Assembly (NCBI GenBank): GCA_943736015.1
Contig: OX031063.1
Span: forward strand, 4,259,001-4,323,000
Reading direction: 5' to 3'
DNA length: 64,000 nt
Source of the DNA: Tridacna crocea
Taxonomy: Eukaryota; Mollusca; Bivalvia; Cardiida; Cardiidae
Shown: positions 1 to 64,000 of the stretch, piece after piece
Numbering within the stretch: position 1 is the stretch's first letter
How the letters are laid out: each line of letters begins with the position of its first letter
Notes under the pieces: model-generated
The model's database searches: none
The model's input: the letters and a program-made list of their open reading frames with translations, nothing else
Told to the model about the DNA's origin: nothing
Made by a program: the position numbers and the translations under genes

Positions 1-1040
1 TATGTTCCAAACTTGTTACCCCAGGGGCGGGGCCAGTTTCGACCCCAGGGGCATCATATGAACAATCTTGGTAGACGTTCACTAGGAGATTGTACATACC
101 AAATATCAAAACTCTACGCCTTTTAGTTTCAGAGAAGAAGATTTTCAAAGATTTTGCTATCTTTCCTCCTGGTTGCCATGGCAACCAGAGTTATGGCTGG
201 AATTCAATCTTCTTAACAACTTTTTGGTAGAGCTTCACCCAAGGAACATCCCTTAAAGAAATTGTGGACGATGGACGATGGACAATGGGCGATCACAAAA
301 GCTCACCATGAGAATTTCGTGCTCAGGTTAGCCAACCAACTTGATAGAGATCAATCTGGTCATGCTACATGTCGAACAAGGAAGCCCTAGGCTTAATGAT
401 TTGGGAAGATTTTTGAAGCTCCTGTAACCCAGTACATTTCTATACTTTGGACCCCTGGGGTGGGGCTGTTTTTTACCCCAGAGGCATTATTTTATAAACT
501 TCATAGAGATCAATCTGGTGATGCTACATGTCAAATCTGGAAGCTCTCAGGGAGAGGGCATTATTTGAACATAGTTGGAAGAGATCCATTTAAGGCTACA
601 GATATATATGAAAATAATGCCATTGGAAGAAAATGAGCCCTGCCCACAAAATGGATCAACATATTTAAAAGGAATCTGTAAATGAATGGTCCATGGATCT
701 TGGAAATTTGTTTCAACTTGAGTATCAGTAGTTTAATCAGATCAAAGTTTCATTATATCCCATGGAAGGCTATACCATAAGCCCTACACAATGAAAGCCA
801 TGCTTTAGATTTGATTATGATTAAGAAATCCAATAACAGTTTATCCAAGGAACACATCTCTGGAATTTGAATGAAATCAAATGAATTGGTTCAAGGAAGA
901 ATTTTTAAGTTTCTGCTATATAGAAAATAAGAAAATATGCCTACCAATAACAGCAAGAAACTATTTAAATGAACTAAAATTTACGATATGAATGTCATAA
1001 AGCTCATCCAAAGAACATCCCTGCAAAGATTGGTTGGAAT
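1..1040. repeat. Diverged dispersed repeats, left edge
   Basis: Contains two copies of a block with GATAGAGATCAATCTGGT followed by ATGCTACATGT (near 345-375 and 500-530), each near CCCAGGGG/CCCCTGGGG runs (about 20-55 and 450-485), plus several CCAAGGAACA motifs (about 240, 847, 1010; also about 2128). These look like old copies of a dispersed repeat with the CCAAGGAACATCCCT motif. No coding potential seen. Confidence 0.55.
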
Positions 1041-1315
1041 CCAGTTTCAAGAATGAATGAATGAATGGGGTTCTACAGCACACTGACAGTAGAGGTCATT
1101 TAGCACGCAACATAAAAGGAAATTTTTTGCAAAGTTTATTGTATGCCATGTAAGGTTATAAGCCTGCCATTATAGCCATGGTATCAAACAGATCTAATAT
1201 ACTTGAAAAAATCGAATAATGCAGCACTTCAGGTACATAGCAGCACAGTCGAACAAGAGCGGAAAATGGTAGCAAGATACGCCCGTCTTACCCCGAGTTG
1301 TAACCACACACGAAA

Positions 1316-1690
1316 CTTTATAACCATAGCTAGTATAGTTTTGGAGATATGCTTCGGACAAAATTCAAGTATGAAAATAAACAAAGGGCAATAATTAAAA
1401 AAATAATCAAGCCAGAGTTATGGTTTGTGTGCACTGCACTCCCCCTTGATGAGATCTATCCACCCACAAAATTTCATAACCATAGCTAGTATAGTTTTGG
1501 AGATATGCTCCGGAGAAAATTCAAGTATGAAAATAAACAAAGGGCAATAACTGAAAAATTAAGCAAGCAAGAGTTAAGGTTCATGTGCACTGCACTCCCC
1601 CTTGATGAGATCTATCCACCAACAAAATTTCACAACCATAGGTTGTATAGTTTTGAAGATATGCTCCGGACAAAAAACTGGTCGCCGCCC
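1316..1690 (+). repeat. About 151-bp tandem repeat, 2.4 copies
   Basis: The block beginning ATAACCATAGCTAGTATAG recurs at about 1319, 1470 and (diverged) 1632. Each unit contains GGAGATATGCT, GAAAATAAACAAAGGGCAAT and GCACTGCACTCCCCCTTGAT. The last unit is truncated and joins a GTCGCCGCCCACCTGGATAC segment. Short ORFs here are repeat shadows. Confidence 0.75.
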
Positions 1691-2279
1691 ACCTGGATAC
1701 CAGGGGTGATCCCATAATATGTCTTGTCTGCGACGGGCTTACAAAAAGGTTAAAAAAATCAAATTGACTAGATTACAAATCAAAGTATATGAACTTTGCT
1801 TAGGTATCACTGTCCAAAAGCTTGTCCAGCTTGTGTAGATATAGAATTCTGATGTTGCACATAAAACTTTAAGCAAACGGATGCCAACATGTCAGAGAGT
1901 AGAAGAGCTCTTCATATTCTTCTAATAGTCAGGCTAATAATGATATATAGCAACATCATTAATTTTCTTATCTAATAATGAAATATAGCAACATCATTAA
2001 TTTTCTTATCTATATCTATTAAAATGGTTCTAAATAAACACAAATCACATTGTAGTTTGTCTAGATCTTTTTTAAAAGTTCTCTTACAAATCCAAATTTT
2101 TGTAAGTAAATTGTGAATAGGGTCACCCAAGGAACATTCCTGCCAAACTAAATCAGAATGGATGCACAGATTTCGGAGATTTTTTCAAGAAATTCCTTCC
2201 AATTTCAACCAGAGTTTTAAATGAAATAAAAATCTAAAGAAAATTACTTTGTTGGTAATTGGTTGCATTGGGATTTAAG

Positions 2280-2522
2280 ACCACTGTAACAGCTTAGGTC
2301 ATATAATGGCGGTCGGCTAGGTACATGTTTCCTGGCTTCCTAACACCAGTTCTAACACAACTTTCTTTCCAAAGCAAGCAACTACTTTTCTTACATGTTT
2401 CGGCAGACGTGAGAGGCGAAAAGATGCCAGAAAGGAAGTTTGCCTAGACTGGGTATCAAACTCACAACCACCAGGTCAAGAGTCTGACACGCTCACAACT
2501 GAGCCACCCTGGCAGGGCTTAT
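2280..2522 (-). repeat. tRNA-derived SINE (diverged)
   Basis: Read on the minus strand the head has a box A-like TGGCTCAGTTGTGAGCG and, at tRNA-like spacing, a box B-like GGTTGTGAGTTTGATACC. These are the internal Pol III promoter elements of a tRNA-type SINE. The tail is diverged. Not a functional tRNA gene: no cloverleaf or acceptor stem could be drawn. Confidence 0.55.
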
Positions 2523-2612
2523 TCATGGTCTCATTTATCATGTCCATACTGCACTATTAACTTGTTTGCCCAGCATAGTTGCATTGGACCCATGTCCTGC
2601 AACTCAAAGGAC

Positions 2613-2772
2613 ACATGCCGACAAATTTTAGACTCTTCCAAACTAAAAGTGCTTGCAGATGACAATTTCAAATTTGACGAAAATGGCAGAAAATTTCGTT
2701 ATCAGCCCAGTGTTTTCAAAAGACTTGTACTGCAGACATGTAAAAACCTGGGACTGTTCAGGAAAAGGTTAA
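2613..2772 (+). mobile_element. Family-C MITE deletion derivative lacking the hairpin
   Basis: Left part (AAATTTTAGACTCTTCC ... GACGAAAATGGCAGAAAATT) joins directly to the right part (CAGTGTTTTCAAAAGACTTG, then TGCAGACATG), so one arm of the palindrome is missing. Ends near AAAAGGTTAA. Loss of one hairpin arm is a typical replication or excision scar of a palindromic element. Confidence 0.65.
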
Positions 2773-2860
2773 CAAATACATGTATACATGAACTATGAAA
2801 TGCTGCCTCACTGAGATACACAAAAAATCAATAATCCTCTGCTCTGGACTGATTCACATA

Positions 2861-3130
2861 TTAAAGGGCAAATCAACAAGTTTCAGATATGATTAATTCT
2901 GAAATCTACATCTATCAAATGGCAACCTGGTAATATTGTAATTTGAAAAAAAAATTAGTAAAAGTACTTTTTTTCAATTTATATTTTTGCTTATTAGTTT
3001 TTCTTGCATCGCTTACCTCCCTTACTTGTTGTAGCGCACCTTAATCTGTGACGTCATAGGAGCGTTTGTTTCAATATGGACCTTGTTTCAGATAGTGAAA
3101 TGAGCGATATTTAAGACGAAGGAATACACG
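2861..3130 (+). mobile_element. Solitary end of a TTAA/AGGGCAAATC transposon
   Basis: Starts TTAAAGGGCAAATC, the same outer terminus as the element ending at 6268, but the next bases differ. Further in, CGCTTACCTCCCTTACTT and TGACGTCATA resemble the subterminal zone just inside the 6268 end (TGACGTCACA near 6052). Probably a related but distinct copy whose partner end is lost or is the 6268 end. Confidence 0.45.
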
Positions 3131-3829
3131 ATTCTAGGCCGGTAAGGCCGTACATGTACCACCAAGTTTTTAATGAAACTTAATAGTTTCTGATGATGAG
3201 GATAAAAGTAAAAATTCGCCCACCAATGGCGAAAATAACGATGTTATGCCAGACTTTTGAACAGCGTGATGAGTATCACGCCTACATGTATTAGGCTACG
3301 GGGCGAACGTCGCTTACAGAAATATTCGATACATGATAAAATTAAGTGTACGGCCTAAGTAAGCTTTGTTTCACTTGAAGTATTTACAGTAGATTTACGG
3401 GTGGCATTAATAATAATAATAATAAAAAAGACGGTTTCAAGACAGTTCCACGACTACACAGTTCCCCGACACTTTAAAAGACATTTCTCCTACACTTTAG
3501 TTTCATGTCAAATAACCGATTTCTTGACTTTTACGGTTGATAATCGTGAGATGTTAGTTCTAACTATTTGTTGATGGATTCTATATTTGTACCTTGTAAA
3601 GAATTCTGTAAACATTGACAGGTACAAAATTTGTTCTCTCATGGGTGAAGGGTTACACAATAAATCGCGATTTTCGTGAGAATAAGAATAGTTTGAAATG
3701 CTGTTAACGAGCGTGAAATTTGAGAAAATAATATGTTCCGAGATCATTAAGACAATCATCAAAATTATTTTATATTCTGGGTAACCACGTTTGTATCAAT
3801 TTATCCTTTATCCACAATATTTTCTACTT

Positions 3830-4077
3830 TTAACTCTTTACCATACGACAAAATATTAAACAGGTCCAAACTGAAATAGCTTGCAGACGACAAAATAAAG
3901 TTACATATTTCAAAAATTGAAATTTTTTTCCAGCAGAGTAAAACACTGTGTTAACAAGAGAATATGCTGGTTACTAGGTTACTTTCTACTAGGTAGCTGG
4001 TTACTTTCTTACAATGTCTTTAAAAGTCTGCTGTCTTCGGGGTCGTAAAAATTATGGATTGATTGGTAAAGGGTTAA
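3830..4077 (+). mobile_element. Diverged family-A MITE
   Basis: TTAACTCTTTACCATACGAC at the left, GGTAAAGGGTTAA at the right, with L-module GCTTGCAGACGACAAAATAA. The central palindrome is degraded and interrupted by a short CTAGGTTACTTTCTA duplication. Confidence 0.7.
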
Positions 4078-4139
4078 ATATAAATCCCACACATTGGGCA
4101 CAAGTTCTGGTTAAGTTCACAGGGAGCAGTATCCGAATT

Positions 4140-4420
4140 TGAATTTTGCTTTGAATTTGGTCTGGTCCAAAATTTGCCGTCTGGGAAAGGGTTAAATTGT
4201 TACCAAACATCAAATTTATTGACTCAACCGAATTGAAAGCAATTAGAGTCAACAAATTAAATTTAACTTGCATGTTTGGACTTGTTTTTGATGGGTAAAA
4301 AATATTGTAGATAAAGGAGAAAATGCTGGTCAGCAACATTTCTCTTTTATCTATAATGTTTTCTAAAGTTTTTTTCTATCTTTACAAGGGTCGTAAAAAC
4401 AAAAGATGTCTCTCAGTAGC
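4140..4420. mobile_element. MITE fragments (end piece and hairpin core)
   Basis: 4140-4196 is a reverse L end (GGTCTGGTCCAAAATTTGCC ... GGGAAAGGGTTAA). 4290-4400 is a decayed hairpin (ATTGTAGATAAAGGAGAAAA, ATGCTGGTCAGCAACATT, TATAATGTTTTCTAAAG) with the R tail GGGTCGTAAAAAC. Confidence 0.55.
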
Positions 4421-5251
4421 CTGTTTAGAAGACAGAGTATGGAGAGGAACAGGGAAATATCCACAAATCAGAAATGTAAAGATACAATTCAAATTCTTTT
4501 TGAAAATGATAACTAGTAAGTTGTCAAATCATTTTTAAGAGTGAAATTCTAAGAGAAGAAGTGTACGGGATAAAAGCTGTAACATGGGTTTACTGTCACA
4601 AACAAACATTACAGAGTAAAGGGGTGAGATATGCAAATGTTATGTAACCATTTCCTGTATTGTTTCAACTGGCCGGTGATGGATTAACATTTATGACCAT
4701 GACTAGGGGTAGCCAGATACTGACTTCACCCTTTACCATGCAAACCCTAGGTCTAGTTTCCAATACCCAAAGAAAAGAGTGTTTGAAAAACAGTGTGGGA
4801 AGAAAAAGATGTTTACTGTTTAAGGGCAAATCCTAATATATTTTGACCATACTGTTTTTTACTCCAATCAGCTGCAAATATTTTTGGTTCACAATTCTTT
4901 TGTTGTCTGCAAATGCTTTCAATTTGAACCAGTCTAAAGTTTTTGTGTTTGGTGAATGGTCACTTGACCCTTTGTTTTTTACAACCCTGAGACAGAAGCC
5001 TTTTGAAAACATTGTGGAAAGGGAAGAAAAAGCTGAAACACTTGAAAGTTAACATCATTTGAACAATCCAGACTTTGGTACTTCCAAAATCTATGTTATG
5101 ACTTTGGATGAATATGTTGTTGTTGCCTTTGAAAACATTGTGAGGAAAAGAGAAAATGCTAAGATTTTCTCCTTTTCCCATAATGTTTTCCATCCTTTCC
5201 AAATCAAATTTTATTTCAACTTTTTGATTACCATTTTTTGTCATGTGCAAA

Positions 5252-5477
5252 TTAACCCTTTACCAAACAATCCCTGGTTTTTACAACCCTGAGATGGAAG
5301 CCTTTTTAAAACATTGTGGGAAAAGGAGAGAATGCTGGTAACCAACATTTTCTTCTTATCCTACAATGTTTTCTATCCTGGTGGAAACAAATTTCAATAT
5401 TTCAGTTAGGTTTACTTTGTTTGCAAGTGCTTTTAATTTGGACCATTCTAAAATTTTGTCTCTTGGTAAAGGGTTAA
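5252..5477 (-). mobile_element. Family-A MITE inside the THAP element
   Basis: TTAACCCTTTACCAAACAAT at the left and TTGGTAAAGGGTTAA at the right. R module first (CCCTGGTTTTTACAACCC). Hairpin imperfect (ACCAACATTTTCTTCTTATC). It interrupts the transposon downstream of the THAP ORF. Confidence 0.85.
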
Positions 5478-5524
5478 ATGTTGAAAACATTTGGGGAAAA
5501 AAAGGGAGAAAACGGCACCAATTT

Positions 5525-5953
5525 CTACTTTGTCCAGAATGTAGATCTAGAAAAGGATAAAATATTACGAAAAACAATTAAAGGAATTACCGACCTTATG
5601 TTTGTTTTTCTTTTTGGAGATTGCCATTGCGGAATGTCGGTCTTATGGCCTATCTTATTTCGACTCGGAGTTTCGGACAATGTCGGCACAGCATCAGGTT
5701 TTAATCGCAGCCTAATATTCCTATAACCAACTTCTTTTACGAGTTTTGGACTTATTAAGAACTGACTGTCCTCGAAGTGTTTCAAACACAATTTGGAATG
5801 AACTGATGTCACAAAATCCTCCGTTACTGACCGGCCCCGGTTTAAACGTTGAATCCATAGTTTCCTCCTTTTTAATTCCTTCGGAAATTTGAACATACTA
5901 ATTCTATGTGTTCCTGATTCGACGTTGAAGCCATAGGCTGCACAATTTACCAT
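5525..5953 (-). pseudogene. THAP zinc-finger transposase fragment
   Basis: 142-codon ORF. THAP hallmarks: N-terminal CAAYG, FKFPKE, LWIQRLNR, KLCLKHFED (the C-x2-H pair) and DAVPTL, in the right order over about 95 residues. The second zinc ligand expected in CAAYGC is Phe (CAAYGF), so the finger is probably dead. No catalytic domain follows; after the THAP domain the frame soon ends. It sits inside the terminal repeats of the 4820-6268 element in minus orientation, so a transposon origin is more likely than a host THAP gene. Confidence 0.7.
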
Positions 5954-6622
5954 TTTTTCGGCTGAATTCTACGTTTATACTTAGATATCTGCGTATAATC
6001 ATCAGCGTTTGTACTTATTTCTACTGACTGTAAACACAGGCTTACGCGACTATGACGTCACACAGGTACGGAAGATAAGCGAATCAGGGGAAGTAAGCCA
6101 TGCACCATTTTTGGGGCCGTATATCAGCGTGACAATTCGAGCGTGATTTATGGCATGTTACAGAGTGGTATTTATGAAAACTGATGGACACGTGTTTACT
6201 AACATCATTTGCAGCTGATTGGAGCAAAAAAACAGTATGGTAAAAAAATCTTAGGATTTGCCCTTTAAGTGTAGTACCATACAAAGTATAAGTTACCACA
6301 GTTGTCTTGCAGGTCATGTTCTTCGAAGCTTAGACCTACATGTATATTATTTGATGCATCACCCATCCTCCCTATGCCAGGGTGTGTTAAAAAAAATGAA
6401 GCCAAACTGAAACATTCAAATATTTCTCTATCATGAGGTTTAATTGAATATACTTTTAGTCCTTTAGATGAGTTACCTGACGGTTAATAGGCATGCAAAG
6501 TTTCGTTGTGATATCTTAATCTAGTAAAAAGATCTTTTAACAAAACACCCCAAAAATGTCCCAAGTGTGCGGCTTTTGCGAGACATTTTAACAAAAGCCT
6601 GAATTTCAAGCCTGAATTACAC

Positions 6623-6851
6623 TTAACCCATTACCACACGAGAATAATTTAGACTGGTCCAAATTGAAAGCGTTTGCAGACGACAAAATAAAAGTGACTG
6701 AAAAATTGGAATTTGTTCTGGGAAGGGTAGAAAACACTGTGGGAAAAGGAGAAAATGCTGGTTACCAGCATTTTCTCCTTTTCCCACAGGGTTTTCAAAA
6801 GGCTTCTTTCTCAGGGGCGTCAAAAGTAGGGATTGAGTGGTAATGGGTTAA
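6623..6851 (+). mobile_element. Family-A MITE, full length 229 bp
   Basis: TTAACCCATTACCACACGAG to GGTAATGGGTTAA. Central palindrome ATGCTGGTTACCAGCAT with full arms; R module TTCTTTCTCAGGGGCGTC. Confidence 0.92.
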
Positions 6852-7749
6852 CTGTAAAGTTCCTGAGCTACAATATACTATCAAATCATGTTGCTTATCT
6901 GTTAGTAAAATATATCTAGGTTCTAAATGCATGTGTTTTCACACTTCATTGATCAAATTTGTCTATGTCATAAGTAACTCTACAAAAGAAGTGTTGAGTT
7001 ATTCATTACTTCAAGTATGATAAGAAAAAAACTCAATACTCACACTGAAGGTTAGGAATTTTGAAAAATCTGGATAATTTTAACAAATTACATTTTATCA
7101 TTTGAAGTGTCTAGAAAAGGAAAAACAGTTTTCTTTTTCAAATAATAACAATTTCTTATCAAGATACATATACATCTATCTAATCCTGAAGATGGAGCAG
7201 ACCTGCTAATGTTGTGCACTTGGGACATAAAATCAAGTTTTCACATAAATTCTCAAAAAATATAGAACTTGAACCATGAATAAGCTTGTAGTCAAATTCC
7301 CTTTCAAAAGAACATTGAAATCAAAAAAAGGTTGATAACAGTGAAAAAAAAAAGGCTATTGGACATAATCTTGAGAATACAAGAGTACAGATTAAAACTG
7401 AAAAAGAACAAATCTCTTCATGAAAGTGCTGAAAAGCCGGAAGCCAGAAAGATAGAAAAAACAAATCATACACAAAGATGGTTTGTTTGCAAAGGAGAAA
7501 AGACGATCCCAAATACAACAGACCTTAAATTGACATACGATTAATCAAAAAAAAAAAAGAAAGCAGAAAATCTGAAAAGAAAATCACAAAAAGGGCCACA
7601 GTCATCAGTCACCAATCTAAGTAAGGTGCAGAAAGAGGCCCATTCAGGAAAAACACCTATAAATAGCTCTACAAGAAAGAGAGCTGATAGGCTCAGACAG
7701 AATTTACCTAAAATTTCAGAAGGTTGGGCTAAAACAGTAAATCATCTTC

Positions 7750-8016
7750 TTAACCCATTACCACACAATCCCTACTTTTGACGACCCTAAGGAAGAAGCC
7801 TTTAGAAAACATTGTTGGAAAAGGAGAACATTCTGGTAACCGGCATTTTCTGTTACCAGCATTTTCTCCTTTCCCACAATGTTTTCTATTCTTTACAATT
7901 CAAATTTCAAACTTTCAGTCACTTTTATTTTGTCATCTGCAAATGCTTTCGATTTGGACATAATTATCTAGAATTTTGTTGTTGGGTAAAATTTTGTCGT
8001 TTGGTAAAGACTTTAA
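7750..8016 (-). mobile_element. Family-A MITE, left member of a tandem pair
   Basis: TTAACCCATTACCACACAAT, R module first, then a hairpin with a small duplication at its centre (CCGGCATTTTCTGTTACCAG). The L end is extended (GGTAAAATTTTGTCGTTTGG). The terminal TTAA at 8013 is also the start of the next element. Confidence 0.85.
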
Positions 8017-8240
8017 CTCATTACCAAACAACAATATTTCAGGTTTGTCCAAAACAAAAGCATTTGCAGACGACAAAATAAAAGTGACTGAAAATTTGAA
8101 ATTTGAATTGTAAAGAGTAGAAAACATTGTGGGAAAGGAGAAAATGCTGATTACCAGCATTTTCTCCTTTTCCCACAATGTTTTCTAAAGGCTTCTTTCT
8201 CAGGGTCGTGAAAAGTAGGGATTGTGTGGTAATCGGTTAA
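8013..8240 (+). mobile_element. Family-A MITE, right member of a tandem pair
   Basis: TTAACTCATTACCAAACAAC to GTGTGGTAATCGGTTAA, complete hairpin (ATGCTGATTACCAGCAT). Shares TTAA 8013-8016 with its left neighbour, in opposite orientation. Confidence 0.9.
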
Positions 8241-8954
8241 ACAATAAAACCTAAAAGAAAATCAATGGCTAAATTGATTGAAATGAGGGAGACCATTAAA
8301 AAACATACACTTAAAGTGAAATCTTGCTTTTATTCAAAATATCTAATAATTAATGGTCAGATAAGAGTCTTGGTCATTATCTGAGGTGTAAGAAGGTCCA
8401 GGCAAAGAAGCTGGCTAAAGTGGAATATATATAAAGAGAAACGGCAGGGTAAAATCAATTCATTCCCAGAAGACTGTTCCCTGGTAATGCTTAACAAGAG
8501 GGATACGATTATCGTAACTAGGGCCCCAGTTCCCAATTATTGTCATTTGTTTTTGTCGAAGCATGATGTATATAAAAATGTTTCAAATAAAAATTCCATC
8601 ATCTGCCCAAAAATTCACAATGTGCTTGAATATATTCCTAGACAATACAGAATCGTAGACATGAGATGTAGAAAAGTGCAAGTCTGCACTAGGTGTTATA
8701 ATATGGAGAAGAAATTAGAAGCAATGAATACCTTGGCAATTAGATATCATCTTATTTGATAAAAAGTTTAAGTTAAGACAAAAGTTAAAGCAGTATTAAG
8801 TTTTTTATTGTAAAGACAAAAGAGGGTTATGCCATTGCAGATCCCTTAATTCTCTTAATTCTCATCCAATCTCCATGTTGTGGGTACTCATTAGAATCAT
8901 CTCTTTGAAATAATCCTAATAAGTAGCATCAACTGAGGGTTTAGTTGAAAACTA

Positions 8955-9164
8955 TTAACTTATTACCAAATGACAAAATTATAGGTTTGGAGACGACAAA
9001 ATAAAAGTGACTGAAAATTTGAAATTTGTTTCGTGAAGAGTAGAAAACAATCTGGGAAAAGGAGAAAATGCTGGTTACCAGCATTTTCTTCTTTTCCTAG
9101 AATGTTTTATACAGGCTTCTTTCTCAGGGTTGTCAAAAGTAGGTACTGTGTGGTAATGGGTTAA
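8955..9164 (+). mobile_element. Family-A MITE with small L-module deletion
   Basis: TTAACTTATTACCAAATGAC to GTGTGGTAATGGGTTAA. The TCCAAATTGAAAGCATTTGC part of L is deleted (TTTGGAGACGACAAAATAAA). Hairpin nearly intact. Confidence 0.88.
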
Positions 9165-10609
9165 TGGATGAAACTTTACTATCATTTTGCTCCCTTAGTC
9201 CTATCAATCCATAACACTACAAAAGATGAATGTGATTTCCCAAAGATATATCTTTACTTAGTCCTTTTGAAATTGTAGAAGGGCAACATTGACACTTTGA
9301 AATTATGTACACTGTGCCTCTTGCAATTTATGTTTCTATCCATAATTGTCCCAAGTGTACAAAAATGATGTTAAGTTTATTAAGCAATAGCACAAGTTTT
9401 TCTGAACATATTCACCTTGATTACATCTTTAGAACTGATTGGATAATGATACTTTATTTGAAAATGCAAATTTTCAACTGCTTTGATCACCTGCACGGAA
9501 GTTTGAGATATTTGATGCTTTTAGGTTTTGTTCCTAATAGTTCTGAGCAAATGTTCTAGGGACAAAATTTGTAATTTGGATTGTATTGCCATATGCAAGT
9601 GTATGTAGCAGTTAATATTTGTGTCAAAATTGATAATAGTTGTTTCATAAACGAATCTTTACTCATGAAATTTGGGTTTTCCAAAGTGTACAAAATATCT
9701 CAGTAATATGCACCTTTATTGAAGTACCAATAGCTGAAGACGTACTCTATAGATAGTTATAGATAATTGTTATGGTATTTACATAATTATATATCTCCCT
9801 AGAAGGTTCTTATATTTACAATAACTCTGACTTTGATGGCATACAGTTATTAGAAAAACATTTAATCACATTAGGAGTAATTTTTAATGAATTCAGCATT
9901 ACATATCTAAGAATGATGATCTACCAATGCTTTCCAGAGTTTTTTCTCTCAAGTGTAAAATTTTCCAAAATGCAGATGGAACAGTTTTGCTTTCACCCCT
10001 CCTTTTGTTTATCGCAGGACTGGTGATCTTAACGCCAGGACCGAACTTTTCTTAGATTATATACCAGATGATAATTTAAGACTTATTTTTGGAGATGTCA
10101 CACAATGTTGAAAACAACTTGGTAAGAAGAAACAAAGACAAGAAACAAGACTTTGGTAAAAGTTTAATAGACCTCTATTTTGTATTTGATATTCACATCA
10201 TGAACGGTCGATTGTAGGGACTGTGTGGTAATGGGTTAATGGATGTGATTCCAAGATAAGATGTCAAGAGCTCAGCACTGCAAGGGGGAGCCACGCTCAT
10301 CTTTTAGATGCTGGTATGTGTTTGTAAATTCTTAGTTGTAAAAGGGGTATAATTTGGACAAAACTGATTTTAGAATGAGTCAAATATAAAGAAGCGACCA
10401 TCTGAGTGGAGAAGCCAATTGGTGGTTAGTAGCAAGCTGAGGTCCACCTGTACAAATTCTTTCTATGATAGTACCTAACTTGATTTTGCCGTATGCCTTC
10501 AGTACTCAACTTTAAATGTTCTAATTTCACTTGATGTCTAACCCATTATGTGAACACAAGTCCTTACAAAAAGAGTAGAAGGGTTCTGGCTGACAATTGA
10601 AAGTTACCT
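9165..10609. other. Unassigned AT-rich stretch
   Basis: No host coding exon or intact repeat recognised. An open frame at 9305-9559 has no recognisable domain. A 27-bp MITE end (GGGACTGTGTGGTAATGGGTTAA) survives at about 10213-10239. Confidence 0.5.
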
Positions 10610-11765
10610 TTAACACTATGGTCATAATGTGAAACCTTTAACACTATGGTCATAATGTGAAACTGCCACCTGCCGATTTTTAGACATCGGAGGATTCTTA
10701 AAATTACATGCCGCCTGCCGATTTGTTACAGATCGGTGAGAATGGTCATAAATAATTGCTAGTAAAAGGACGCCTTGTGGATTTTGGGTGGCGCCAGGCA
10801 GTTTCTTAAGTTTGAGGGGTGGGGGCATCATCAGGGTGTTGGCCGGTGGTAGTTGGGCCACAGGCCCGCAGCTGTCACATTTTACCTGCCACCGCCCGGT
10901 GACCTGGCGGACACCAACCATTTACACCTGAGACGGGCTGGCTGTTGGGCGTTCAAACTGTCACTGGCAGGCGCCCGCCCAATAATCTGACGGCGGCAGA
11001 CTGGTTTACGGGGAATATATATAGCTAGATTGCTCTCTTATCGCTACAAAGTGTTCATCATAATTATCAACCACAAGATAAATAGATCTAATTTTTAAGA
11101 AAATTTTCCTCCAAACAAGTTGCCCCCTAGAGGTAAGGGGCAGGACAAAGCGCCAGGACCAAAGCACAAGGGACCAGAGCCCAACCCAACAATACGCAAG
11201 TCTCTGAGTCGCTCTGGTGCTGTTAGAACCGCCATGACAACACTTTCTTATTGTGAATAGCCTCAGATTTATATTCAGGGGCCCTGGAGTCTGCACTCGG
11301 CAGATTGCCGTCCTGCCACCTACCAACACCGACAGCTGCCTTCCATCTGCTTCTCAATCTCCGCCCTGCTTCCGGCAGATATTTTGAAATCGCACGGTGG
11401 CATGTTGGTAGCATAACTGTGGCAGACTGGGTGCTGGAGAGTGGCAGTTAGTTCCTACTGATCGCCGGCCGAAGATTGAAGGCCCTCCAACCCGTGACAA
11501 CCAAGTTATAATTGTCCTGCAGCCCGTCTGCCGCTTGATAGCCACCGGGCCCGCCCGGCGCCCTGACGACAGGCACAATTGGAAAAGATCGGCCAGTGGA
11601 AGACAGAATTTTAACTTTTTCTTAAAAAATTCAGCGGCGTCCTGGCGGCATCTAAAATGCCGATTGTGCCTGCCATTGAGCTGCCATCGGCTGAATTTGA
11701 GTGAAAACCGGCAGTTACCACGCCGGCAGGTGGCATTTACTGATTTGTAACCGTACCATATTAGT
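10610..11765. repeat. GC-rich island bounded by inverted TGCCACCTGCCG
   Basis: Base composition jumps from AT-rich to GC-rich, with many CpG and GGCAG/CTGCC motifs. Left border: a 27-bp direct duplication (ACACTATGGTCATAATGTGA at about 10614 and 10641) followed by TGCCACCTGCCG. Right border: CGGCAGGTGGCA at about 11724. Overlapping open frames exist on both strands (for example 11354-11896), as expected in GC-rich DNA, and none shows a known domain. Likely an old mobile element or satellite of foreign composition. Confidence 0.45.
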
Positions 11766-11999
11766 GCAAATAATTGTCTGAACCTGACTGAGACAGTGTG
11801 AGAAAAAAAATCAATAACACATCTACTAGTAGTCATGTGCATATAAACTAACATATTAGGTACACTAAACACATGAAGGTTAAAGTGTACCATCAAGTGC
11901 TATTTATTCAATAGACCTTTAACATTTTTTGGAATGTTCCAGGCAGGGTACTTAGAGTTTTATTGGCTTTAAAATAGGGCCTTATTACAGAATGTTTGC

Positions 12000-12225
12000 T
12001 TAACCTTTACCAAACAATCCCTGGTTTTTATGACCCTGAGATAGAAGCCTTTTGAAAACATTGTGGGAAAAGGAGAAAATGCTGGTAACCAGCATTTTCT
12101 CCTTTTGCCACAATGTTTTCTACCTGCTGGAAACTGTTTTCAATTTTTGGTAACGTTTATTTTGTCGTCTACAAGTGCTTTCAATTTGGGCCAGTGTCGA
12201 TTTTTTTCGTTTGGTAAAGGGTAAA
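12000..12225 (-). mobile_element. Family-A MITE
   Basis: TTAACCTTTACCAAACAATC to TTTGGTAAAGGGTAAA (terminal T lost). Hairpin ATGCTGGTAACCAGCAT; one arm has TTTTGCCACAATG. Confidence 0.9.
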
Positions 12226-12369
12226 CTGTGGAAGATTTCAGAGGCCAGAATAAATCTAAATAATGCCGTTACTTCTTAATGCATACTACGCAAGCGTTCA
12301 AATCTTCTAACTTCCATTATGTGCATAGAAATTTAAAATATTGCTGAATAAATAATCAAAAACTTTTAC

Positions 12370-12463
12370 TACATGCCCCCTGTGTTTTTAATTTGGGGGT
12401 ATAATGTACCCCATATGTTGGTTTTGAATTGGGGGGTACAAAGACAAAATTGGGGGTACAGTT
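12370..12463 (+). repeat. Short GGGGGTAYA repeat
   Basis: Four TTGGGGGTA-type units (AATTTGGGGGTATAATGTAC, AATTGGGGGGTACA, AATTGGGGGTACAG) precede the MITE at 12464. Simple direct repeat of unknown function. Confidence 0.5.
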
Positions 12464-12680
12464 TTAACTCTTTTCCACACAATCCCGACTTTTAACGACT
12501 CTAAAGAAGATGGGTTTGGAAAACACTAGGGGAAAAGGAGAAAATGCTGGTAACCAGCATTTTCTCCTTTTCCGACAGTATTTTCTACTCCATTATAGAA
12601 AGAAATCGTCATTTTAGCAATGTCTGCAAATGCTTTCAATTTGGTCACATCCAAGATTTTGTCATTTGGTAAAGAGTTAA
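12464..12680 (-). mobile_element. Family-A MITE
   Basis: TTAACTCTTTTCCACACAAT to CATTTGGTAAAGAGTTAA. Arm contains AACACTAGGGGAAAAGGAG, paired with CTCCTTTTCCGACAGTATTT. Confidence 0.88.
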
Positions 12681-12699
12681 TGGTGCAATATAGATTGTC

Positions 12700-12928
12700 T
12701 TAACCCTTTACCGCATAATCCCGACTTTAAACGACCCTGTAAAAGAAGCCTTTTGAAAACATTGTGGGAAAAGAAGAAAATGCTGGTAACCAGCATTTTC
12801 TTCTTTTCCCACAATGTTTTCTACCCATCCCAAAACAAATTTCAATTCTTCCGTCACCTTTGTTTTGTCGTCTGCAAAAGCCTTCGGTTTGGACCAGTCT
12901 AGAATATTGTCGTTTGGTAAAGAGTTAA
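12700..12928 (-). mobile_element. Family-A MITE, full length 229 bp
   Basis: TTAACCCTTTACCGCATAAT to GTTTGGTAAAGAGTTAA. Perfect hairpin with AAGAAG in place of AAGGAG on both arms (compensated change). Confidence 0.92.
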
Positions 12929-13055
12929 CCCTTTACCAGTCCATAAAATTTTAAACTGGCTGTAATTGAAAGAGGTTGCAAACAACAGTTCAAAGTAAGT
13001 GTGAAAGGTAGAAAACATTGCAAAAGGTGAAACTTTGCAATAAATTGCTAGATTT
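12925..13055 (+). mobile_element. Truncated MITE sharing TTAA with its neighbour
   Basis: Starts at the same TTAA (12925) with CCCTTTACCAGTCCATAAAA, L module GAAAGAGGTTGCAAACAACA, then GAAAACATTGCAAAAGGTGA. The rest is missing. Confidence 0.7.
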
Positions 13056-13499
13056 TGGTAAAAAATATATAAAGTGATCGTTCCATCATCCACAGTTTAC
13101 CTTTCGAGAAGAAATGAAACAAGCTTCATTGATTCCACATTCCTGCAAACTTTCAAATAATGTAGCAAAAATGGAAGTTGGGTCCAACGTGAGCTCCTTT
13201 ATTTCACGTGAGTTTATGTAATAGTTAAACGCTAAGAAGTCAAAATTAAACGATTTAAACAGCCAAAAGGAGTGAGGGTAGTTTATGGACGATAGACGGT
13301 CAAAAAGTTTCAAATATGAGCGTTCTGATTGGATAGAAAAGTAGGACAAAGACTAAAACCGGTGTTTTGCCAGTAAACATAATTATGTTTCATCTTCATT
13401 AAAAAACAGCCATTTATGAATATTAATCCTATTTATTTCTTTACTAAAACTATAATGCACCTGTGATGGAATTCGGCACCTTTTTCTTTTGAAACAAAA

Positions 13500-13610
13500 A
13501 GACATGAACATCATAAAGAGCAATTTCTCCTTTTCTCACAATCTTTTCTACCCAATGTGGTACTTATTTTTCATTTTAAATGAACTTTACAATGCCGTCT
13601 GCCACGTTTT
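13500..13610 (-). mobile_element. MITE right-half fragment
   Basis: GAGCAATTTCTCCTTTTCTC, ACAATCTTTTCTACCCAATG and TTTACAATGCCGTCTGC match the right half of the 14331-14554 copy. Confidence 0.6.
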
Positions 13611-13785
13611 GTTTACAGTAGAAGTAGGTCAACACTTGTTTACTTTGAAAAATCCACATTTGCAAGAATGTAAGGCATAACTAGATATCAACATTGGTTT
13701 ATATGTTAGGATCAAAGATCAATCATTCATCTAACAATCCATGACCACATTAGTAGCAGTCAGTTGAAATATTGCAGCTTAAGCC

Positions 13786-13962
13786 TTAACTTTCTACCAA
13801 ACAATCACTGGTTTTTACGACCCTGAGATGGGAGCCTTTTCGCACAATGTTTTCTTCCCTGCAAGGAAACAAATTTTGCTTTTTGAGTAGCATTAATTTT
13901 GTCGTCTGCAAATGCTTTGAATTTGGACCAGTCTAAAATTTTGTTGTTTGGGAAAGGGTTAA
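13786..13962 (-). mobile_element. Family-A MITE deletion derivative, 177 bp
   Basis: TTAACTTTCTACCAAACAAT to GTTTGGGAAAGGGTTAA. The left arm and loop are gone: GGGAGCCTTTTCGCACAATG joins R directly to the right arm. Confidence 0.85.
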
Positions 13963-14330
13963 ATATGGTTTTGTAGTATGTCTCTAGCATTATATCAAAA
14001 GACAAGTAGCAAAATGTTCCACTGAAAGCTATTTCTTATTGTATTCATAGCTGGGGTGTGTACCTAGTTTTTGGGAATTAACACACACAAAAAAAAAGGA
14101 TTTGTCTTCTCTTTCATTCCAAATGCCAAAATAATTTGTTTAGGCTATTTTTGAGATTTGAAGTTGAAACTAGATTGGGAAAAAAAAGTTATTTCTTTGT
14201 TGTTTTCATGCAACATTATGAAATAAAATAAAACAGTACAATGCCTATTTTATTTGGCAGTAAAATACCCCTTTTCAGATCGTTCGCACACATTTTTCCC
14301 CCTCCAAAGGGCACCTGCCGCTACATTAGG

Positions 14331-14554
14331 TTAACCCATTACCACATAATGCCGCATTTTGACTAAAGATATATAGCTGTGGAAAACAATGTGAGAAAAG
14401 GTGACATTACTTGTAACAAGCAATTTCTCCTTTTCTCACAATGTTTTCTACCCTATATGGTACTCATTTTTATTTTAAATACACTTTAAAATGCCATCTG
14501 CAATTAGTTTCAATTTGGACAAGTCTAAAATTTTATCGTCTGGTAATGGGCTAA
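14331..14554 (-). mobile_element. MITE variant with GTAACAAGC loop, inserted in a dispersed repeat
   Basis: TTAACCCATTACCACATAAT to CTGGTAATGGGCTAA. The hairpin loop is CTTGTAACAAGCAA rather than the A type. The inverted paralogue at 16030-16168 has the same flanks joined as TTAGGTTAAAGGGCC without the element, so this copy inserted at TTAA. Confidence 0.9.
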
Positions 14555-14900
14555 AGGGCCATTTTAATAGACCATAGAAACAGAAGGGGCCCTTTTTGGT
14601 TTAACCCTTTCCAAGACGGCAAATTTTGGACCAGACCAAATTCAAAGCATTTTACCGATGACAAATTAACAGTTGCTTAAAAGATGATTTTTCTATATGA
14701 TAGGGTAGAAAACATTGTGGGAAAAGGAGAAAATGCTGATTACCATCATTTTCTCCTTTTTCCACAATGTTTCCAAAAGGCTTCTATTCCTTTCCCGTAA
14801 AAACCAGGGATTGTTTGGGAAAGGGTTAAGGGCCATTGCCCCTTGTTTATTTGCCCAAATGATGTCAAAGGGCCATATCAACTTGTTCACCTTTCCCCAA
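14555..14900 (+). repeat. Dispersed repeat copy interrupted by a MITE
   Basis: GGGCCATTTTAATAGACCAT and GGGGCCCTTTTTGG, then (after the MITE at 14601-14828) GGGCCATTGCCCCTTGTTTA and GCCCAAATGATGTCAAAGGG. The same blocks occur uninterrupted and inverted at 16030-16168. Confidence 0.8.
14601..14828 (+). mobile_element. MITE with GACGGCAAATTTTGGAC subterminus
   Basis: TTAACCCTTTCCAAGACGGC to TTTGGGAAAGGGTTAA. Hairpin ATGCTGATTACCATCAT. Absent from the inverted paralogue at 16030-16168, which reads straight through the site. Confidence 0.9.
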
Positions 14901-15372
14901 AACTGAAAAAAAAAACACACTAGCACTGACGTCATTGCCACATTTTGTTTACAGTTGGAGTAGGTTAATGCTTGCTTACATTGAAAAAGCCACATTCGCA
15001 AGAAGGCAAGGCATATATAGATATCAACATCGGTTTATATGTAAGGATCAAAAGATCAATCTTTCATTTTACAATCCATGACCACATTATTAGCAGTCAG
15101 TCAAAATATTGCAGCTTAAGCCTTAAGGCCATTTGAAAAGGCTGTGGGACTGTCTGTGGGAGTGTAATCATCCAGAATGACTCTATGAAGGCATTTGGTG
15201 AAGGGTAGTGGAGACTATGTCAAAATTAGCATCGGAACGACCCTTCATTATGAAGGTAATTGGGTAGGAATTGGGCAGTATAAATTTGAAATCAATCTTT
15301 TGAATTCAAATGAAATTTTAGACTTAATAGTTTTAACAAGAAATGCTAACAAATAGATGAACATTCTACATT

Positions 15373-15601
15373 TTAACCCTTTACCCCATAAGGCATTTCT
15401 ATGGCATCTGTAATTGACCCTAAATGACAGCAAGGATGAAGCCGTTTCTTATGTGTACATGACACATTTTGATAGCATATAAAACATTGTGACAAAAGGT
15501 GAAATTTCTTGTCGTGAGCAATTTTACCTTTTGCCACAATGTTTTCCAAAGGTTCCTACAAGCAATGTGTAGAAATGAGTATCTATGGAGTAAAGGGTTA
15601 A
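15373..15601 (+). mobile_element. Family-B MITE, 229 bp
   Basis: TTAACCCTTTACCCCATAAG to TGGAGTAAAGGGTTAA. Subtermini AAGGCATTTCTATGGCATCT and TTGACCCTAAATGACAGCAA differ completely from family A. Hairpin arm ATTGTGACAAAAGGTGAAAT. Confidence 0.93.
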
Positions 15602-16029
15602 ATATTTGAACATTCACCACAATTTGATACAGGAAGAAAATGAAAGAGTGTCACATTAAAAAAAAAAACAAGTAAATTAGCAAAAGAACTTCATAACCTT
15701 TCATTCTCTCTTTCCCTTTCTAGTTCATTTTTTTCCATTCTCTTGTTTTGAAAAAAATCACATTGAGCTAAAATGGCGGACTGGCCCCTTGTCTGTCCAA
15801 AAGGCTAGGAACCAATCCTAAATTTAACCTGGGTACCAATTCGTTCAATTGTCCAATCAAGAACTATTTTTTCAGTCACATGATCCAATAACAGTAACTC
15901 TTGTTTATATTTTTTAAATCACATAAGCAGTTGAGACAGGAAATTATTCATTATCAATGACATATGTGGCAGTGGTGAAATTTAACAGTACTGTCCATCC
16001 TTGGACTGTCCAACATTGGACAATATACT

Positions 16030-16235
16030 AAAGGGCCATTTTTTATAAATATGATGGACAAACTGATATGGCCCTTAGGCATCATTTGGGCAAATAAACA
16101 AGGGGCCATGGCCCCTTAGTAAAAAACGGCCCCTTCCATATCTGTGGTCTACTAAAATGGCCCTTTAACCTAAAGTAGCAGCACGGACGGGCTGATTCCA
16201 GTATACCCCCGAAAACATTCGTTTTCTGTGTGTGT
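16030..16235 (-). repeat. Inverted paralogue of 14300-14900: empty site for two MITEs
   Basis: Minus-strand reading gives CTACTTTAGGTTAAAGGGCC, ATTTTAGTAGACCACAG, GGCCGTTTTTTACTAAGGGG, CCATGGCCCCTTGTTTATTT and GCCCAAATGATGCC. Neither MITE found in the other copy is present. Beyond it lies GGCTGATTCCAGTATACCCC with a CCCCCGAAAACATTCGTTTT palindrome, a dispersed repeat end also seen at about 34280, 42670 and 44410. Confidence 0.85.
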
Positions 16236-16261
16236 GGGGGGATAACAACATTTGCCATTTA

Positions 16262-16356
16262 GAGGGTAGAAAACATGGTGGAAAAAAAATGCTGTTTGCC
16301 ACCATTTTCCTTTTTTTCCCACAATGTTTTTAAAAGCCATCTTTCTTTGGGTCTAA
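16262..16356. mobile_element. Isolated MITE hairpin core
   Basis: GAAAACATGGTGGAAAAAAA and ATGCTGTTTGCCACCAT with right arm TTTTTTTCCCACAATGTTTT; both TTAA ends are missing. Confidence 0.6.
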
Positions 16357-16478
16357 CCTTTGGGGAAAAACATGGAGTGAAGGCAAAATGTATTAAAGCT
16401 AATTCAGATGCAACATATTGCATTCACCTAAATTTCTTTGTTATTGATGAAAATATTTACTTCAAATTGTTAATTATA

Positions 16479-16708
16479 TTAACCCTTTCCCACACTACAA
16501 ATTTTTTAGACTCTTCCAAACTGAAAGAGTTTTCAGACAACACTTTTAGATTTGGAGAAAATGGTAGAAAGTTCTCGAAAAGGATAGAAAACACAGTGGG
16601 AAAAGAAGAAATTGCTCGTTATGAGCAATTTCTCCTTTTCCCACAGTGTTTTCAAAAGACTTTTACTGCAGACACGGAAAAACCAGGGCTTGTTTGGGAA
16701 AGAGTTAA
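16479..16708 (+). mobile_element. Family-C MITE, 230 bp
   Basis: TTAACCCTTTCCCACACTAC to TTTGGGAAAGAGTTAA. Hairpin arm AACACAGTGGGAAAAGAAGA with loop ATTGCTCGTTATGAGCAAT; R end carries ACTGCAGACACGGAAAAACC. Confidence 0.92.
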
Positions 16709-16872
16709 AGGTGTGGAACTGATTCAATAAGAGCCTAAAGTTTAGAATTTTCACAGAGAAAGGTAATGCAGTGGAGTCAATCAACCGGTGCAAAACTTTT
16801 TATTCGAAACCATAAAAACTACCTAATAAGCCAATCAAATAATTGATAAATTTGTTTTCTTCCATTGTTCAG

Positions 16873-17138
16873 TTAACCTGTTTCCGCACAATGACAACTT
16901 TTAATGATCCTGGAAAAAAGAAGCTTTTTGAAAACATTGTGGGAAAAGGAGAAAATGCTGGTAACCAGCTTTTTTCTCCTTTTCCCACAATGTTTTCTAC
17001 CCTACCAAAGAAAAATGCCCAGAATGTTTTCTACCCTACCAAAGAAAAATTGCACCATTTGAGCCTCACTGAAATTGTCATCTGCAAATGCTTTCAATTT
17101 GGAGAAGGCCAATTTTTTGTTGTCTGGTAAAAGCTTAA
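16873..17138 (-). mobile_element. Family-A MITE with a 31-bp internal duplication
   Basis: TTAACCTGTTTCCGCACAAT to GTCTGGTAAAAGCTTAA. The segment AATGTTTTCTACCCTACCAA followed by AGAAAAAT occurs twice in tandem (about 16988 and 17023). Confidence 0.88.
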
Positions 17139-17517
17139 AGACAACCCATGTATGAATTTTACCAAGCTAGAAGTAAGCAATGACTTTGATTGGATATTGG
17201 CAAAATAAAAATAGAATGACAATGGTGTTTGTGTTGACAATGTTGTTTGTGGAATTTGCTAAAGTTTCTCATGGAATTATTGAGATCACCAATCGGATTG
17301 CCTCATTTATAATTGATGTGTATGAGGAAACGTTTGATGTCCCAGGGAAAATGGTTGATGATGAGCAGTTACAGAGGATGGATGGATAAAAAACATTTCC
17401 ATTTCTGTGTTGTAACCGTTATTTATGGTGGAAAAACCAAAGCAGTGAAGAAAAGTAAATATACTTGTAGTTCCAAAAACCTTATCACAAATGTTCAAAA
17501 CCCAAGCATTTATTTTG

Positions 17518-17655
17518 TTAACACTTTACCAAACGACAAAATTTTAGGCTTGTCCAAAATGGAAGCAGTAGCAGATAACAGAATAAAAGTGATTGAAATT
17601 TGTTTTGAGATATGTAGAAAACATTGTGGGAAAAGGAGAAAATACTGATAACAAT
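17518..17655 (+). mobile_element. Left half of a family-A MITE
   Basis: TTAACACTTTACCAAACGAC, L module intact, left arm AACATTGTGGGAAAAGGAG, then breaks inside the loop (ATACTGATAACAATT) where it joins a foldback-element fragment. Confidence 0.85.
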
Positions 17656-17745
17656 TGCTCTTATGGATTATTTATTGTGCCTCATAACTCACAACTGTCG
17701 TTTGTTGAACAATTAACTGCAATAGACAGAAGATTTTTTCTTAAT
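17656..17745 (+). mobile_element. Fragment of the foldback element (27843/53187 family)
   Basis: GGATTATTTATTGTGCCTCA, TAACTCACAACTG and GACAGAAGATTTTTTC match the interior of the larger copies. The breakpoint is inside a MITE palindrome. Confidence 0.75.
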
Positions 17746-18309
17746 TCTATTGTTGCAAAAGGGAGATTTGAGAGACCACCACTCAGGAACATTGTTTTGT
17801 TACCGATATTTCTAGAACCATTCCTTACAGATCACAGATTCTACTTTGCTTTTACAGCTCAACTGATTTTATGAGTATTACAAGGTTTACAAAAAATCCA
17901 TTATGAAAATCACAATTGACAAGCCTTAACTTACACACTGGACTAGCTGATGTGCAACTCAAGATCGTGAGACCAAAATTTACTGAATGTAAAAAAAAGG
18001 ATAAATATCACTTTAATACTGGGTGTATCAGGTTGCAAATGACAGAATGATAACAATTATAAGTACAGTAAAGTCAATCTCTCTGCGATCACTAAACAGT
18101 AACGAAAAGCTGGGATATGGCAAAATGGAATTTTAGTAACCCCATCCCTTGGTAAACAAATACTAAAAATAGGTCACAGGTGAAAAAAGTTGCACATATA
18201 GATGAATCTGCATTCTTAGTGATTAAAATCAAACTATTAAACTTCTTTTCGTACAAGCATTTCAATGTCTTGGTCAATATGTAAACTGAAAATATGACAA
18301 ATAGATATT

Positions 18310-18382
18310 TTACTCATTGACATTTTACCATGATGACAAAAATGTAGATTTCACCAAAATTAAAAGCATTTATGAGCAATGA
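18310..18382 (+). mobile_element. MITE left-end fragment
   Basis: CATTTTACCATGATGACAAA and CCAAAATTAAAAGCATTTAT match a degraded L module directly before the element at 18383. Confidence 0.55.
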
Positions 18383-18610
18383 TTAACCCTTTACCAGACG
18401 ACAAAATTTAAGCCTTGTTCAAATTGAAAGCAATTGCAGACAACTTTTTCAATATGGCTCAAGTGGTGCACTTATTCTTTGATAGGATAGAAAACATTGC
18501 AGGAAAAGGAGAAAATGCTGGTTACCAGCATTTTCTCCTTTTCCCACAATGCTTTCAAATGCTTTTTTCCCAGGGTCGTTAAAAGTGAGGATTGTGTGGT
18601 AAAGAGTCAA
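18383..18610 (+). mobile_element. Family-A MITE, subtype with AATATGGCTCAAGTGGTGCA
   Basis: TTAACCCTTTACCAGACGAC to GTGTGGTAAAGAGTCAA. The L interior is replaced by CAACTTTTTCAATATGGCTC and TTCTTTGATAGGATAG; same hairpin. This subtype recurs at 43872, 47239, 50971, 54420 and 55520. Confidence 0.9.
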
Positions 18611-18693
18611 ACTGTGCTCCAACAATAGAATTTCTCTATTATAGGATAGAAACCATCTTGGGGGAAAAGAAAGAAAAAAGATTTTTATACAAT

Positions 18694-18922
18694 TTAACCC
18701 TTTCCCAACCAATCCCTGGTTTTTATGAGTCAGGAATAGAAGCCTTTTGAAAACATTGTTGGAAAAGAAGAAAATGCTGGTAACCAGCATTTTCTCCTTT
18801 TCCCACAATGTTTTCTACCCTGTCGTATAGAAAAATAATCTTTTTAGCAACTGTTAATTTGTCACCTGCAAAATGCTTTCAATTTGGTCTGGTTCAAAAT
18901 TTGCCGTTTGGGAAAGGGTTAA
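18694..18922 (-). mobile_element. Family-A MITE, 229 bp
   Basis: TTAACCCTTTCCCAACCAAT to GTTTGGGAAAGGGTTAA. Left arm AAGAAGAAAATGC, right arm CTCCTTTTCCCACAATG. Confidence 0.9.
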
Positions 18923-19137
18923 AGTGTGCCCTCTGGTAGGCAGCTACAAGCAATATCTCATTTTCATTTTTTTTCTGGCGTTGCTTAACTCTCATATTTC
19001 TTTTGCTTTTTTTTCTTTAACCTATCATTTTATGAAGATATCTGTCCATTGGAAGAGTCTAAAGATTGCACTTGAGGTAAACGGTTTAGACAGTGAAAAA
19101 CAGTTCCTTTCCCAGGTGATTGCTTCTTGTCAGAAAA

Positions 19138-19231
19138 CTACAAATCATTGCCCCATGACCCAGCCACATGGCATATCAGCAGATAGATTGTTGATACAAA
19201 TGTTGTCACTAACATCATTGGAAAACCAACC
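19138..19231 (-). CDS. OCA2: OCA2 coding exon 19 (residues 728-758, stop)
   Basis: Acceptor ttcctttcag. Encodes [20 protein letters not shown] then [10 protein letters not shown] and TAG at 19140-19138. The final span FPMM...YLL..HV.G.W matches the P-protein C-terminus, so the gene is complete at its 3' end. I see no clear polyadenylation signal within the next few hundred bases (18800-19137). Confidence 0.93.
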
Positions 19232-22200
19232 CTGAAAGGAAAATAGTACATTATACTGTTTTATAATGGTTTGTATTTGAACCAAGATCGCTGAAAGTCC
19301 AAATTCAAAGGAGATGAAAATTTAAATGTGGCTCAAACGGTGCAATTTTTATTTGATAGAGTAGAAAACATGTTACTAGCATTTTCTCCACTCCAAAAAA
19401 AAAAAAATTCTTCAGGAGTATATTTCACAAAGCTCTGATATTTATAGTTAAGGAACATGTATCTGTTTCTTTTTCCATGATGTTTTTATGCAGAGACAAC
19501 AAGTCATATTTGCTCTTTAATGAGTACTAGTATATAATTTCTAAACTTACCTGAAGAAATCTGTAAATGAGAATCCATAACCATGCTGTTCAGCTATCCC
19601 AGCAGCCACCACATTGGCCGAAGCTCCAATCAACGTTCCATTCCCTGGAGAGAAGTAACCGTAAATTTTAGCACAGAAATGTCTTATTGGGGTTCTTAGC
19701 TTGATTCTGGGCACTTTTGTGGACAGAGTAGATCAAGATCAGACCAAACAGAACATGTAGGCTGATTTTGGAAATATCCATATCGGTAAACCTGAATAAA
19801 GTAGGTATATGTGACCCTCCATGTGAAAAGGGAAAATCTGGGAATTCCGTTCATCAGTTAGATGGAAATAGATCAAAGACAGTGCAGGTCAATTTAAGTT
19901 GATAGTTAAAAAATGATTGTATAACTCTTGTTTTTATGTGTCTGCAGTACAAGTCTTTAGAAAACACTGTGGGAAAAGGAGAAATTGCTCGTAACAAGCA
20001 ATTTCTCCTTTTCCCCACAGTGTTTTCTAGCCTATTGGAAAACTTTCTGCCATTCTCATCAAATTCAAAATTGTCATCTGCAAACACTTTGAGTTTGGGA
20101 CAAACTAAAATTTGTCATTTGGGAAAGGGATAGTAAGGTAGAATGACCACTCTTCCTACAGAAAGAATCACAAAGGTGGTAAGTATTGACCCTGATCAGC
20201 CTGTCCAGGGTCGACACTTCTCACAGTTCCCTGATGTTCCCTTTTTGTGTGACAGGTCCCATGACATTATGTATAAGAAAACCCTATGAATTTTTTTTTT
20301 CAGACCCTGTGGGCAACCTTTGAAAACAGTGTTGGTAAAAGAGACAAGGCGGGTAACCAACATTATTTTCTTTTTCAACAATGTTCTCTATCCTTTCTAC
20401 AAAAATCTTTTCATTTGAAATTTTGAGTCTTTTTAACCCTTTACCAAATAATCCCTGTTTTTTACGACACTCTGATAGAACCTTTTTGAAAACATTGTGG
20501 GAAAAGTAGAAAATGCTGGTAACCAGCATTTCCTCCTTTTCCCACAATGTTTTTTACCCTGCTGGAATAAAAATCAGATTTTGAGAGACATTTATTTTGT
20601 CGTATGCAAGTGCTTTCAATCTGAACCAGTCTAAAATTTTGTTGTTTGGTAAAGAGTTAATTGTCCTCTGCAAATGTGTTCAATGTAGATCAGTCTAACT
20701 TACTGTCATCTGGGCAAAATTTGACATCAATGTCTATATTTACCTCCCAAACAGGCCCCAAAAGCCAAGGCCATCACCATGGGCAACAAGGGAACACTTG
20801 TGTCATTCTCTAGAATTATTAAAACTGGAATCTGTAAGAGATCATTCATAAAAGTAGTCTTCTATTTACATTTTACAAAGAGCATTTCCATTACTTGGTC
20901 ATAACTTGGAACAATTTACTCCTTTTGGACATTATACATTATACATTATACATTTTGCATCAGAAAAGTCTGGTTGTTTCGAGACAAGGCTGTATTTTTA
21001 GTGACTAATGCTATGGTTCAAAAGCCAAGTTAGAACGGATACCCAGATTAACCAAAGGCAATATGAATGAAACTTTTATCACAATGTTTTCAGAAACCTT
21101 AATACTTTTCAAAACAATCCTATGTTTTTTACCACCCTGAAGAGTAAAACATTTGAAAACATTTTGGACAAGAGACCAGTATTCTATCTTCCCAAATTTC
21201 CGCATTATTTTCTATCTTTCAAACAAAAAAATTCACAGTTACAAACTTTCCTAGTATACCCTTTACATGTGCCACAAAACCCTTGTCTAACAGAACCAAA
21301 AGACAAAAATTAGTATAAGTTGGAAGAACTTGTTTCTCAATCGATGTAAAATGAATTATGTTGAAACTTAACTAAATCCCTTATTTAACTCTTTACCAAA
21401 CGACAAAATTTTAGATTCATCCAAATTGAAATCATTTGCAGACGACAATAAAAGTGACTGAAAATTTGAAAGTTGTTTTGGGAAGGGAAGAAAACATGGT
21501 GGGAAAAGGAGAAAATGCTGGTTACCAGCATTTTCTCCTTTTCCCTCAATGTTTTCAGAAGGTTTCTTATTCAGCATCGTTAAAAGTTGGGACTGTGTGG
21601 TAAAGGGTTAAGATTAATGAAGAAAATGAATCAGACAGAATGGAGGGATAGACAAGCAAACAAGCCCCCACTTTAAGAAAAATCTACAATCTTTGGGGCA
21701 CATCCATCTTCGCAAGCCAAGACTGACGATTCACCACGTTACTCTACCCTTGGCGGATCGAGCTTGATTTTTACATTCACCAGATACGCTTTTTCATTGG
21801 ATGCAGCCAGCTCTAGCTGCAACGAATGAAATCACTCGTAGCATTTCATCTTTGATAAAAATAGAACAAGGTCTCTACCTTTCGAATAGAAGGTAAACAT
21901 GGAAACCCATGTGGATGTCTGCTTATCGCTCCATGTGTATTCGTAAGCGGTTTGTAAAACGATATTTCATTTGCTTTTAGAAATATGCTGTAAAGTGGGG
22001 TAATAACCAACATCCAATAGAGGGCGCAGCGCAGGAATCTCAAAATCGGGCTCAATCAGCCAAGGTAAGATCCGTGTAGTGATTGTAAACTTGGCTCGCG
22101 AAGATGGGGCATATCTAGATGTCTCACCATAGCAGTGGTAAAAGGAATGTTGTCTATAAAACTGGAGGCTAGGGCAGACACCCATACAATCAGTAAAATG

Positions 22201-25200
22201 GCCACCAGCAGTTTGTTATCTTCCCCTTCCACTTTCTGTATCAACTTCTGTACTTGCTCCCCTATCCAGTCAATCAAACCAAGTTCATTTAATGCCTGAA
22301 ATGAAGGCAAAGTAGTTTAACTTCTAGCTCCTGTCATGACTATAGTTACCTTTGCGGACAAGGTAGATCAAAGATCAGACTGCACAAAGCATGCAGTCTG
22401 ATATCTACACTGTCCACTTTGCTAAGACATTTGGCACAAAAGCAGCTTTCAAACTGCAATTATTTTGGTTCTATCTCTAGACTTATAGTTTGTCCTAATG
22501 TATTCTGCATACTCATGGTAAACTCTTAATAAGACAACAAAACTTAGGTTTTATTTAGATTGAAAGGATTTATAGACCAGAAATCAAATGTGTTTCAAAT
22601 GATTGAATTGATCTTTGAGAAGTGTCTCAAATGATTGTATTTGCCTTTCAAAGACTGTCTGATACAATTAGACGTCTTTCAAGGGATGTCTTAACTGACT
22701 GAATTTATCTTTGAATGGTGTCTGAAATGACTGTATCTGTCTTTCAAGGGAGTCTGAAATGATTGGATTTGTCTCTGTAGTAGCGTCTGATATGATTAGA
22801 TTTGTTTTTCAAAGGAGTCTGAAATGATTGTATTTGTCTTTCAAGGAAGTCTGAAATGGTTGTACATTGTATTTGTCTTTCTTTTGAATCTAAATTGATT
22901 GTATTTGTCTTTGACAGGGTGTCTGAAATGATTTGATTTTTCTTTCAAATGGTGTCTGAAATGGATTTGATTTTCCTTTCAGAGTTTGTCTGAAATGATC
23001 TGATTTTTCTTTCAAAGGGTGTCTGAAATGATTTGAATTTTGTCAAAGGGTGTCTGAAATGATTTGATTTGCCATTGAATGAGTGTCTGAAATGATTTTT
23101 TTTTTTTTCAAAGTATGACTGAAACAATTTGATTTTTCTTTCAAAGCATGTCAGAAATGATTTGATTTTTCTGTCAAAAAGGCGTCTGAAACGATTTGAT
23201 TTTTCTTTCAAGGGCCATCCAAACTGATTTGATTTGCTTTTCAAAGTATGTCTGAAATGATTTGATTTGTCTTTTGATAGGTGTCTGGACTGATTCAATT
23301 TTTCTCTCAAAGGTTGTCAAAAATGATTTTTTTTTTTCCCAAAGGGTATCTGAAATGATTTTATTTCCCTGTATGTGGGCGACTGAAATGATTTGAATTG
23401 CCTTTCAAAGTATGTCTGAAGTGTTTCAGTTTTTTTTTCTTTCAAAAGGTGTCTGAAATCATTTGATTTTTTTTTTCAAAGGGTGTCAGGAATTATTTGA
23501 TTTGCCTTTCAATGTGTGCCTGAAATAATTTAATTTTCCTTTCAATGGGGGTCTGAAATGATTTGATTTGCCTTTCAATGGTTGTCTGAAATGATTCGAT
23601 TTATCTTTCAATTCGTGTCTTAACCCATTACCACACAATCCCTACTTTTGACAACCCTGAAAAAGAAGCCGTTAGAAAAGATTGTGGGAAAAGGAGAAAA
23701 TGCTGGTAACCAGCATTTTCTCCTTTTCCCACAATCTTTTCTACCCTTCACAAAACAAATTTCAAATTTCCAGTTACTTTTATTTTGTCAACAGCTAATG
23801 CTTTTTATTTGGACAAGCCTAAAATATTGTTGTTTGGTAATGAGTCAAATGATGGGATTCGTCTGATAACTGATGACTGAAATAATCCCTTCAATTTTCT
23901 TTCAATTGGTGTCTGAAATGATTGGACTTGTCTTTCAAAGGATGTCTGCAATGATTAAATTTGTTGTTCAAAGGGTGTCCTGGGTCCAAAAAATCTCAGA
24001 ATTCTTACTTGTCCTCCTTCCATTTTGCACTTGTCCTACAGTTAGACAAAGAAGGATAATCCATGTGTCCTTACCAAATTTCAAATGGTAAGGATGAGCA
24101 GACGAGTGGATTTTTTGGACCCTGGTGTCGGAAATGATTGGAATAAGATGTGGATAAAATGCTGGGTAGACAGTATTTTCTCCTTTCCGAATGTTTTTAA
24201 AAACCTTATGTTCAAAGGGCGTTAACACAACTGAAATTTTTAGTGAACAGTAACATGGTGTATATATTTGATTCAAAGTTTGGGAAAAGGGGCTTGATGC
24301 ATTTCCAGGATCCAATACACCAAACAAGTCATCTCATGATTAACTCTTTACCCAACCCCAAAATTTTGGACCAGTCCAAATTGAAAGCATTTGCAGATGA
24401 CAAAATAAATGTGAATCAAAAATTAAAATTTGATTTGGAAAGGGTAGAAAACTTTGTGGGAAAAGGAGAAAATGCTGGTTTCCACTATTTTCTCCTTTTC
24501 CCACAATCTTTTCAAAGGCTTTCTTCCTCAGGGTCGTTAAAAGTCGGGATTGTGTGGTAAAGGGTTAATGATCAACAATTTTGTCCAAAAACCAGCTTGA
24601 TCATGAGGTAGAATGGTCCTTTGAATTCCAGAGGCCCTGTGTTTGAACCTTAATTACTGTAGACAATAGGTTTTTTTGTGGGAGCGCCCTTGAGCAACAC
24701 ACTTCAGAATTCTAACCAAGTGAAACCCAAGACGTATACTAGTATATGAACATGTTAACTGGTTCAGTGATATTTTTGAAATAATGTTGAAAGTGGTGCA
24801 AAATGCCATTCAGTCTTTCAAATAATCAGTCAATCTCTTTTTGTGTGATGATCCATGACTGACTGAGAAATTTGTCTTCAATGGAAAAATTAATCTGAGC
24901 CATGCAGTGGCAAAAAGGAGTTTAACCTTTTACCAAACAACAAAATTTTGGACAAGTCCAAATTGATAGCATATGCAGATGACAAAATAAATTTGAATCA
25001 AAAATTGAAATTTGATTTGAAAAGGGTAGAAAAGATTGTGGGAAAAGGAGAAAATGCTGGTTATCAGCATTTTCTCCTTTTCCCACAATCTTTTCAACAT
25101 CTTTCTTTCTCAGGATCCTTAAAAGTTGGAATTGTGTGGTAAAGGGTTAAAAAATCTCTGTGATGCATGATGCCAAACAAATCCTCACACAATTATTCTG

Positions 25201-28200
25201 GATCCATGAAAATCCATTTTGTCTAGAACCTGAATGAATCATGAGGTCGATAGGTCATGAGAGTATGACAAGCAGAAAATTGAACAATAGCAAAAAGTTT
25301 CTCCCAAGGTCAGCCTGCGCAGACTGGGTTGACCTGGGTTGATACTTTTTGCAAATGCATTACAGCCAGTTTTCATGCAGCATGGTTCATTTCAAAATCG
25401 AGATAAAAGTTGAAATGTACTCTACCTCCATCAGAGAAAATAGGGCAGCAAAAAATATCAGTGTGGTCCATTCGACCCTGTGTATAATGGTTTCCAGCTC
25501 TTGTATATCTGACAATACCATCAGCATCATGGCTCCCATCAGTGAAATCCAACCTGTTTGGAGAGACAATCAGCATTTTGATATTTTTTCTGCTTTATCT
25601 TATTGTAATATTTTCACCCTGTGAATAACTTAATAATCTCGGGCAAATAGCATCATGCCCCCACCCCTCCCCCTCCCCCCTCCCATCACAGAAATCCAAC
25701 CTAGAAGACAAGAACATTTTGATCTTTTTTCAAAAATGTTTTCTAGTAATTCTTGAAAGGCCCACTTGAGGCCAAAAGAAACAATGAGTGTGAAAGTGCG
25801 TTGAACTTTTGAATCATACCATATAAAAATATGTAAATTATTGTAAAGATAATAATCTGTTATTGTACAGAGGGTCCAAGCATTGGGCACCTGCAGAACC
25901 TGGTAAAAATTGCCATGTTGCTCTACCTTTTGTGTTGCAAACTTTTTATCAGATGACTGTTTCTTACCTTTCAGATGTATGAATTTACTCAAATGAAACT
26001 GATTTTACTGAACCTCAAAAATACCATATTGGTTTGACCAGCAAATCACACCAAACAGGAAAAGATTCCGTAAAACAAGCGAAAGAAATATGGCAAAGTC
26101 CCAAAGCTGGGAAACTTCATACAAACAGATAGTATCATGTGACTTTTCGATGGAAATAGCTTCATCCTCAGATAATATACGGTCAACACATGCATCCAGA
26201 TGATTTGCATAGCCTCTCCATTTGCATTTATTGATTTTTTATCACACAGTTTCAAATTTTGATCCTGAAATAAAAGGCTTTTGAAGACATTGTTGGAAAA
26301 GGAAAAATGCTAGTAACCAATATTTTCTGCTTTTTCAACACTGTTTTCTACCTTATCAAAAACAGAGCTCATCATCTGATAAACGATACATTCAAATCTG
26401 TCATCTGCAAATACTTATTTTGTCAAGTCCAAAATTTTGTCATTTGGTAAGGAGTTAAAAGGAGGCAATCATGCTTGCTAGAATAATACCATCCAAAGCT
26501 GATGCTGTTTTCTTTGTTATTACTCAAACAAACCGATCTGAAATTGACCTCTATGCAAAGAATAATTAAAAAGTGAATATTTATATCATCAGGTTTAACA
26601 GTAAATGTTGGGCTTGACCCTTGCAGTGCCATAGTCAAAACATGAGGGCATTAAATTTTTGTGGATGACATGAATCAAGATCGGACTATTACCAATTTAA
26701 ACCAACAAATTCATGTTTATTTCAGGTATTTTCAGTACTCTTTAGATACACTATAAATATATTAGCTGCATAAAGAAGTAGAAATCTTGCACTAAGTTCT
26801 GCATGCAGACAACATTAATCGAAGCCAAGTTAGGACAAGAATTCAAGCATGCAATATATGGTAATAGAGGTCATTTATTTCATGTCAATTTGTTCAAGTA
26901 GTACATTTCACAAGTTACCCCATTGTCAAAACTACCAGGTATTTCATGATTTAATAACCCTGAAAAAAATTCGTCTTTTAAAAACTTTGCAGGAATAGGA
27001 TAAAAGCTGGAAAAAGCTGGAAACAAAAAGAAGAAAATGCTTTTGACAAGCAATTACTCCTTTTGCTTCATTTAACTTCAATATTCTAATTTCTTTCAAA
27101 GACAGAAACTATCATTTGAGCTACAGGTATATTGAATTTGTTGTTTGCAAATGCTTTCAATCTGGATAAGTATATTAAAATCTAATCATCTTGTAAAGTT
27201 CTATACAGTTACTTTAATTCTAATTGTTTACAACACATTCCTGACTTTTAACAACCCTTAGGAGGAGGCCTCTGTAAACATTGTTGGAGATGGAGAAAAT
27301 GCTGGTAACAATTTCCTGAGTTAGATCTAAATTGTCTTCTGCAAATGCTTTCAGTTTGGACAAGTCTATATTTTTCTCGTGTGGTATAGAGTTAAAAAAA
27401 AAATTCTCTGGTTACTTATTATTAGATTCCTAGACAGGTATTAGACAGGTATTAGAAGATGGACTTTTTTTTACAAATCAATCCTGTGTTTTATTGATTT
27501 TGTAGGGAAAGGCTAAATACACTGTGGGAAAAGAAGAAAATGATAGTAACCACCATTTTTTCCTTTTCCCAAATCCTTTTTTGAACCAGTTACAAAACAA
27601 ATTTGTGTTTTATTGTAGTAGGAAAAGGCTTAATACACTATGAGAAAAGAAGAAAATGGCGGTAACCAGCATGTTTTTCCTTTTCCCAAAATCTTTTATG
27701 CCTTTTCAAAGACAATTCTCATTATTTGGGAATTTCTTTTATCTCTTGTCTGCAAATGCTATCAATATGGTCAAGCCTGAATGTTTTTCAGTCTGTACAG
27801 GGATTGGGGCAGTACATGGTTAATGGTTGAAGCATATATTTAATTCTAACATGACATGTGAATTCGGCTCTATAAATACAGAGCAACAAATACGTGGTAA
27901 AATCTACATAATTCTATGTAGAATGATGTCATTCCATGTAGAGTGACGTCATTCTGTGTAATGTATGTAAGTTATTCAATGGAATATAATCTGCATCCGT
28001 GTTTTTACTCTATCTTTATGTATGAGCTTGTTTTTCCTTAATTAAGGATTAGTCTTGTTAGAATCGAAATAATCTTCTTTCTATCGCCCTCATGGATTAT
28101 TTATTGTGCCTCATAACTCATAATTGTGGTTTATTTAAGAAATAATCTTCTTCCTATTGTGGTTTATCATTCAATAAACCACAGTGGTGAGTTATGAGGC

Positions 28201-31200
28201 ACAATAAATAATCCACGAGAGCAATAGCCTGAGTGGTTTATTCTTTGCACCTCATAACTCACACCATGGTTTATTGAACGATAAACCAAGACAGAAAGAA
28301 GATTATTTCAATTCTAACATGGCCAGTTCTTAATGAACAGAAAACAAGTTCAAACTTGGAGTAAAAATGCGGCTGAGGATTATGTTCCATTGAATAATCC
28401 ACACACTGAATGACGTCACTCGATATAGAATGACGTCACTCTACATGGACTGTCACAGATTTTACCACACTTTCCTTGCACTGTCTTTATAAAGCCGAAT
28501 TTGCATGTCATGTTAGAATGAAAGATAAACCACAATAGAAAGAAGAAAACTTCTTAAGCAAACCATGCTCTGAGAAAACGAAGCTTAATGCATTTGCGAA
28601 AAGTATCGACCCATGTCAGGCTATGAGGTCTGCGCAGCCTGACATGGGGTGAAACTTTCCGCTATCTTAACCCTTTACCCAATAGAGCATTTCTACAGCA
28701 TCACTATTTGACCCTAAATAACATTAAGGATGAAGCCGTTTCTTCTGTATATATGACACCTTTTGATAGCATAGAAAACATTGTGACAAAAGGTGAAATT
28801 GCTCGTCACGAGCAATTTCACCTTTTGCCACAATGTTTTCCAAAGGCTCCTACAAGCATTGCCTAGAAATGAGTATCTATGGAGAAAAGGGTTAATATTT
28901 TCTGTGTCAAAGGACCAGTCTACCTCATGATTCAGTTGGTTGTTTGACAAGATGGATTTTATAGATCCATAATCAGGTGATGGTTTCCTAGATATAATGC
29001 ATAATGGGGATGTATTAACCCATTACCACTCAATCCCTACTTTTGACGCCCCTGAGAAAGAAGCCCTAAGAAAACATTGTGGGAAAAGGAGAAAATGCTG
29101 GTAACCAGCATTTTCTCCTTTTCCCACAATGTTTTCTACCTTTCACAAAACAAATTTCAAATATTTTAGTCATTTTTATTTTGTCGTCTGCAAATGCTTT
29201 CAATTTGGACAAGCCTAAAATATTGTTGTTTGGTAGTGTGTTAAGCCCCCTATTGCCAAAGCATGGCAAAAACATATGTTGTGCACTACATTTTGGCTAG
29301 TGTGGCATATAGTGCTTTTTGTTTCTTGGGTAGTTGTACGGGAGGGGAATATTTGGACATGAAAGTGTAGCTTTCATGATGAAAAGATCTTGATCTGCCT
29401 AATCATTAATTCCAAAGAAAGAGACTCCATTAATAATATCTAATACAGTTTTAAATTTTTTTTCTGCAGGCAGATACCTTGTTACAAGTTACAGGGGTAA
29501 CAACCTACGTCATAGCATACGTCATCGGAGACATTTTAAATCCGCCATTTTCGTTTTAAAAAGGTTTTCAGCTTGTACATTATTGTTTTTGAAGATCTGT
29601 CCAAACAAAGCAGTGCATATGGTACCTGACAACTTTTTTCCTTGGTATACATTAATATTTTGTTCATTAGTTTCGTTGTTTTGCAATTACTTCCACACAA
29701 TTTTCGAAGCCGGTGACACAAGTGCGATTTAAAAATAGATGTCGAATACAATGCCGTTAAGAATAATTGTGTTAAAGTATTTAGAGCTACAACATTGTTT
29801 CATGGCATTTTGATTTCACGAATAGGATAAATATATTTACCATCACCAGATGAAGTAGGTATTCTATGTAAATTTTCGATACATATATCTTTTTAAAGTA
29901 ATTAATCTGCACTTTGCGCACAAAATGGCGGCTATTCCGACACCTCTGATATGACATAGGTTGTCATCCTTGAAGTTATATCACAATACGCTTCAATATT
30001 TAACCCTTTACTCCATAGATACTCATTTCTACGCAATGCTTGTAGGAGCCTTTGGAAAACATTGTGGCAAAAGGTGAAATTGCTCGTGACGAGCAATTTC
30101 ACCTTTTGTCACAATGTTTTCTATGCTATCAAAAGGTGTCATATACCCATAAAAAACGGCTTCATCCTTGCTGTTATTTATGGTCAATTAGAGGTACCAT
30201 AGAAATGCTCTATGGAGTAAAGGGTTAACGTTTTCTTTGATACACACTGCTAAGCACTTAAATATGAACATAATTTTTAAATAAAATAGGTAAAACTTTT
30301 TAACAACATTAAAATTATATGCTCTGTATTATGATATTATGAATCACCCTGTATATCTGGGAAAAAAATGTAGTCTGTTTCAATTCAGGCTGTCCATAGA
30401 CCTTGAAAATTTGATTCTGGGTAAGGCAAGTAGATAAGGTGGAATTGGTGGAGGGCAGGATTCTGAATGGAATTTTAACTTACCCAGACCCACATGCATT
30501 TCGGTGATAAAAGAGTGGAGGAAGAAGGACAAAATCACTATCAACAAGACTACTCCACTTTTTACCAACAGACTTTTATTGGTGATCCGATACTACAAAA
30601 GGATTGATGATATCATAAGAATAGGCAAACCCTTTGATCCTGACCTTTAACCCTTTCCCAAACAAGCCCTTGTTTTTACGTGTCTGCAGTACAAGTCTTT
30701 TGAAAACACTGTGGGAAAAGGAGAAATTGCTCATAACGAGCAATTTCTCCTTTTCCCACAGTGTTTTGTACCCATTTGGAGAACTGTCTGCCACTTTCAT
30801 CAAATTTGAAATTGTCGCCTGCAAACCCTTTGATTTTGGAAGAGTTTAAAATTTGTCGTTTGGGAAAGGGTTAATCCTCAGACAGTGGGCTTTTGAAACA
30901 TTGTGGGATAAAGGAAAAAATGCTGGTAACCAGCATTCTCTCTGTTTTTCTCACAATGTTTTCTGATCTCTTATAAAGAAATCCTACCGTTTCAGACACA
31001 TTTAATCGTTGGTCTTTTGAAAACATTGTGGGAAAAAGAAGAAAATGCTGGTAACCAGCATTTTCTCCTTTTTCCACATTGTCTTCTGATCTTTCACAAA
31101 GAAATCTGACTGTTTCAGACACATTTAGTTTGTTGTCTTCAAATGCTATCAGATTACATCAGTCTGAAATATTTTCAAGCTGTAAAGACTTAACCAATCA

Positions 31201-34200
31201 CAATACAATTGAATATCATTGTTCTGTACTTCCACTAATAGACAAAATACATTTTTTTTTTCTGAGACTACATTATAATTACAAACCATTTTCCTGGTCA
31301 AATCTGGCAGCTCTGTAGGTAACACAATGTGTATAACATTACCTACATCGCCAAAGTATGTTAGCGATTTGGGTAATCTGTTATCGATGCAGGAACCAGC
31401 ACCTATCGGCCTATCGGTTATGGAGTAAGCTAGTCATAAACAAATCCGTAACTTTTTTGGAAATGAAAGGTAATGTTACACAAATCCCATTCGGATGCCC
31501 TATCCTTAAACAACGAAAACTATCATCATTTTCTCCTATCATTCATTTTACACGAGTCAACTGTTAATGATCTGACATTTTTAATATGGTAAGAAAAATT
31601 GTTTCATTTACCTGTTTACGAGCTCTTTCTTGTATTTAAAATTAGGTACCAAAGGAAAATCCTTTACCTCACAATCCTGTCAACCATGAGGAAGAAAGCT
31701 TTTGAAAACATTGCAGAGAAAACTCTTTTCCAAACAATGCCAACTTCAAATGACCCAGATAATGAAACCTTTTGAAAGCACTGCAGGGAAAAGGAGAAGG
31801 TAACCACCATTTCCTCCTTTTATCCAACTGAAACTTATCATTTGCTTCAATATTTCATTTGTTTTCTGGAAATGCTTTCATTTCGGACAAGCCTAAAGTT
31901 TTGTTGTTTGTTAGAGAATAAAACAAAGTCTCAAAAATCTCATGAATAAAAAATTTGAAATAGAAAAAAATGTACATACCCTCTTTTCTAAATCTTTCAA
32001 CATTTCTTTGAAGTTTTTCTGCTTTTTTCTTCTGCAAATCAAAACAAAAGGAAATGTGATCACAATGTAAAAGCCTTACAACGTTTTTTGTGTTTGATGC
32101 TCTAATTCTACAAAAAACATAATAACAGGATTAAATATTATTTTTCATTAACTTTTCATTAAATCTTCACCAAACAACCAAATCTGTTCGAATTGAAAAA
32201 AAACTGCAGATAGCAAATCAAATTTGGCTCAAATGAAACATACTTGTTTTTGAAAAAGCAGAAACTGTTGTGGGTAACGAGAAAATGCTTGTTACCAGCA
32301 TTTTCTTCACATCCCTCAATGTTTTCAAGAGCCCCTTCTTACTCAAAGTTGTTAAAATTTGAAAATGTATTGTAAAGGGTTAAACATTCCTTTACAATAA
32401 CCTTTCATTATAAGCTTTAACTCTTTTCCAAATGACACAACTTTGGAAAGGTCCAAATTGAAAGCATTTGCAAACGACAAAATAAACCAAACTCAAAAAA
32501 TGAAATTTGTTTCCAGTAAGGTAGGAAACATTGTGGGAAAAGGAGAAAATGCTGGTTACCAGCATTTTGTCCTTTTCCCACAGTGTTTTCAAAAGGCTTT
32601 GATCTCAGGCAAAGAGTTAAAAAGTTTACTACATAAAGTATTTAGCACAGATACAGATGTTAAAACAGGACAATTGATTAGAGAGATTAATTCTTTCCCA
32701 CTCAATCCTGCATTTTAACGACCTTGATGAAGGAGCCATTTGAAAACATTATGGAAAAAGGAGAAAATGCTGATTACCAGCATTTTCTCCTTTCCCCATA
32801 ATGTTTTCTATCCTATCATAGGCAAATTCATCATTTAACTCATTACCACACAATCCTGACTTTTAATGACCCTGAGAAAAAAGCCTATTAAAAACCTTGT
32901 GGGAAAAGGAGAAAATGGTGGTAACCAGCATTTTCTCCTTTTCCCACAATGTTTTCTACCCTTTTCGAAACAAGTTTCAATTTTTCAGTTACATTTATTT
33001 TGTGGTCTGCAAATGCTTTCAATCTGGACGAGTCTAAAATTTTGTTATGTGGTAATGAGTTAACCCTTACCCAAATAATCCCTGGTTTTTACGGGTCTGG
33101 ACTAGTAGCCTTTTGAAAACATTGTGGGAAAAGGAGAAAATGCTGGTAACCAGCATTTTCTCCTTTTCCCACAATGTTTTCTACCCTATCATGGACAGAA
33201 ATCATCTTTTCAGCAATAGATGAATTGTCGTCTGCAAATGCTTCCAATTTGGTGTAGTCCAAAAGTTTGTCATTTGGGAAAGGGTTAAGCAATGTCTGAA
33301 TTTTCATCTGTAAATGCTTTCAATTTGGCCAAGTCTAAAATTTTATCATGTGGTAAAAAGTTAACAGCAACCTATATTTGGCTATTATAGGTTAAAAAAG
33401 TTTCAGTAAGACACCTGCATATAATGTGAACTTTTTTTTCCAGCCAGGTTCATCTTCCAAACATACCTCCTGTACTTTAGTTTAAATATTATAACTTTAA
33501 CCTATCTGACCATAGTACAATATCATGAAGCAGGTCTTCATGGAAATAGATGATAAGTGTACCAAAGATCAGTTCATCTCAGTTCAGTAATGCCATGCTA
33601 TAAATATAAAAAGAGTAATTAACTCTTTTTTTTCGTTTCAATATTTTTATCATCAGTTATGGAAAGAGCTCCTTGTCGACTGAAATAATCATTGTATTGT
33701 AACAGAAAATAGAACACATTACTTAAGTGAAATAAAATAACCAATCTTACTTCATTTTGTAAATCTTTTTGTTCAATTTGTTCTCCAGTTCAGCAACTCT
33801 CTGTGAAAAAATAGCTTTCATAATATGTTCCTCCCTCGAAACTGGTACCATTCTTAACGCTGCTCTTCTCCATATTTCTATTTCGTGTCGCAGTTCTGTA
33901 AAATACAAACTTATCTGTATTAGGCTACCACTTGAGCAGCCACATATATCAAACAAGACTAGTTTCAACTCTTTTCTAAGAATTTTAGACCTACCCAAAC
34001 TGAAAGCATCTGCAGACAAGAAACTCTGTCTTAAAACTAAAGCTGTTGCTGAATGTGACTGAATACCCCCACCAGCACTTTGACTGAAACGGGCAATTTA
34101 ACAATATTTTCTAAGTTTAAGGGGAGAATACCCTTGAATCATAGGGAGTAGATAATTGAAAACTGCATCTTGTACAACTTCAGTATATGATCAATGTATC

Positions 34201-37200
34201 AATAAACTTTTGAACTGTGCAAGAAGTTTGTAATACAATAATTACTAGTATTTTGTACAAAGATGGACACATGGACAGACAGGCTGATTCCAGTATACCC
34301 TCGAGAACATTCATTTTACAGGGGTATAATGATGTAAATGTCTTTGAAAGAGTATACAGTCTTGTAAGAAACAGGGCAATACCTGCTTCTCCAGGGCTGT
34401 TAAACTGCAGAATTGTTTGATCAAGGGCTTAGGCTTCAATGAGACCAGTTTTTTTGCAAAAAATATAAGTATTGAATTACCTGAAATTTCAATGGGATCT
34501 TTATTTTCCAAGTCTTCCATTTTACGATAGATCAGTCGGAGAAGCCCATAAGCCACTACAGAGATAAACAGAATTCCAACTGTTGCATGGACAGTGAAGG
34601 TTGAAAAGTCAATACCCTGTGAATAAAAGATAAATCAGCTGTACTTTGTGAAAAGGGGCTTGTTGCATCATCAAAAAGTATCCACACTGCTCAACCAGCA
34701 TAAACACTGTTTTAATCCTTTACCAAACAACGATGACTTTTGATTACCCAGTGGTAGAAGCCTTTTGAAAACATTGTGGGAAAAAGAGAAAATGCTGGTA
34801 ACCAGCATTTTCTCCTTTTCCCACAATGTTTTCAATGTTTTCTACCCTTTCTAAATCAAATTTCGATTTTTCAGTCACATTTATTTTGTCGTCTGCAAAT
34901 GCTTCCAATTTGGGCCACTCTATAAATTTGTCGTTTCATAAAGAGTTTCAGTTCTCATGGATTTTTTTTTTTTTTTATCATTGCTTTATTATTTGATTGT
35001 CAGGATAAACATAGAATTAAAGACCATAAAATGGCAAAACTTTTTCTTCTAAGTGTTCCTACACATACAGCTTATCTTCACTACATATAAAACAAGTGAT
35101 GAAACAAAATAAATTGAATTTAAATATATCTGATTCAGAGAATATTTCAATTCTTTTTATATTGTCTTTGAATCCTTTTTACAATCATAACTCCTGTATT
35201 TTATCTGTTGGTTGGGTTTTGTCCTAGTGAGGTTTTGTCCAGGTGGGGTTTTGTCCCAGTGGGATTTTTGTCCTAATGGAGTTTTGTCCTGATGGGGTTT
35301 TGTCCTACACTCAAAAAATATTATCTGTAGAACAAAAAATACAGGAACTGAAACAAAAGTTCATGACTTACCCTTCCAATTACATCTTTATTTGAAACAA
35401 TGATGACATTGGGAGGGTCCCCAATAGCAGTGGCTGTTCCACCAATGTTAGAGAATACCACTTCAGCTATAAGTATCTTTCTGGGATCCAAGTTTAAAAC
35501 TTCACATAGTCTGTCAAGACAAAAAAAAAAAACCTGTAAAATAGTATGACAGGGTGAAGTGTTGTTACTCTGTCTTTACTGTGCAATTTCTTCCTACAAA
35601 AAAAATCATTTTATCCAAAAAACCTTCTTAACTCTTTACAACATGAGAAAACTTTAGACCCGTCTAAATTAAAAGCATTTGCAGACAACAAAATAAATGT
35701 GACTGAAAAATTAAAATTTGCTTTGGGAAGAGTAGAAAACATTGTGGGAAAAGAAGAAAATGCTGGTTACCAGCATTTTCTCCTTTTCCCACAATGTTTT
35801 TTAAAGGCTTCTCTCTCAGGGTCATCAAAAGTCGGGATTGTGTGGTAAAGGGTTAAGGGAAGTATTCAGGTATTACCACCCTAATGCTTCTAGTGCAATA
35901 TGGAATAAAATTTCTTATTAGTTGATACATAAGGATTTATACTGATATAATATTTTTGCACATTTCTAACAGAAAAGAAACTCCTTGGATGTCCATCTTG
36001 AAATTATTTTTCTTCCAAACATGGAACTTCACAACAAATGAATAGCTGAAATACAAACTGCATCTGGCAGGATTCCAACCCATGACGGACATAATATCCT
36101 TTTTTTCGAGGTTTAACCCTTTCCCAAACAATCCCTGGTTTTTACCGGTCTGGACTAGTAGCCTTTTGAAAACATTGTGGGAAAAGGAGAAAATGCTGGT
36201 AACCAGCATTTTCTCCTTTTCCCACAATGTTTTCTACCCTATCATCGACTGTAATAATCTTTTCAGCGAGACTTGAATTGTCGTCTGCAAATGCTTTCAA
36301 ATTGGTCTAGTCCAAAAGTTTGTTGTTTGGGAAAGGGTTAAGGAAATCAGCATTATAAACAATGAGCTAAAAAGATATCTCCCTGACACAGGTGTTAGGT
36401 ATTATTTTTAAGTTGGGAAGAAGCCAAGCATGAAGAAGTGGTTCCTGTAACAATTTGTAGATAGTTTTGTTAGTTTCTTGAAAAGGGAGATAATTATTAT
36501 CTTTGTTTGTAATGCGAATATTGTGGTTTTAGATTTATAAATGATAATTCTAAGAAGGAAAATAAGGAAAAAGTGGCTCAGTAAAATAAGTATAATAATA
36601 CTCAATTTTAATTATAGCAAATTTTGTATGATAATATTATAGTGGAAATAGCTGTTTTCCGGTAGGAGAGCAATACCTTAAAACCATGAGTTATTTTCTG
36701 TAATATGCGATTGTATTATCATTCTTTTTTTCCTTGTTCTAATTACTTTGGTAGTCCCATCTAATTTGAAAACATGTGCAGACAACAAAATTTTTTTAAA
36801 AAGGTTAGTGCAGCTAAAATAGTAGAATTTGTATATTTTTTACTTTTATTGCAATAAGGGTAGGCAACATTATGGGAAAAGGAGCAAATGCTGGTCACCA
36901 GCATTTTCTCCTTTTTCCCACAATGTTTTCTAATGCCTTCTTTCACAGGGTCATTAAAACCCAGAATTGTGATGTAAACGGTTAAAATATGTGACTGACT
37001 GGAACAGAGTTGTTTAAGAATTATTATATTCACATCAGCAATGACTAAGAGTTTAAAATGAATAACACCACTAGTAATGATAAATATGGTATCATCACTA
37101 GTAATGATACAGTTTCAGAATGTTTGCCAGAACTACTTTTTCTCTCTATATTGCTCCAATAGTACTATTCCTGATTATTATTAAAATAAAAAAAATGGCG

Positions 37201-40200
37201 AGTTAGGAATACAATAAATAGGATTTATAATCAACTTAATGTGTGTGATATTAAATATCTGTCATTAGAATGGGGTTTGGAGTGGTTAAAAAACTTCTCC
37301 TTTGGTCTTATTTCTTCTATCGCATCTCATCCCATTCTCATGACAGATTTTCAATGACACACACAACCTGTTGATTATTCTCTATCTTCTGAATGTGATA
37401 ACTTACCTGATGGTGACTGGGGTGAGAAGCAGTATGGTTGTCACATTGTCAAGGAAAGCTGACACGACAGCGCTGAATACACATAACAATGTGATCAGCG
37501 GCCATACCTGGCCTTTAGCTAATCTGTATGCCTAAAATAAAATCTATTTGTTTTACATTGATTAAGAAACAATTCATACAATTTATTATGTTTCTTGATT
37601 CTGCTTCCTGGGAACTACACCAGTACTCGCCCCAAATGTGTTGGTCAATGAAAAATCCCAAAGTTGACAACCGCTCCCAGGTATCAAACTCAGGACATCA
37701 TGGTTACCAGGCCGACGCTCTATCTCATTCCCATGGACACTACTTGTACTGCTTAGAATACTTAAGCTGTATCAGATGTTTTTGGTGACAGTACAGAACA
37801 AGTACATGTTGCATATTTTCAAAATTTAAACACATGAACCATACTCTGCCAAAAGGAGGTTTAATGCATTATGATACATTGTACCCAGCAATTCATTTTT
37901 CTAAGAACAAACTCAATCCTAAAGTAGAATGATCCTTTGACATGCAGACAGTGAACTAATAGCAAGGTCGGCCTGCTTGGATTGCACAGGCTGACCCCAG
38001 TTGTTACTTTTTGCAGATGCATTAAACCCCCTTTTCAGAGAACATGGCTCATTTAGTGTGCTCTTTTTTTGGCATTTTTGTGATACATGTTTCTACAAAT
38101 CATACCAACTCTTTGCCACACCATCATGACTTTTAACCCTTAACTCTTTACCAAACGACAAAATTTTAGACTGGTCCAAATTGAAAGCATTTGCAGACAA
38201 CAAAATAAAGATGACTGAAAAATTGAAATTTGTTCTGGGAAGGGTAAAAAACACTGTGGGAAAAGGAGAAAATGCTGGTTACCAGCATTTTCTCCTTTTC
38301 CCATAGTGTTTTCAAAAGGCTTCTTTCTCGGGGGCGTCAAAAGTAGGGATTGTGTGGTAATGGGTTAACCATGCAATACTTACTATTGAAGACCCTGAGA
38401 AAACATTGAGGGAAAAAGAGAAAGTGCTAGTAACCAGCATTTTCTCCTTTTCCCACAATGTTTTTTAAAAGACTTCTTTCGTAGGGGGGTTAAAGTAGGG
38501 ACTGTGTGGTAAAGGGTTTAACCTATAAATGACATGGGAGGCTGACAATTAAACCCTTCTACCACTGCCTTTCATGACCATATTTCTTTGGCGAAAAAGG
38601 TAAAAGAACTCAGTCAAAACTAAAATTAACTGACCTGTAACGCGCAATAGTCAAAGAATCCTGTCTCGGAGAAAATGGCCACGATAATCATCATTCCAAA
38701 CAAAAGTGACAACGTCTCCACGTCTAGCCAGGTTAGAATCTTTTCAAGGGTTGGTCTCTACGTAAACAAAAATACAAACTTCTTAATTCTTTCTCTGCTA
38801 ACTCTTTGCCACACATTCCTGTCTTTTAACGACCCTGAGAAAGAAGCCCTTAGAAAACACTTTGGGAAAAGTAGAAAATGCTGGTAACCGGCATTTTCTC
38901 CTTTTCCCATGATATTTTCCACCCTATCAAAGTCAGAAGTCATCATATTGACACGATTGAATTTTGTCTGCACATGCTTTGAATTTGGTCCAGTCCAAAA
39001 ATTTGTCCTTTGGTAAAGAGTTAAACTTAGTATCAGTAGTATTTACATACTGTAAATGAAGATCAGACTGAACATAATTTACCAGGTGATCTTGGTTTTT
39101 GACCGAGATTAAGTGTGTGTTTGAATATATTTGCACAAACTGTAAGCCATTACATGTTGTAACCAGCATTTTCCCCTTACCCCCCCTATGTTTTCTATCC
39201 TGAAAAAGAAAAACTCTGTGTTTTCGAGTAATTTTTAGTTTGCTGTCTGCAGTTGCTTTCAATTTGGACACATCCAAATTTTATTGTAAGGTAAAGAGTT
39301 AAAATTATAGCTTTCTACTTACCATTCCAAATGCTGAGAGCACTGCAACTGCTGCTAGTGAGCCTAACATGGCTGCTAGAGTTCTATGGACCAACTGAAA
39401 AATTACAGAGAAAATGTGAGATAAAAACCTTCCCCATTTAGACTGCTGAATTAAACACTCAACCAAATTGAAAGCATTTGCAGGTGACAGATTAAATGTT
39501 ACTCAGAACAAGAAATCTGCTTTTCAAAACAAAGAAAATATTGTGGGAAAAGGAAAAAATGCTAGTTATCAGCATTTTTCCCAAAATGTTTTCAAAGGGC
39601 ATTTTCCTTTGGATACTTAACCATTTACCCCATAAGGCATTTCTATGTTATCTCTAATTGACCCTAAATAACAGCAAGGATGAAGCCATTTTTTATGTGT
39701 ATATGACACCTTTTGATAGCATAGAAAACATTGTGGCAAAAGGTGAAATTGCTCGTGAGCAATTTCACCTTTTGCCACAATGTTTTCCAAAGGCTCCTAC
39801 AAGCAATGCGTAGAAATGAGTATCTATGGAGTAAAGGGTAAAAACTCGGGATTGCATGGTACTTAGTTAAAATACTGCAAATCTTCGCTGATTATATAAA
39901 TCACTACATTAAAGGTGTCCGTCGTTGTGAGTTAGAGCGTCTGCCTCGAAACCAATAAGGTCCCGAGTTCAATACCCTAAAGCAGGTTTCAACTTTGAGA
40001 TTTTTCACTGGCCCACGCATTCGACGCAAGAACTGGTGTAGTTCCCAGGAAGCAGAATTGAGAGAGATTAGTATAAGCTGTAAGAACTTGTTTCTCAATA
40101 GATGTAAAATAAATATGTTTAAACTAAATTAAATTTTTAAGTACCTCAAAGATTATCAGTGCATACACAAGGACCAGAACAATAGCAGCACATATTTCTC

Positions 40201-43200
40201 TCCGCCCCGGGCTTGTAGTAAAGACATAATGGTAGCTTATAGGCACACACTCATTGTTGTCATTGACCATCAGTCCACCATTTGACTCCCAGATAAATGT
40301 AATGTTCACATCCTTCTGACTCCTTTACCAAACGACAAAATTTTAGACTGGTTCTAATTGAAAGCACTTGCGGACAAAAAAATAAATGTAACTCAAAAAC
40401 TAAAATTTGTTTCCAACAGGGTAACAAACATTGTGGGAAAAAGGAGAAAAAATGCTGGTTACCAGCATTTTCTCCTTTTTCCACAATATTTTCAAAAGGC
40501 TTCTATCTCAGGGTCGTAAAAACCAGGGATTGTTTGGTAAAGGGTTCAAATACAACAAAATTAACTCTTTACTAAACAGCATAACTTTAGACTAGTCTAA
40601 ATTGGAAGCATTTGCAGACGACAAAATTCATGTGACTCAAACATCAGATTTTTTTTTTGGGGGGGGGGGGGGGTCGGGAAGAAAACGTTCTGGGAAAAGG
40701 TAAAATGCTGGTTTCAGAAGGCTTCTTTTGCAGGGTTGTGAAAACCAGGTACTGTTTGGTAAAGAAAACATTGTGGGAAAAGGGGAAAATGCTAGTTACC
40801 AGCATTTTCTCCTTTTCCCACCATGTTTTCAGAAGGCTTCTTTTGCAGTGTTGCAAAACCAGGGATTGTTTGGTAAAGGGTTTATTAGTTACCATATGAC
40901 AAAAGTTGAGGCTTGTACATAATGAAAGTATTTGGAGATGAAAAGTTAACCCTTTACTCCATAGATACTCATTTCTACGCATTGCTTGTAGGAGCATTTG
41001 GAAAACATTGTGGCAAAAGGTAAAATTGCTTGTGACAAGCAATTTCAACTTTTGTTACAATGTTTTCTATGCTATCAAAAGGTGTCATATATACACATAA
41101 GAAACTGCTTCATCCTTGCTGTTATTCAGGGTCAATTAGAGATGCCATAGAAATGCCTAACGGGATAAAGGGTTAAATATATTTCATATGATGGCCATTG
41201 TCCCTGAGAGAGTAGTTGATGCTGATCACAATCATTGTGACAGGATTCATTCTTTTCCCATTGCTGACCACTGTTTCCACATTGTTTTGTGGGAAAGTAA
41301 CCAGTGACTTGGAAAGAATCTGTGTGGAGTGCTGGTAAAAAGAGACGCCAGAAAAGCATGGATAGGTGTACTGGCTATAACTGAAATAATGTTGAAAATG
41401 GCGTTAAATGCAATACAACCAATCAATCATTTAAAAAAAGTATTAACTATTCAGGGACAAGGAGAAAATGTCAAATACCAGCATCTACTCCTTTTCTCAC
41501 AATGTTTTCAAAGGCCTTCTTATCCAGGATTGTTTGTAAATGGTAAATCAAGAAATCCTTTCAACAGAGTCACAAAATTACAAGGATGTCGAAAGCGGTC
41601 CGGCCGGTCCAAATTTTTGGCCAAAATGAAAAATGGCCGGACCAATTTTCGAAAAAAAAAAAAAAAAATGCGTAATATAAACCTCAAAAAATGCGCCAAA
41701 ACGCACCAGAGAGCGTCTTATTTTCAAAATATTTCCGGGGGAGCATGCCCCGACCCCCCTAGCATGGCTTAAAAGCGTAATATAAACCTCAAAAAAATGC
41801 GCCAGAATGCACCAGAGAGGGTCTTATTTTTTAAAGAATGCACCAGAGAGCGTTTTATTTTCAAATTTTTTCAGGGGAGCATCCCCCGGGCCCCCTAGCA
41901 TGGCTTCGCGACTTTGTCGCTCATCACACTGGCCAGACGAAATGAAATTTCCTTCTGATGGGCCTGAATTAAACAAGAAAAATTTGGGAACTATCATTAC
42001 AAATATAACGGAATGGCTTTTTTTCCTACTCTGCTTTCATAATTATCCAACAAGGACCTACTCCTATCCTTCACCTATTTTTTGCCCTTGTATAGCCATT
42101 ACTACTTGACAGCGGTCTTGAATATAAACTATATGCGTAACTTTATGATTAACCTTTTACCCCTTCCCTGGCCCCTCCCTTTTAACTCTTACCAAACAAG
42201 CCCTGGTTTTCCAGACCCTGGGAAGAAAAGTTTTTGAAAACCTTGTGGAAAAAGGACAAAATGCTGGTTACCAGCATTTTTCCGATTCCTACAAGTTTTT
42301 CGATCCTTTCAGAGACAAATTTCATAAAATGGGATGACATGTTTATTTTGTCCTCTGTAAATGCTTTTCATACGGACTAGTCTAACATTTTGTCATTTTG
42401 TTATTTAGTAAAGAGTTCAGGGCCCATATTCTCCAACCATTCTTAAGAATATTCTTTGTCTTATTCTCCAGAATTTTCTATACTTGAAAGTAACACAGTT
42501 TCTTTTCTCAACCAGGAAGAGTTGACACTTGAAAATCTTCAATATGTGATCAATATATGTGCAAAGTTTCAATACAATTGAAGCCAAAATGTAGGAGGAG
42601 TTTGTGACACAAAATTACAGGTATTTTGTACAAAGATAGACAGTTGGACGCACGAATGGTAAGACACACGGACAGGCATGCTGATTCCAGGATAAACCAG
42701 AAAACATTCGCGGGGTTATAAAAAAAAAAGAAGTACGTGTCTAGGTCACTCATATCTACACTGATCTTCTTCTGCACTGTTGAATGATTGGCCAACAAAT
42801 CATTGGAAACAAACAGCCTGTCTGTCTGCAAAACAAGGTTAACCCTTTACTCCATAGATACTTATTTCTACCCATTGCTTGTAAGAGCCTTTTGAAAACA
42901 TTGTGGCAAAAGGTGAAATTGCTCATGACGAGCAATTTCACCTTTTGTCACTATGTTTTCTATGTTATCAAAAGGTGTCATATACACATAAGAAATGGCT
43001 TCATCCTTGCTGTTATTTAGGGTCAATTAGAGATACCATAGAAATGCCTTATGGGGTAAAGGGTTAAGAAAAACTAACAGTATAAACAGATATATGCCAC
43101 AATTTTGACAATATGAATAAAACATAATGTAAATATGAATGAAACATATTCCATATCACCATAAAAATGCTGATTGATATTTTGTGAGCCTTATATTGAA

Positions 43201-46200
43201 CGCGTGAAGCAGGGATGTCCTTTATCAGTCTATACGTACTAGTCCCTGACTGTTGAAGGCTGTAAACCTGAAACCAGGTATCATTTGGTCAGTTTATGTC
43301 AAAGATTTAACACAATAAATCAAACGATGCAAGTGAGTTAGTGAAGGTGTGTTGCTCCACTAGGACATAGGGCTGACTATCAGCCTGAAAAGTGACCATC
43401 ACAATAATTTCACTATCGCAGCTTTTATGATACTACCCTGCTGGAAACAAACTTACAATTTTTGAGTTAGGTTAATTTTGTCGTCTGTAAGTGCTTTCAA
43501 TTTGGACCAGTCTAAAATTTTGTCATTTGGTAAAGGGTTAGCCTTAAATGATGACAGTAGAGGGTTAACCTAAAATGCAAAGTTTCTCATGATGACAATA
43601 ACAAACAGAGGACTATGACAACACCTTCAAATTTTCTTCCAAAAGAGCCAAGTGACACATGACAGGATTAGTTTACTCACATGGTTACCGATATCAATAG
43701 TTAGTGAACTTGCTCCCGGGCTTGTCAGAAGGTAACTTTCATTCTTGACGTCGGAAAATGGACCCTCAAGGATTAATGAAATTCTTTCTGTATTTGTTCC
43801 ATATGATACATCTAAAAAAATACATTTTCATATTAGTAACCATAGCAACCACGGCTATCACAAAAGGTGACTTAACCCTTTACCAGATGACAAAGTTTAG
43901 GCCTTGTCCAAATTCAAAGCATTTGCAAACAACAGTTTCAATGTGGCTCAACAGTGCAATCATTTTTTTTGATGAAGTAGAAAACATTTTGCGAAAAGGT
44001 GAAAATGCTGGTTACCTGCATTTTCTCTTTTTCCAAAAATGTTTTTAAACGGTTGGATATGAGTAGGCTTACACTATACTTTAAACAGAATAAAAACAAC
44101 AACAACACAAGAGGGTGCTAATGCTTCCCTCCAACTGCTTGATTTTTAGTGAAAATTCAGTCAAAAAAGGGGGCCTTACTATGTCAAAAACATGTCGATG
44201 GTTACTTGCCCTTGGTATATCAAAAAAGAGGCATGACTGTGTCAAAAAGACTTTGACGGTTACCTGCCCTTGTTGTATTGGTTTCCTTTTTGATAGTTAA
44301 TAACTAGAGCTGTCACTAGTAAATTTATACTGCTGCCAGCGCTTTGACAATATTTTGTACACAGATGGACACATGGACGGACGCGCACATGGACAGACAC
44401 ACAGACAGACAGGCTGATTCCAGTATACCCCCGAAAACATTCATTTTGCGGGGGTATAACTAGTCTAAATTTGAAGTGAATGTCTTCAGTAATAATATAA
44501 ATGGCATTAGGAAATATTAAAGTTTTTGAAAATGTCAGTTTTTGCTGCTGCAGGAGCAGCACCAGCAACTACAACAAGAACAACAACAACAAGTCAACAA
44601 CAACAACAAGTCAATGGCTAAGACAATATCTTGATCTTTTCCTTAACTCTTTACCACACAATCCCGACATTTAACACCCCTGTGACAGAAGCCTTTTGAA
44701 AACATTGTGGGAAAAGAAAATGCTGGTAACCAGCATTTTCTCCTTTTCCCACAATGTTTTTCTATTTTCCTAAAACAAACTTCAATTCTTTAGTCACATT
44801 CATTTTGTTGTCTGCAAATGCTTTCAATTTGGACCAGACTAATATTTTGTCATTTGGTACAGAGTTAAGATACAAAAAAATATATATAGAGGATATTTGT
44901 TTTTTCGGTGAAAGATCGAAATTTATTTCATCGAGTGGACACCATCGGAAATATTTTCACGTGTGGTGCAGCCAGGAGTGAAAATATTACTGATGGTGTT
45001 CACGAAATGAAATAAAATTTGATCTTTCACCAAAAAAAAGACATATATCCTATTTATTTTATGCTTCTAACCCTTTCTGGGAGGAGCTTTATCAAAATTC
45101 AGTACAGTTCTTTTCCCCTATTTCCTGTGGCGTACCCCTCCCGCATAGCAACGTTACGTCAAGCGTGAGAAATGTAAGGTACTATATGACATCATATTTC
45201 CCATCTGGTTGTTAGGCACGCCCAATTTATCTAGGCAACAAGAACGTGAAAATCAGTATTTTCACTGGTGGTGCCAGTGTAAGATCGAAAAATATTTTCA
45301 CTGCTGTTTCTCGATATCCAACTGGAAAGCATGAAATAATATGGGATAAGATTGAACATGCCACCTGCTGTACATGGTTATCTCTATATGCCATTACTAC
45401 TAGTAGAGTCGATAATGCATACAAATGTATATTGGTATGAAGGACAAGTTAGTTTACTATTAACTGCACCTTTTATTTGTGATGATGTAAAAATAACAGT
45501 GTCTCTGTTACAAGTAACACTCTATGCAGGCTGGACATGATTAGAATTACATTATAGACAAGTACAAACACAAGTAAACAAAAAAGATGACACTTATTAT
45601 CATGCAGAAACACTTACTGTGAAGTTCAAGGTTTGTTGGTCTTGTTTCACAAACACACAACTGATGATGTAATTCATCTTCTTCGTTATTTATCACAATG
45701 AAAACCTGGAATACATGACAGGACTTGATCTAAATCTGCAGAGTTTTCTCCATTTCCCTTTCCCCTTTTACCACTCAATCCCTACTTTGACGCCCCTGCG
45801 AAAGAAGCCTTTTGAAAACACTGTGGGAAAAGGAGAAAATGCTGGTAACCAGCATTTTCTCCTTTTCCCACAATGTTTTCTATCCTTCCCAGAACAAATT
45901 TCAATTTTTCAGTCACCTTTATTTTTGCCGTCTGCAAATGCTCTCAATTTGAACCAGTCTAAAATTTTGTCATGTGGTAAAGAGTTTAAAATTTTCTACC
46001 TATTAAAACAAATAATGTAGTCTAATCCTTTACCAAATATTCCGACCTTTTAACCACCTGTGAAAAAAAGGATCTGGTAACTTTCATTTACTTCTTTTTC
46101 TACAATGTTTTCTTTCCTGTAAAAGATGAATACTTTGATATGAGCCACATTCAACCTTTATCATGCTTAACTTTTTACTAAACGACAATATTTTAGGATT

Positions 46201-49200
46201 GTCCAAATCAAAAGCATTTGCAGACGACAAAATAGAAGTGACTGAAAATTTGAAATTTGTTTATTTGAAGAGAAGAAAACATTGTAGGAAAAGGAGAAAA
46301 TGCTGGTTATCAGCATTTTCTCCATTTCCGACAATGTTTTCTAAAGGCCTCTTTCTAAGGGTTGTCAAAAGTAGAGATTGTTTGACAATGGGTTAATAAA
46401 TTAGATAAATCTTTCAATCAGATAGTTAAACCTTGATTGATGTTATATTAAACTTTTTTATATATATATATAAAAAATATCTCCTTATCAGACAGTGTAG
46501 ATCCGAGATCAGACCGCACATTCTGTGCAGTCTGATCTTGATCAACATTGTCAGCAGAGAGACAGTGAGTTGCACTTAGTAGTTTAACCAAACAATCCCT
46601 GGTTTTTACGTCCTTGAGATAGAAGCCTTTTGAAACATTGTGGGAAAAGGAGGAAATGCAGGTAACCAGTATTTTCTCCTTTTCCCACCATGTTTTCTAC
46701 CCTGCTGGAAACAAGTTTCAATTTTTGAGTTATGTTTATTTTGTCATCTGCAAGTGCTTTGAATTTGGACCAGTCTAAAATTTTGTTGTTTGGTAAAGAG
46801 TTAAGGGGTGATATGTAATCTGCAAATGCTTTCAGTTGGAACACATCTAAAATTTTGTTACTTGGTGGACTGCAAATGCTTTCGGTTTTGAGAAATCTAA
46901 ATTTTTGTCAGTAAAGGATGAATGTAATAAGTGTACACTGAACAATCCCAAGTTTTAATAACCCAAATGTAACAGACCTTTGAAAACATTGTGGAAAAAG
47001 GGGCAGATGCTGGTAAACAGCATTTTCTACAATTCCCACAAAATTTTCCATTTTCCCAAAACAAATTTCAATCTTTGAGTCCCATTTTTCTTTTGTCCTC
47101 TACAAATGCCTTCAATTTGGACACTTCTAAAATTCAGCTATTTAGTGAAAGGTTTAATCTCAGATTTTTTTTGTCTTTAAACACAAGTAAAATATATATG
47201 ATGTAAGGGATTGAATAGCACAAGAGATTTATCATTTTTTAACCCTTTACCACACTGCAGAATTTTAGACCTATCCAATTTGAAAGCATTTGTATGCAAT
47301 AATTTCATAGTGGCTCAAATGATGCAATTTTTCTTTGATAGAGTAGAAAACTTCGTGGGACAAGGAGAAAATGCTGGTTACCAGCATTTTCTCCATTTCC
47401 CAAAAAGTTTTCAAATGCCTCTTCCTCAGGGGTGTTAAAAGTTGTCATTGTGTGGTAAAGAGTTAAAACCAGAAACAACAACAAGTATTGCTTGGAAAGC
47501 CTACGAAACATGTGAAAGGCATTTTCTATCTGGCATAATCTGTTCTATTATGCAGCCATCAGGGGCAATATTTGGCATGATGATACAAGAATGATTATAG
47601 TTTCATAAACTAAGGATGAAATGGGTTAAAATCTGACTAATAACTGTCTGAAAAACAAGTAAAGATGTCTCTGTAACTCTACCACACAAGAAAATTTTAG
47701 ACCGATCCAAATTGAGAGCATTTGCAGACGACAAAATAAAGGTGACTGAAAAATTGAAATTTGTTCTGGGAAGGGTAGAAAACACTGTGGGAAAAGGAGA
47801 AAATGCTGGTTTCCAGCATTTTCTCCTTTTCCTACAGTGTTTTCAAAAGGCTTCTTTCTTAGGGGCGTCAAAAGTAGGGATTGTGTGGTAATGGGTTAAC
47901 TCTTTACCACACAAGAAAATTTTAGACTTGTCCAGATTGAAAAGCATTTGCAGACAACAAAATAAATGTGACTAAAAAATTGAAATTTGTTTTGGGAATT
48001 TTAGAAAACTTTGTGGGAAAAGGAGAAAATGCTGGTTATCAGCATTTTATCCTATTCCCATAATGTTTCCAAAAGGCCTCTTTCTCAGGGTTGTCAAAAG
48101 TGGGAATGGTTTAGTAATGGGTTAAGCTTTCTGATGATTCAGACATTATTAGTTGTACAGTCAGGTGGCAGGGGACTTGTAAACTTGTTCACGGCTGTGG
48201 TGAGTCATGTTGCCCGAACCTGAGCCTTCTCCTTGGGAGTCACATGATTCACCACAGCCGTGAATAAGTTTCCAAGTCCCCTACTACCTGAGAGTAGAAC
48301 AAATTTATTATACTGCAAAGTTTTACCATTCCAACGTTTGTTAAGCGAAATTTTACCTGTTTTTTGGTTTAAAAAATTGAGTACAAACACAGGAATTTGA
48401 CATTCTATAACCAAAATAAATGATAACACATGAAAAAAAAATCTCCCCTATATAATATAAACACAAGGAATGCAACGTCTCGATTGCTGGCACTAGCACC
48501 CGACAGCCTTTCCCAACCAAAATCACCCACGAAACAAACATTGATCATAATCTCATTTAGCCTAGCGATAGACAAGACAATAATGTACCTGCATCATCCT
48601 GCGATACCTCAGTAGACACCTTTCAACCAGAGATATCCGTCATGTTTTACAGCTCTATCAGGACATTTTGATTTATCCGGGACTCTATTCGCGTTCCTTG
48701 TGTTTATATTATATAGGGGAGATTTTTTTTTTTCATGTTTTATCATTTATTTTGGTTATAGAATGTCAAATTCCTGTGGTACAAAGTAGAATTATCCTTC
48801 TGAATGCCCCAATTCGATGAAAAATGACGTCACTGGGAACTGATGTCACTGAAACCTTGGTAATACATGCTAAAACCTGCAGCTTGGCACATAAACTTGA
48901 TGTCAATCTTGATTGCATCCACCATTTTGGATGTTGTGTTGATAGAGTGTATTCATATATGCAGGGTCCCGAAAGGGAAACTGCTTTTACCGGTATGTTG
49001 GTTTTGCCAGTGTACTTGACATTTATGTTCCGGGCATATTATCCAATTAGATCAGAAGAAATTTCTTTGCAGTACATTAAAATCATGAATCACCTTGTGG
49101 CTTCTATACTGTACTTACAACACTGAGAAATGCTGCGATACAAAGAATGCCAACTTTAAGTTGTCGAAGGTAGACATTTTTGTTCTTCAACAAATTGGTT

Positions 49201-52200
49201 TTACTGAAAAATGGTAGGTCATTATTCTCATCAATGTCACTCTCTGAATCGATTTCTTCTAGTCTGAAAAGACAGAAATTGGTTAACCCATTACCACACA
49301 ATCCGTACTTTTGATGCCCCTGAGAAAGAAGCCTATAGAAAACATTGTGGGAAAAGGAGAAAATGCTGGTAACCAGCATTTTCTCCTTTTCCCACAAAGT
49401 TTTCTACCCTATCAAAGCGAAATTGCACCATTGGAGCCACTCTGAAATTGTCGTCTGCAAATGCTTTCAATTTGGATAGGTCTAAAATTTTGCTGTGTGG
49501 TAACGGGTTAAGTCATTCAAATAACATAGATAAATTTAAAGTTTGTACTTAGTATTTGTGACTTTATTATGTTGGTTTATACCAAACATTTTCTGTGTAA
49601 AAATCACAATGCCTTGAACACTTTACCAAAGGACAAAATTTTAGACTAGTAGGAACTGAAAGCAGTAGCAGATGACAAAATAAAAGTGACTGAAAAACTG
49701 AAATTTTGAGAGGGGAAGGGTAGAAAATATTGTAGGAAAATGAGAAAATACTTGCATTTTCTCTTTTTCCCACAATATTTTCATAGGGCTTCTTTCTCAG
49801 GGTTGTTAAAAGTTGGGATTGTGCGGTAAAGGAATTAATTCTGATGAAATAACCGAAAGTTAACTTTTCAATCAACTTTCTTTTTGGAACCAATGACTAT
49901 GATCTTATTGCACAAAATAGGCAGTCTGATCTTCAACTAAACTGTCTGCTTTGCTATAACAATCTGGACAATGGTAACCTTAAAATTGCCCTTATAGAGG
50001 TTTTATATCTAGGTTCTGTATTCACCAACCATTCTTAAGAATATTCTTTCTCTAATTCTTAAGAGTTTTCTGGATTTGAAAGTAACACAACTTCTGATTG
50101 GTTGAGCCAAATGGCTCAACCAATTAGAACTTCTGCTACTTTTAGATTCAGAAAATTCTTCTCCATAAAACTAAGAATATTGTTAAGAGTGTTTGGTGAA
50201 TATGGATTCAGGTTTATATGGTGCTCTAAGGTTTAATACTACTGAATGACAACAAAATTAAGAAATCTGATATTCAGCGCAGCATATACAAAAATCTAAC
50301 AAAATTTTCCTTTGTCTAGCCATGCAGTAATGTGATCACCATGTCTCGGTGTCAATAACACTAGAATGGGAGTTATAAATAAACAGCAGAATGGGAATAT
50401 ATTAAGTTTACATGTGCTGGGTATCACAGGTTGATTTCACTTTACACTGCCTTTATGATTTAACCCTTTACCAAACAATCCCGACTTTTAATGACCCTGC
50501 GAGAAACCTTTAGAAAACATTGTGGGAAAAGGAGAAAATGCTGGTCACCAGCATTTTCTCCTTTTCCCATAATGTTTTCTACCCTTCCAACAACACAGTT
50601 CAATTTTTCAAACACATTTATTTTGGTCATTTGCAGATGCTTTCAATTTGGAGCAGACTAAAATTTTATCATTTAGTGAAGAGGAAAAAGCCAGTGTCAC
50701 ACCTATGGTCATTTCCCTAGTTGACCGTATTTCAAACATAGTGCCATACTGCCATAGTGTTACAAGGGTTGAGATATTATTATTTGCAAGTTATGGAAAA
50801 GAGGGGAGAAAGTCTTCATACAAAATACAAGAACTGCAACTGTTTTGTGGCAGTGTTTCTATTTATCACTGTTTGGATAGGAATTCGTCTTGTAACTGAC
50901 TGCATGGGGATTGGTCGGCTAATAAGCAGGTATGAAAAAGTAGGGGAATAGAATGGGTGCATCAGTCCTGTTAACCCTTAACCACACAATGGTGACTTTA
51001 ATTAATGACCCTGGGAAAGAAGCCTTTTGAAAACATTGTGGGAAAAGGAGAAAATGCTGGGGACCAGCATTTTCTCCTTTTCCAAAAATGTTTTCTACCC
51101 TATCATCAGAGAATTGTGCCATTTGAGCCACAATGAAATGGTCGTCTGTAAATGCTTTCAATTTGGAGAAGTCTAAAATTTTGTCGTCTGGTAAAAGGTT
51201 AAATTTCAATAAAACATTTGTGCAAATGCAGATTGTTATGTAAAACTATGTTGTAGCAAAGTTGTGACATTTTGACATATATTAAAAGTAAAAGGATGTT
51301 AAAGGAATATTGATTGCTATTGATGTAATAAAATAATGAAATTATTGTTTGGTCACTTATGCTTTAGACAGCAAATTGTGGCCAAACTATTTTAGAAGAT
51401 TAAAATGCTTTACTAGCAAACTACAGATACAAGATTACAGGGTACTTTCTCCATTGGTGTATGATCTCTTCATGCTGCTTTCAAACATAAACCTACTGAG
51501 AACATTCCTTAAGACTTAGTATGTACCCCTGGTCTTTAAGTAGAGGTGTCCTCTCTGAGGAGGGTTTTTCCAATGTCCCATAGCTATTGGGTACTGGAGT
51601 GTTCTCTCTAGAGGGTATAATTATTGTTTCTGACTGCTGGTTGTCTACTGTGGTCTCTTCTTCCTGTATAAATAAAGAAAAGCTTGAAGATGTTTTGGGA
51701 AATGAAACTAACGAAGAAAATTTGAAAAACAACTTTCAGATATTTAAGTTTACCATTTACCAAATATTTTTGAATTTTTAGGGACCATTGGATAGACAGC
51801 TTGTAAAACAATGTGGGCAAAGGAGAAAATGCTGGTAATTTTCTCCATATTGTTACCTACTATTTCAAACACAAATCTCATTATTTGAGCCCTTTTAAAC
51901 TTAGTTTCTTTCAAATACTTGCAATTTAGATGATTTAGTACTTTATTTAAGATTAAAAGTCTAATATATCATAATACATGTCAAAATAGTGTGATAAAAA
52001 TTATTTTCAAATTCCCCCATTTCCATAATTTCTTGAACAGACTTTTTGCAGTATGTTGAAAGATAAAGTCAGTTGTCTGAACATGTTCCAGGTATCAAGT
52101 TAGTTCTGCTTTCTTTACTAAACAGGTATCTTCAGCCTGACAAACAATAAGGCAAAGGCCTTTTTGGGTATTTTTAGATCTAGATAATACTGTACAGAAA

Positions 52201-52490: not shown

Positions 52491-52920
52491 CCTCTGCAAA
52501 GTAAAAGAGTTAAACTTGAGGCTGTGAATATTAATAAGCAAAGTACTTCACAGAGACAGAGTTTAGGAAAAATGTGAACAGTGTCACAATTGTGTAATGT
52601 TCAGTGCTTTAATGTTCTTCTTTTTTTGTATCTTTTCCAGAACAATGAGTTCATCCCATATCAACCATCAGGCACACACTGTAAACATGTTTATGTCATT
52701 TACACAATACTCTAGAAACCCATTTACAGCCGACAAACTGACATGTTCAAACTTTTTTTAACTGATGTCTGTTCAAAATTAATTTTAGCATTTTTTTTAT
52801 CATATCATGACAGCCAGTGTACCTATTACATGTATCCATACTTTCCTTGAAGTTCTGTTCCCGATGCTTTGCACATTTTTTTTTTCCAAGCCACTGGATG
52901 ATTTCTGGCAGAAAAATCAC

Positions 52921-53088
52921 TTAACCCTCTACCAAACAATCGCAGGTTTTTACAACCCTGAGAAAGAAGCCTTTTGAAAACATTGTGGGAAAAAGAGAAA
53001 ATGCTGGTAATCAGCATTTTCTCCTTTTCCCACAATGCTTTCTACCCTGCTGGAAACAAATTTAAATTTTTGAGTTGTTATTATTTTG
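52921..53088 (-). mobile_element. Family-A MITE, L module truncated
   Basis: TTAACCCTCTACCAAACAAT; hairpin ATGCTGGTAATCAGCAT; stops after CTGCTGGAAACAAATTTAAA, GAGTTGTTATTATTTTGG. Confidence 0.85.
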
Positions 53089-53186
53089 GGGGCAAGACTT
53101 TATATTAGAGGGTATGACAATAATGGTTCCAAACTATACGTAAAGCAATTGAAATTGATGATTTGTAGCAGAAAAGTCTATTATAT

Positions 53187-54391
53187 TTAAGAAATAATCT
53201 TCTTTCTATCATGACAGCCGGAGTAGTTTATTCATTGCACCTCATAACTCACAACATGGTTTATTGAACGACAAACCATGATAGAAAGAAGATTATTTCG
53301 ATTCTAACATGACCAACTCTTAATCAAAGGAAAACAAGTTCATACTTAGATTAAAAACAGGGATGCAGATTATACTCCATTGAATAATTAAGAAATAATC
53401 TTCTTCCTATTGTGGTTTATCATTCAATAAACCACAGTAGTGAGTTATGAGGCACAATAAATAATCCATGAGGGTGATAGCCTGAGTGGTTTATTCATTG
53501 CACCTCATAACTCACAATGTGGTTTATTGAATGATAAACCATGATAGGAAGAAGATTATTTCGATTCTAACATGACCAACTCTTAATCAAAAGAAAACAA
53601 GTTCAGACTTAGATTAAAAACAGGGATGCAGATTATACTCCATTGAATAATTAAGAAATAATCTTCTTCCTATCATGGTTTATTGTTCAATAAACCACAG
53701 TTGTGAGTTATGAGACACAAAAAATAATCCATGAGGGCAATAGCCAGAGTGGTTTATTCATTCCACCTCATAACTCACAATGTGGTTTATTGAATGATAA
53801 ACCATGATAGGAAGAAGAATATTTTGGATTTAACATGACCAACTCTTAATCAAAGGAAAACAAGTTCATACTTAGATTAAAAACAGGGATGCAGATTATA
53901 CTCCATTGAATAATTAAGAAATAATCTTCTTCCTATCATGGTTTATCATTCAATAAACCACAGTTGTGAGTTATGAGGCACAATAAATAATCCATGAGGG
54001 CGATAGTGGTTTATTGAATGATAAAACATGATAGAAAGAAGATTATTTCGATTCTAAAATGGCCAATTCTTATGAAAGGAAAACAAGCTCAAACTTGGAG
54101 TAAACACATGGATGAAGATTATGTTCCATTGAATAACCCACTCATTGAATGATGTCACTCGATATAGAATGACGTCACTCTACATGGATTGTCGCAGATT
54201 CTACCACGCTTTCCTTGCACTGTGTTTATAGAGCCAAATTCACGTGTCATTTTAGAATTTACTTTATACAGAATGATGTCACTCTACACAGAATGACGTC
54301 ACCCTACAAAGAATAACGTAGACTTAACCACACACACTTTCGTTGCATTGTGTTTATAGAGCCGAATTCATGTGTCATGTTAGAATTAGAT
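53187..54391 (+). repeat. 263-bp tandem array derived from a foldback element
   Basis: TTAAGAAATAATCTTCTTCC starts units at 53388, 53651 and 53914, period 263; a shorter unit precedes (53187-53387). Each unit contains GGTTTATNNTTCAATAAACC, GTGAGTTATGAGGCACAATA, its inverse TGCACCTCATAACTCAC, and GATTCTAACATGACCAACTC. The last unit runs into the true element end (TGACGTCACTCTACATGG, TTTATAGAGCCGAATTCATG, TGTCATGTTAGAAT), the same end as 28519. Confidence 0.88.
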
Positions 54392-54419
54392 ACTTATGTC
54401 AATTTACTGCTTATATAAT

Positions 54420-54634
54420 GCTGTACCACACAATGACGACTTTTAAAAAATAGCCCTTTGAAAACATTGTGGGAAAAGGAGAAAATGCTGGTAACCAGCA
54501 TTTTCTCCTTTTTCCTCAAAGTTTTTCACCCTATCAAAGAAAAATTGCACCATTTGAGCTGCTTTATAATTGTTGTCTGCAAATGCTTTCAATTTGGATA
54601 GGTCTACAATTTTGCCGTGTGGTAAAGGGTTTAA
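54420..54634 (-). mobile_element. Family-A MITE, left end trimmed
   Basis: GCTGTACCACACAATGACGA to GTGTGGTAAAGGGTTTAA. Part of R is deleted (TAGCCCTTTGAAAAC). Confidence 0.85.
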
Positions 54635-54929
54635 AGTCATTAAAAAGCTTAACAGGCAGTCTGACACAGAATGTCTTTACATAAAGACATTATGTGTCAG
54701 TTGGTCAGATGGCTACATTATGAAATTAGAACAAAAATTAAAATCAGAACAGATGGAATTCAGAATGTAGAATTGGATGGTTGGAGGTAACGACCCGTGA
54801 AAAAAGCATGACTGTAGATGACACACTAACCATCATTTCCGATCATCCTCTACTTAGGTAGAGGTTACCCACATTTTAATCTTAATTAAAACACTTAAGT
54901 ATCTCATTAATGTATGCACATGATACCTT

Positions 54930-55110
54930 AGACTCTTTGTCAAACAATCCAAAGTTTTAACAAACCCGAGAAAAAAAGTCTATAGAAAACATTGTGGGAA
55001 AAGATGAAAATGCAGGTTACCATCATTTTGTTTTCCCACAATATTTTCTACCCATCCAAAGCCAAATTCTGTTGTGTGTGCCAAATTATATTTGTGCAAT
55101 GTGACTGTCG
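54930..55110 (-). mobile_element. Diverged MITE
   Basis: GACTCTTTGTCAAACAATCC, AACATTGTGGGAAAAGATGA, loop GCAGGTTACCATCAT, then a shortened right arm. Confidence 0.65.
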
Positions 55111-55117
55111 TACAAAG

Positions 55118-55335
55118 TTAACTCTTTACCCATCCATAGAATTTTAGACTTGCCCAAATTTAAAGCATTTTGTAGACAACAAATTAAAAGTCACCCTAAA
55201 TGAAAATTCTCCTTTTAGTATCTGAAATCATTGTGGAAAAAGGAGAAAATGCTGGTTGCTAGAATTCTCTCACAATATTTCAAAAAAGTTCTTCCTCAGG
55301 GCTGTTAAATCCAATGTCCATGAATCGTGGTTAAA
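55118..55335 (+). mobile_element. Diverged MITE
   Basis: TTAACTCTTTACCCATCCAT, L module ATTTAAAGCATTTTGTAGAC, ATTGTGGAAAAAGGAGAAAA and ATGCTGGTTGCTAGAAT; R end GGCTGTTAAATCC only. Confidence 0.65.
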
Positions 55336-55519
55336 TACTAATGACCAGTTTTTAATGCATGGGCAAATCCCACCATTCCTAAATGTATTCAAATTAGAAC
55401 AGTATCAGTTTTCTTTCACTCATTTGCTTCTTAGCCCTATTTTTCATCAATTTTCTTAGTACCAATGTGTCTAGGTGCGTTTTTCAGCTACATCTACCTC
55501 TCCTCTCTCTAACAGTATT

Positions 55520-55747
55520 TCACCCTTTACCACACTGCAAAATTTTAGACCTATCCAAATTGAAAGCATTTGCAGACGACAGTTTCTGAGCGGCTCAAAT
55601 GGTGCAATTTTGCCTCGATAGGGTAGAAAAATTTATGGGAAAAGGAGAAAATGCTGGTTACCAGCATTTTCTCCTTTTCCCACAATGTTTTCAAAAGGCT
55701 TCTTCCTCAAGGGCTTCAGAAGTCGTCATTGTGTGGTAAAGAGTTAA
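55520..55747 (+). mobile_element. Family-A MITE, left of a tandem pair
   Basis: TTTCACCCTTTACCACACTG to GTGTGGTAAAGAGTTAA. AGCGGCTCAAATGGTGCAAT subtype, palindromic core ATGCTGGTTACCAGCAT. Confidence 0.91.
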
Positions 55748-55942
55748 CCCATTATCACACAATCCCTACTTTTGACGATCCTGACAAAGAAGCCTTTAGA
55801 AAACCAGCATTTTCTCCTTTTCCCAATATGTTTTCTACTCTTCACAAAACAAATTTCAAACTTTCAGTCACTTTCATTTTGTCATCTGCAAATGCTTTGG
55901 ATTTGGACAAGCCTAAAATATTGTCATTTGGTAATGAGTTAA
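55744..55942 (-). mobile_element. Family-A MITE lacking one hairpin arm
   Basis: TTAACCCATTATCACACAAT to ATTTGGTAATGAGTTAA. GAAAACCAGCATTTTCTCC shows precise loss of the left arm. Shares TTAA 55744 with its left neighbour. Confidence 0.9.
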
Positions 55943-56061
55943 GTTATCTTATGTCTCTAAAATATCCTTACATTATTTTAGTTACTCAAAATCAGTATAC
56001 TAGCAAGAACCCATCTCTACCACTAGGTGTTAAAATGGAAAACAATTACCAGTACATAGTG

Positions 56062-56288
56062 TTAACTCTTTACCACACAAGAAAATTTTAGACTGGTCCA
56101 AATTGAAAGCATTTGCAAACGACAAAATAAAGGTGACTGAAAAATTGAAATTGTTCGGAGAAGGTTAGAAAACACTGTGGGAAAAGGAGAAAATGCTGGT
56201 GACCAGCATTTTCTCCTTTTCCCACAGTGTTTTCAAAAGGCTTGTTTCTTAGGGTCGTAAAAACCAGGGATTGTTTGGTAAAGGGTTA
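56062..56288 (+). mobile_element. Family-A MITE, 227 bp
   Basis: TTAACTCTTTACCACACAAG to GTTTGGTAAAGGGTTAA. Hairpin ATGCTGGTGACCAGCAT with matched AACACTGTGGG / CCCACAGTGTT arms. Confidence 0.94.
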
Positions 56289-56347
56289 ATATCATAACAT
56301 CATTTTATACACTGTATAATGGATTAGAATTTAATTAAACCATTTCT

Positions 56348-56680
56348 TTAACCATATACCACACAATCCTGAGTTTTAAAGACCTTGAAGAAGAAGGCTT
56401 GTGAAAACACTATAGGAAAAGGAGAAAATGCTGATAACTAGCATTTTCTCCTTTTCCCACAATGTTTTCTGGCCTATCAAAGGAAGAAATCATGATTTGA
56501 GCTACATTTATTTTGTTGTCTGCAACATGCTTTTAATTTGATCAAGTCCAAAATTCAATCCCACAATGTTTTCTTCTCTTCCTAAAACAAATTTAAAACT
56601 TGTAGTCACATTCATTTTGTCGTCTGCAAACGCTTTTAATTTGGACAAGTCTTAAATTTTGTCATTTGGTAAAGAGTTAA
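56348..56680 (-). mobile_element. Composite MITE with two right halves
   Basis: TTAACCATATACCACACAAT, hairpin ATGCTGATAACTAGCAT, L end to GATCAAGTCCAAAATTCAAT, then a second CCCACAATGTTTTCTTCTCT half and its own L end to CATTTGGTAAAGAGTTAA. Confidence 0.8.
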
Positions 56681-56747
56681 CTTGTTTGTTAACATTCAAA
56701 GCCCAGTTGCCACAACACATAAATAAAATATGGGTGTTTAAATGCAT

Positions 56748-56976
56748 TTAACTCTTTACCAAACAATAAAATTTTTCACTAGTCAAAATTGAAAGCATTT
56801 GCAGATGTCAAAATATATATGAATAAAAACTTTAAATTTAAATTGGAAAGGGTAGAGAACAGTGTGGGAAAAGGAGAAAATGATGGTTACCAGCATTTTC
56901 TCCTTTTACAACAATGTTTTCAAAGTCTTTCTTTCTCAGGGTCATTAAAACCCTGGATTGTGTGGTGAAGAGTTAA
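56748..56976 (+). mobile_element. Family-A MITE, 229 bp
   Basis: TTAACTCTTTACCAAACAAT to GTGTGGTGAAGAGTTAA. Hairpin ATGATGGTTACCAGCAT. Confidence 0.91.
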
Positions 56977-57111
56977 ACTAAAATTTAAAAGTATGGAAAT
57001 CAATGTGAAAATCACATTCTGTTCTTATTAAGTCAGTTCGTGTTTCATTCTCTGGCAGAAATAAAAATGTAACTGAAAATCAAGTAAAAAGTAATCAAAA
57101 GAACAAGTTAC

Positions 57112-57340
57112 CTGTAACTTAGTTTTAACATTCTTTCTTAAATACTGTTGTAAAAGAAAAAAAAAACTTATGAGCAATATCCAAGGGTACTTTTTTGAAG
57201 ATGTTATCAAAATGTTAAGAAGGAGTTTAGATAATGGTCAGGAAATTATAACACGTACCTTTTAAATCACATGATAGAATTAAATCCACAACAACACAGA
57301 ATCTCTCTTTGTCTTTATTTCTTCCCTCTTCACTTCTTAA
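57112..57340 (-). other. Candidate 5' untranslated exons of OCA2 (57340-57259 and 57144-57112)
   Basis: Two segments have exon-like borders on the OCA2 strand: 57340-57259 (acceptor atttatacag, donor gtacgtgt) and 57144-57112 (acceptor ttacaacag, donor gtaacttg). The short one is 33 nt. Joined to exon 1, the longer contributes an in-frame TAA upstream of the chosen ATG, consistent with 5' UTR. This is splice-signal reasoning only. Confidence 0.3.
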
Positions 57341-57677
57341 CTGTATAAATATTAAATAACAATGTATTATGATATATTGTAAGAACAAAAGTATTAATTC
57401 TAAGTTTACTTGCTTCTGCATTGACTATCATAGAAGTATTTGTATAATTATAGTAACAAATAAATTCTCTTTTAATTATTTGTCAAACTAAACCACAGTA
57501 TACGTAATAAATGTTTTTAACTGTTATCAGGGTGGCCAGATTGAATACAGACAATCTTTCATGTATCTATTCTATTATCATTCACTATCAGTCCACTGTC
57601 CACAATGAGAATAAAAACTTCTCTAATTACTGGTTATCATACACACTTATATGAGTTATGCTCTGGCGAAAGGGGGC
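57341..57677. other. Unassigned upstream sequence
   Basis: AT-rich; apart from the candidate 5' exons below 57340 nothing is recognised. Confidence 0.4.
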
Positions 57678-58128
57678 TTAACTCTTTACCAAACAAGAAA
57701 ATTTTAGACTGGTTCTAATTGAAAGCACTTGCAGATGACAAAATAAATATAACTCAAAAATTGATATTTGTTTCCAGCAGGGAAGAAAACTGTGGGAAAT
57801 GAAGAAAATGCTGGTTACCAGCATTTTCTCCTTTTCCAACAATGTTTTAACCCATTCCCAAACAAGTCCTGGTTTTTACGTGTCTGCAGTAAAAGTCTTT
57901 TGAAAACACTGTGGGAAAAGGAGAAATTGCTCGTAACGAGCAATTTCTCCTTTTCCCACAGCGTTTTCTACCCTTTTACAGTACTTTCTGCCATTTTCTC
58001 CAAATCTGAAATTGTCGTCTACAAACTCTTTCGGTTTGGAAGGGTCCAAAATTTATCGTTTGGGAAAGGGTTAAAAAGGCTTCTATCTCAGTGTAGTAAA
58101 AACCAGGGATTGTTTGGTAAAGGGTTAA
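57678..58128 (+). mobile_element. Family-A MITE interrupted by a family-C MITE
   Basis: TTAACTCTTTACCAAACAAG, L module, hairpin ATGCTGGTTACCAGCAT, right arm CAACAATGTT, then the C element, then the rest of R (AAAGGCTTCTATCTCAGTGT ... TTTGGTAAAGGGTTAA). The C element entered a TTAA formed at the end of the hairpin. Confidence 0.9.
57847..58074 (-). mobile_element. Family-C MITE nested in a family-A MITE
   Basis: TTAACCCATTCCCAAACAAG to GTTTGGGAAAGGGTTAA, 228 bp. Hairpin ATTGCTCGTAACGAGCAAT. Confidence 0.94.
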
Positions 58129-58257
58129 TGCATCTCTATGATACATGATACAAAGCATGCCAGGCTGCCAGCACATAATTTGGGATCCATAGTAGCTTTT
58201 TTTTTGAGAGTCAACTTCACCCTTAGGCTGCTAAGCCGGGACTCACTGACCTTTTGG

Positions 58258-58328
58258 GGATGGTGAAGATCAAGATCAGGCTGCACAGAATGTGCAGTCT
58301 GATCTTGGATCTAAACTGTCCGATTGGA
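58258..58328. repeat. GATC-rich palindromic repeat
   Basis: GAAGATCAAGATCAGGCTGC, ACAGAATGTGCAGTCTGATC and TTGGATCTAAACTGTCCG; the clearest copy of the family. Confidence 0.7.
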
Positions 58329-58524
58329 AATATTATTCCCCAATACCTATCTATTTGGGTTTTCATGACTGAATTGAAAATTTTATTTTAGTTATTTAGC
58401 AGGATAAGGGTTAATCATAAGGTAGAATGGTCTTTAGACATACACAAAATTGACAAACAGCGAAAGTTTCCATTTTTCGCAGACACATTATGACCCTTTT
58501 TACAAAACATGGTTCAAACCTACA

Positions 58525-58752
58525 TTAACCCTTTCCCAAACAAGCCCTGTTTTTTACGTGTCTGCAGTACAAGTCTTTAGAAAACACTGTGGAAAAAGGA
58601 GAAATTGCTCGTAACGAGCAATTTCTCCTTTTTCCACAGTCTTTTCTAGCCTATCGGAAAACTTTCTGCCATTCTCATCAAATTTAAAATTGTCATCTGC
58701 AAACACTTTGAGCTTGGAACAAACTAAAATTTGTCATTTGGGAAAGGGTTAA
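58525..58752 (-). mobile_element. Family-C MITE, left of a C-A tandem
   Basis: TTAACCCTTTCCCAAACAAG to ATTTGGGAAAGGGTTAA. Both arms carry the compensated change GTGGAAAAAGG / CCTTTTTCCAC. Confidence 0.94.
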
Positions 58753-58975
58753 CCCTTTACCAAACAATCCCTGGTTTTTACGGGTCTGGAATAGTAGCCT
58801 TTTGAAAACATTATGGGAAAAGGAGAAAATGCTGGTAACCAGCATTTTCTCCTTTTCCCACAATGTTTTCTATCCTATCATAGACAGAAGTCGTCTTTAC
58901 AGCAAGAGTTGAATTGTCATCTGCAAATGCTTTCAATTTGGTCTAGTTCAAGTTTGTTGTTTGGGAAAGGGTTAA
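58749..58975 (-). mobile_element. Family-A MITE, right of a C-A tandem
   Basis: TTAACCCTTTACCAAACAAT to GTTTGGGAAAGGGTTAA. TGGAATAGTAGCC subtype. TTAA 58749 is shared with the family-C copy. Confidence 0.93.
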
Positions 58976-58989
58976 ACCTTCACAAAATA

Positions 58990-59350
58990 TAAAAAAGTCC
59001 TGACTTGTCCAAATTCAAAGCACCTGCTCACAATAATGCTAATGTGGCTAAAAACAGGCATTTGTCCTGGAGAGGATAAAACCATTGTGGAAAAAGAACA
59101 AAGGCTGATAATTAGCCTTGTCTCTTGTTCTAACAACACTTTTAATTGCCTCCTACTTCAGTGTCATTATAAACTTTCATGTGTGGTAAAGGCTAATACT
59201 AGATAAACAGTATTTTCCTATTTTTCCACATTGTTTTCTGTCCTTTCACAGACAAAACCAATTGTTTGGGCCACATTTAGTTTCTGTCTTCTGCAAATGA
59301 TTTCAAAAAGGAACAATTCTAAAATTTTGATGTTTGGTAAAGAGTTCAGA
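58990..59350. mobile_element. Decayed MITE fragments
   Basis: 58995-59190: GACTTGTCCAAATTCAAAGC, AATGTGGCTAAAAACAGGCA, GGCTGATAATTAGCCT, R end GTGTGGTAAAGGC. 59205-59349: AGTATTTTCCTATTTTTCCA half with L end TTTGGTAAAGAGTT. Confidence 0.6.
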
Positions 59351-59361
59351 TATATCATATG

Positions 59362-59660
59362 ATAAACCCTTTCCCAAATGATTCTGTGGCAAATTGCAAA
59401 ATTACAATTTTTCCATTTGTTATAATGTTTTTCTACCAAAGTAGAGCACTTAAGCTCATTTGTACCAGTTCCAAATTCGCCGTATGCAGCTGCTTTCCAT
59501 TTGGAACCATCCAATATTTGCTGTTTGGGAAAAGGTCAAATAATGATCTACATGGTAACCAGCATTTTCTCCTTTTCCCACAATGTTTTCTACCCTTACC
59601 AAAACAAGTTTCCATTTTTTTGTCACATTTATTTTGTTGTCTGCAAATGCTTTCATTTTC
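59362..59660. mobile_element. Two MITE remnants
   Basis: 59362-59540: CCCTTTCCCAAATGATTCTG ... TTTGCTGTTTGGGAAAAGGT without hairpin. 59545-59660: GGTAACCAGCATTTTCTCCT right half with L end TTGTTGTCTGCAAATGCTTT. Confidence 0.6.
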
Positions 59661-59716
59661 GAGGGGAAAGGATTTTGTTTGCTTCCATCCTGTCTGATTT
59701 ATTTTCTTCACAAACT

Positions 59717-59977
59717 TTAACTCTTTACTAAATGACAAAATTTTACACTGGTCCAAATTGAAAGTATTTGCAGACAACAAAATGAATCTGATTAAAGAGA
59801 TGAAATTTGTTTTGGAAGAGAAGAACACATTGTACTTACCAGCATTTTCTCCTTTTCCCACAATGTTTTCTACCCTTACCAAAACAAATTTTCCATTTTT
59901 CAGTCACACTTATTTTGTATTCTGCAAATGCTTTCAATTTGGTCTGGTCCAAAATTTTATGTTTAGTAAAGAGTTAA
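59717..59977. mobile_element. LL-type hybrid MITE
   Basis: TTAACTCTTTACTAAATGAC with L module at the left, and at the right the inverse L module (TTCTGCAAATGCTTTCAATT, GGTCTGGTCCAAAATTTTAT) to AGTAAAGAGTTAA. No R module; left arm shortened. Confidence 0.8.
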
Positions 59978-59979
59978 AA

Positions 59980-61100
59980 AAAATGGTATTGTGTTGTAGA
60001 ACCTTTCTTGTGCATTTGCATCTTGCTGCAGAGGAAAGTTTTGACATCTCGCACTACATTTTGTCTCGTATAATAGCCTCGAATGTCCATATTCCTTGAT
60101 ATATACTGGTAAATGATGATATTTAGGAAACAACAGAATGAAACTGAGCAATACAAAAAGAATATGGACTAGAAACTACTTGCTGTCATAAAAAAATCAT
60201 TTCCAGTCAGTTTCATACAAAAATTACAACTCGGATAATAATTCCATGTTCAATGTGGATAAAGAAAACCCATGCCATCGGCCTTCTTGAAAAAACATAG
60301 CGTGACCTAATTCCGGTAGCTAGATAGTATTTACAGCAATAAGTCATAGGTCCTTGCATTTTTTGAGAAGGAACACTAGATATAAGACAAATGATACTGA
60401 TTTCTTTTAACCAAGGAAAATATCATTCTTTTCACATGTACATATTTTTGTCTCACATTTGGCTGGAATTAAAGGGCGATAAAATATTTGAATATTGGTA
60501 AGGGCTACCTGCTGACATACTGTGTGACGTCATCAAACTATGTGCATTACCAGATGGAAACCAAAAGTATTGGTTCATGTTTTCTCATACTTCTGATATC
60601 AAACTGAAGCACCAGGAACGTTACTAACTAGTGCTTATTAGTTTTACAACATAATAACAGAGCTCCAGGGAGGGGAAGTGATTTTGATTTCACAAACTTG
60701 ACAATATGAATCGAGACGATTCTAATGAGTTCCCAAAACATAGAATTTCAAAGAGCAATATTGGATTTAGAATGCCATCACCCCCTCCCACCTGGAGTTT
60801 TGTGATAATCCATAGCAGAAGTCGGATCTCAGACTAAATCATTTGCTAGTCCTTCCACAAATTGTTTCCTATGATATTATTGGCTTTCATCTGCGAAATT
60901 CTTAGAACTGACCAATATGTAAAAAGAAGTTACTTATATCTCTTTGATTCTTTGGCATTTTCGTACCTATTTTCTCCCGTGGATCCATCGCGTGAAGGTA
61001 CACAGCGGTAGAACGGGCTAGGGTTAAAGTAGTTCCGGCTTAAATTTTGCCGGAATATCCCGTATGTTTGTAGCTTGAAACTGATTCAAACGCTTTGGAA
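59980..61100. other. Repeat-poor stretch upstream of OCA2
   Basis: Least repetitive part of the right side. 60950-61080 is richer in CpG and has a minus-strand segment with donor gtacgaaa at 60965 (exon edge 60966) that could be a first exon or promoter-proximal region of OCA2. No TATA box is convincing. Confidence 0.25.
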
Positions 61101-61104
61101 TTTT

Positions 61105-61327
61105 AGTTCAACTCACACGAGAACGACTTGTCCAAATCAAAAGGATTCGCAGACAACAACTTAATTCTGGTTAAAATGACAGAATTTGTATGATAGGCTA
61201 GAAAACATAGCGAGAAAACGAGACAATGCTGTTTCTTGTATTTTCTCTTTTTTCCACAATGTTTTCAAACAGACTTTTTCCTCGGTTTGCTAAATGCGAA
61301 AACTCGAAATTGTCTGCTAAAGAGTTA
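61105..61327 (+). mobile_element. Diverged family-A MITE
   Basis: TTCAACTCACACGAGAACGA, L module CAAATCAAAAGGATTCGCAG, loop ATGCTGTTTCTTGTAT, R end GTCTGCTAAAGAGTTAA. Confidence 0.75.
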
Positions 61328-61544
61328 ATAGACTAGTCTTCAAAAATAGTAAAAATCCGAAATGTAGCAAGTGTCATTTTCTAAGTTTTTTAAGTCTTTG
61401 GATTTCAAACTCATTGTAGATCTACATGTATGCTTTTAATTAAATGTGTTCGTACTGATGACTAGAATCTATATGGGCAGAAAAAGGACATGTAGTATAC
61501 ATATATAAAGTCATTGCCAACAAGTTTTCTAATTCTATACAAAC

Positions 61545-61770
61545 CATAACGTGGGTCGACTCTTAACGATCCCGAAAAAGAAGGTTTTTAAAAACAGTGT
61601 GGGAAAAGAATAAAATGCTGGTAACCAGCATTTTTTTCTTTTCCCACAATGTTTTCTACCTTTTGAAAGACAAATTTAAAAAAAAATTGAATAACATTTC
61701 AAATGTCATTTGCAACTTTATGCTTTCGATGTCGACATGTCTTAAATTTTCTTGTTTTGAAGAGAATTAA
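61545..61770 (-). mobile_element. Family-A MITE, ends decayed
   Basis: CGTGGGTCGACTCTTAACGA, hairpin ATGCTGGTAACCAGCAT with arms GTGGGAAAAGAATAAA / TTTTTTTCTTTTCCCAC, right end GAAGAGAATTAA. Confidence 0.8.
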
Positions 61771-61784
61771 CTCGTTACCTGATG

Positions 61785-61975
61785 CAGGCCCGTAGGAACA
61801 GGGGGTGGGGGGGATGGGGGGGGGAGGGGGTAAGCCCCCCCGAATGATTTTGACAATCATGGTAATTCAAATTACCCTTTCTCGCGGATAGTTTCAATCG
61901 ACGCGAAATTTTCCATAAAATACGAGTTAGCACCCCCCCCCCCCCCATCTTGAATTGCTTCCTACGTCCCTGTGA
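61785..61975. repeat. G-run / C-run palindromic repeat
   Basis: GCCCGTAGGAACAGGGGGTG and a run of G clusters at 61800-61830, with a C(14) tract near 61935 and CTTCCTACGTCCCTGTGATG at the end, an inverse of the start. The G clusters could form a quadruplex. Confidence 0.65.
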
Positions 61976-61984
61976 TGGTCACAT

Positions 61985-62205
61985 TTTATATTTATCTATA
62001 CTGAAAGCATTTGCAGATGACAAATTATGATAGATGTATATCAAATGACAGGATTGTCTTTGAAGTGTAGTAAACGTTATGGAAAAGGAGAAACTGTTGG
62101 TTACCAGCACTGTCTTCTTTTCCCGCAATGATTTTGCGATTTTCACGCTTCTTTCTCTTGGTTATCAGAGCTAAAAAACTCAGACTTGTTTGGTAAAGAG
62201 TTATA
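61985..62205 (+). mobile_element. Diverged family-A MITE
   Basis: ACTGAAAGCATTTGCAGATG, loop CTGTTGGTTACCAGCAC, R end TTGTTTGGTAAAGAGTTA. Confidence 0.7.
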
Positions 62206-62319
62206 TTGGGACATATTAATACGACATGAAAACATTACAAAAACATTAATAATGGCAACCCTTATACAAATTTAAAATTTCGCAAAATTAAAGGTGTAAA
62301 AATTGATTCAAATTTGAAT

Positions 62320-64000
62320 CAGAACGACTAGAAAACACTGTTGCCTATGTGCCTAATCTCTTCAGAGTCGGCATTATGGTTATCTATGTACCTAATCTCT
62401 TTAGAATAATTTCTGTTTTGTATGTACATGTACCTAAACTCTTTAGAGTCTTCTTCACAAACTAAAGAGTTAAGGTACATACAAAACAGAAATGAAGACT
62501 CTAAAGAGTTAAGGTACAAACACAACAGCTGTGAGGTCTCTAAAGAGTTAAGGTACATACAAAACAGAAATGAAGACTCTAAAGAGTTAAGGTACAAACA
62601 CAACAGCTTGGAGGACTCTAAAGAGTTAAGGTACATACAAAACAGAAATGAAGACTCTAAAGAGTTAAGGTACATACACATCAGACTTGATGACTTAAAA
62701 GAAATTCGGTGCGTACACAACAATGATAAAGACTGTAATGAGATTAGGTTCCTATCAACAATGATGACAACTCTAAAAGGAATAGGTACATCAAAACAGA
62801 AATGAAGACTCTAAAGCGATTCGGTACATATAAAACCGAAGTGAAGACTCTAAAGAGTTTAGGTACATACACAACAGATATGACGATCCTAAAGAGTAAA
62901 GGTACATACAAAACAGAAATGAAGACTCTAAAGAGTTAAGGGACATATGCAACAGATATGACGATCCTAAAGAGTTAAGGTACATACAAAACAGAAATGA
63001 AGACTCTAAAGAGTTAAGGTACATACACAACTCCACAACTCTTTAGAGTCTTCTTTCCTGTTATGTATGTACCTTTACTCTTTAGGATCGTCATATCCGT
63101 TGCGTATGTACCTTTACTCTTTAGAGTCTTCTTTCCTGTTATGTATGTACCTTTACTCTTTAGGATCGTCATATCCGTTGCGTATGTACCTTAACTCCTT
63201 AGAGTCTTCTTTCCTGTTATGTATGTACCTTTACTCTTTAGGATCGTCATATCCGCTGCGTATGTACCTTTACTCTTTAGAGTCTTCATTTCTGTTCTGT
63301 AGGTACCTTTACTCTTAAGGATCGTCATATCCGCTGCGTATGTACCTTAACTCTTTAGAGTCCTCACAGCTGTTGTGTTTGTACCTTAACTCTTTAGAGT
63401 CTTCATTTCTGTTCTGTATGTACCTTTACTCTTTAGGATCGGCATATCCGCTGCGTATGTACCTTAACTCTTTAGAGTCTTCATTTCTGTTCTGTATGTA
63501 CCGTTACTCTTTAGGATCGTCATATCCGCTGCGTATGTACCTTAACTCTTTAGAGTCTTCATTTCTGTTCTGTATGTACCGTTACTCTTTAGGATCGTCA
63601 TATCCGCTGCGTATGTACCTTAACTCTTTAGAGTCTTCATTTCTGTTCTGTATGTACCTTTACTCTTTAAGATCGTCATATCCGCTGCGTATGTACCTTT
63701 ACTCTTTAGAGTCCTCACAGCTGTTGTGTTTGTACCTTAACTCTTTAGAGTCTTCATTTTTGTTCTGTATGTACCTTTACTCTTTAGGATCGTCATGTCC
63801 GTTGCGTATGTACCTTAACTCTTTAGAGTCTTCTTTTCTGTTCTGTATGTACCTTTACTCTTTAGGATCGTCATGTCCGTTGCGTATGTACCTTAACTCT
63901 TTAGAGTCTTCATTTCTGTTCTGTATGTACCTTTACTCTTTAGGATCGTCATATCCGTTGCGTATGTACCTTAACTCTTTAGAGTCTTCATTTCTGTTCT
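62320..64000. repeat. 39-bp satellite array, two strand switches, runs off the right edge
   Basis: Unit AAAGAGTTAAGGTACATACA followed by AAACAGAAATGAAGACTCT, 39 bp. Reverse orientation at 62330-62455, forward 62460-63030, reverse again 63035-64000. In the last block units alternate between a TCATTTCTGTTCTGTATGTA type and a GATCGTCATATCCGCTGCGT type, giving a 78-bp higher-order unit, with a third type (CACAGCTGTTGTGTTTGTAC) at about 62520, 62595, 63365 and 63715. Because 39 is divisible by 3, 13-residue repeats (SKELRYIQNRNED or MYLNSLESSFLFC) stay open on both strands; non-coding is more likely. Confidence 0.9.

Follow-up and report, generated by a model that had tools for sequence, protein, structure and literature searches.

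Roughly a sixth of the Tridacna crocea genome consists of copies and pieces of a single MITE, and a long palindrome inside this element has apparently retained its symmetry and changed little as the remainder of the element drifted. A standard copy is 229 bp long, is bounded by TTAA, and has short terminal repeats tipped with CCC and a zero-spacer palindrome of 67 bp with one central base (positions 108 to 174 of the 229-position model), in agreement with the 60 to 70 bp put forward in the original prediction. The element is short, carries terminal inverted repeats, occurs in high copy number, and is homogeneous in length, as is usual for MITEs; its kind is known, and what is unusual is its abundance together with the conserved internal palindrome. 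Long zero-spacer palindromes are usually considered unstable. Contrary to this view, the consensus palindrome is present letter-perfect at 26,428 places in this one genome.

To count the copies, we ran a profile search (nhmmer) over the 64-kb window (the whole stretch of DNA analyzed), which detected 120 copies or pieces covering 21,586 bp, of which 67 had a length of 200 bp or more; the same profile gave zero matches on base-shuffled sequence. The swarm had been recognized earlier, but the number given for it, 80 to 90 copies or pieces, was an undercount. Matches to TTAACCCTTTACC with up to two mismatches numbered 135 in the window versus 2.4 expected from shuffles, and matches to the arm motif AACATTGTGGGAAAAGGAG with up to three mismatches numbered 148 versus 0.04 expected. 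The swarm is not local to the window, since the MITE was present in 24 of 28 spots of 10 kb from the 1.05-Gb genome. These spots contained 273 pieces, and the mean share of sequence occupied was 17.7% (SE 3.0), or 18.4% (SE 3.1) when two tandem-array spots with the MITE inside (L004 and L023) were excluded. By extrapolation, about a million pieces are present genome-wide. The modal length of the 116 end-to-end copies from the window and the spots was 229 bp (48 copies), and the 12 commonest lengths ranged from 223 to 236 bp, compared with the 226 to 232 bp given earlier for full copies. The terminal variants CCCTTTACC, CCCATTACC, CTCTTTACC, and CCCTTTCCC were seen, and the tips of copies read CCCTT, CCCAT, and also CTCTT.

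The copies in the window referred to below, which include members of subfamilies S1 and S4 and of a second family, F2, are as follows.

2619-2689 and 2706-2772, the two MITE pieces outside the main region (nhmmer)
3830..62203, no strand, region with 118 of the 120 copies or pieces (nhmmer)
6623..6851, plus strand, full S4 copy with mirrored pair 7
8013..8240, plus strand, full copy
12700..12928, minus strand, full copy with a mirrored G>A pair 19 (12774/12802) not in the nearest copies; its final TTAA is common to a partial copy that begins at 12925
12755..12821, minus strand, 67-bp palindrome of the preceding copy, with the mirrored pair as its sole departure from consensus
13787..13962, minus strand, copy without most of the palindrome (model positions 128-175 missing)
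15373..15601, plus strand, full F2 copy
23620..23848, minus strand, full copy with a mirrored C>G pair 5 not in the nearest copies
24922..25150, plus strand, full copy with a mirrored C>G pair 5 (25034/25090)
25029..25095, plus strand, 67-bp palindrome of the preceding copy, with one mirrored pair and one uncompensated change at 25064
28667..28895, plus strand, full F2 copy within a dispersed repeat, whose uninterrupted paralogue is L013:5171-5367
30000..30228, minus strand, full F2 copy
32835..33063, minus strand, full copy sharing a terminal TTAA with the next
33060..33288, minus strand, full copy, head to tail with the preceding one via one TTAA
36113..36341, minus strand, full copy, TTTCCC-tipped (S3-like), palindrome identical to consensus
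38140..38368, plus strand, full 229-bp S4 copy in reference orientation, with the inherited mirrored T>C pair 7
42839..43067, minus strand, full F2 copy
47896..48125, plus strand, full copy joined by one TTAA to 47677-47899
58525..58752, minus strand, full S1 copy; its palindrome (58580-58646) departs from the S4 consensus by four mirrored pairs plus a single uncompensated change
58749..58975, minus strand, full copy joined by one TTAA to the preceding one
59717..59977, no strand, compound bounded by TTAA, in which two left halves stand in inverted order and are alike at 100 of 130 bases

The element was very probably moved by piggyBac-type mobilization, as had been predicted. TTAA was found at both ends of 97 of the 116 end-to-end copies (under a looser end criterion, 97 of 186 near-complete copies), and neighboring copies were linked through a single common TTAA. 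Four alignments, involving three copies, crossed the uninterrupted junction of a paralogous repeat with the flanks joined by one TTAA; in one of the four (L007:8053-8263 versus L024:2743-2819), the TTAA is intact in the target itself. The CCCTT and CCCAT tips represent the CCC-type terminal motif of the piggyBac superfamily: in a published survey, CCCTT is given as the most conserved tip motif and CCCAT as another of four (PMC10813416). The piggyBac DDE domain had 118 matches in the genome, many within open frames. Seven of these loci were fetched, and ends were read in five: four loci represent one family ending in CCCTTTATATAC (both ends read in three, only the left in one), and one locus ends in CCCTTGTCATGC/CCCTAGTCATGC. 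Open-frame piggyBac elements are resident in the genome, but a transposase with exact CCCTTTACC ends was so far not found at the 7 of 118 matches examined, where the nearest ends were CCCTTTATATAC. With other piggyBac-superfamily MITEs, the element shares the TTAA target, CCCTT/CCCAT tips, short terminal repeats, the lack of an ORF, and many copies; unlike them, it has a 67-bp palindrome conserved across subfamilies, occupies ~18% of the genome, and has no identical-ended partner among those 7 of 118 loci.

TTAA is also duplicated by Kolobok elements, and a THAP-domain ORF (Pfam THAP match, E 9.4e-14) adjoins a MITE copy at 5525-5965. Kolobok-type mobilization is nevertheless hardly credible on terminal dinucleotides, and we disfavored this assignment: Kolobok ends are RR, AG in ten full-length Xenopus elements described in PMC6004289, whereas copies of the MITE end in CC or CT. 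The Xenopus T2-MITE, a Kolobok family, resembles our element in its TTAA target and in being a long-lived family with subfamilies but has a terminal AGGRR (PMC6004289) instead of CCCTT.

The palindrome has changed little across subfamilies. The consensus palindromes of S2, S3, and S4 were identical at 67 of 67 positions, and their flanks were alike at 72 to 75 of 94 positions on the left and 27 to 37 of 42 on the right. Between F2 and S4, 57 of 67 palindrome positions were kept and the flanks matched at 47 of 94 and 23 of 42 (raw counts); the palindromes differ by four mirrored pairs, one one-sided change, and the central base. S1 differs from S4 by three mirrored pairs only. Within S4, the largest subfamily (83 copies), rare variants were equally dense in the palindrome (94 on 67 sites) and in the flanks (139 on 126 sites), while variants present in at least 10% of copies numbered 2 in the palindrome versus 43 in the flanks (Fisher p 5.8e-7). 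A similar contrast between rare and common variants was observed in S3 (p 0.005); it was not significant in S2 (p 0.11), S1 (p 0.60), or F2 (p 0.69). Rare variants were thinner per site in the palindrome than in the flanks in F2 (0.29 versus 0.66), S1 (0.27 versus 0.72), and S3 (0.64 versus 1.05), which source constraint alone does not explain.

Compensated changes between the arms, as described in the original prediction, are real. In 216 copies, 65 mirrored changes were observed versus 8 to 25 in 12 shifted pairings, a count that excludes three lineage pairs (7, 25, and 30) and the L004 array. Relative to the consensus of each copy's own subfamily, there were 41 mirrored changes versus 3 to 9, with the inherited S4 pair 7 accounting for 9 of these changes; in the F2 family alone, no mirrored excess was detected (4 observed versus 8.4 expected). 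Only palindrome-covering copies were used throughout (290 of 393 matches in the subfamily consensus comparison and 241 of 326 in the analysis that included the within-F2 test). The three compensated sites named earlier all exist, but none of the coordinate pairs was exact. For 25051/25083, the changed pair is 25034/25090, and for 12774/12806, it is 12774/12802; for 58592/58627, the palindrome at 58580-58646 contains 58587/58639, 58593/58633, 58605/58621, and 58610/58616, of which three (pairs 7, 25, and 30) belong to the whole subfamily. Two of these three palindromes also contain one uncompensated change.

Mirrored changes above chance would be expected if the arms were converted one by the other, through template switching or cruciform repair in each copy, with the fold unselected. 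Several observations are consistent with such conversion. The mirrored pair at position 13 occurred 269 times genome-wide versus 63 times for a double change of the same type that was not mirrored, the expectation being ~100 if right-only copies are taken to equal the 1,627 left-only copies counted. Neighboring mirrored changes clustered within copies (8 near pairs versus 4.2 in permutations, p 0.019), and the central base changed T>A 20 times, T>C 10 times, and T>G 7 times. Maintenance of hairpin pairing by template switching is described in PMC8794818, where, as here, paired arm changes, some of them clustered, and a possible inversion of the center are reported; those cases come from RNA genes, whereas ours are spread over a great number of copies of a single DNA element in one genome. 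However, one-sided changes exceeded mirrored ones by over ten to one on terminal branches of a tree (581 versus 39), and the conversion rate is therefore low. Mirrored excess per copy was also flat when binned by one-sided count. Conversion couples changes in the arms without holding the arms themselves, and by itself it leaves unexplained both the 2 versus 43 common variants of S4 and the persistence of the palindrome between families whose flanks have strongly diverged. Conversion alone is an unlikely explanation.

It is also very improbable that shared ancestry only, with a few old sources having different palindromes, accounts for all mirrored changes. Pairs 7, 25, and 30 are indeed inherited within lineages, and the excess of mirrored changes goes with flank divergence: in a regression of both factors jointly over 254 copies, it increased by 0.21 per 0.1 of flank divergence (interval 0.11 to 0.32) and did not follow the one-sided count (−0.17 per 5, interval −0.31 to −0.02), a result that also speaks for constraint on the palindrome. 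Yet many mirrored changes are missing from the six to eight copies with the most similar flanks, and, inherited or not, the sources still needed a paired change. When copies were binned by flank divergence, mirrored excess rose in step with one-sided changes. These bins look like postinsertion conversion; flank divergence also includes lineage divergence. The timing tests give a mixed picture and disagree among themselves. On branches with at least four copies (tree of 171 of 258 copies), 10 one-sided and 4 mirrored changes were found; lineages therefore do not change in pairs only, an idea that was abandoned after the tree was built. L004 and L023 were dropped from the regression, tree, clustering, one-sided-count bins, flank-divergence bins, and central-base counts, and neither was dropped from the within-F2 test; pairs 7, 25, and 30 were dropped from the clustering and one-sided-bin analysis, and pair 7 and the 4 of 258 copies without a subfamily were dropped from the flank-divergence bins and regression.

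A role at the RNA level, with the hairpin kept as an miRNA or siRNA precursor, a dsRNA decoy, or an editing substrate, is very unlikely. The stem has a strong predicted RNA fold (−85.7 kcal/mol, z −9.2, one copy), and the fold itself is the sole support for small-RNA and editing ideas in this analysis; the DNA fold of copy 36113..36341 is likewise strong (−67.6 kcal/mol, z −14.9). There is a precedent in the palindromic human MITE Made1, which gave rise to the mir-548 family (PMC1784062). However, where the palindromes of subfamilies differ, the changed positions form Watson-Crick pairs apart from a single F2 case that would read A-C from one strand and G-U from the opposite one, and the window had zero Rfam matches at cutoff, a search that an undescribed family would escape. 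The host gene named in the original prediction, OCA2, was not confirmed by Pfam, NCBIfam, or PDB searches; ORFs at 33750-34634 on the minus strand presumably resemble OCA2.

We consider it somewhat better than an even bet that the whole pattern is explained by a nonautonomous piggyBac-type MITE whose palindrome is constrained in source copies, with template switching contributing. Of the parts, such constraint in the sources is rather likely, and a contribution of template switching has an even chance. As between arm-to-arm conversion and selection, probably both acted, with constraint the larger part. In the mechanism that we propose, a TTAA-specific piggyBac transposase would move the MITE in trans, and the palindrome would be a working part, recognized or folded as DNA in mobilization. 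Source copies that retain the sequence and symmetry of the palindrome would be the ones that multiply, while dead copies would gather one-sided mutations freely. Template switching at the hairpin, in which one arm serves as the template for its partner, would bring part of the paired changes into source lineages, and paired changes would be retained because symmetry is restored. More tentatively, the 67-bp palindrome may be a conserved DNA module, a cruciform or a paired binding site, that drives amplification of a TTAA MITE and evolves largely by replacement of whole base pairs while the flanks drift, and that could be how this element came to number about a million pieces in a single genome.

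Palindromic DNA is also found in the ends of piggyBac and piggyBat, where two cysteine-rich domains of the transposase dimer bind it inside the ends (PMC11707139). Those palindromes are 19 bp in piggyBac and ~14 bp, imperfect, and within ~120 bp of one tip in piggyBat (PMC11707139), whereas the one described here is 67 bp, near-perfect, and at model positions 108-174 of 229. Made1 likewise is a MITE with a near-perfect hairpin transcript, our hairpin being known from DNA and a predicted fold; Made1 is, however, an 80-bp Hsmar-related element whose hairpin is formed by 37-bp terminal repeats (PMC1784062), while our hairpin lies apart from the short terminal repeats. A 27-base piece of the palindrome had zero matches in IMG/VR viral contigs and zero in GTDB prokaryote contigs, and no published description of the element was found among the matches listed in open-license PubMed Central literature.

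With thousands of sequenced copies in which one-sided and mirrored changes can be counted, the family offers a natural experiment, on a large scale, in how palindromes stay symmetric. It also provides a means of testing whether MITE multiplication is aided by an internal palindrome, a question that bears on why some MITEs become enormously numerous. Two compounds, at 59717-59977 and L026:2840-3130, were also considered as simple inverted duplications of half an element; this reading was rejected because the two halves agree at just 100 of 130 bases in the first and 102 of 148 in the second.

The terminal and arm motifs of the MITE occur in the window (G000:C8:4259001-4323000; assembly of 1,048,827,098 bp in 31 contigs) well over chance expectation. 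A profile search assigned 21,586 bp to the family in 120 pieces (49 on the plus and 71 on the minus strand). A length of 200 bp or more is reached by 67 pieces; base-shuffled sequence gave no matches. The standard 229-bp copy is organized as follows:

Whole copy: 13-bp terminal repeat including TTAA, 94-bp left flank, palindrome, 42-bp right flank, inverted terminal repeat
Positions 108-174: 67-bp palindrome

Head-to-tail neighbors share a single TTAA at junctions 33060, 47896, and 58749, and a partial copy at 12925 is joined likewise. In 28 10-kb stretches taken at arbitrary positions on 17 contigs, the MITE share averaged 17.7% (SE 3.0; range 0 to 56%), with 273 pieces detected and 4 stretches containing none. 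Arithmetic extrapolation puts the genome-wide total, with a wide error, near 185 Mb in roughly a million pieces. Exact matches to the consensus palindrome number 13,351 in forward and 13,077 in reverse orientation across the genome; the backwards version of this sequence does not occur at all. In two of the genome spots (L004 and L023), the unit of arrays with periods near 1.67 and 1.83 kb holds a MITE piece, and the MITE is thus now part of satellite-like DNA there.

TTAA flanks both sides of 97 of 116 end-to-end copies (97 of 186 with looser ends). An empty-site test covered 92 copies and yielded 505 passing rows; among the matches listed, the majority were MITE sequence against MITE. All four inspected alignments to non-MITE repeats (from three copies) continue across the insertion junction, with TTAA intact in one. 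The genome contains 118 piggyBac DDE domain matches, and element ends were readable at five of seven fetched loci. Four of these represent one family with tips CCCTTTATATAC (one by its left end alone), and the fifth ends CCCTTGTCATGC/CCCTAGTCATGC. The MITE tip, CCCTTTACC, has CCCTTTA in common with the CCCTTTATATAC-tipped family, though the tips are not identical. The original prediction of TTAA-type piggyBac movement was therefore supported by TTAA ends, junction-spanning paralogues, and tips of CCCTT and CCCAT, two of four motifs in extracts of a piggyBac survey (PMC10813416), and the MITE is very likely piggyBac-type. For Kolobok elements, an excerpted source gives the tips as RR (PMC6004289).

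One of these piggyBac elements, whose open frame spans 624 aa (C18:30428321), sits at a TTAA within a MITE copy (L030:829-911 plus L031:1036-1166); in DDE-domain score it ties with C3:66851558 and C4:69349889 and comes very close to C10:28376412. A 492-aa piggyBac-like frame at G000:C5:7868714-7869811, with the same or near-same score on five contigs, had no convincing TTAA-ended terminal repeats within ~1.5 kb of this copy.

Clustering of 105 full copies produced two clusters, of 87 and 18 copies; a stricter threshold split them into five groups of 53, 17, 10, 8, and 7 plus 10 singletons. The consensus palindromes of subfamilies S2, S3, and S4 are identical; their flanks differ. S1 differs from S4 at three mirrored pairs of the palindrome. 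The second family, F2, has raw flank identities to S4 of 47/94 and 23/42 and a palindrome matching at 57/67 positions; the differences comprise four mirrored pairs, the center base, and a single one-sided change. Arm-to-arm conversion acting alone would change both arms jointly, yet it would not keep the palindrome conserved from one family to another.

In S4, rare variants per site are 1.40 in the palindrome and 1.10 in the flanks, while common variants are 0.03 versus 0.34 (p = 5.8e-7). S3 points the same way (p = 0.005); the contrast was not significant in S2 (p = 0.11), S1, or F2. Palindromes therefore appear to have mutated normally after insertion, yet their mutations rarely spread via source copies. 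Against this, even rare variants are sparser in the palindrome in F2, S1, and S3, where it also diverges within subfamilies about half as much as the flanks do; reduced mutation or some form of correction may therefore play a part. The palindrome is probably a working part of the MITE at the DNA level: source copies that keep it would be favored by selection, and template switching could assist its upkeep. According to extracts of PMC11707139, piggyBac and piggyBat transposases bind palindromes inside the element ends that are shorter than the 67 bp of the MITE; by analogy with this binding, a similar role may be proposed for the MITE palindrome.

Compensated arm changes had been noted earlier, and they do exceed chance: once three lineage pairs had been removed along with the L004 array, 65 mirrored changes were counted versus 8 to 25 in twelve shifted pairings. 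Relative to own-subfamily consensus there were 41, including 9 of inherited pair 7 in S4 (shifted pairings, 3 to 9). Column frequencies predict 33.5 mirrored changes in family 1 (222 copies), where 112 were found; by this measure F2 (19 copies) showed no excess (4 versus 8.4). Among 19 copies exactly two changes off a perfect palindrome, 4 carry a mirrored change, one being pair 7. Genome-wide, G>A at position 13 is mirrored 269 times and left-only 1,627 times. If right-only changes equal left-only ones, ~100 are expected by chance, so mirrored changes are in excess, though the excess amounts to only ~5% of one-sided changes there. By our own derivation, copy-age variation alone (exponentially distributed ages) can lift the chance figure about twofold, making a non-mirrored control important; one such double (13 left, 19 right) has a raw count of 63.

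Evidence on when mirrored changes arise is mixed. Pair 7 is inherited in one lineage within S4, on a branch of 17 copies (support 0.946). A separate branch of 9 copies (support 0.989) shows a joint change of pairs 7, 25, and 30; many other mirrored changes are missing from the nearest copies by flank. Terminal branches of the tree carry 39 mirrored (shifted pairings, 3 to 13) versus 581 one-sided changes; for internal branches that comprise four or more copies, the counts are 4 (shifted pairings, 0) versus 10. When copies are binned by one-sided count, the mirrored excess stays level at 0.22 to 0.26 per copy. Binned by flank divergence, it climbs from 0.10 to 0.42, paralleling one-sided changes at ~6% of them. 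In joint regression, the excess tracks flank divergence, not one-sided count. Whole-arm conversion could imitate this result, but is countered by mirrored counts per copy that are mostly one (of 254 copies, 185 have none, 58 one, 6 two, and 5 three).

Stems fold strongly in one copy as RNA (z = -9.2) and in another as DNA (z = -14.9), as would be expected of any such palindrome. Individual examples suggest that the palindrome can be unstable in replication, since some copies carry an extra arm and others lack the palindrome:

L011:3965-4087: extra-arm copy, left extension
L012:6591-6715: extra-arm copy, left extension
L027:662-830: copy without palindrome
Window 13787-13962: copy without palindrome

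At the palindrome center (258 copies from the window and genome spots; 208 T, 13 gapped), raw counts are 20 T>A, 10 T>C, and 7 T>G, a T>A predominance that hairpin-tip inversion would give.

The window also contains the following:

5525-5965, minus strand: THAP-domain ORF (Pfam E = 9.4e-14), either a host gene exon or a transposase relic, adjoining the MITE copy at 5252-5477
22622-23611: degenerate 33-bp repeat, ~30 copies, minus-strand frame partly open
53216-54006: 263-bp unit, three in tandem, 94% matches
62462-64000: minisatellite array of 39-bp and 78-bp repeats, running to the window end
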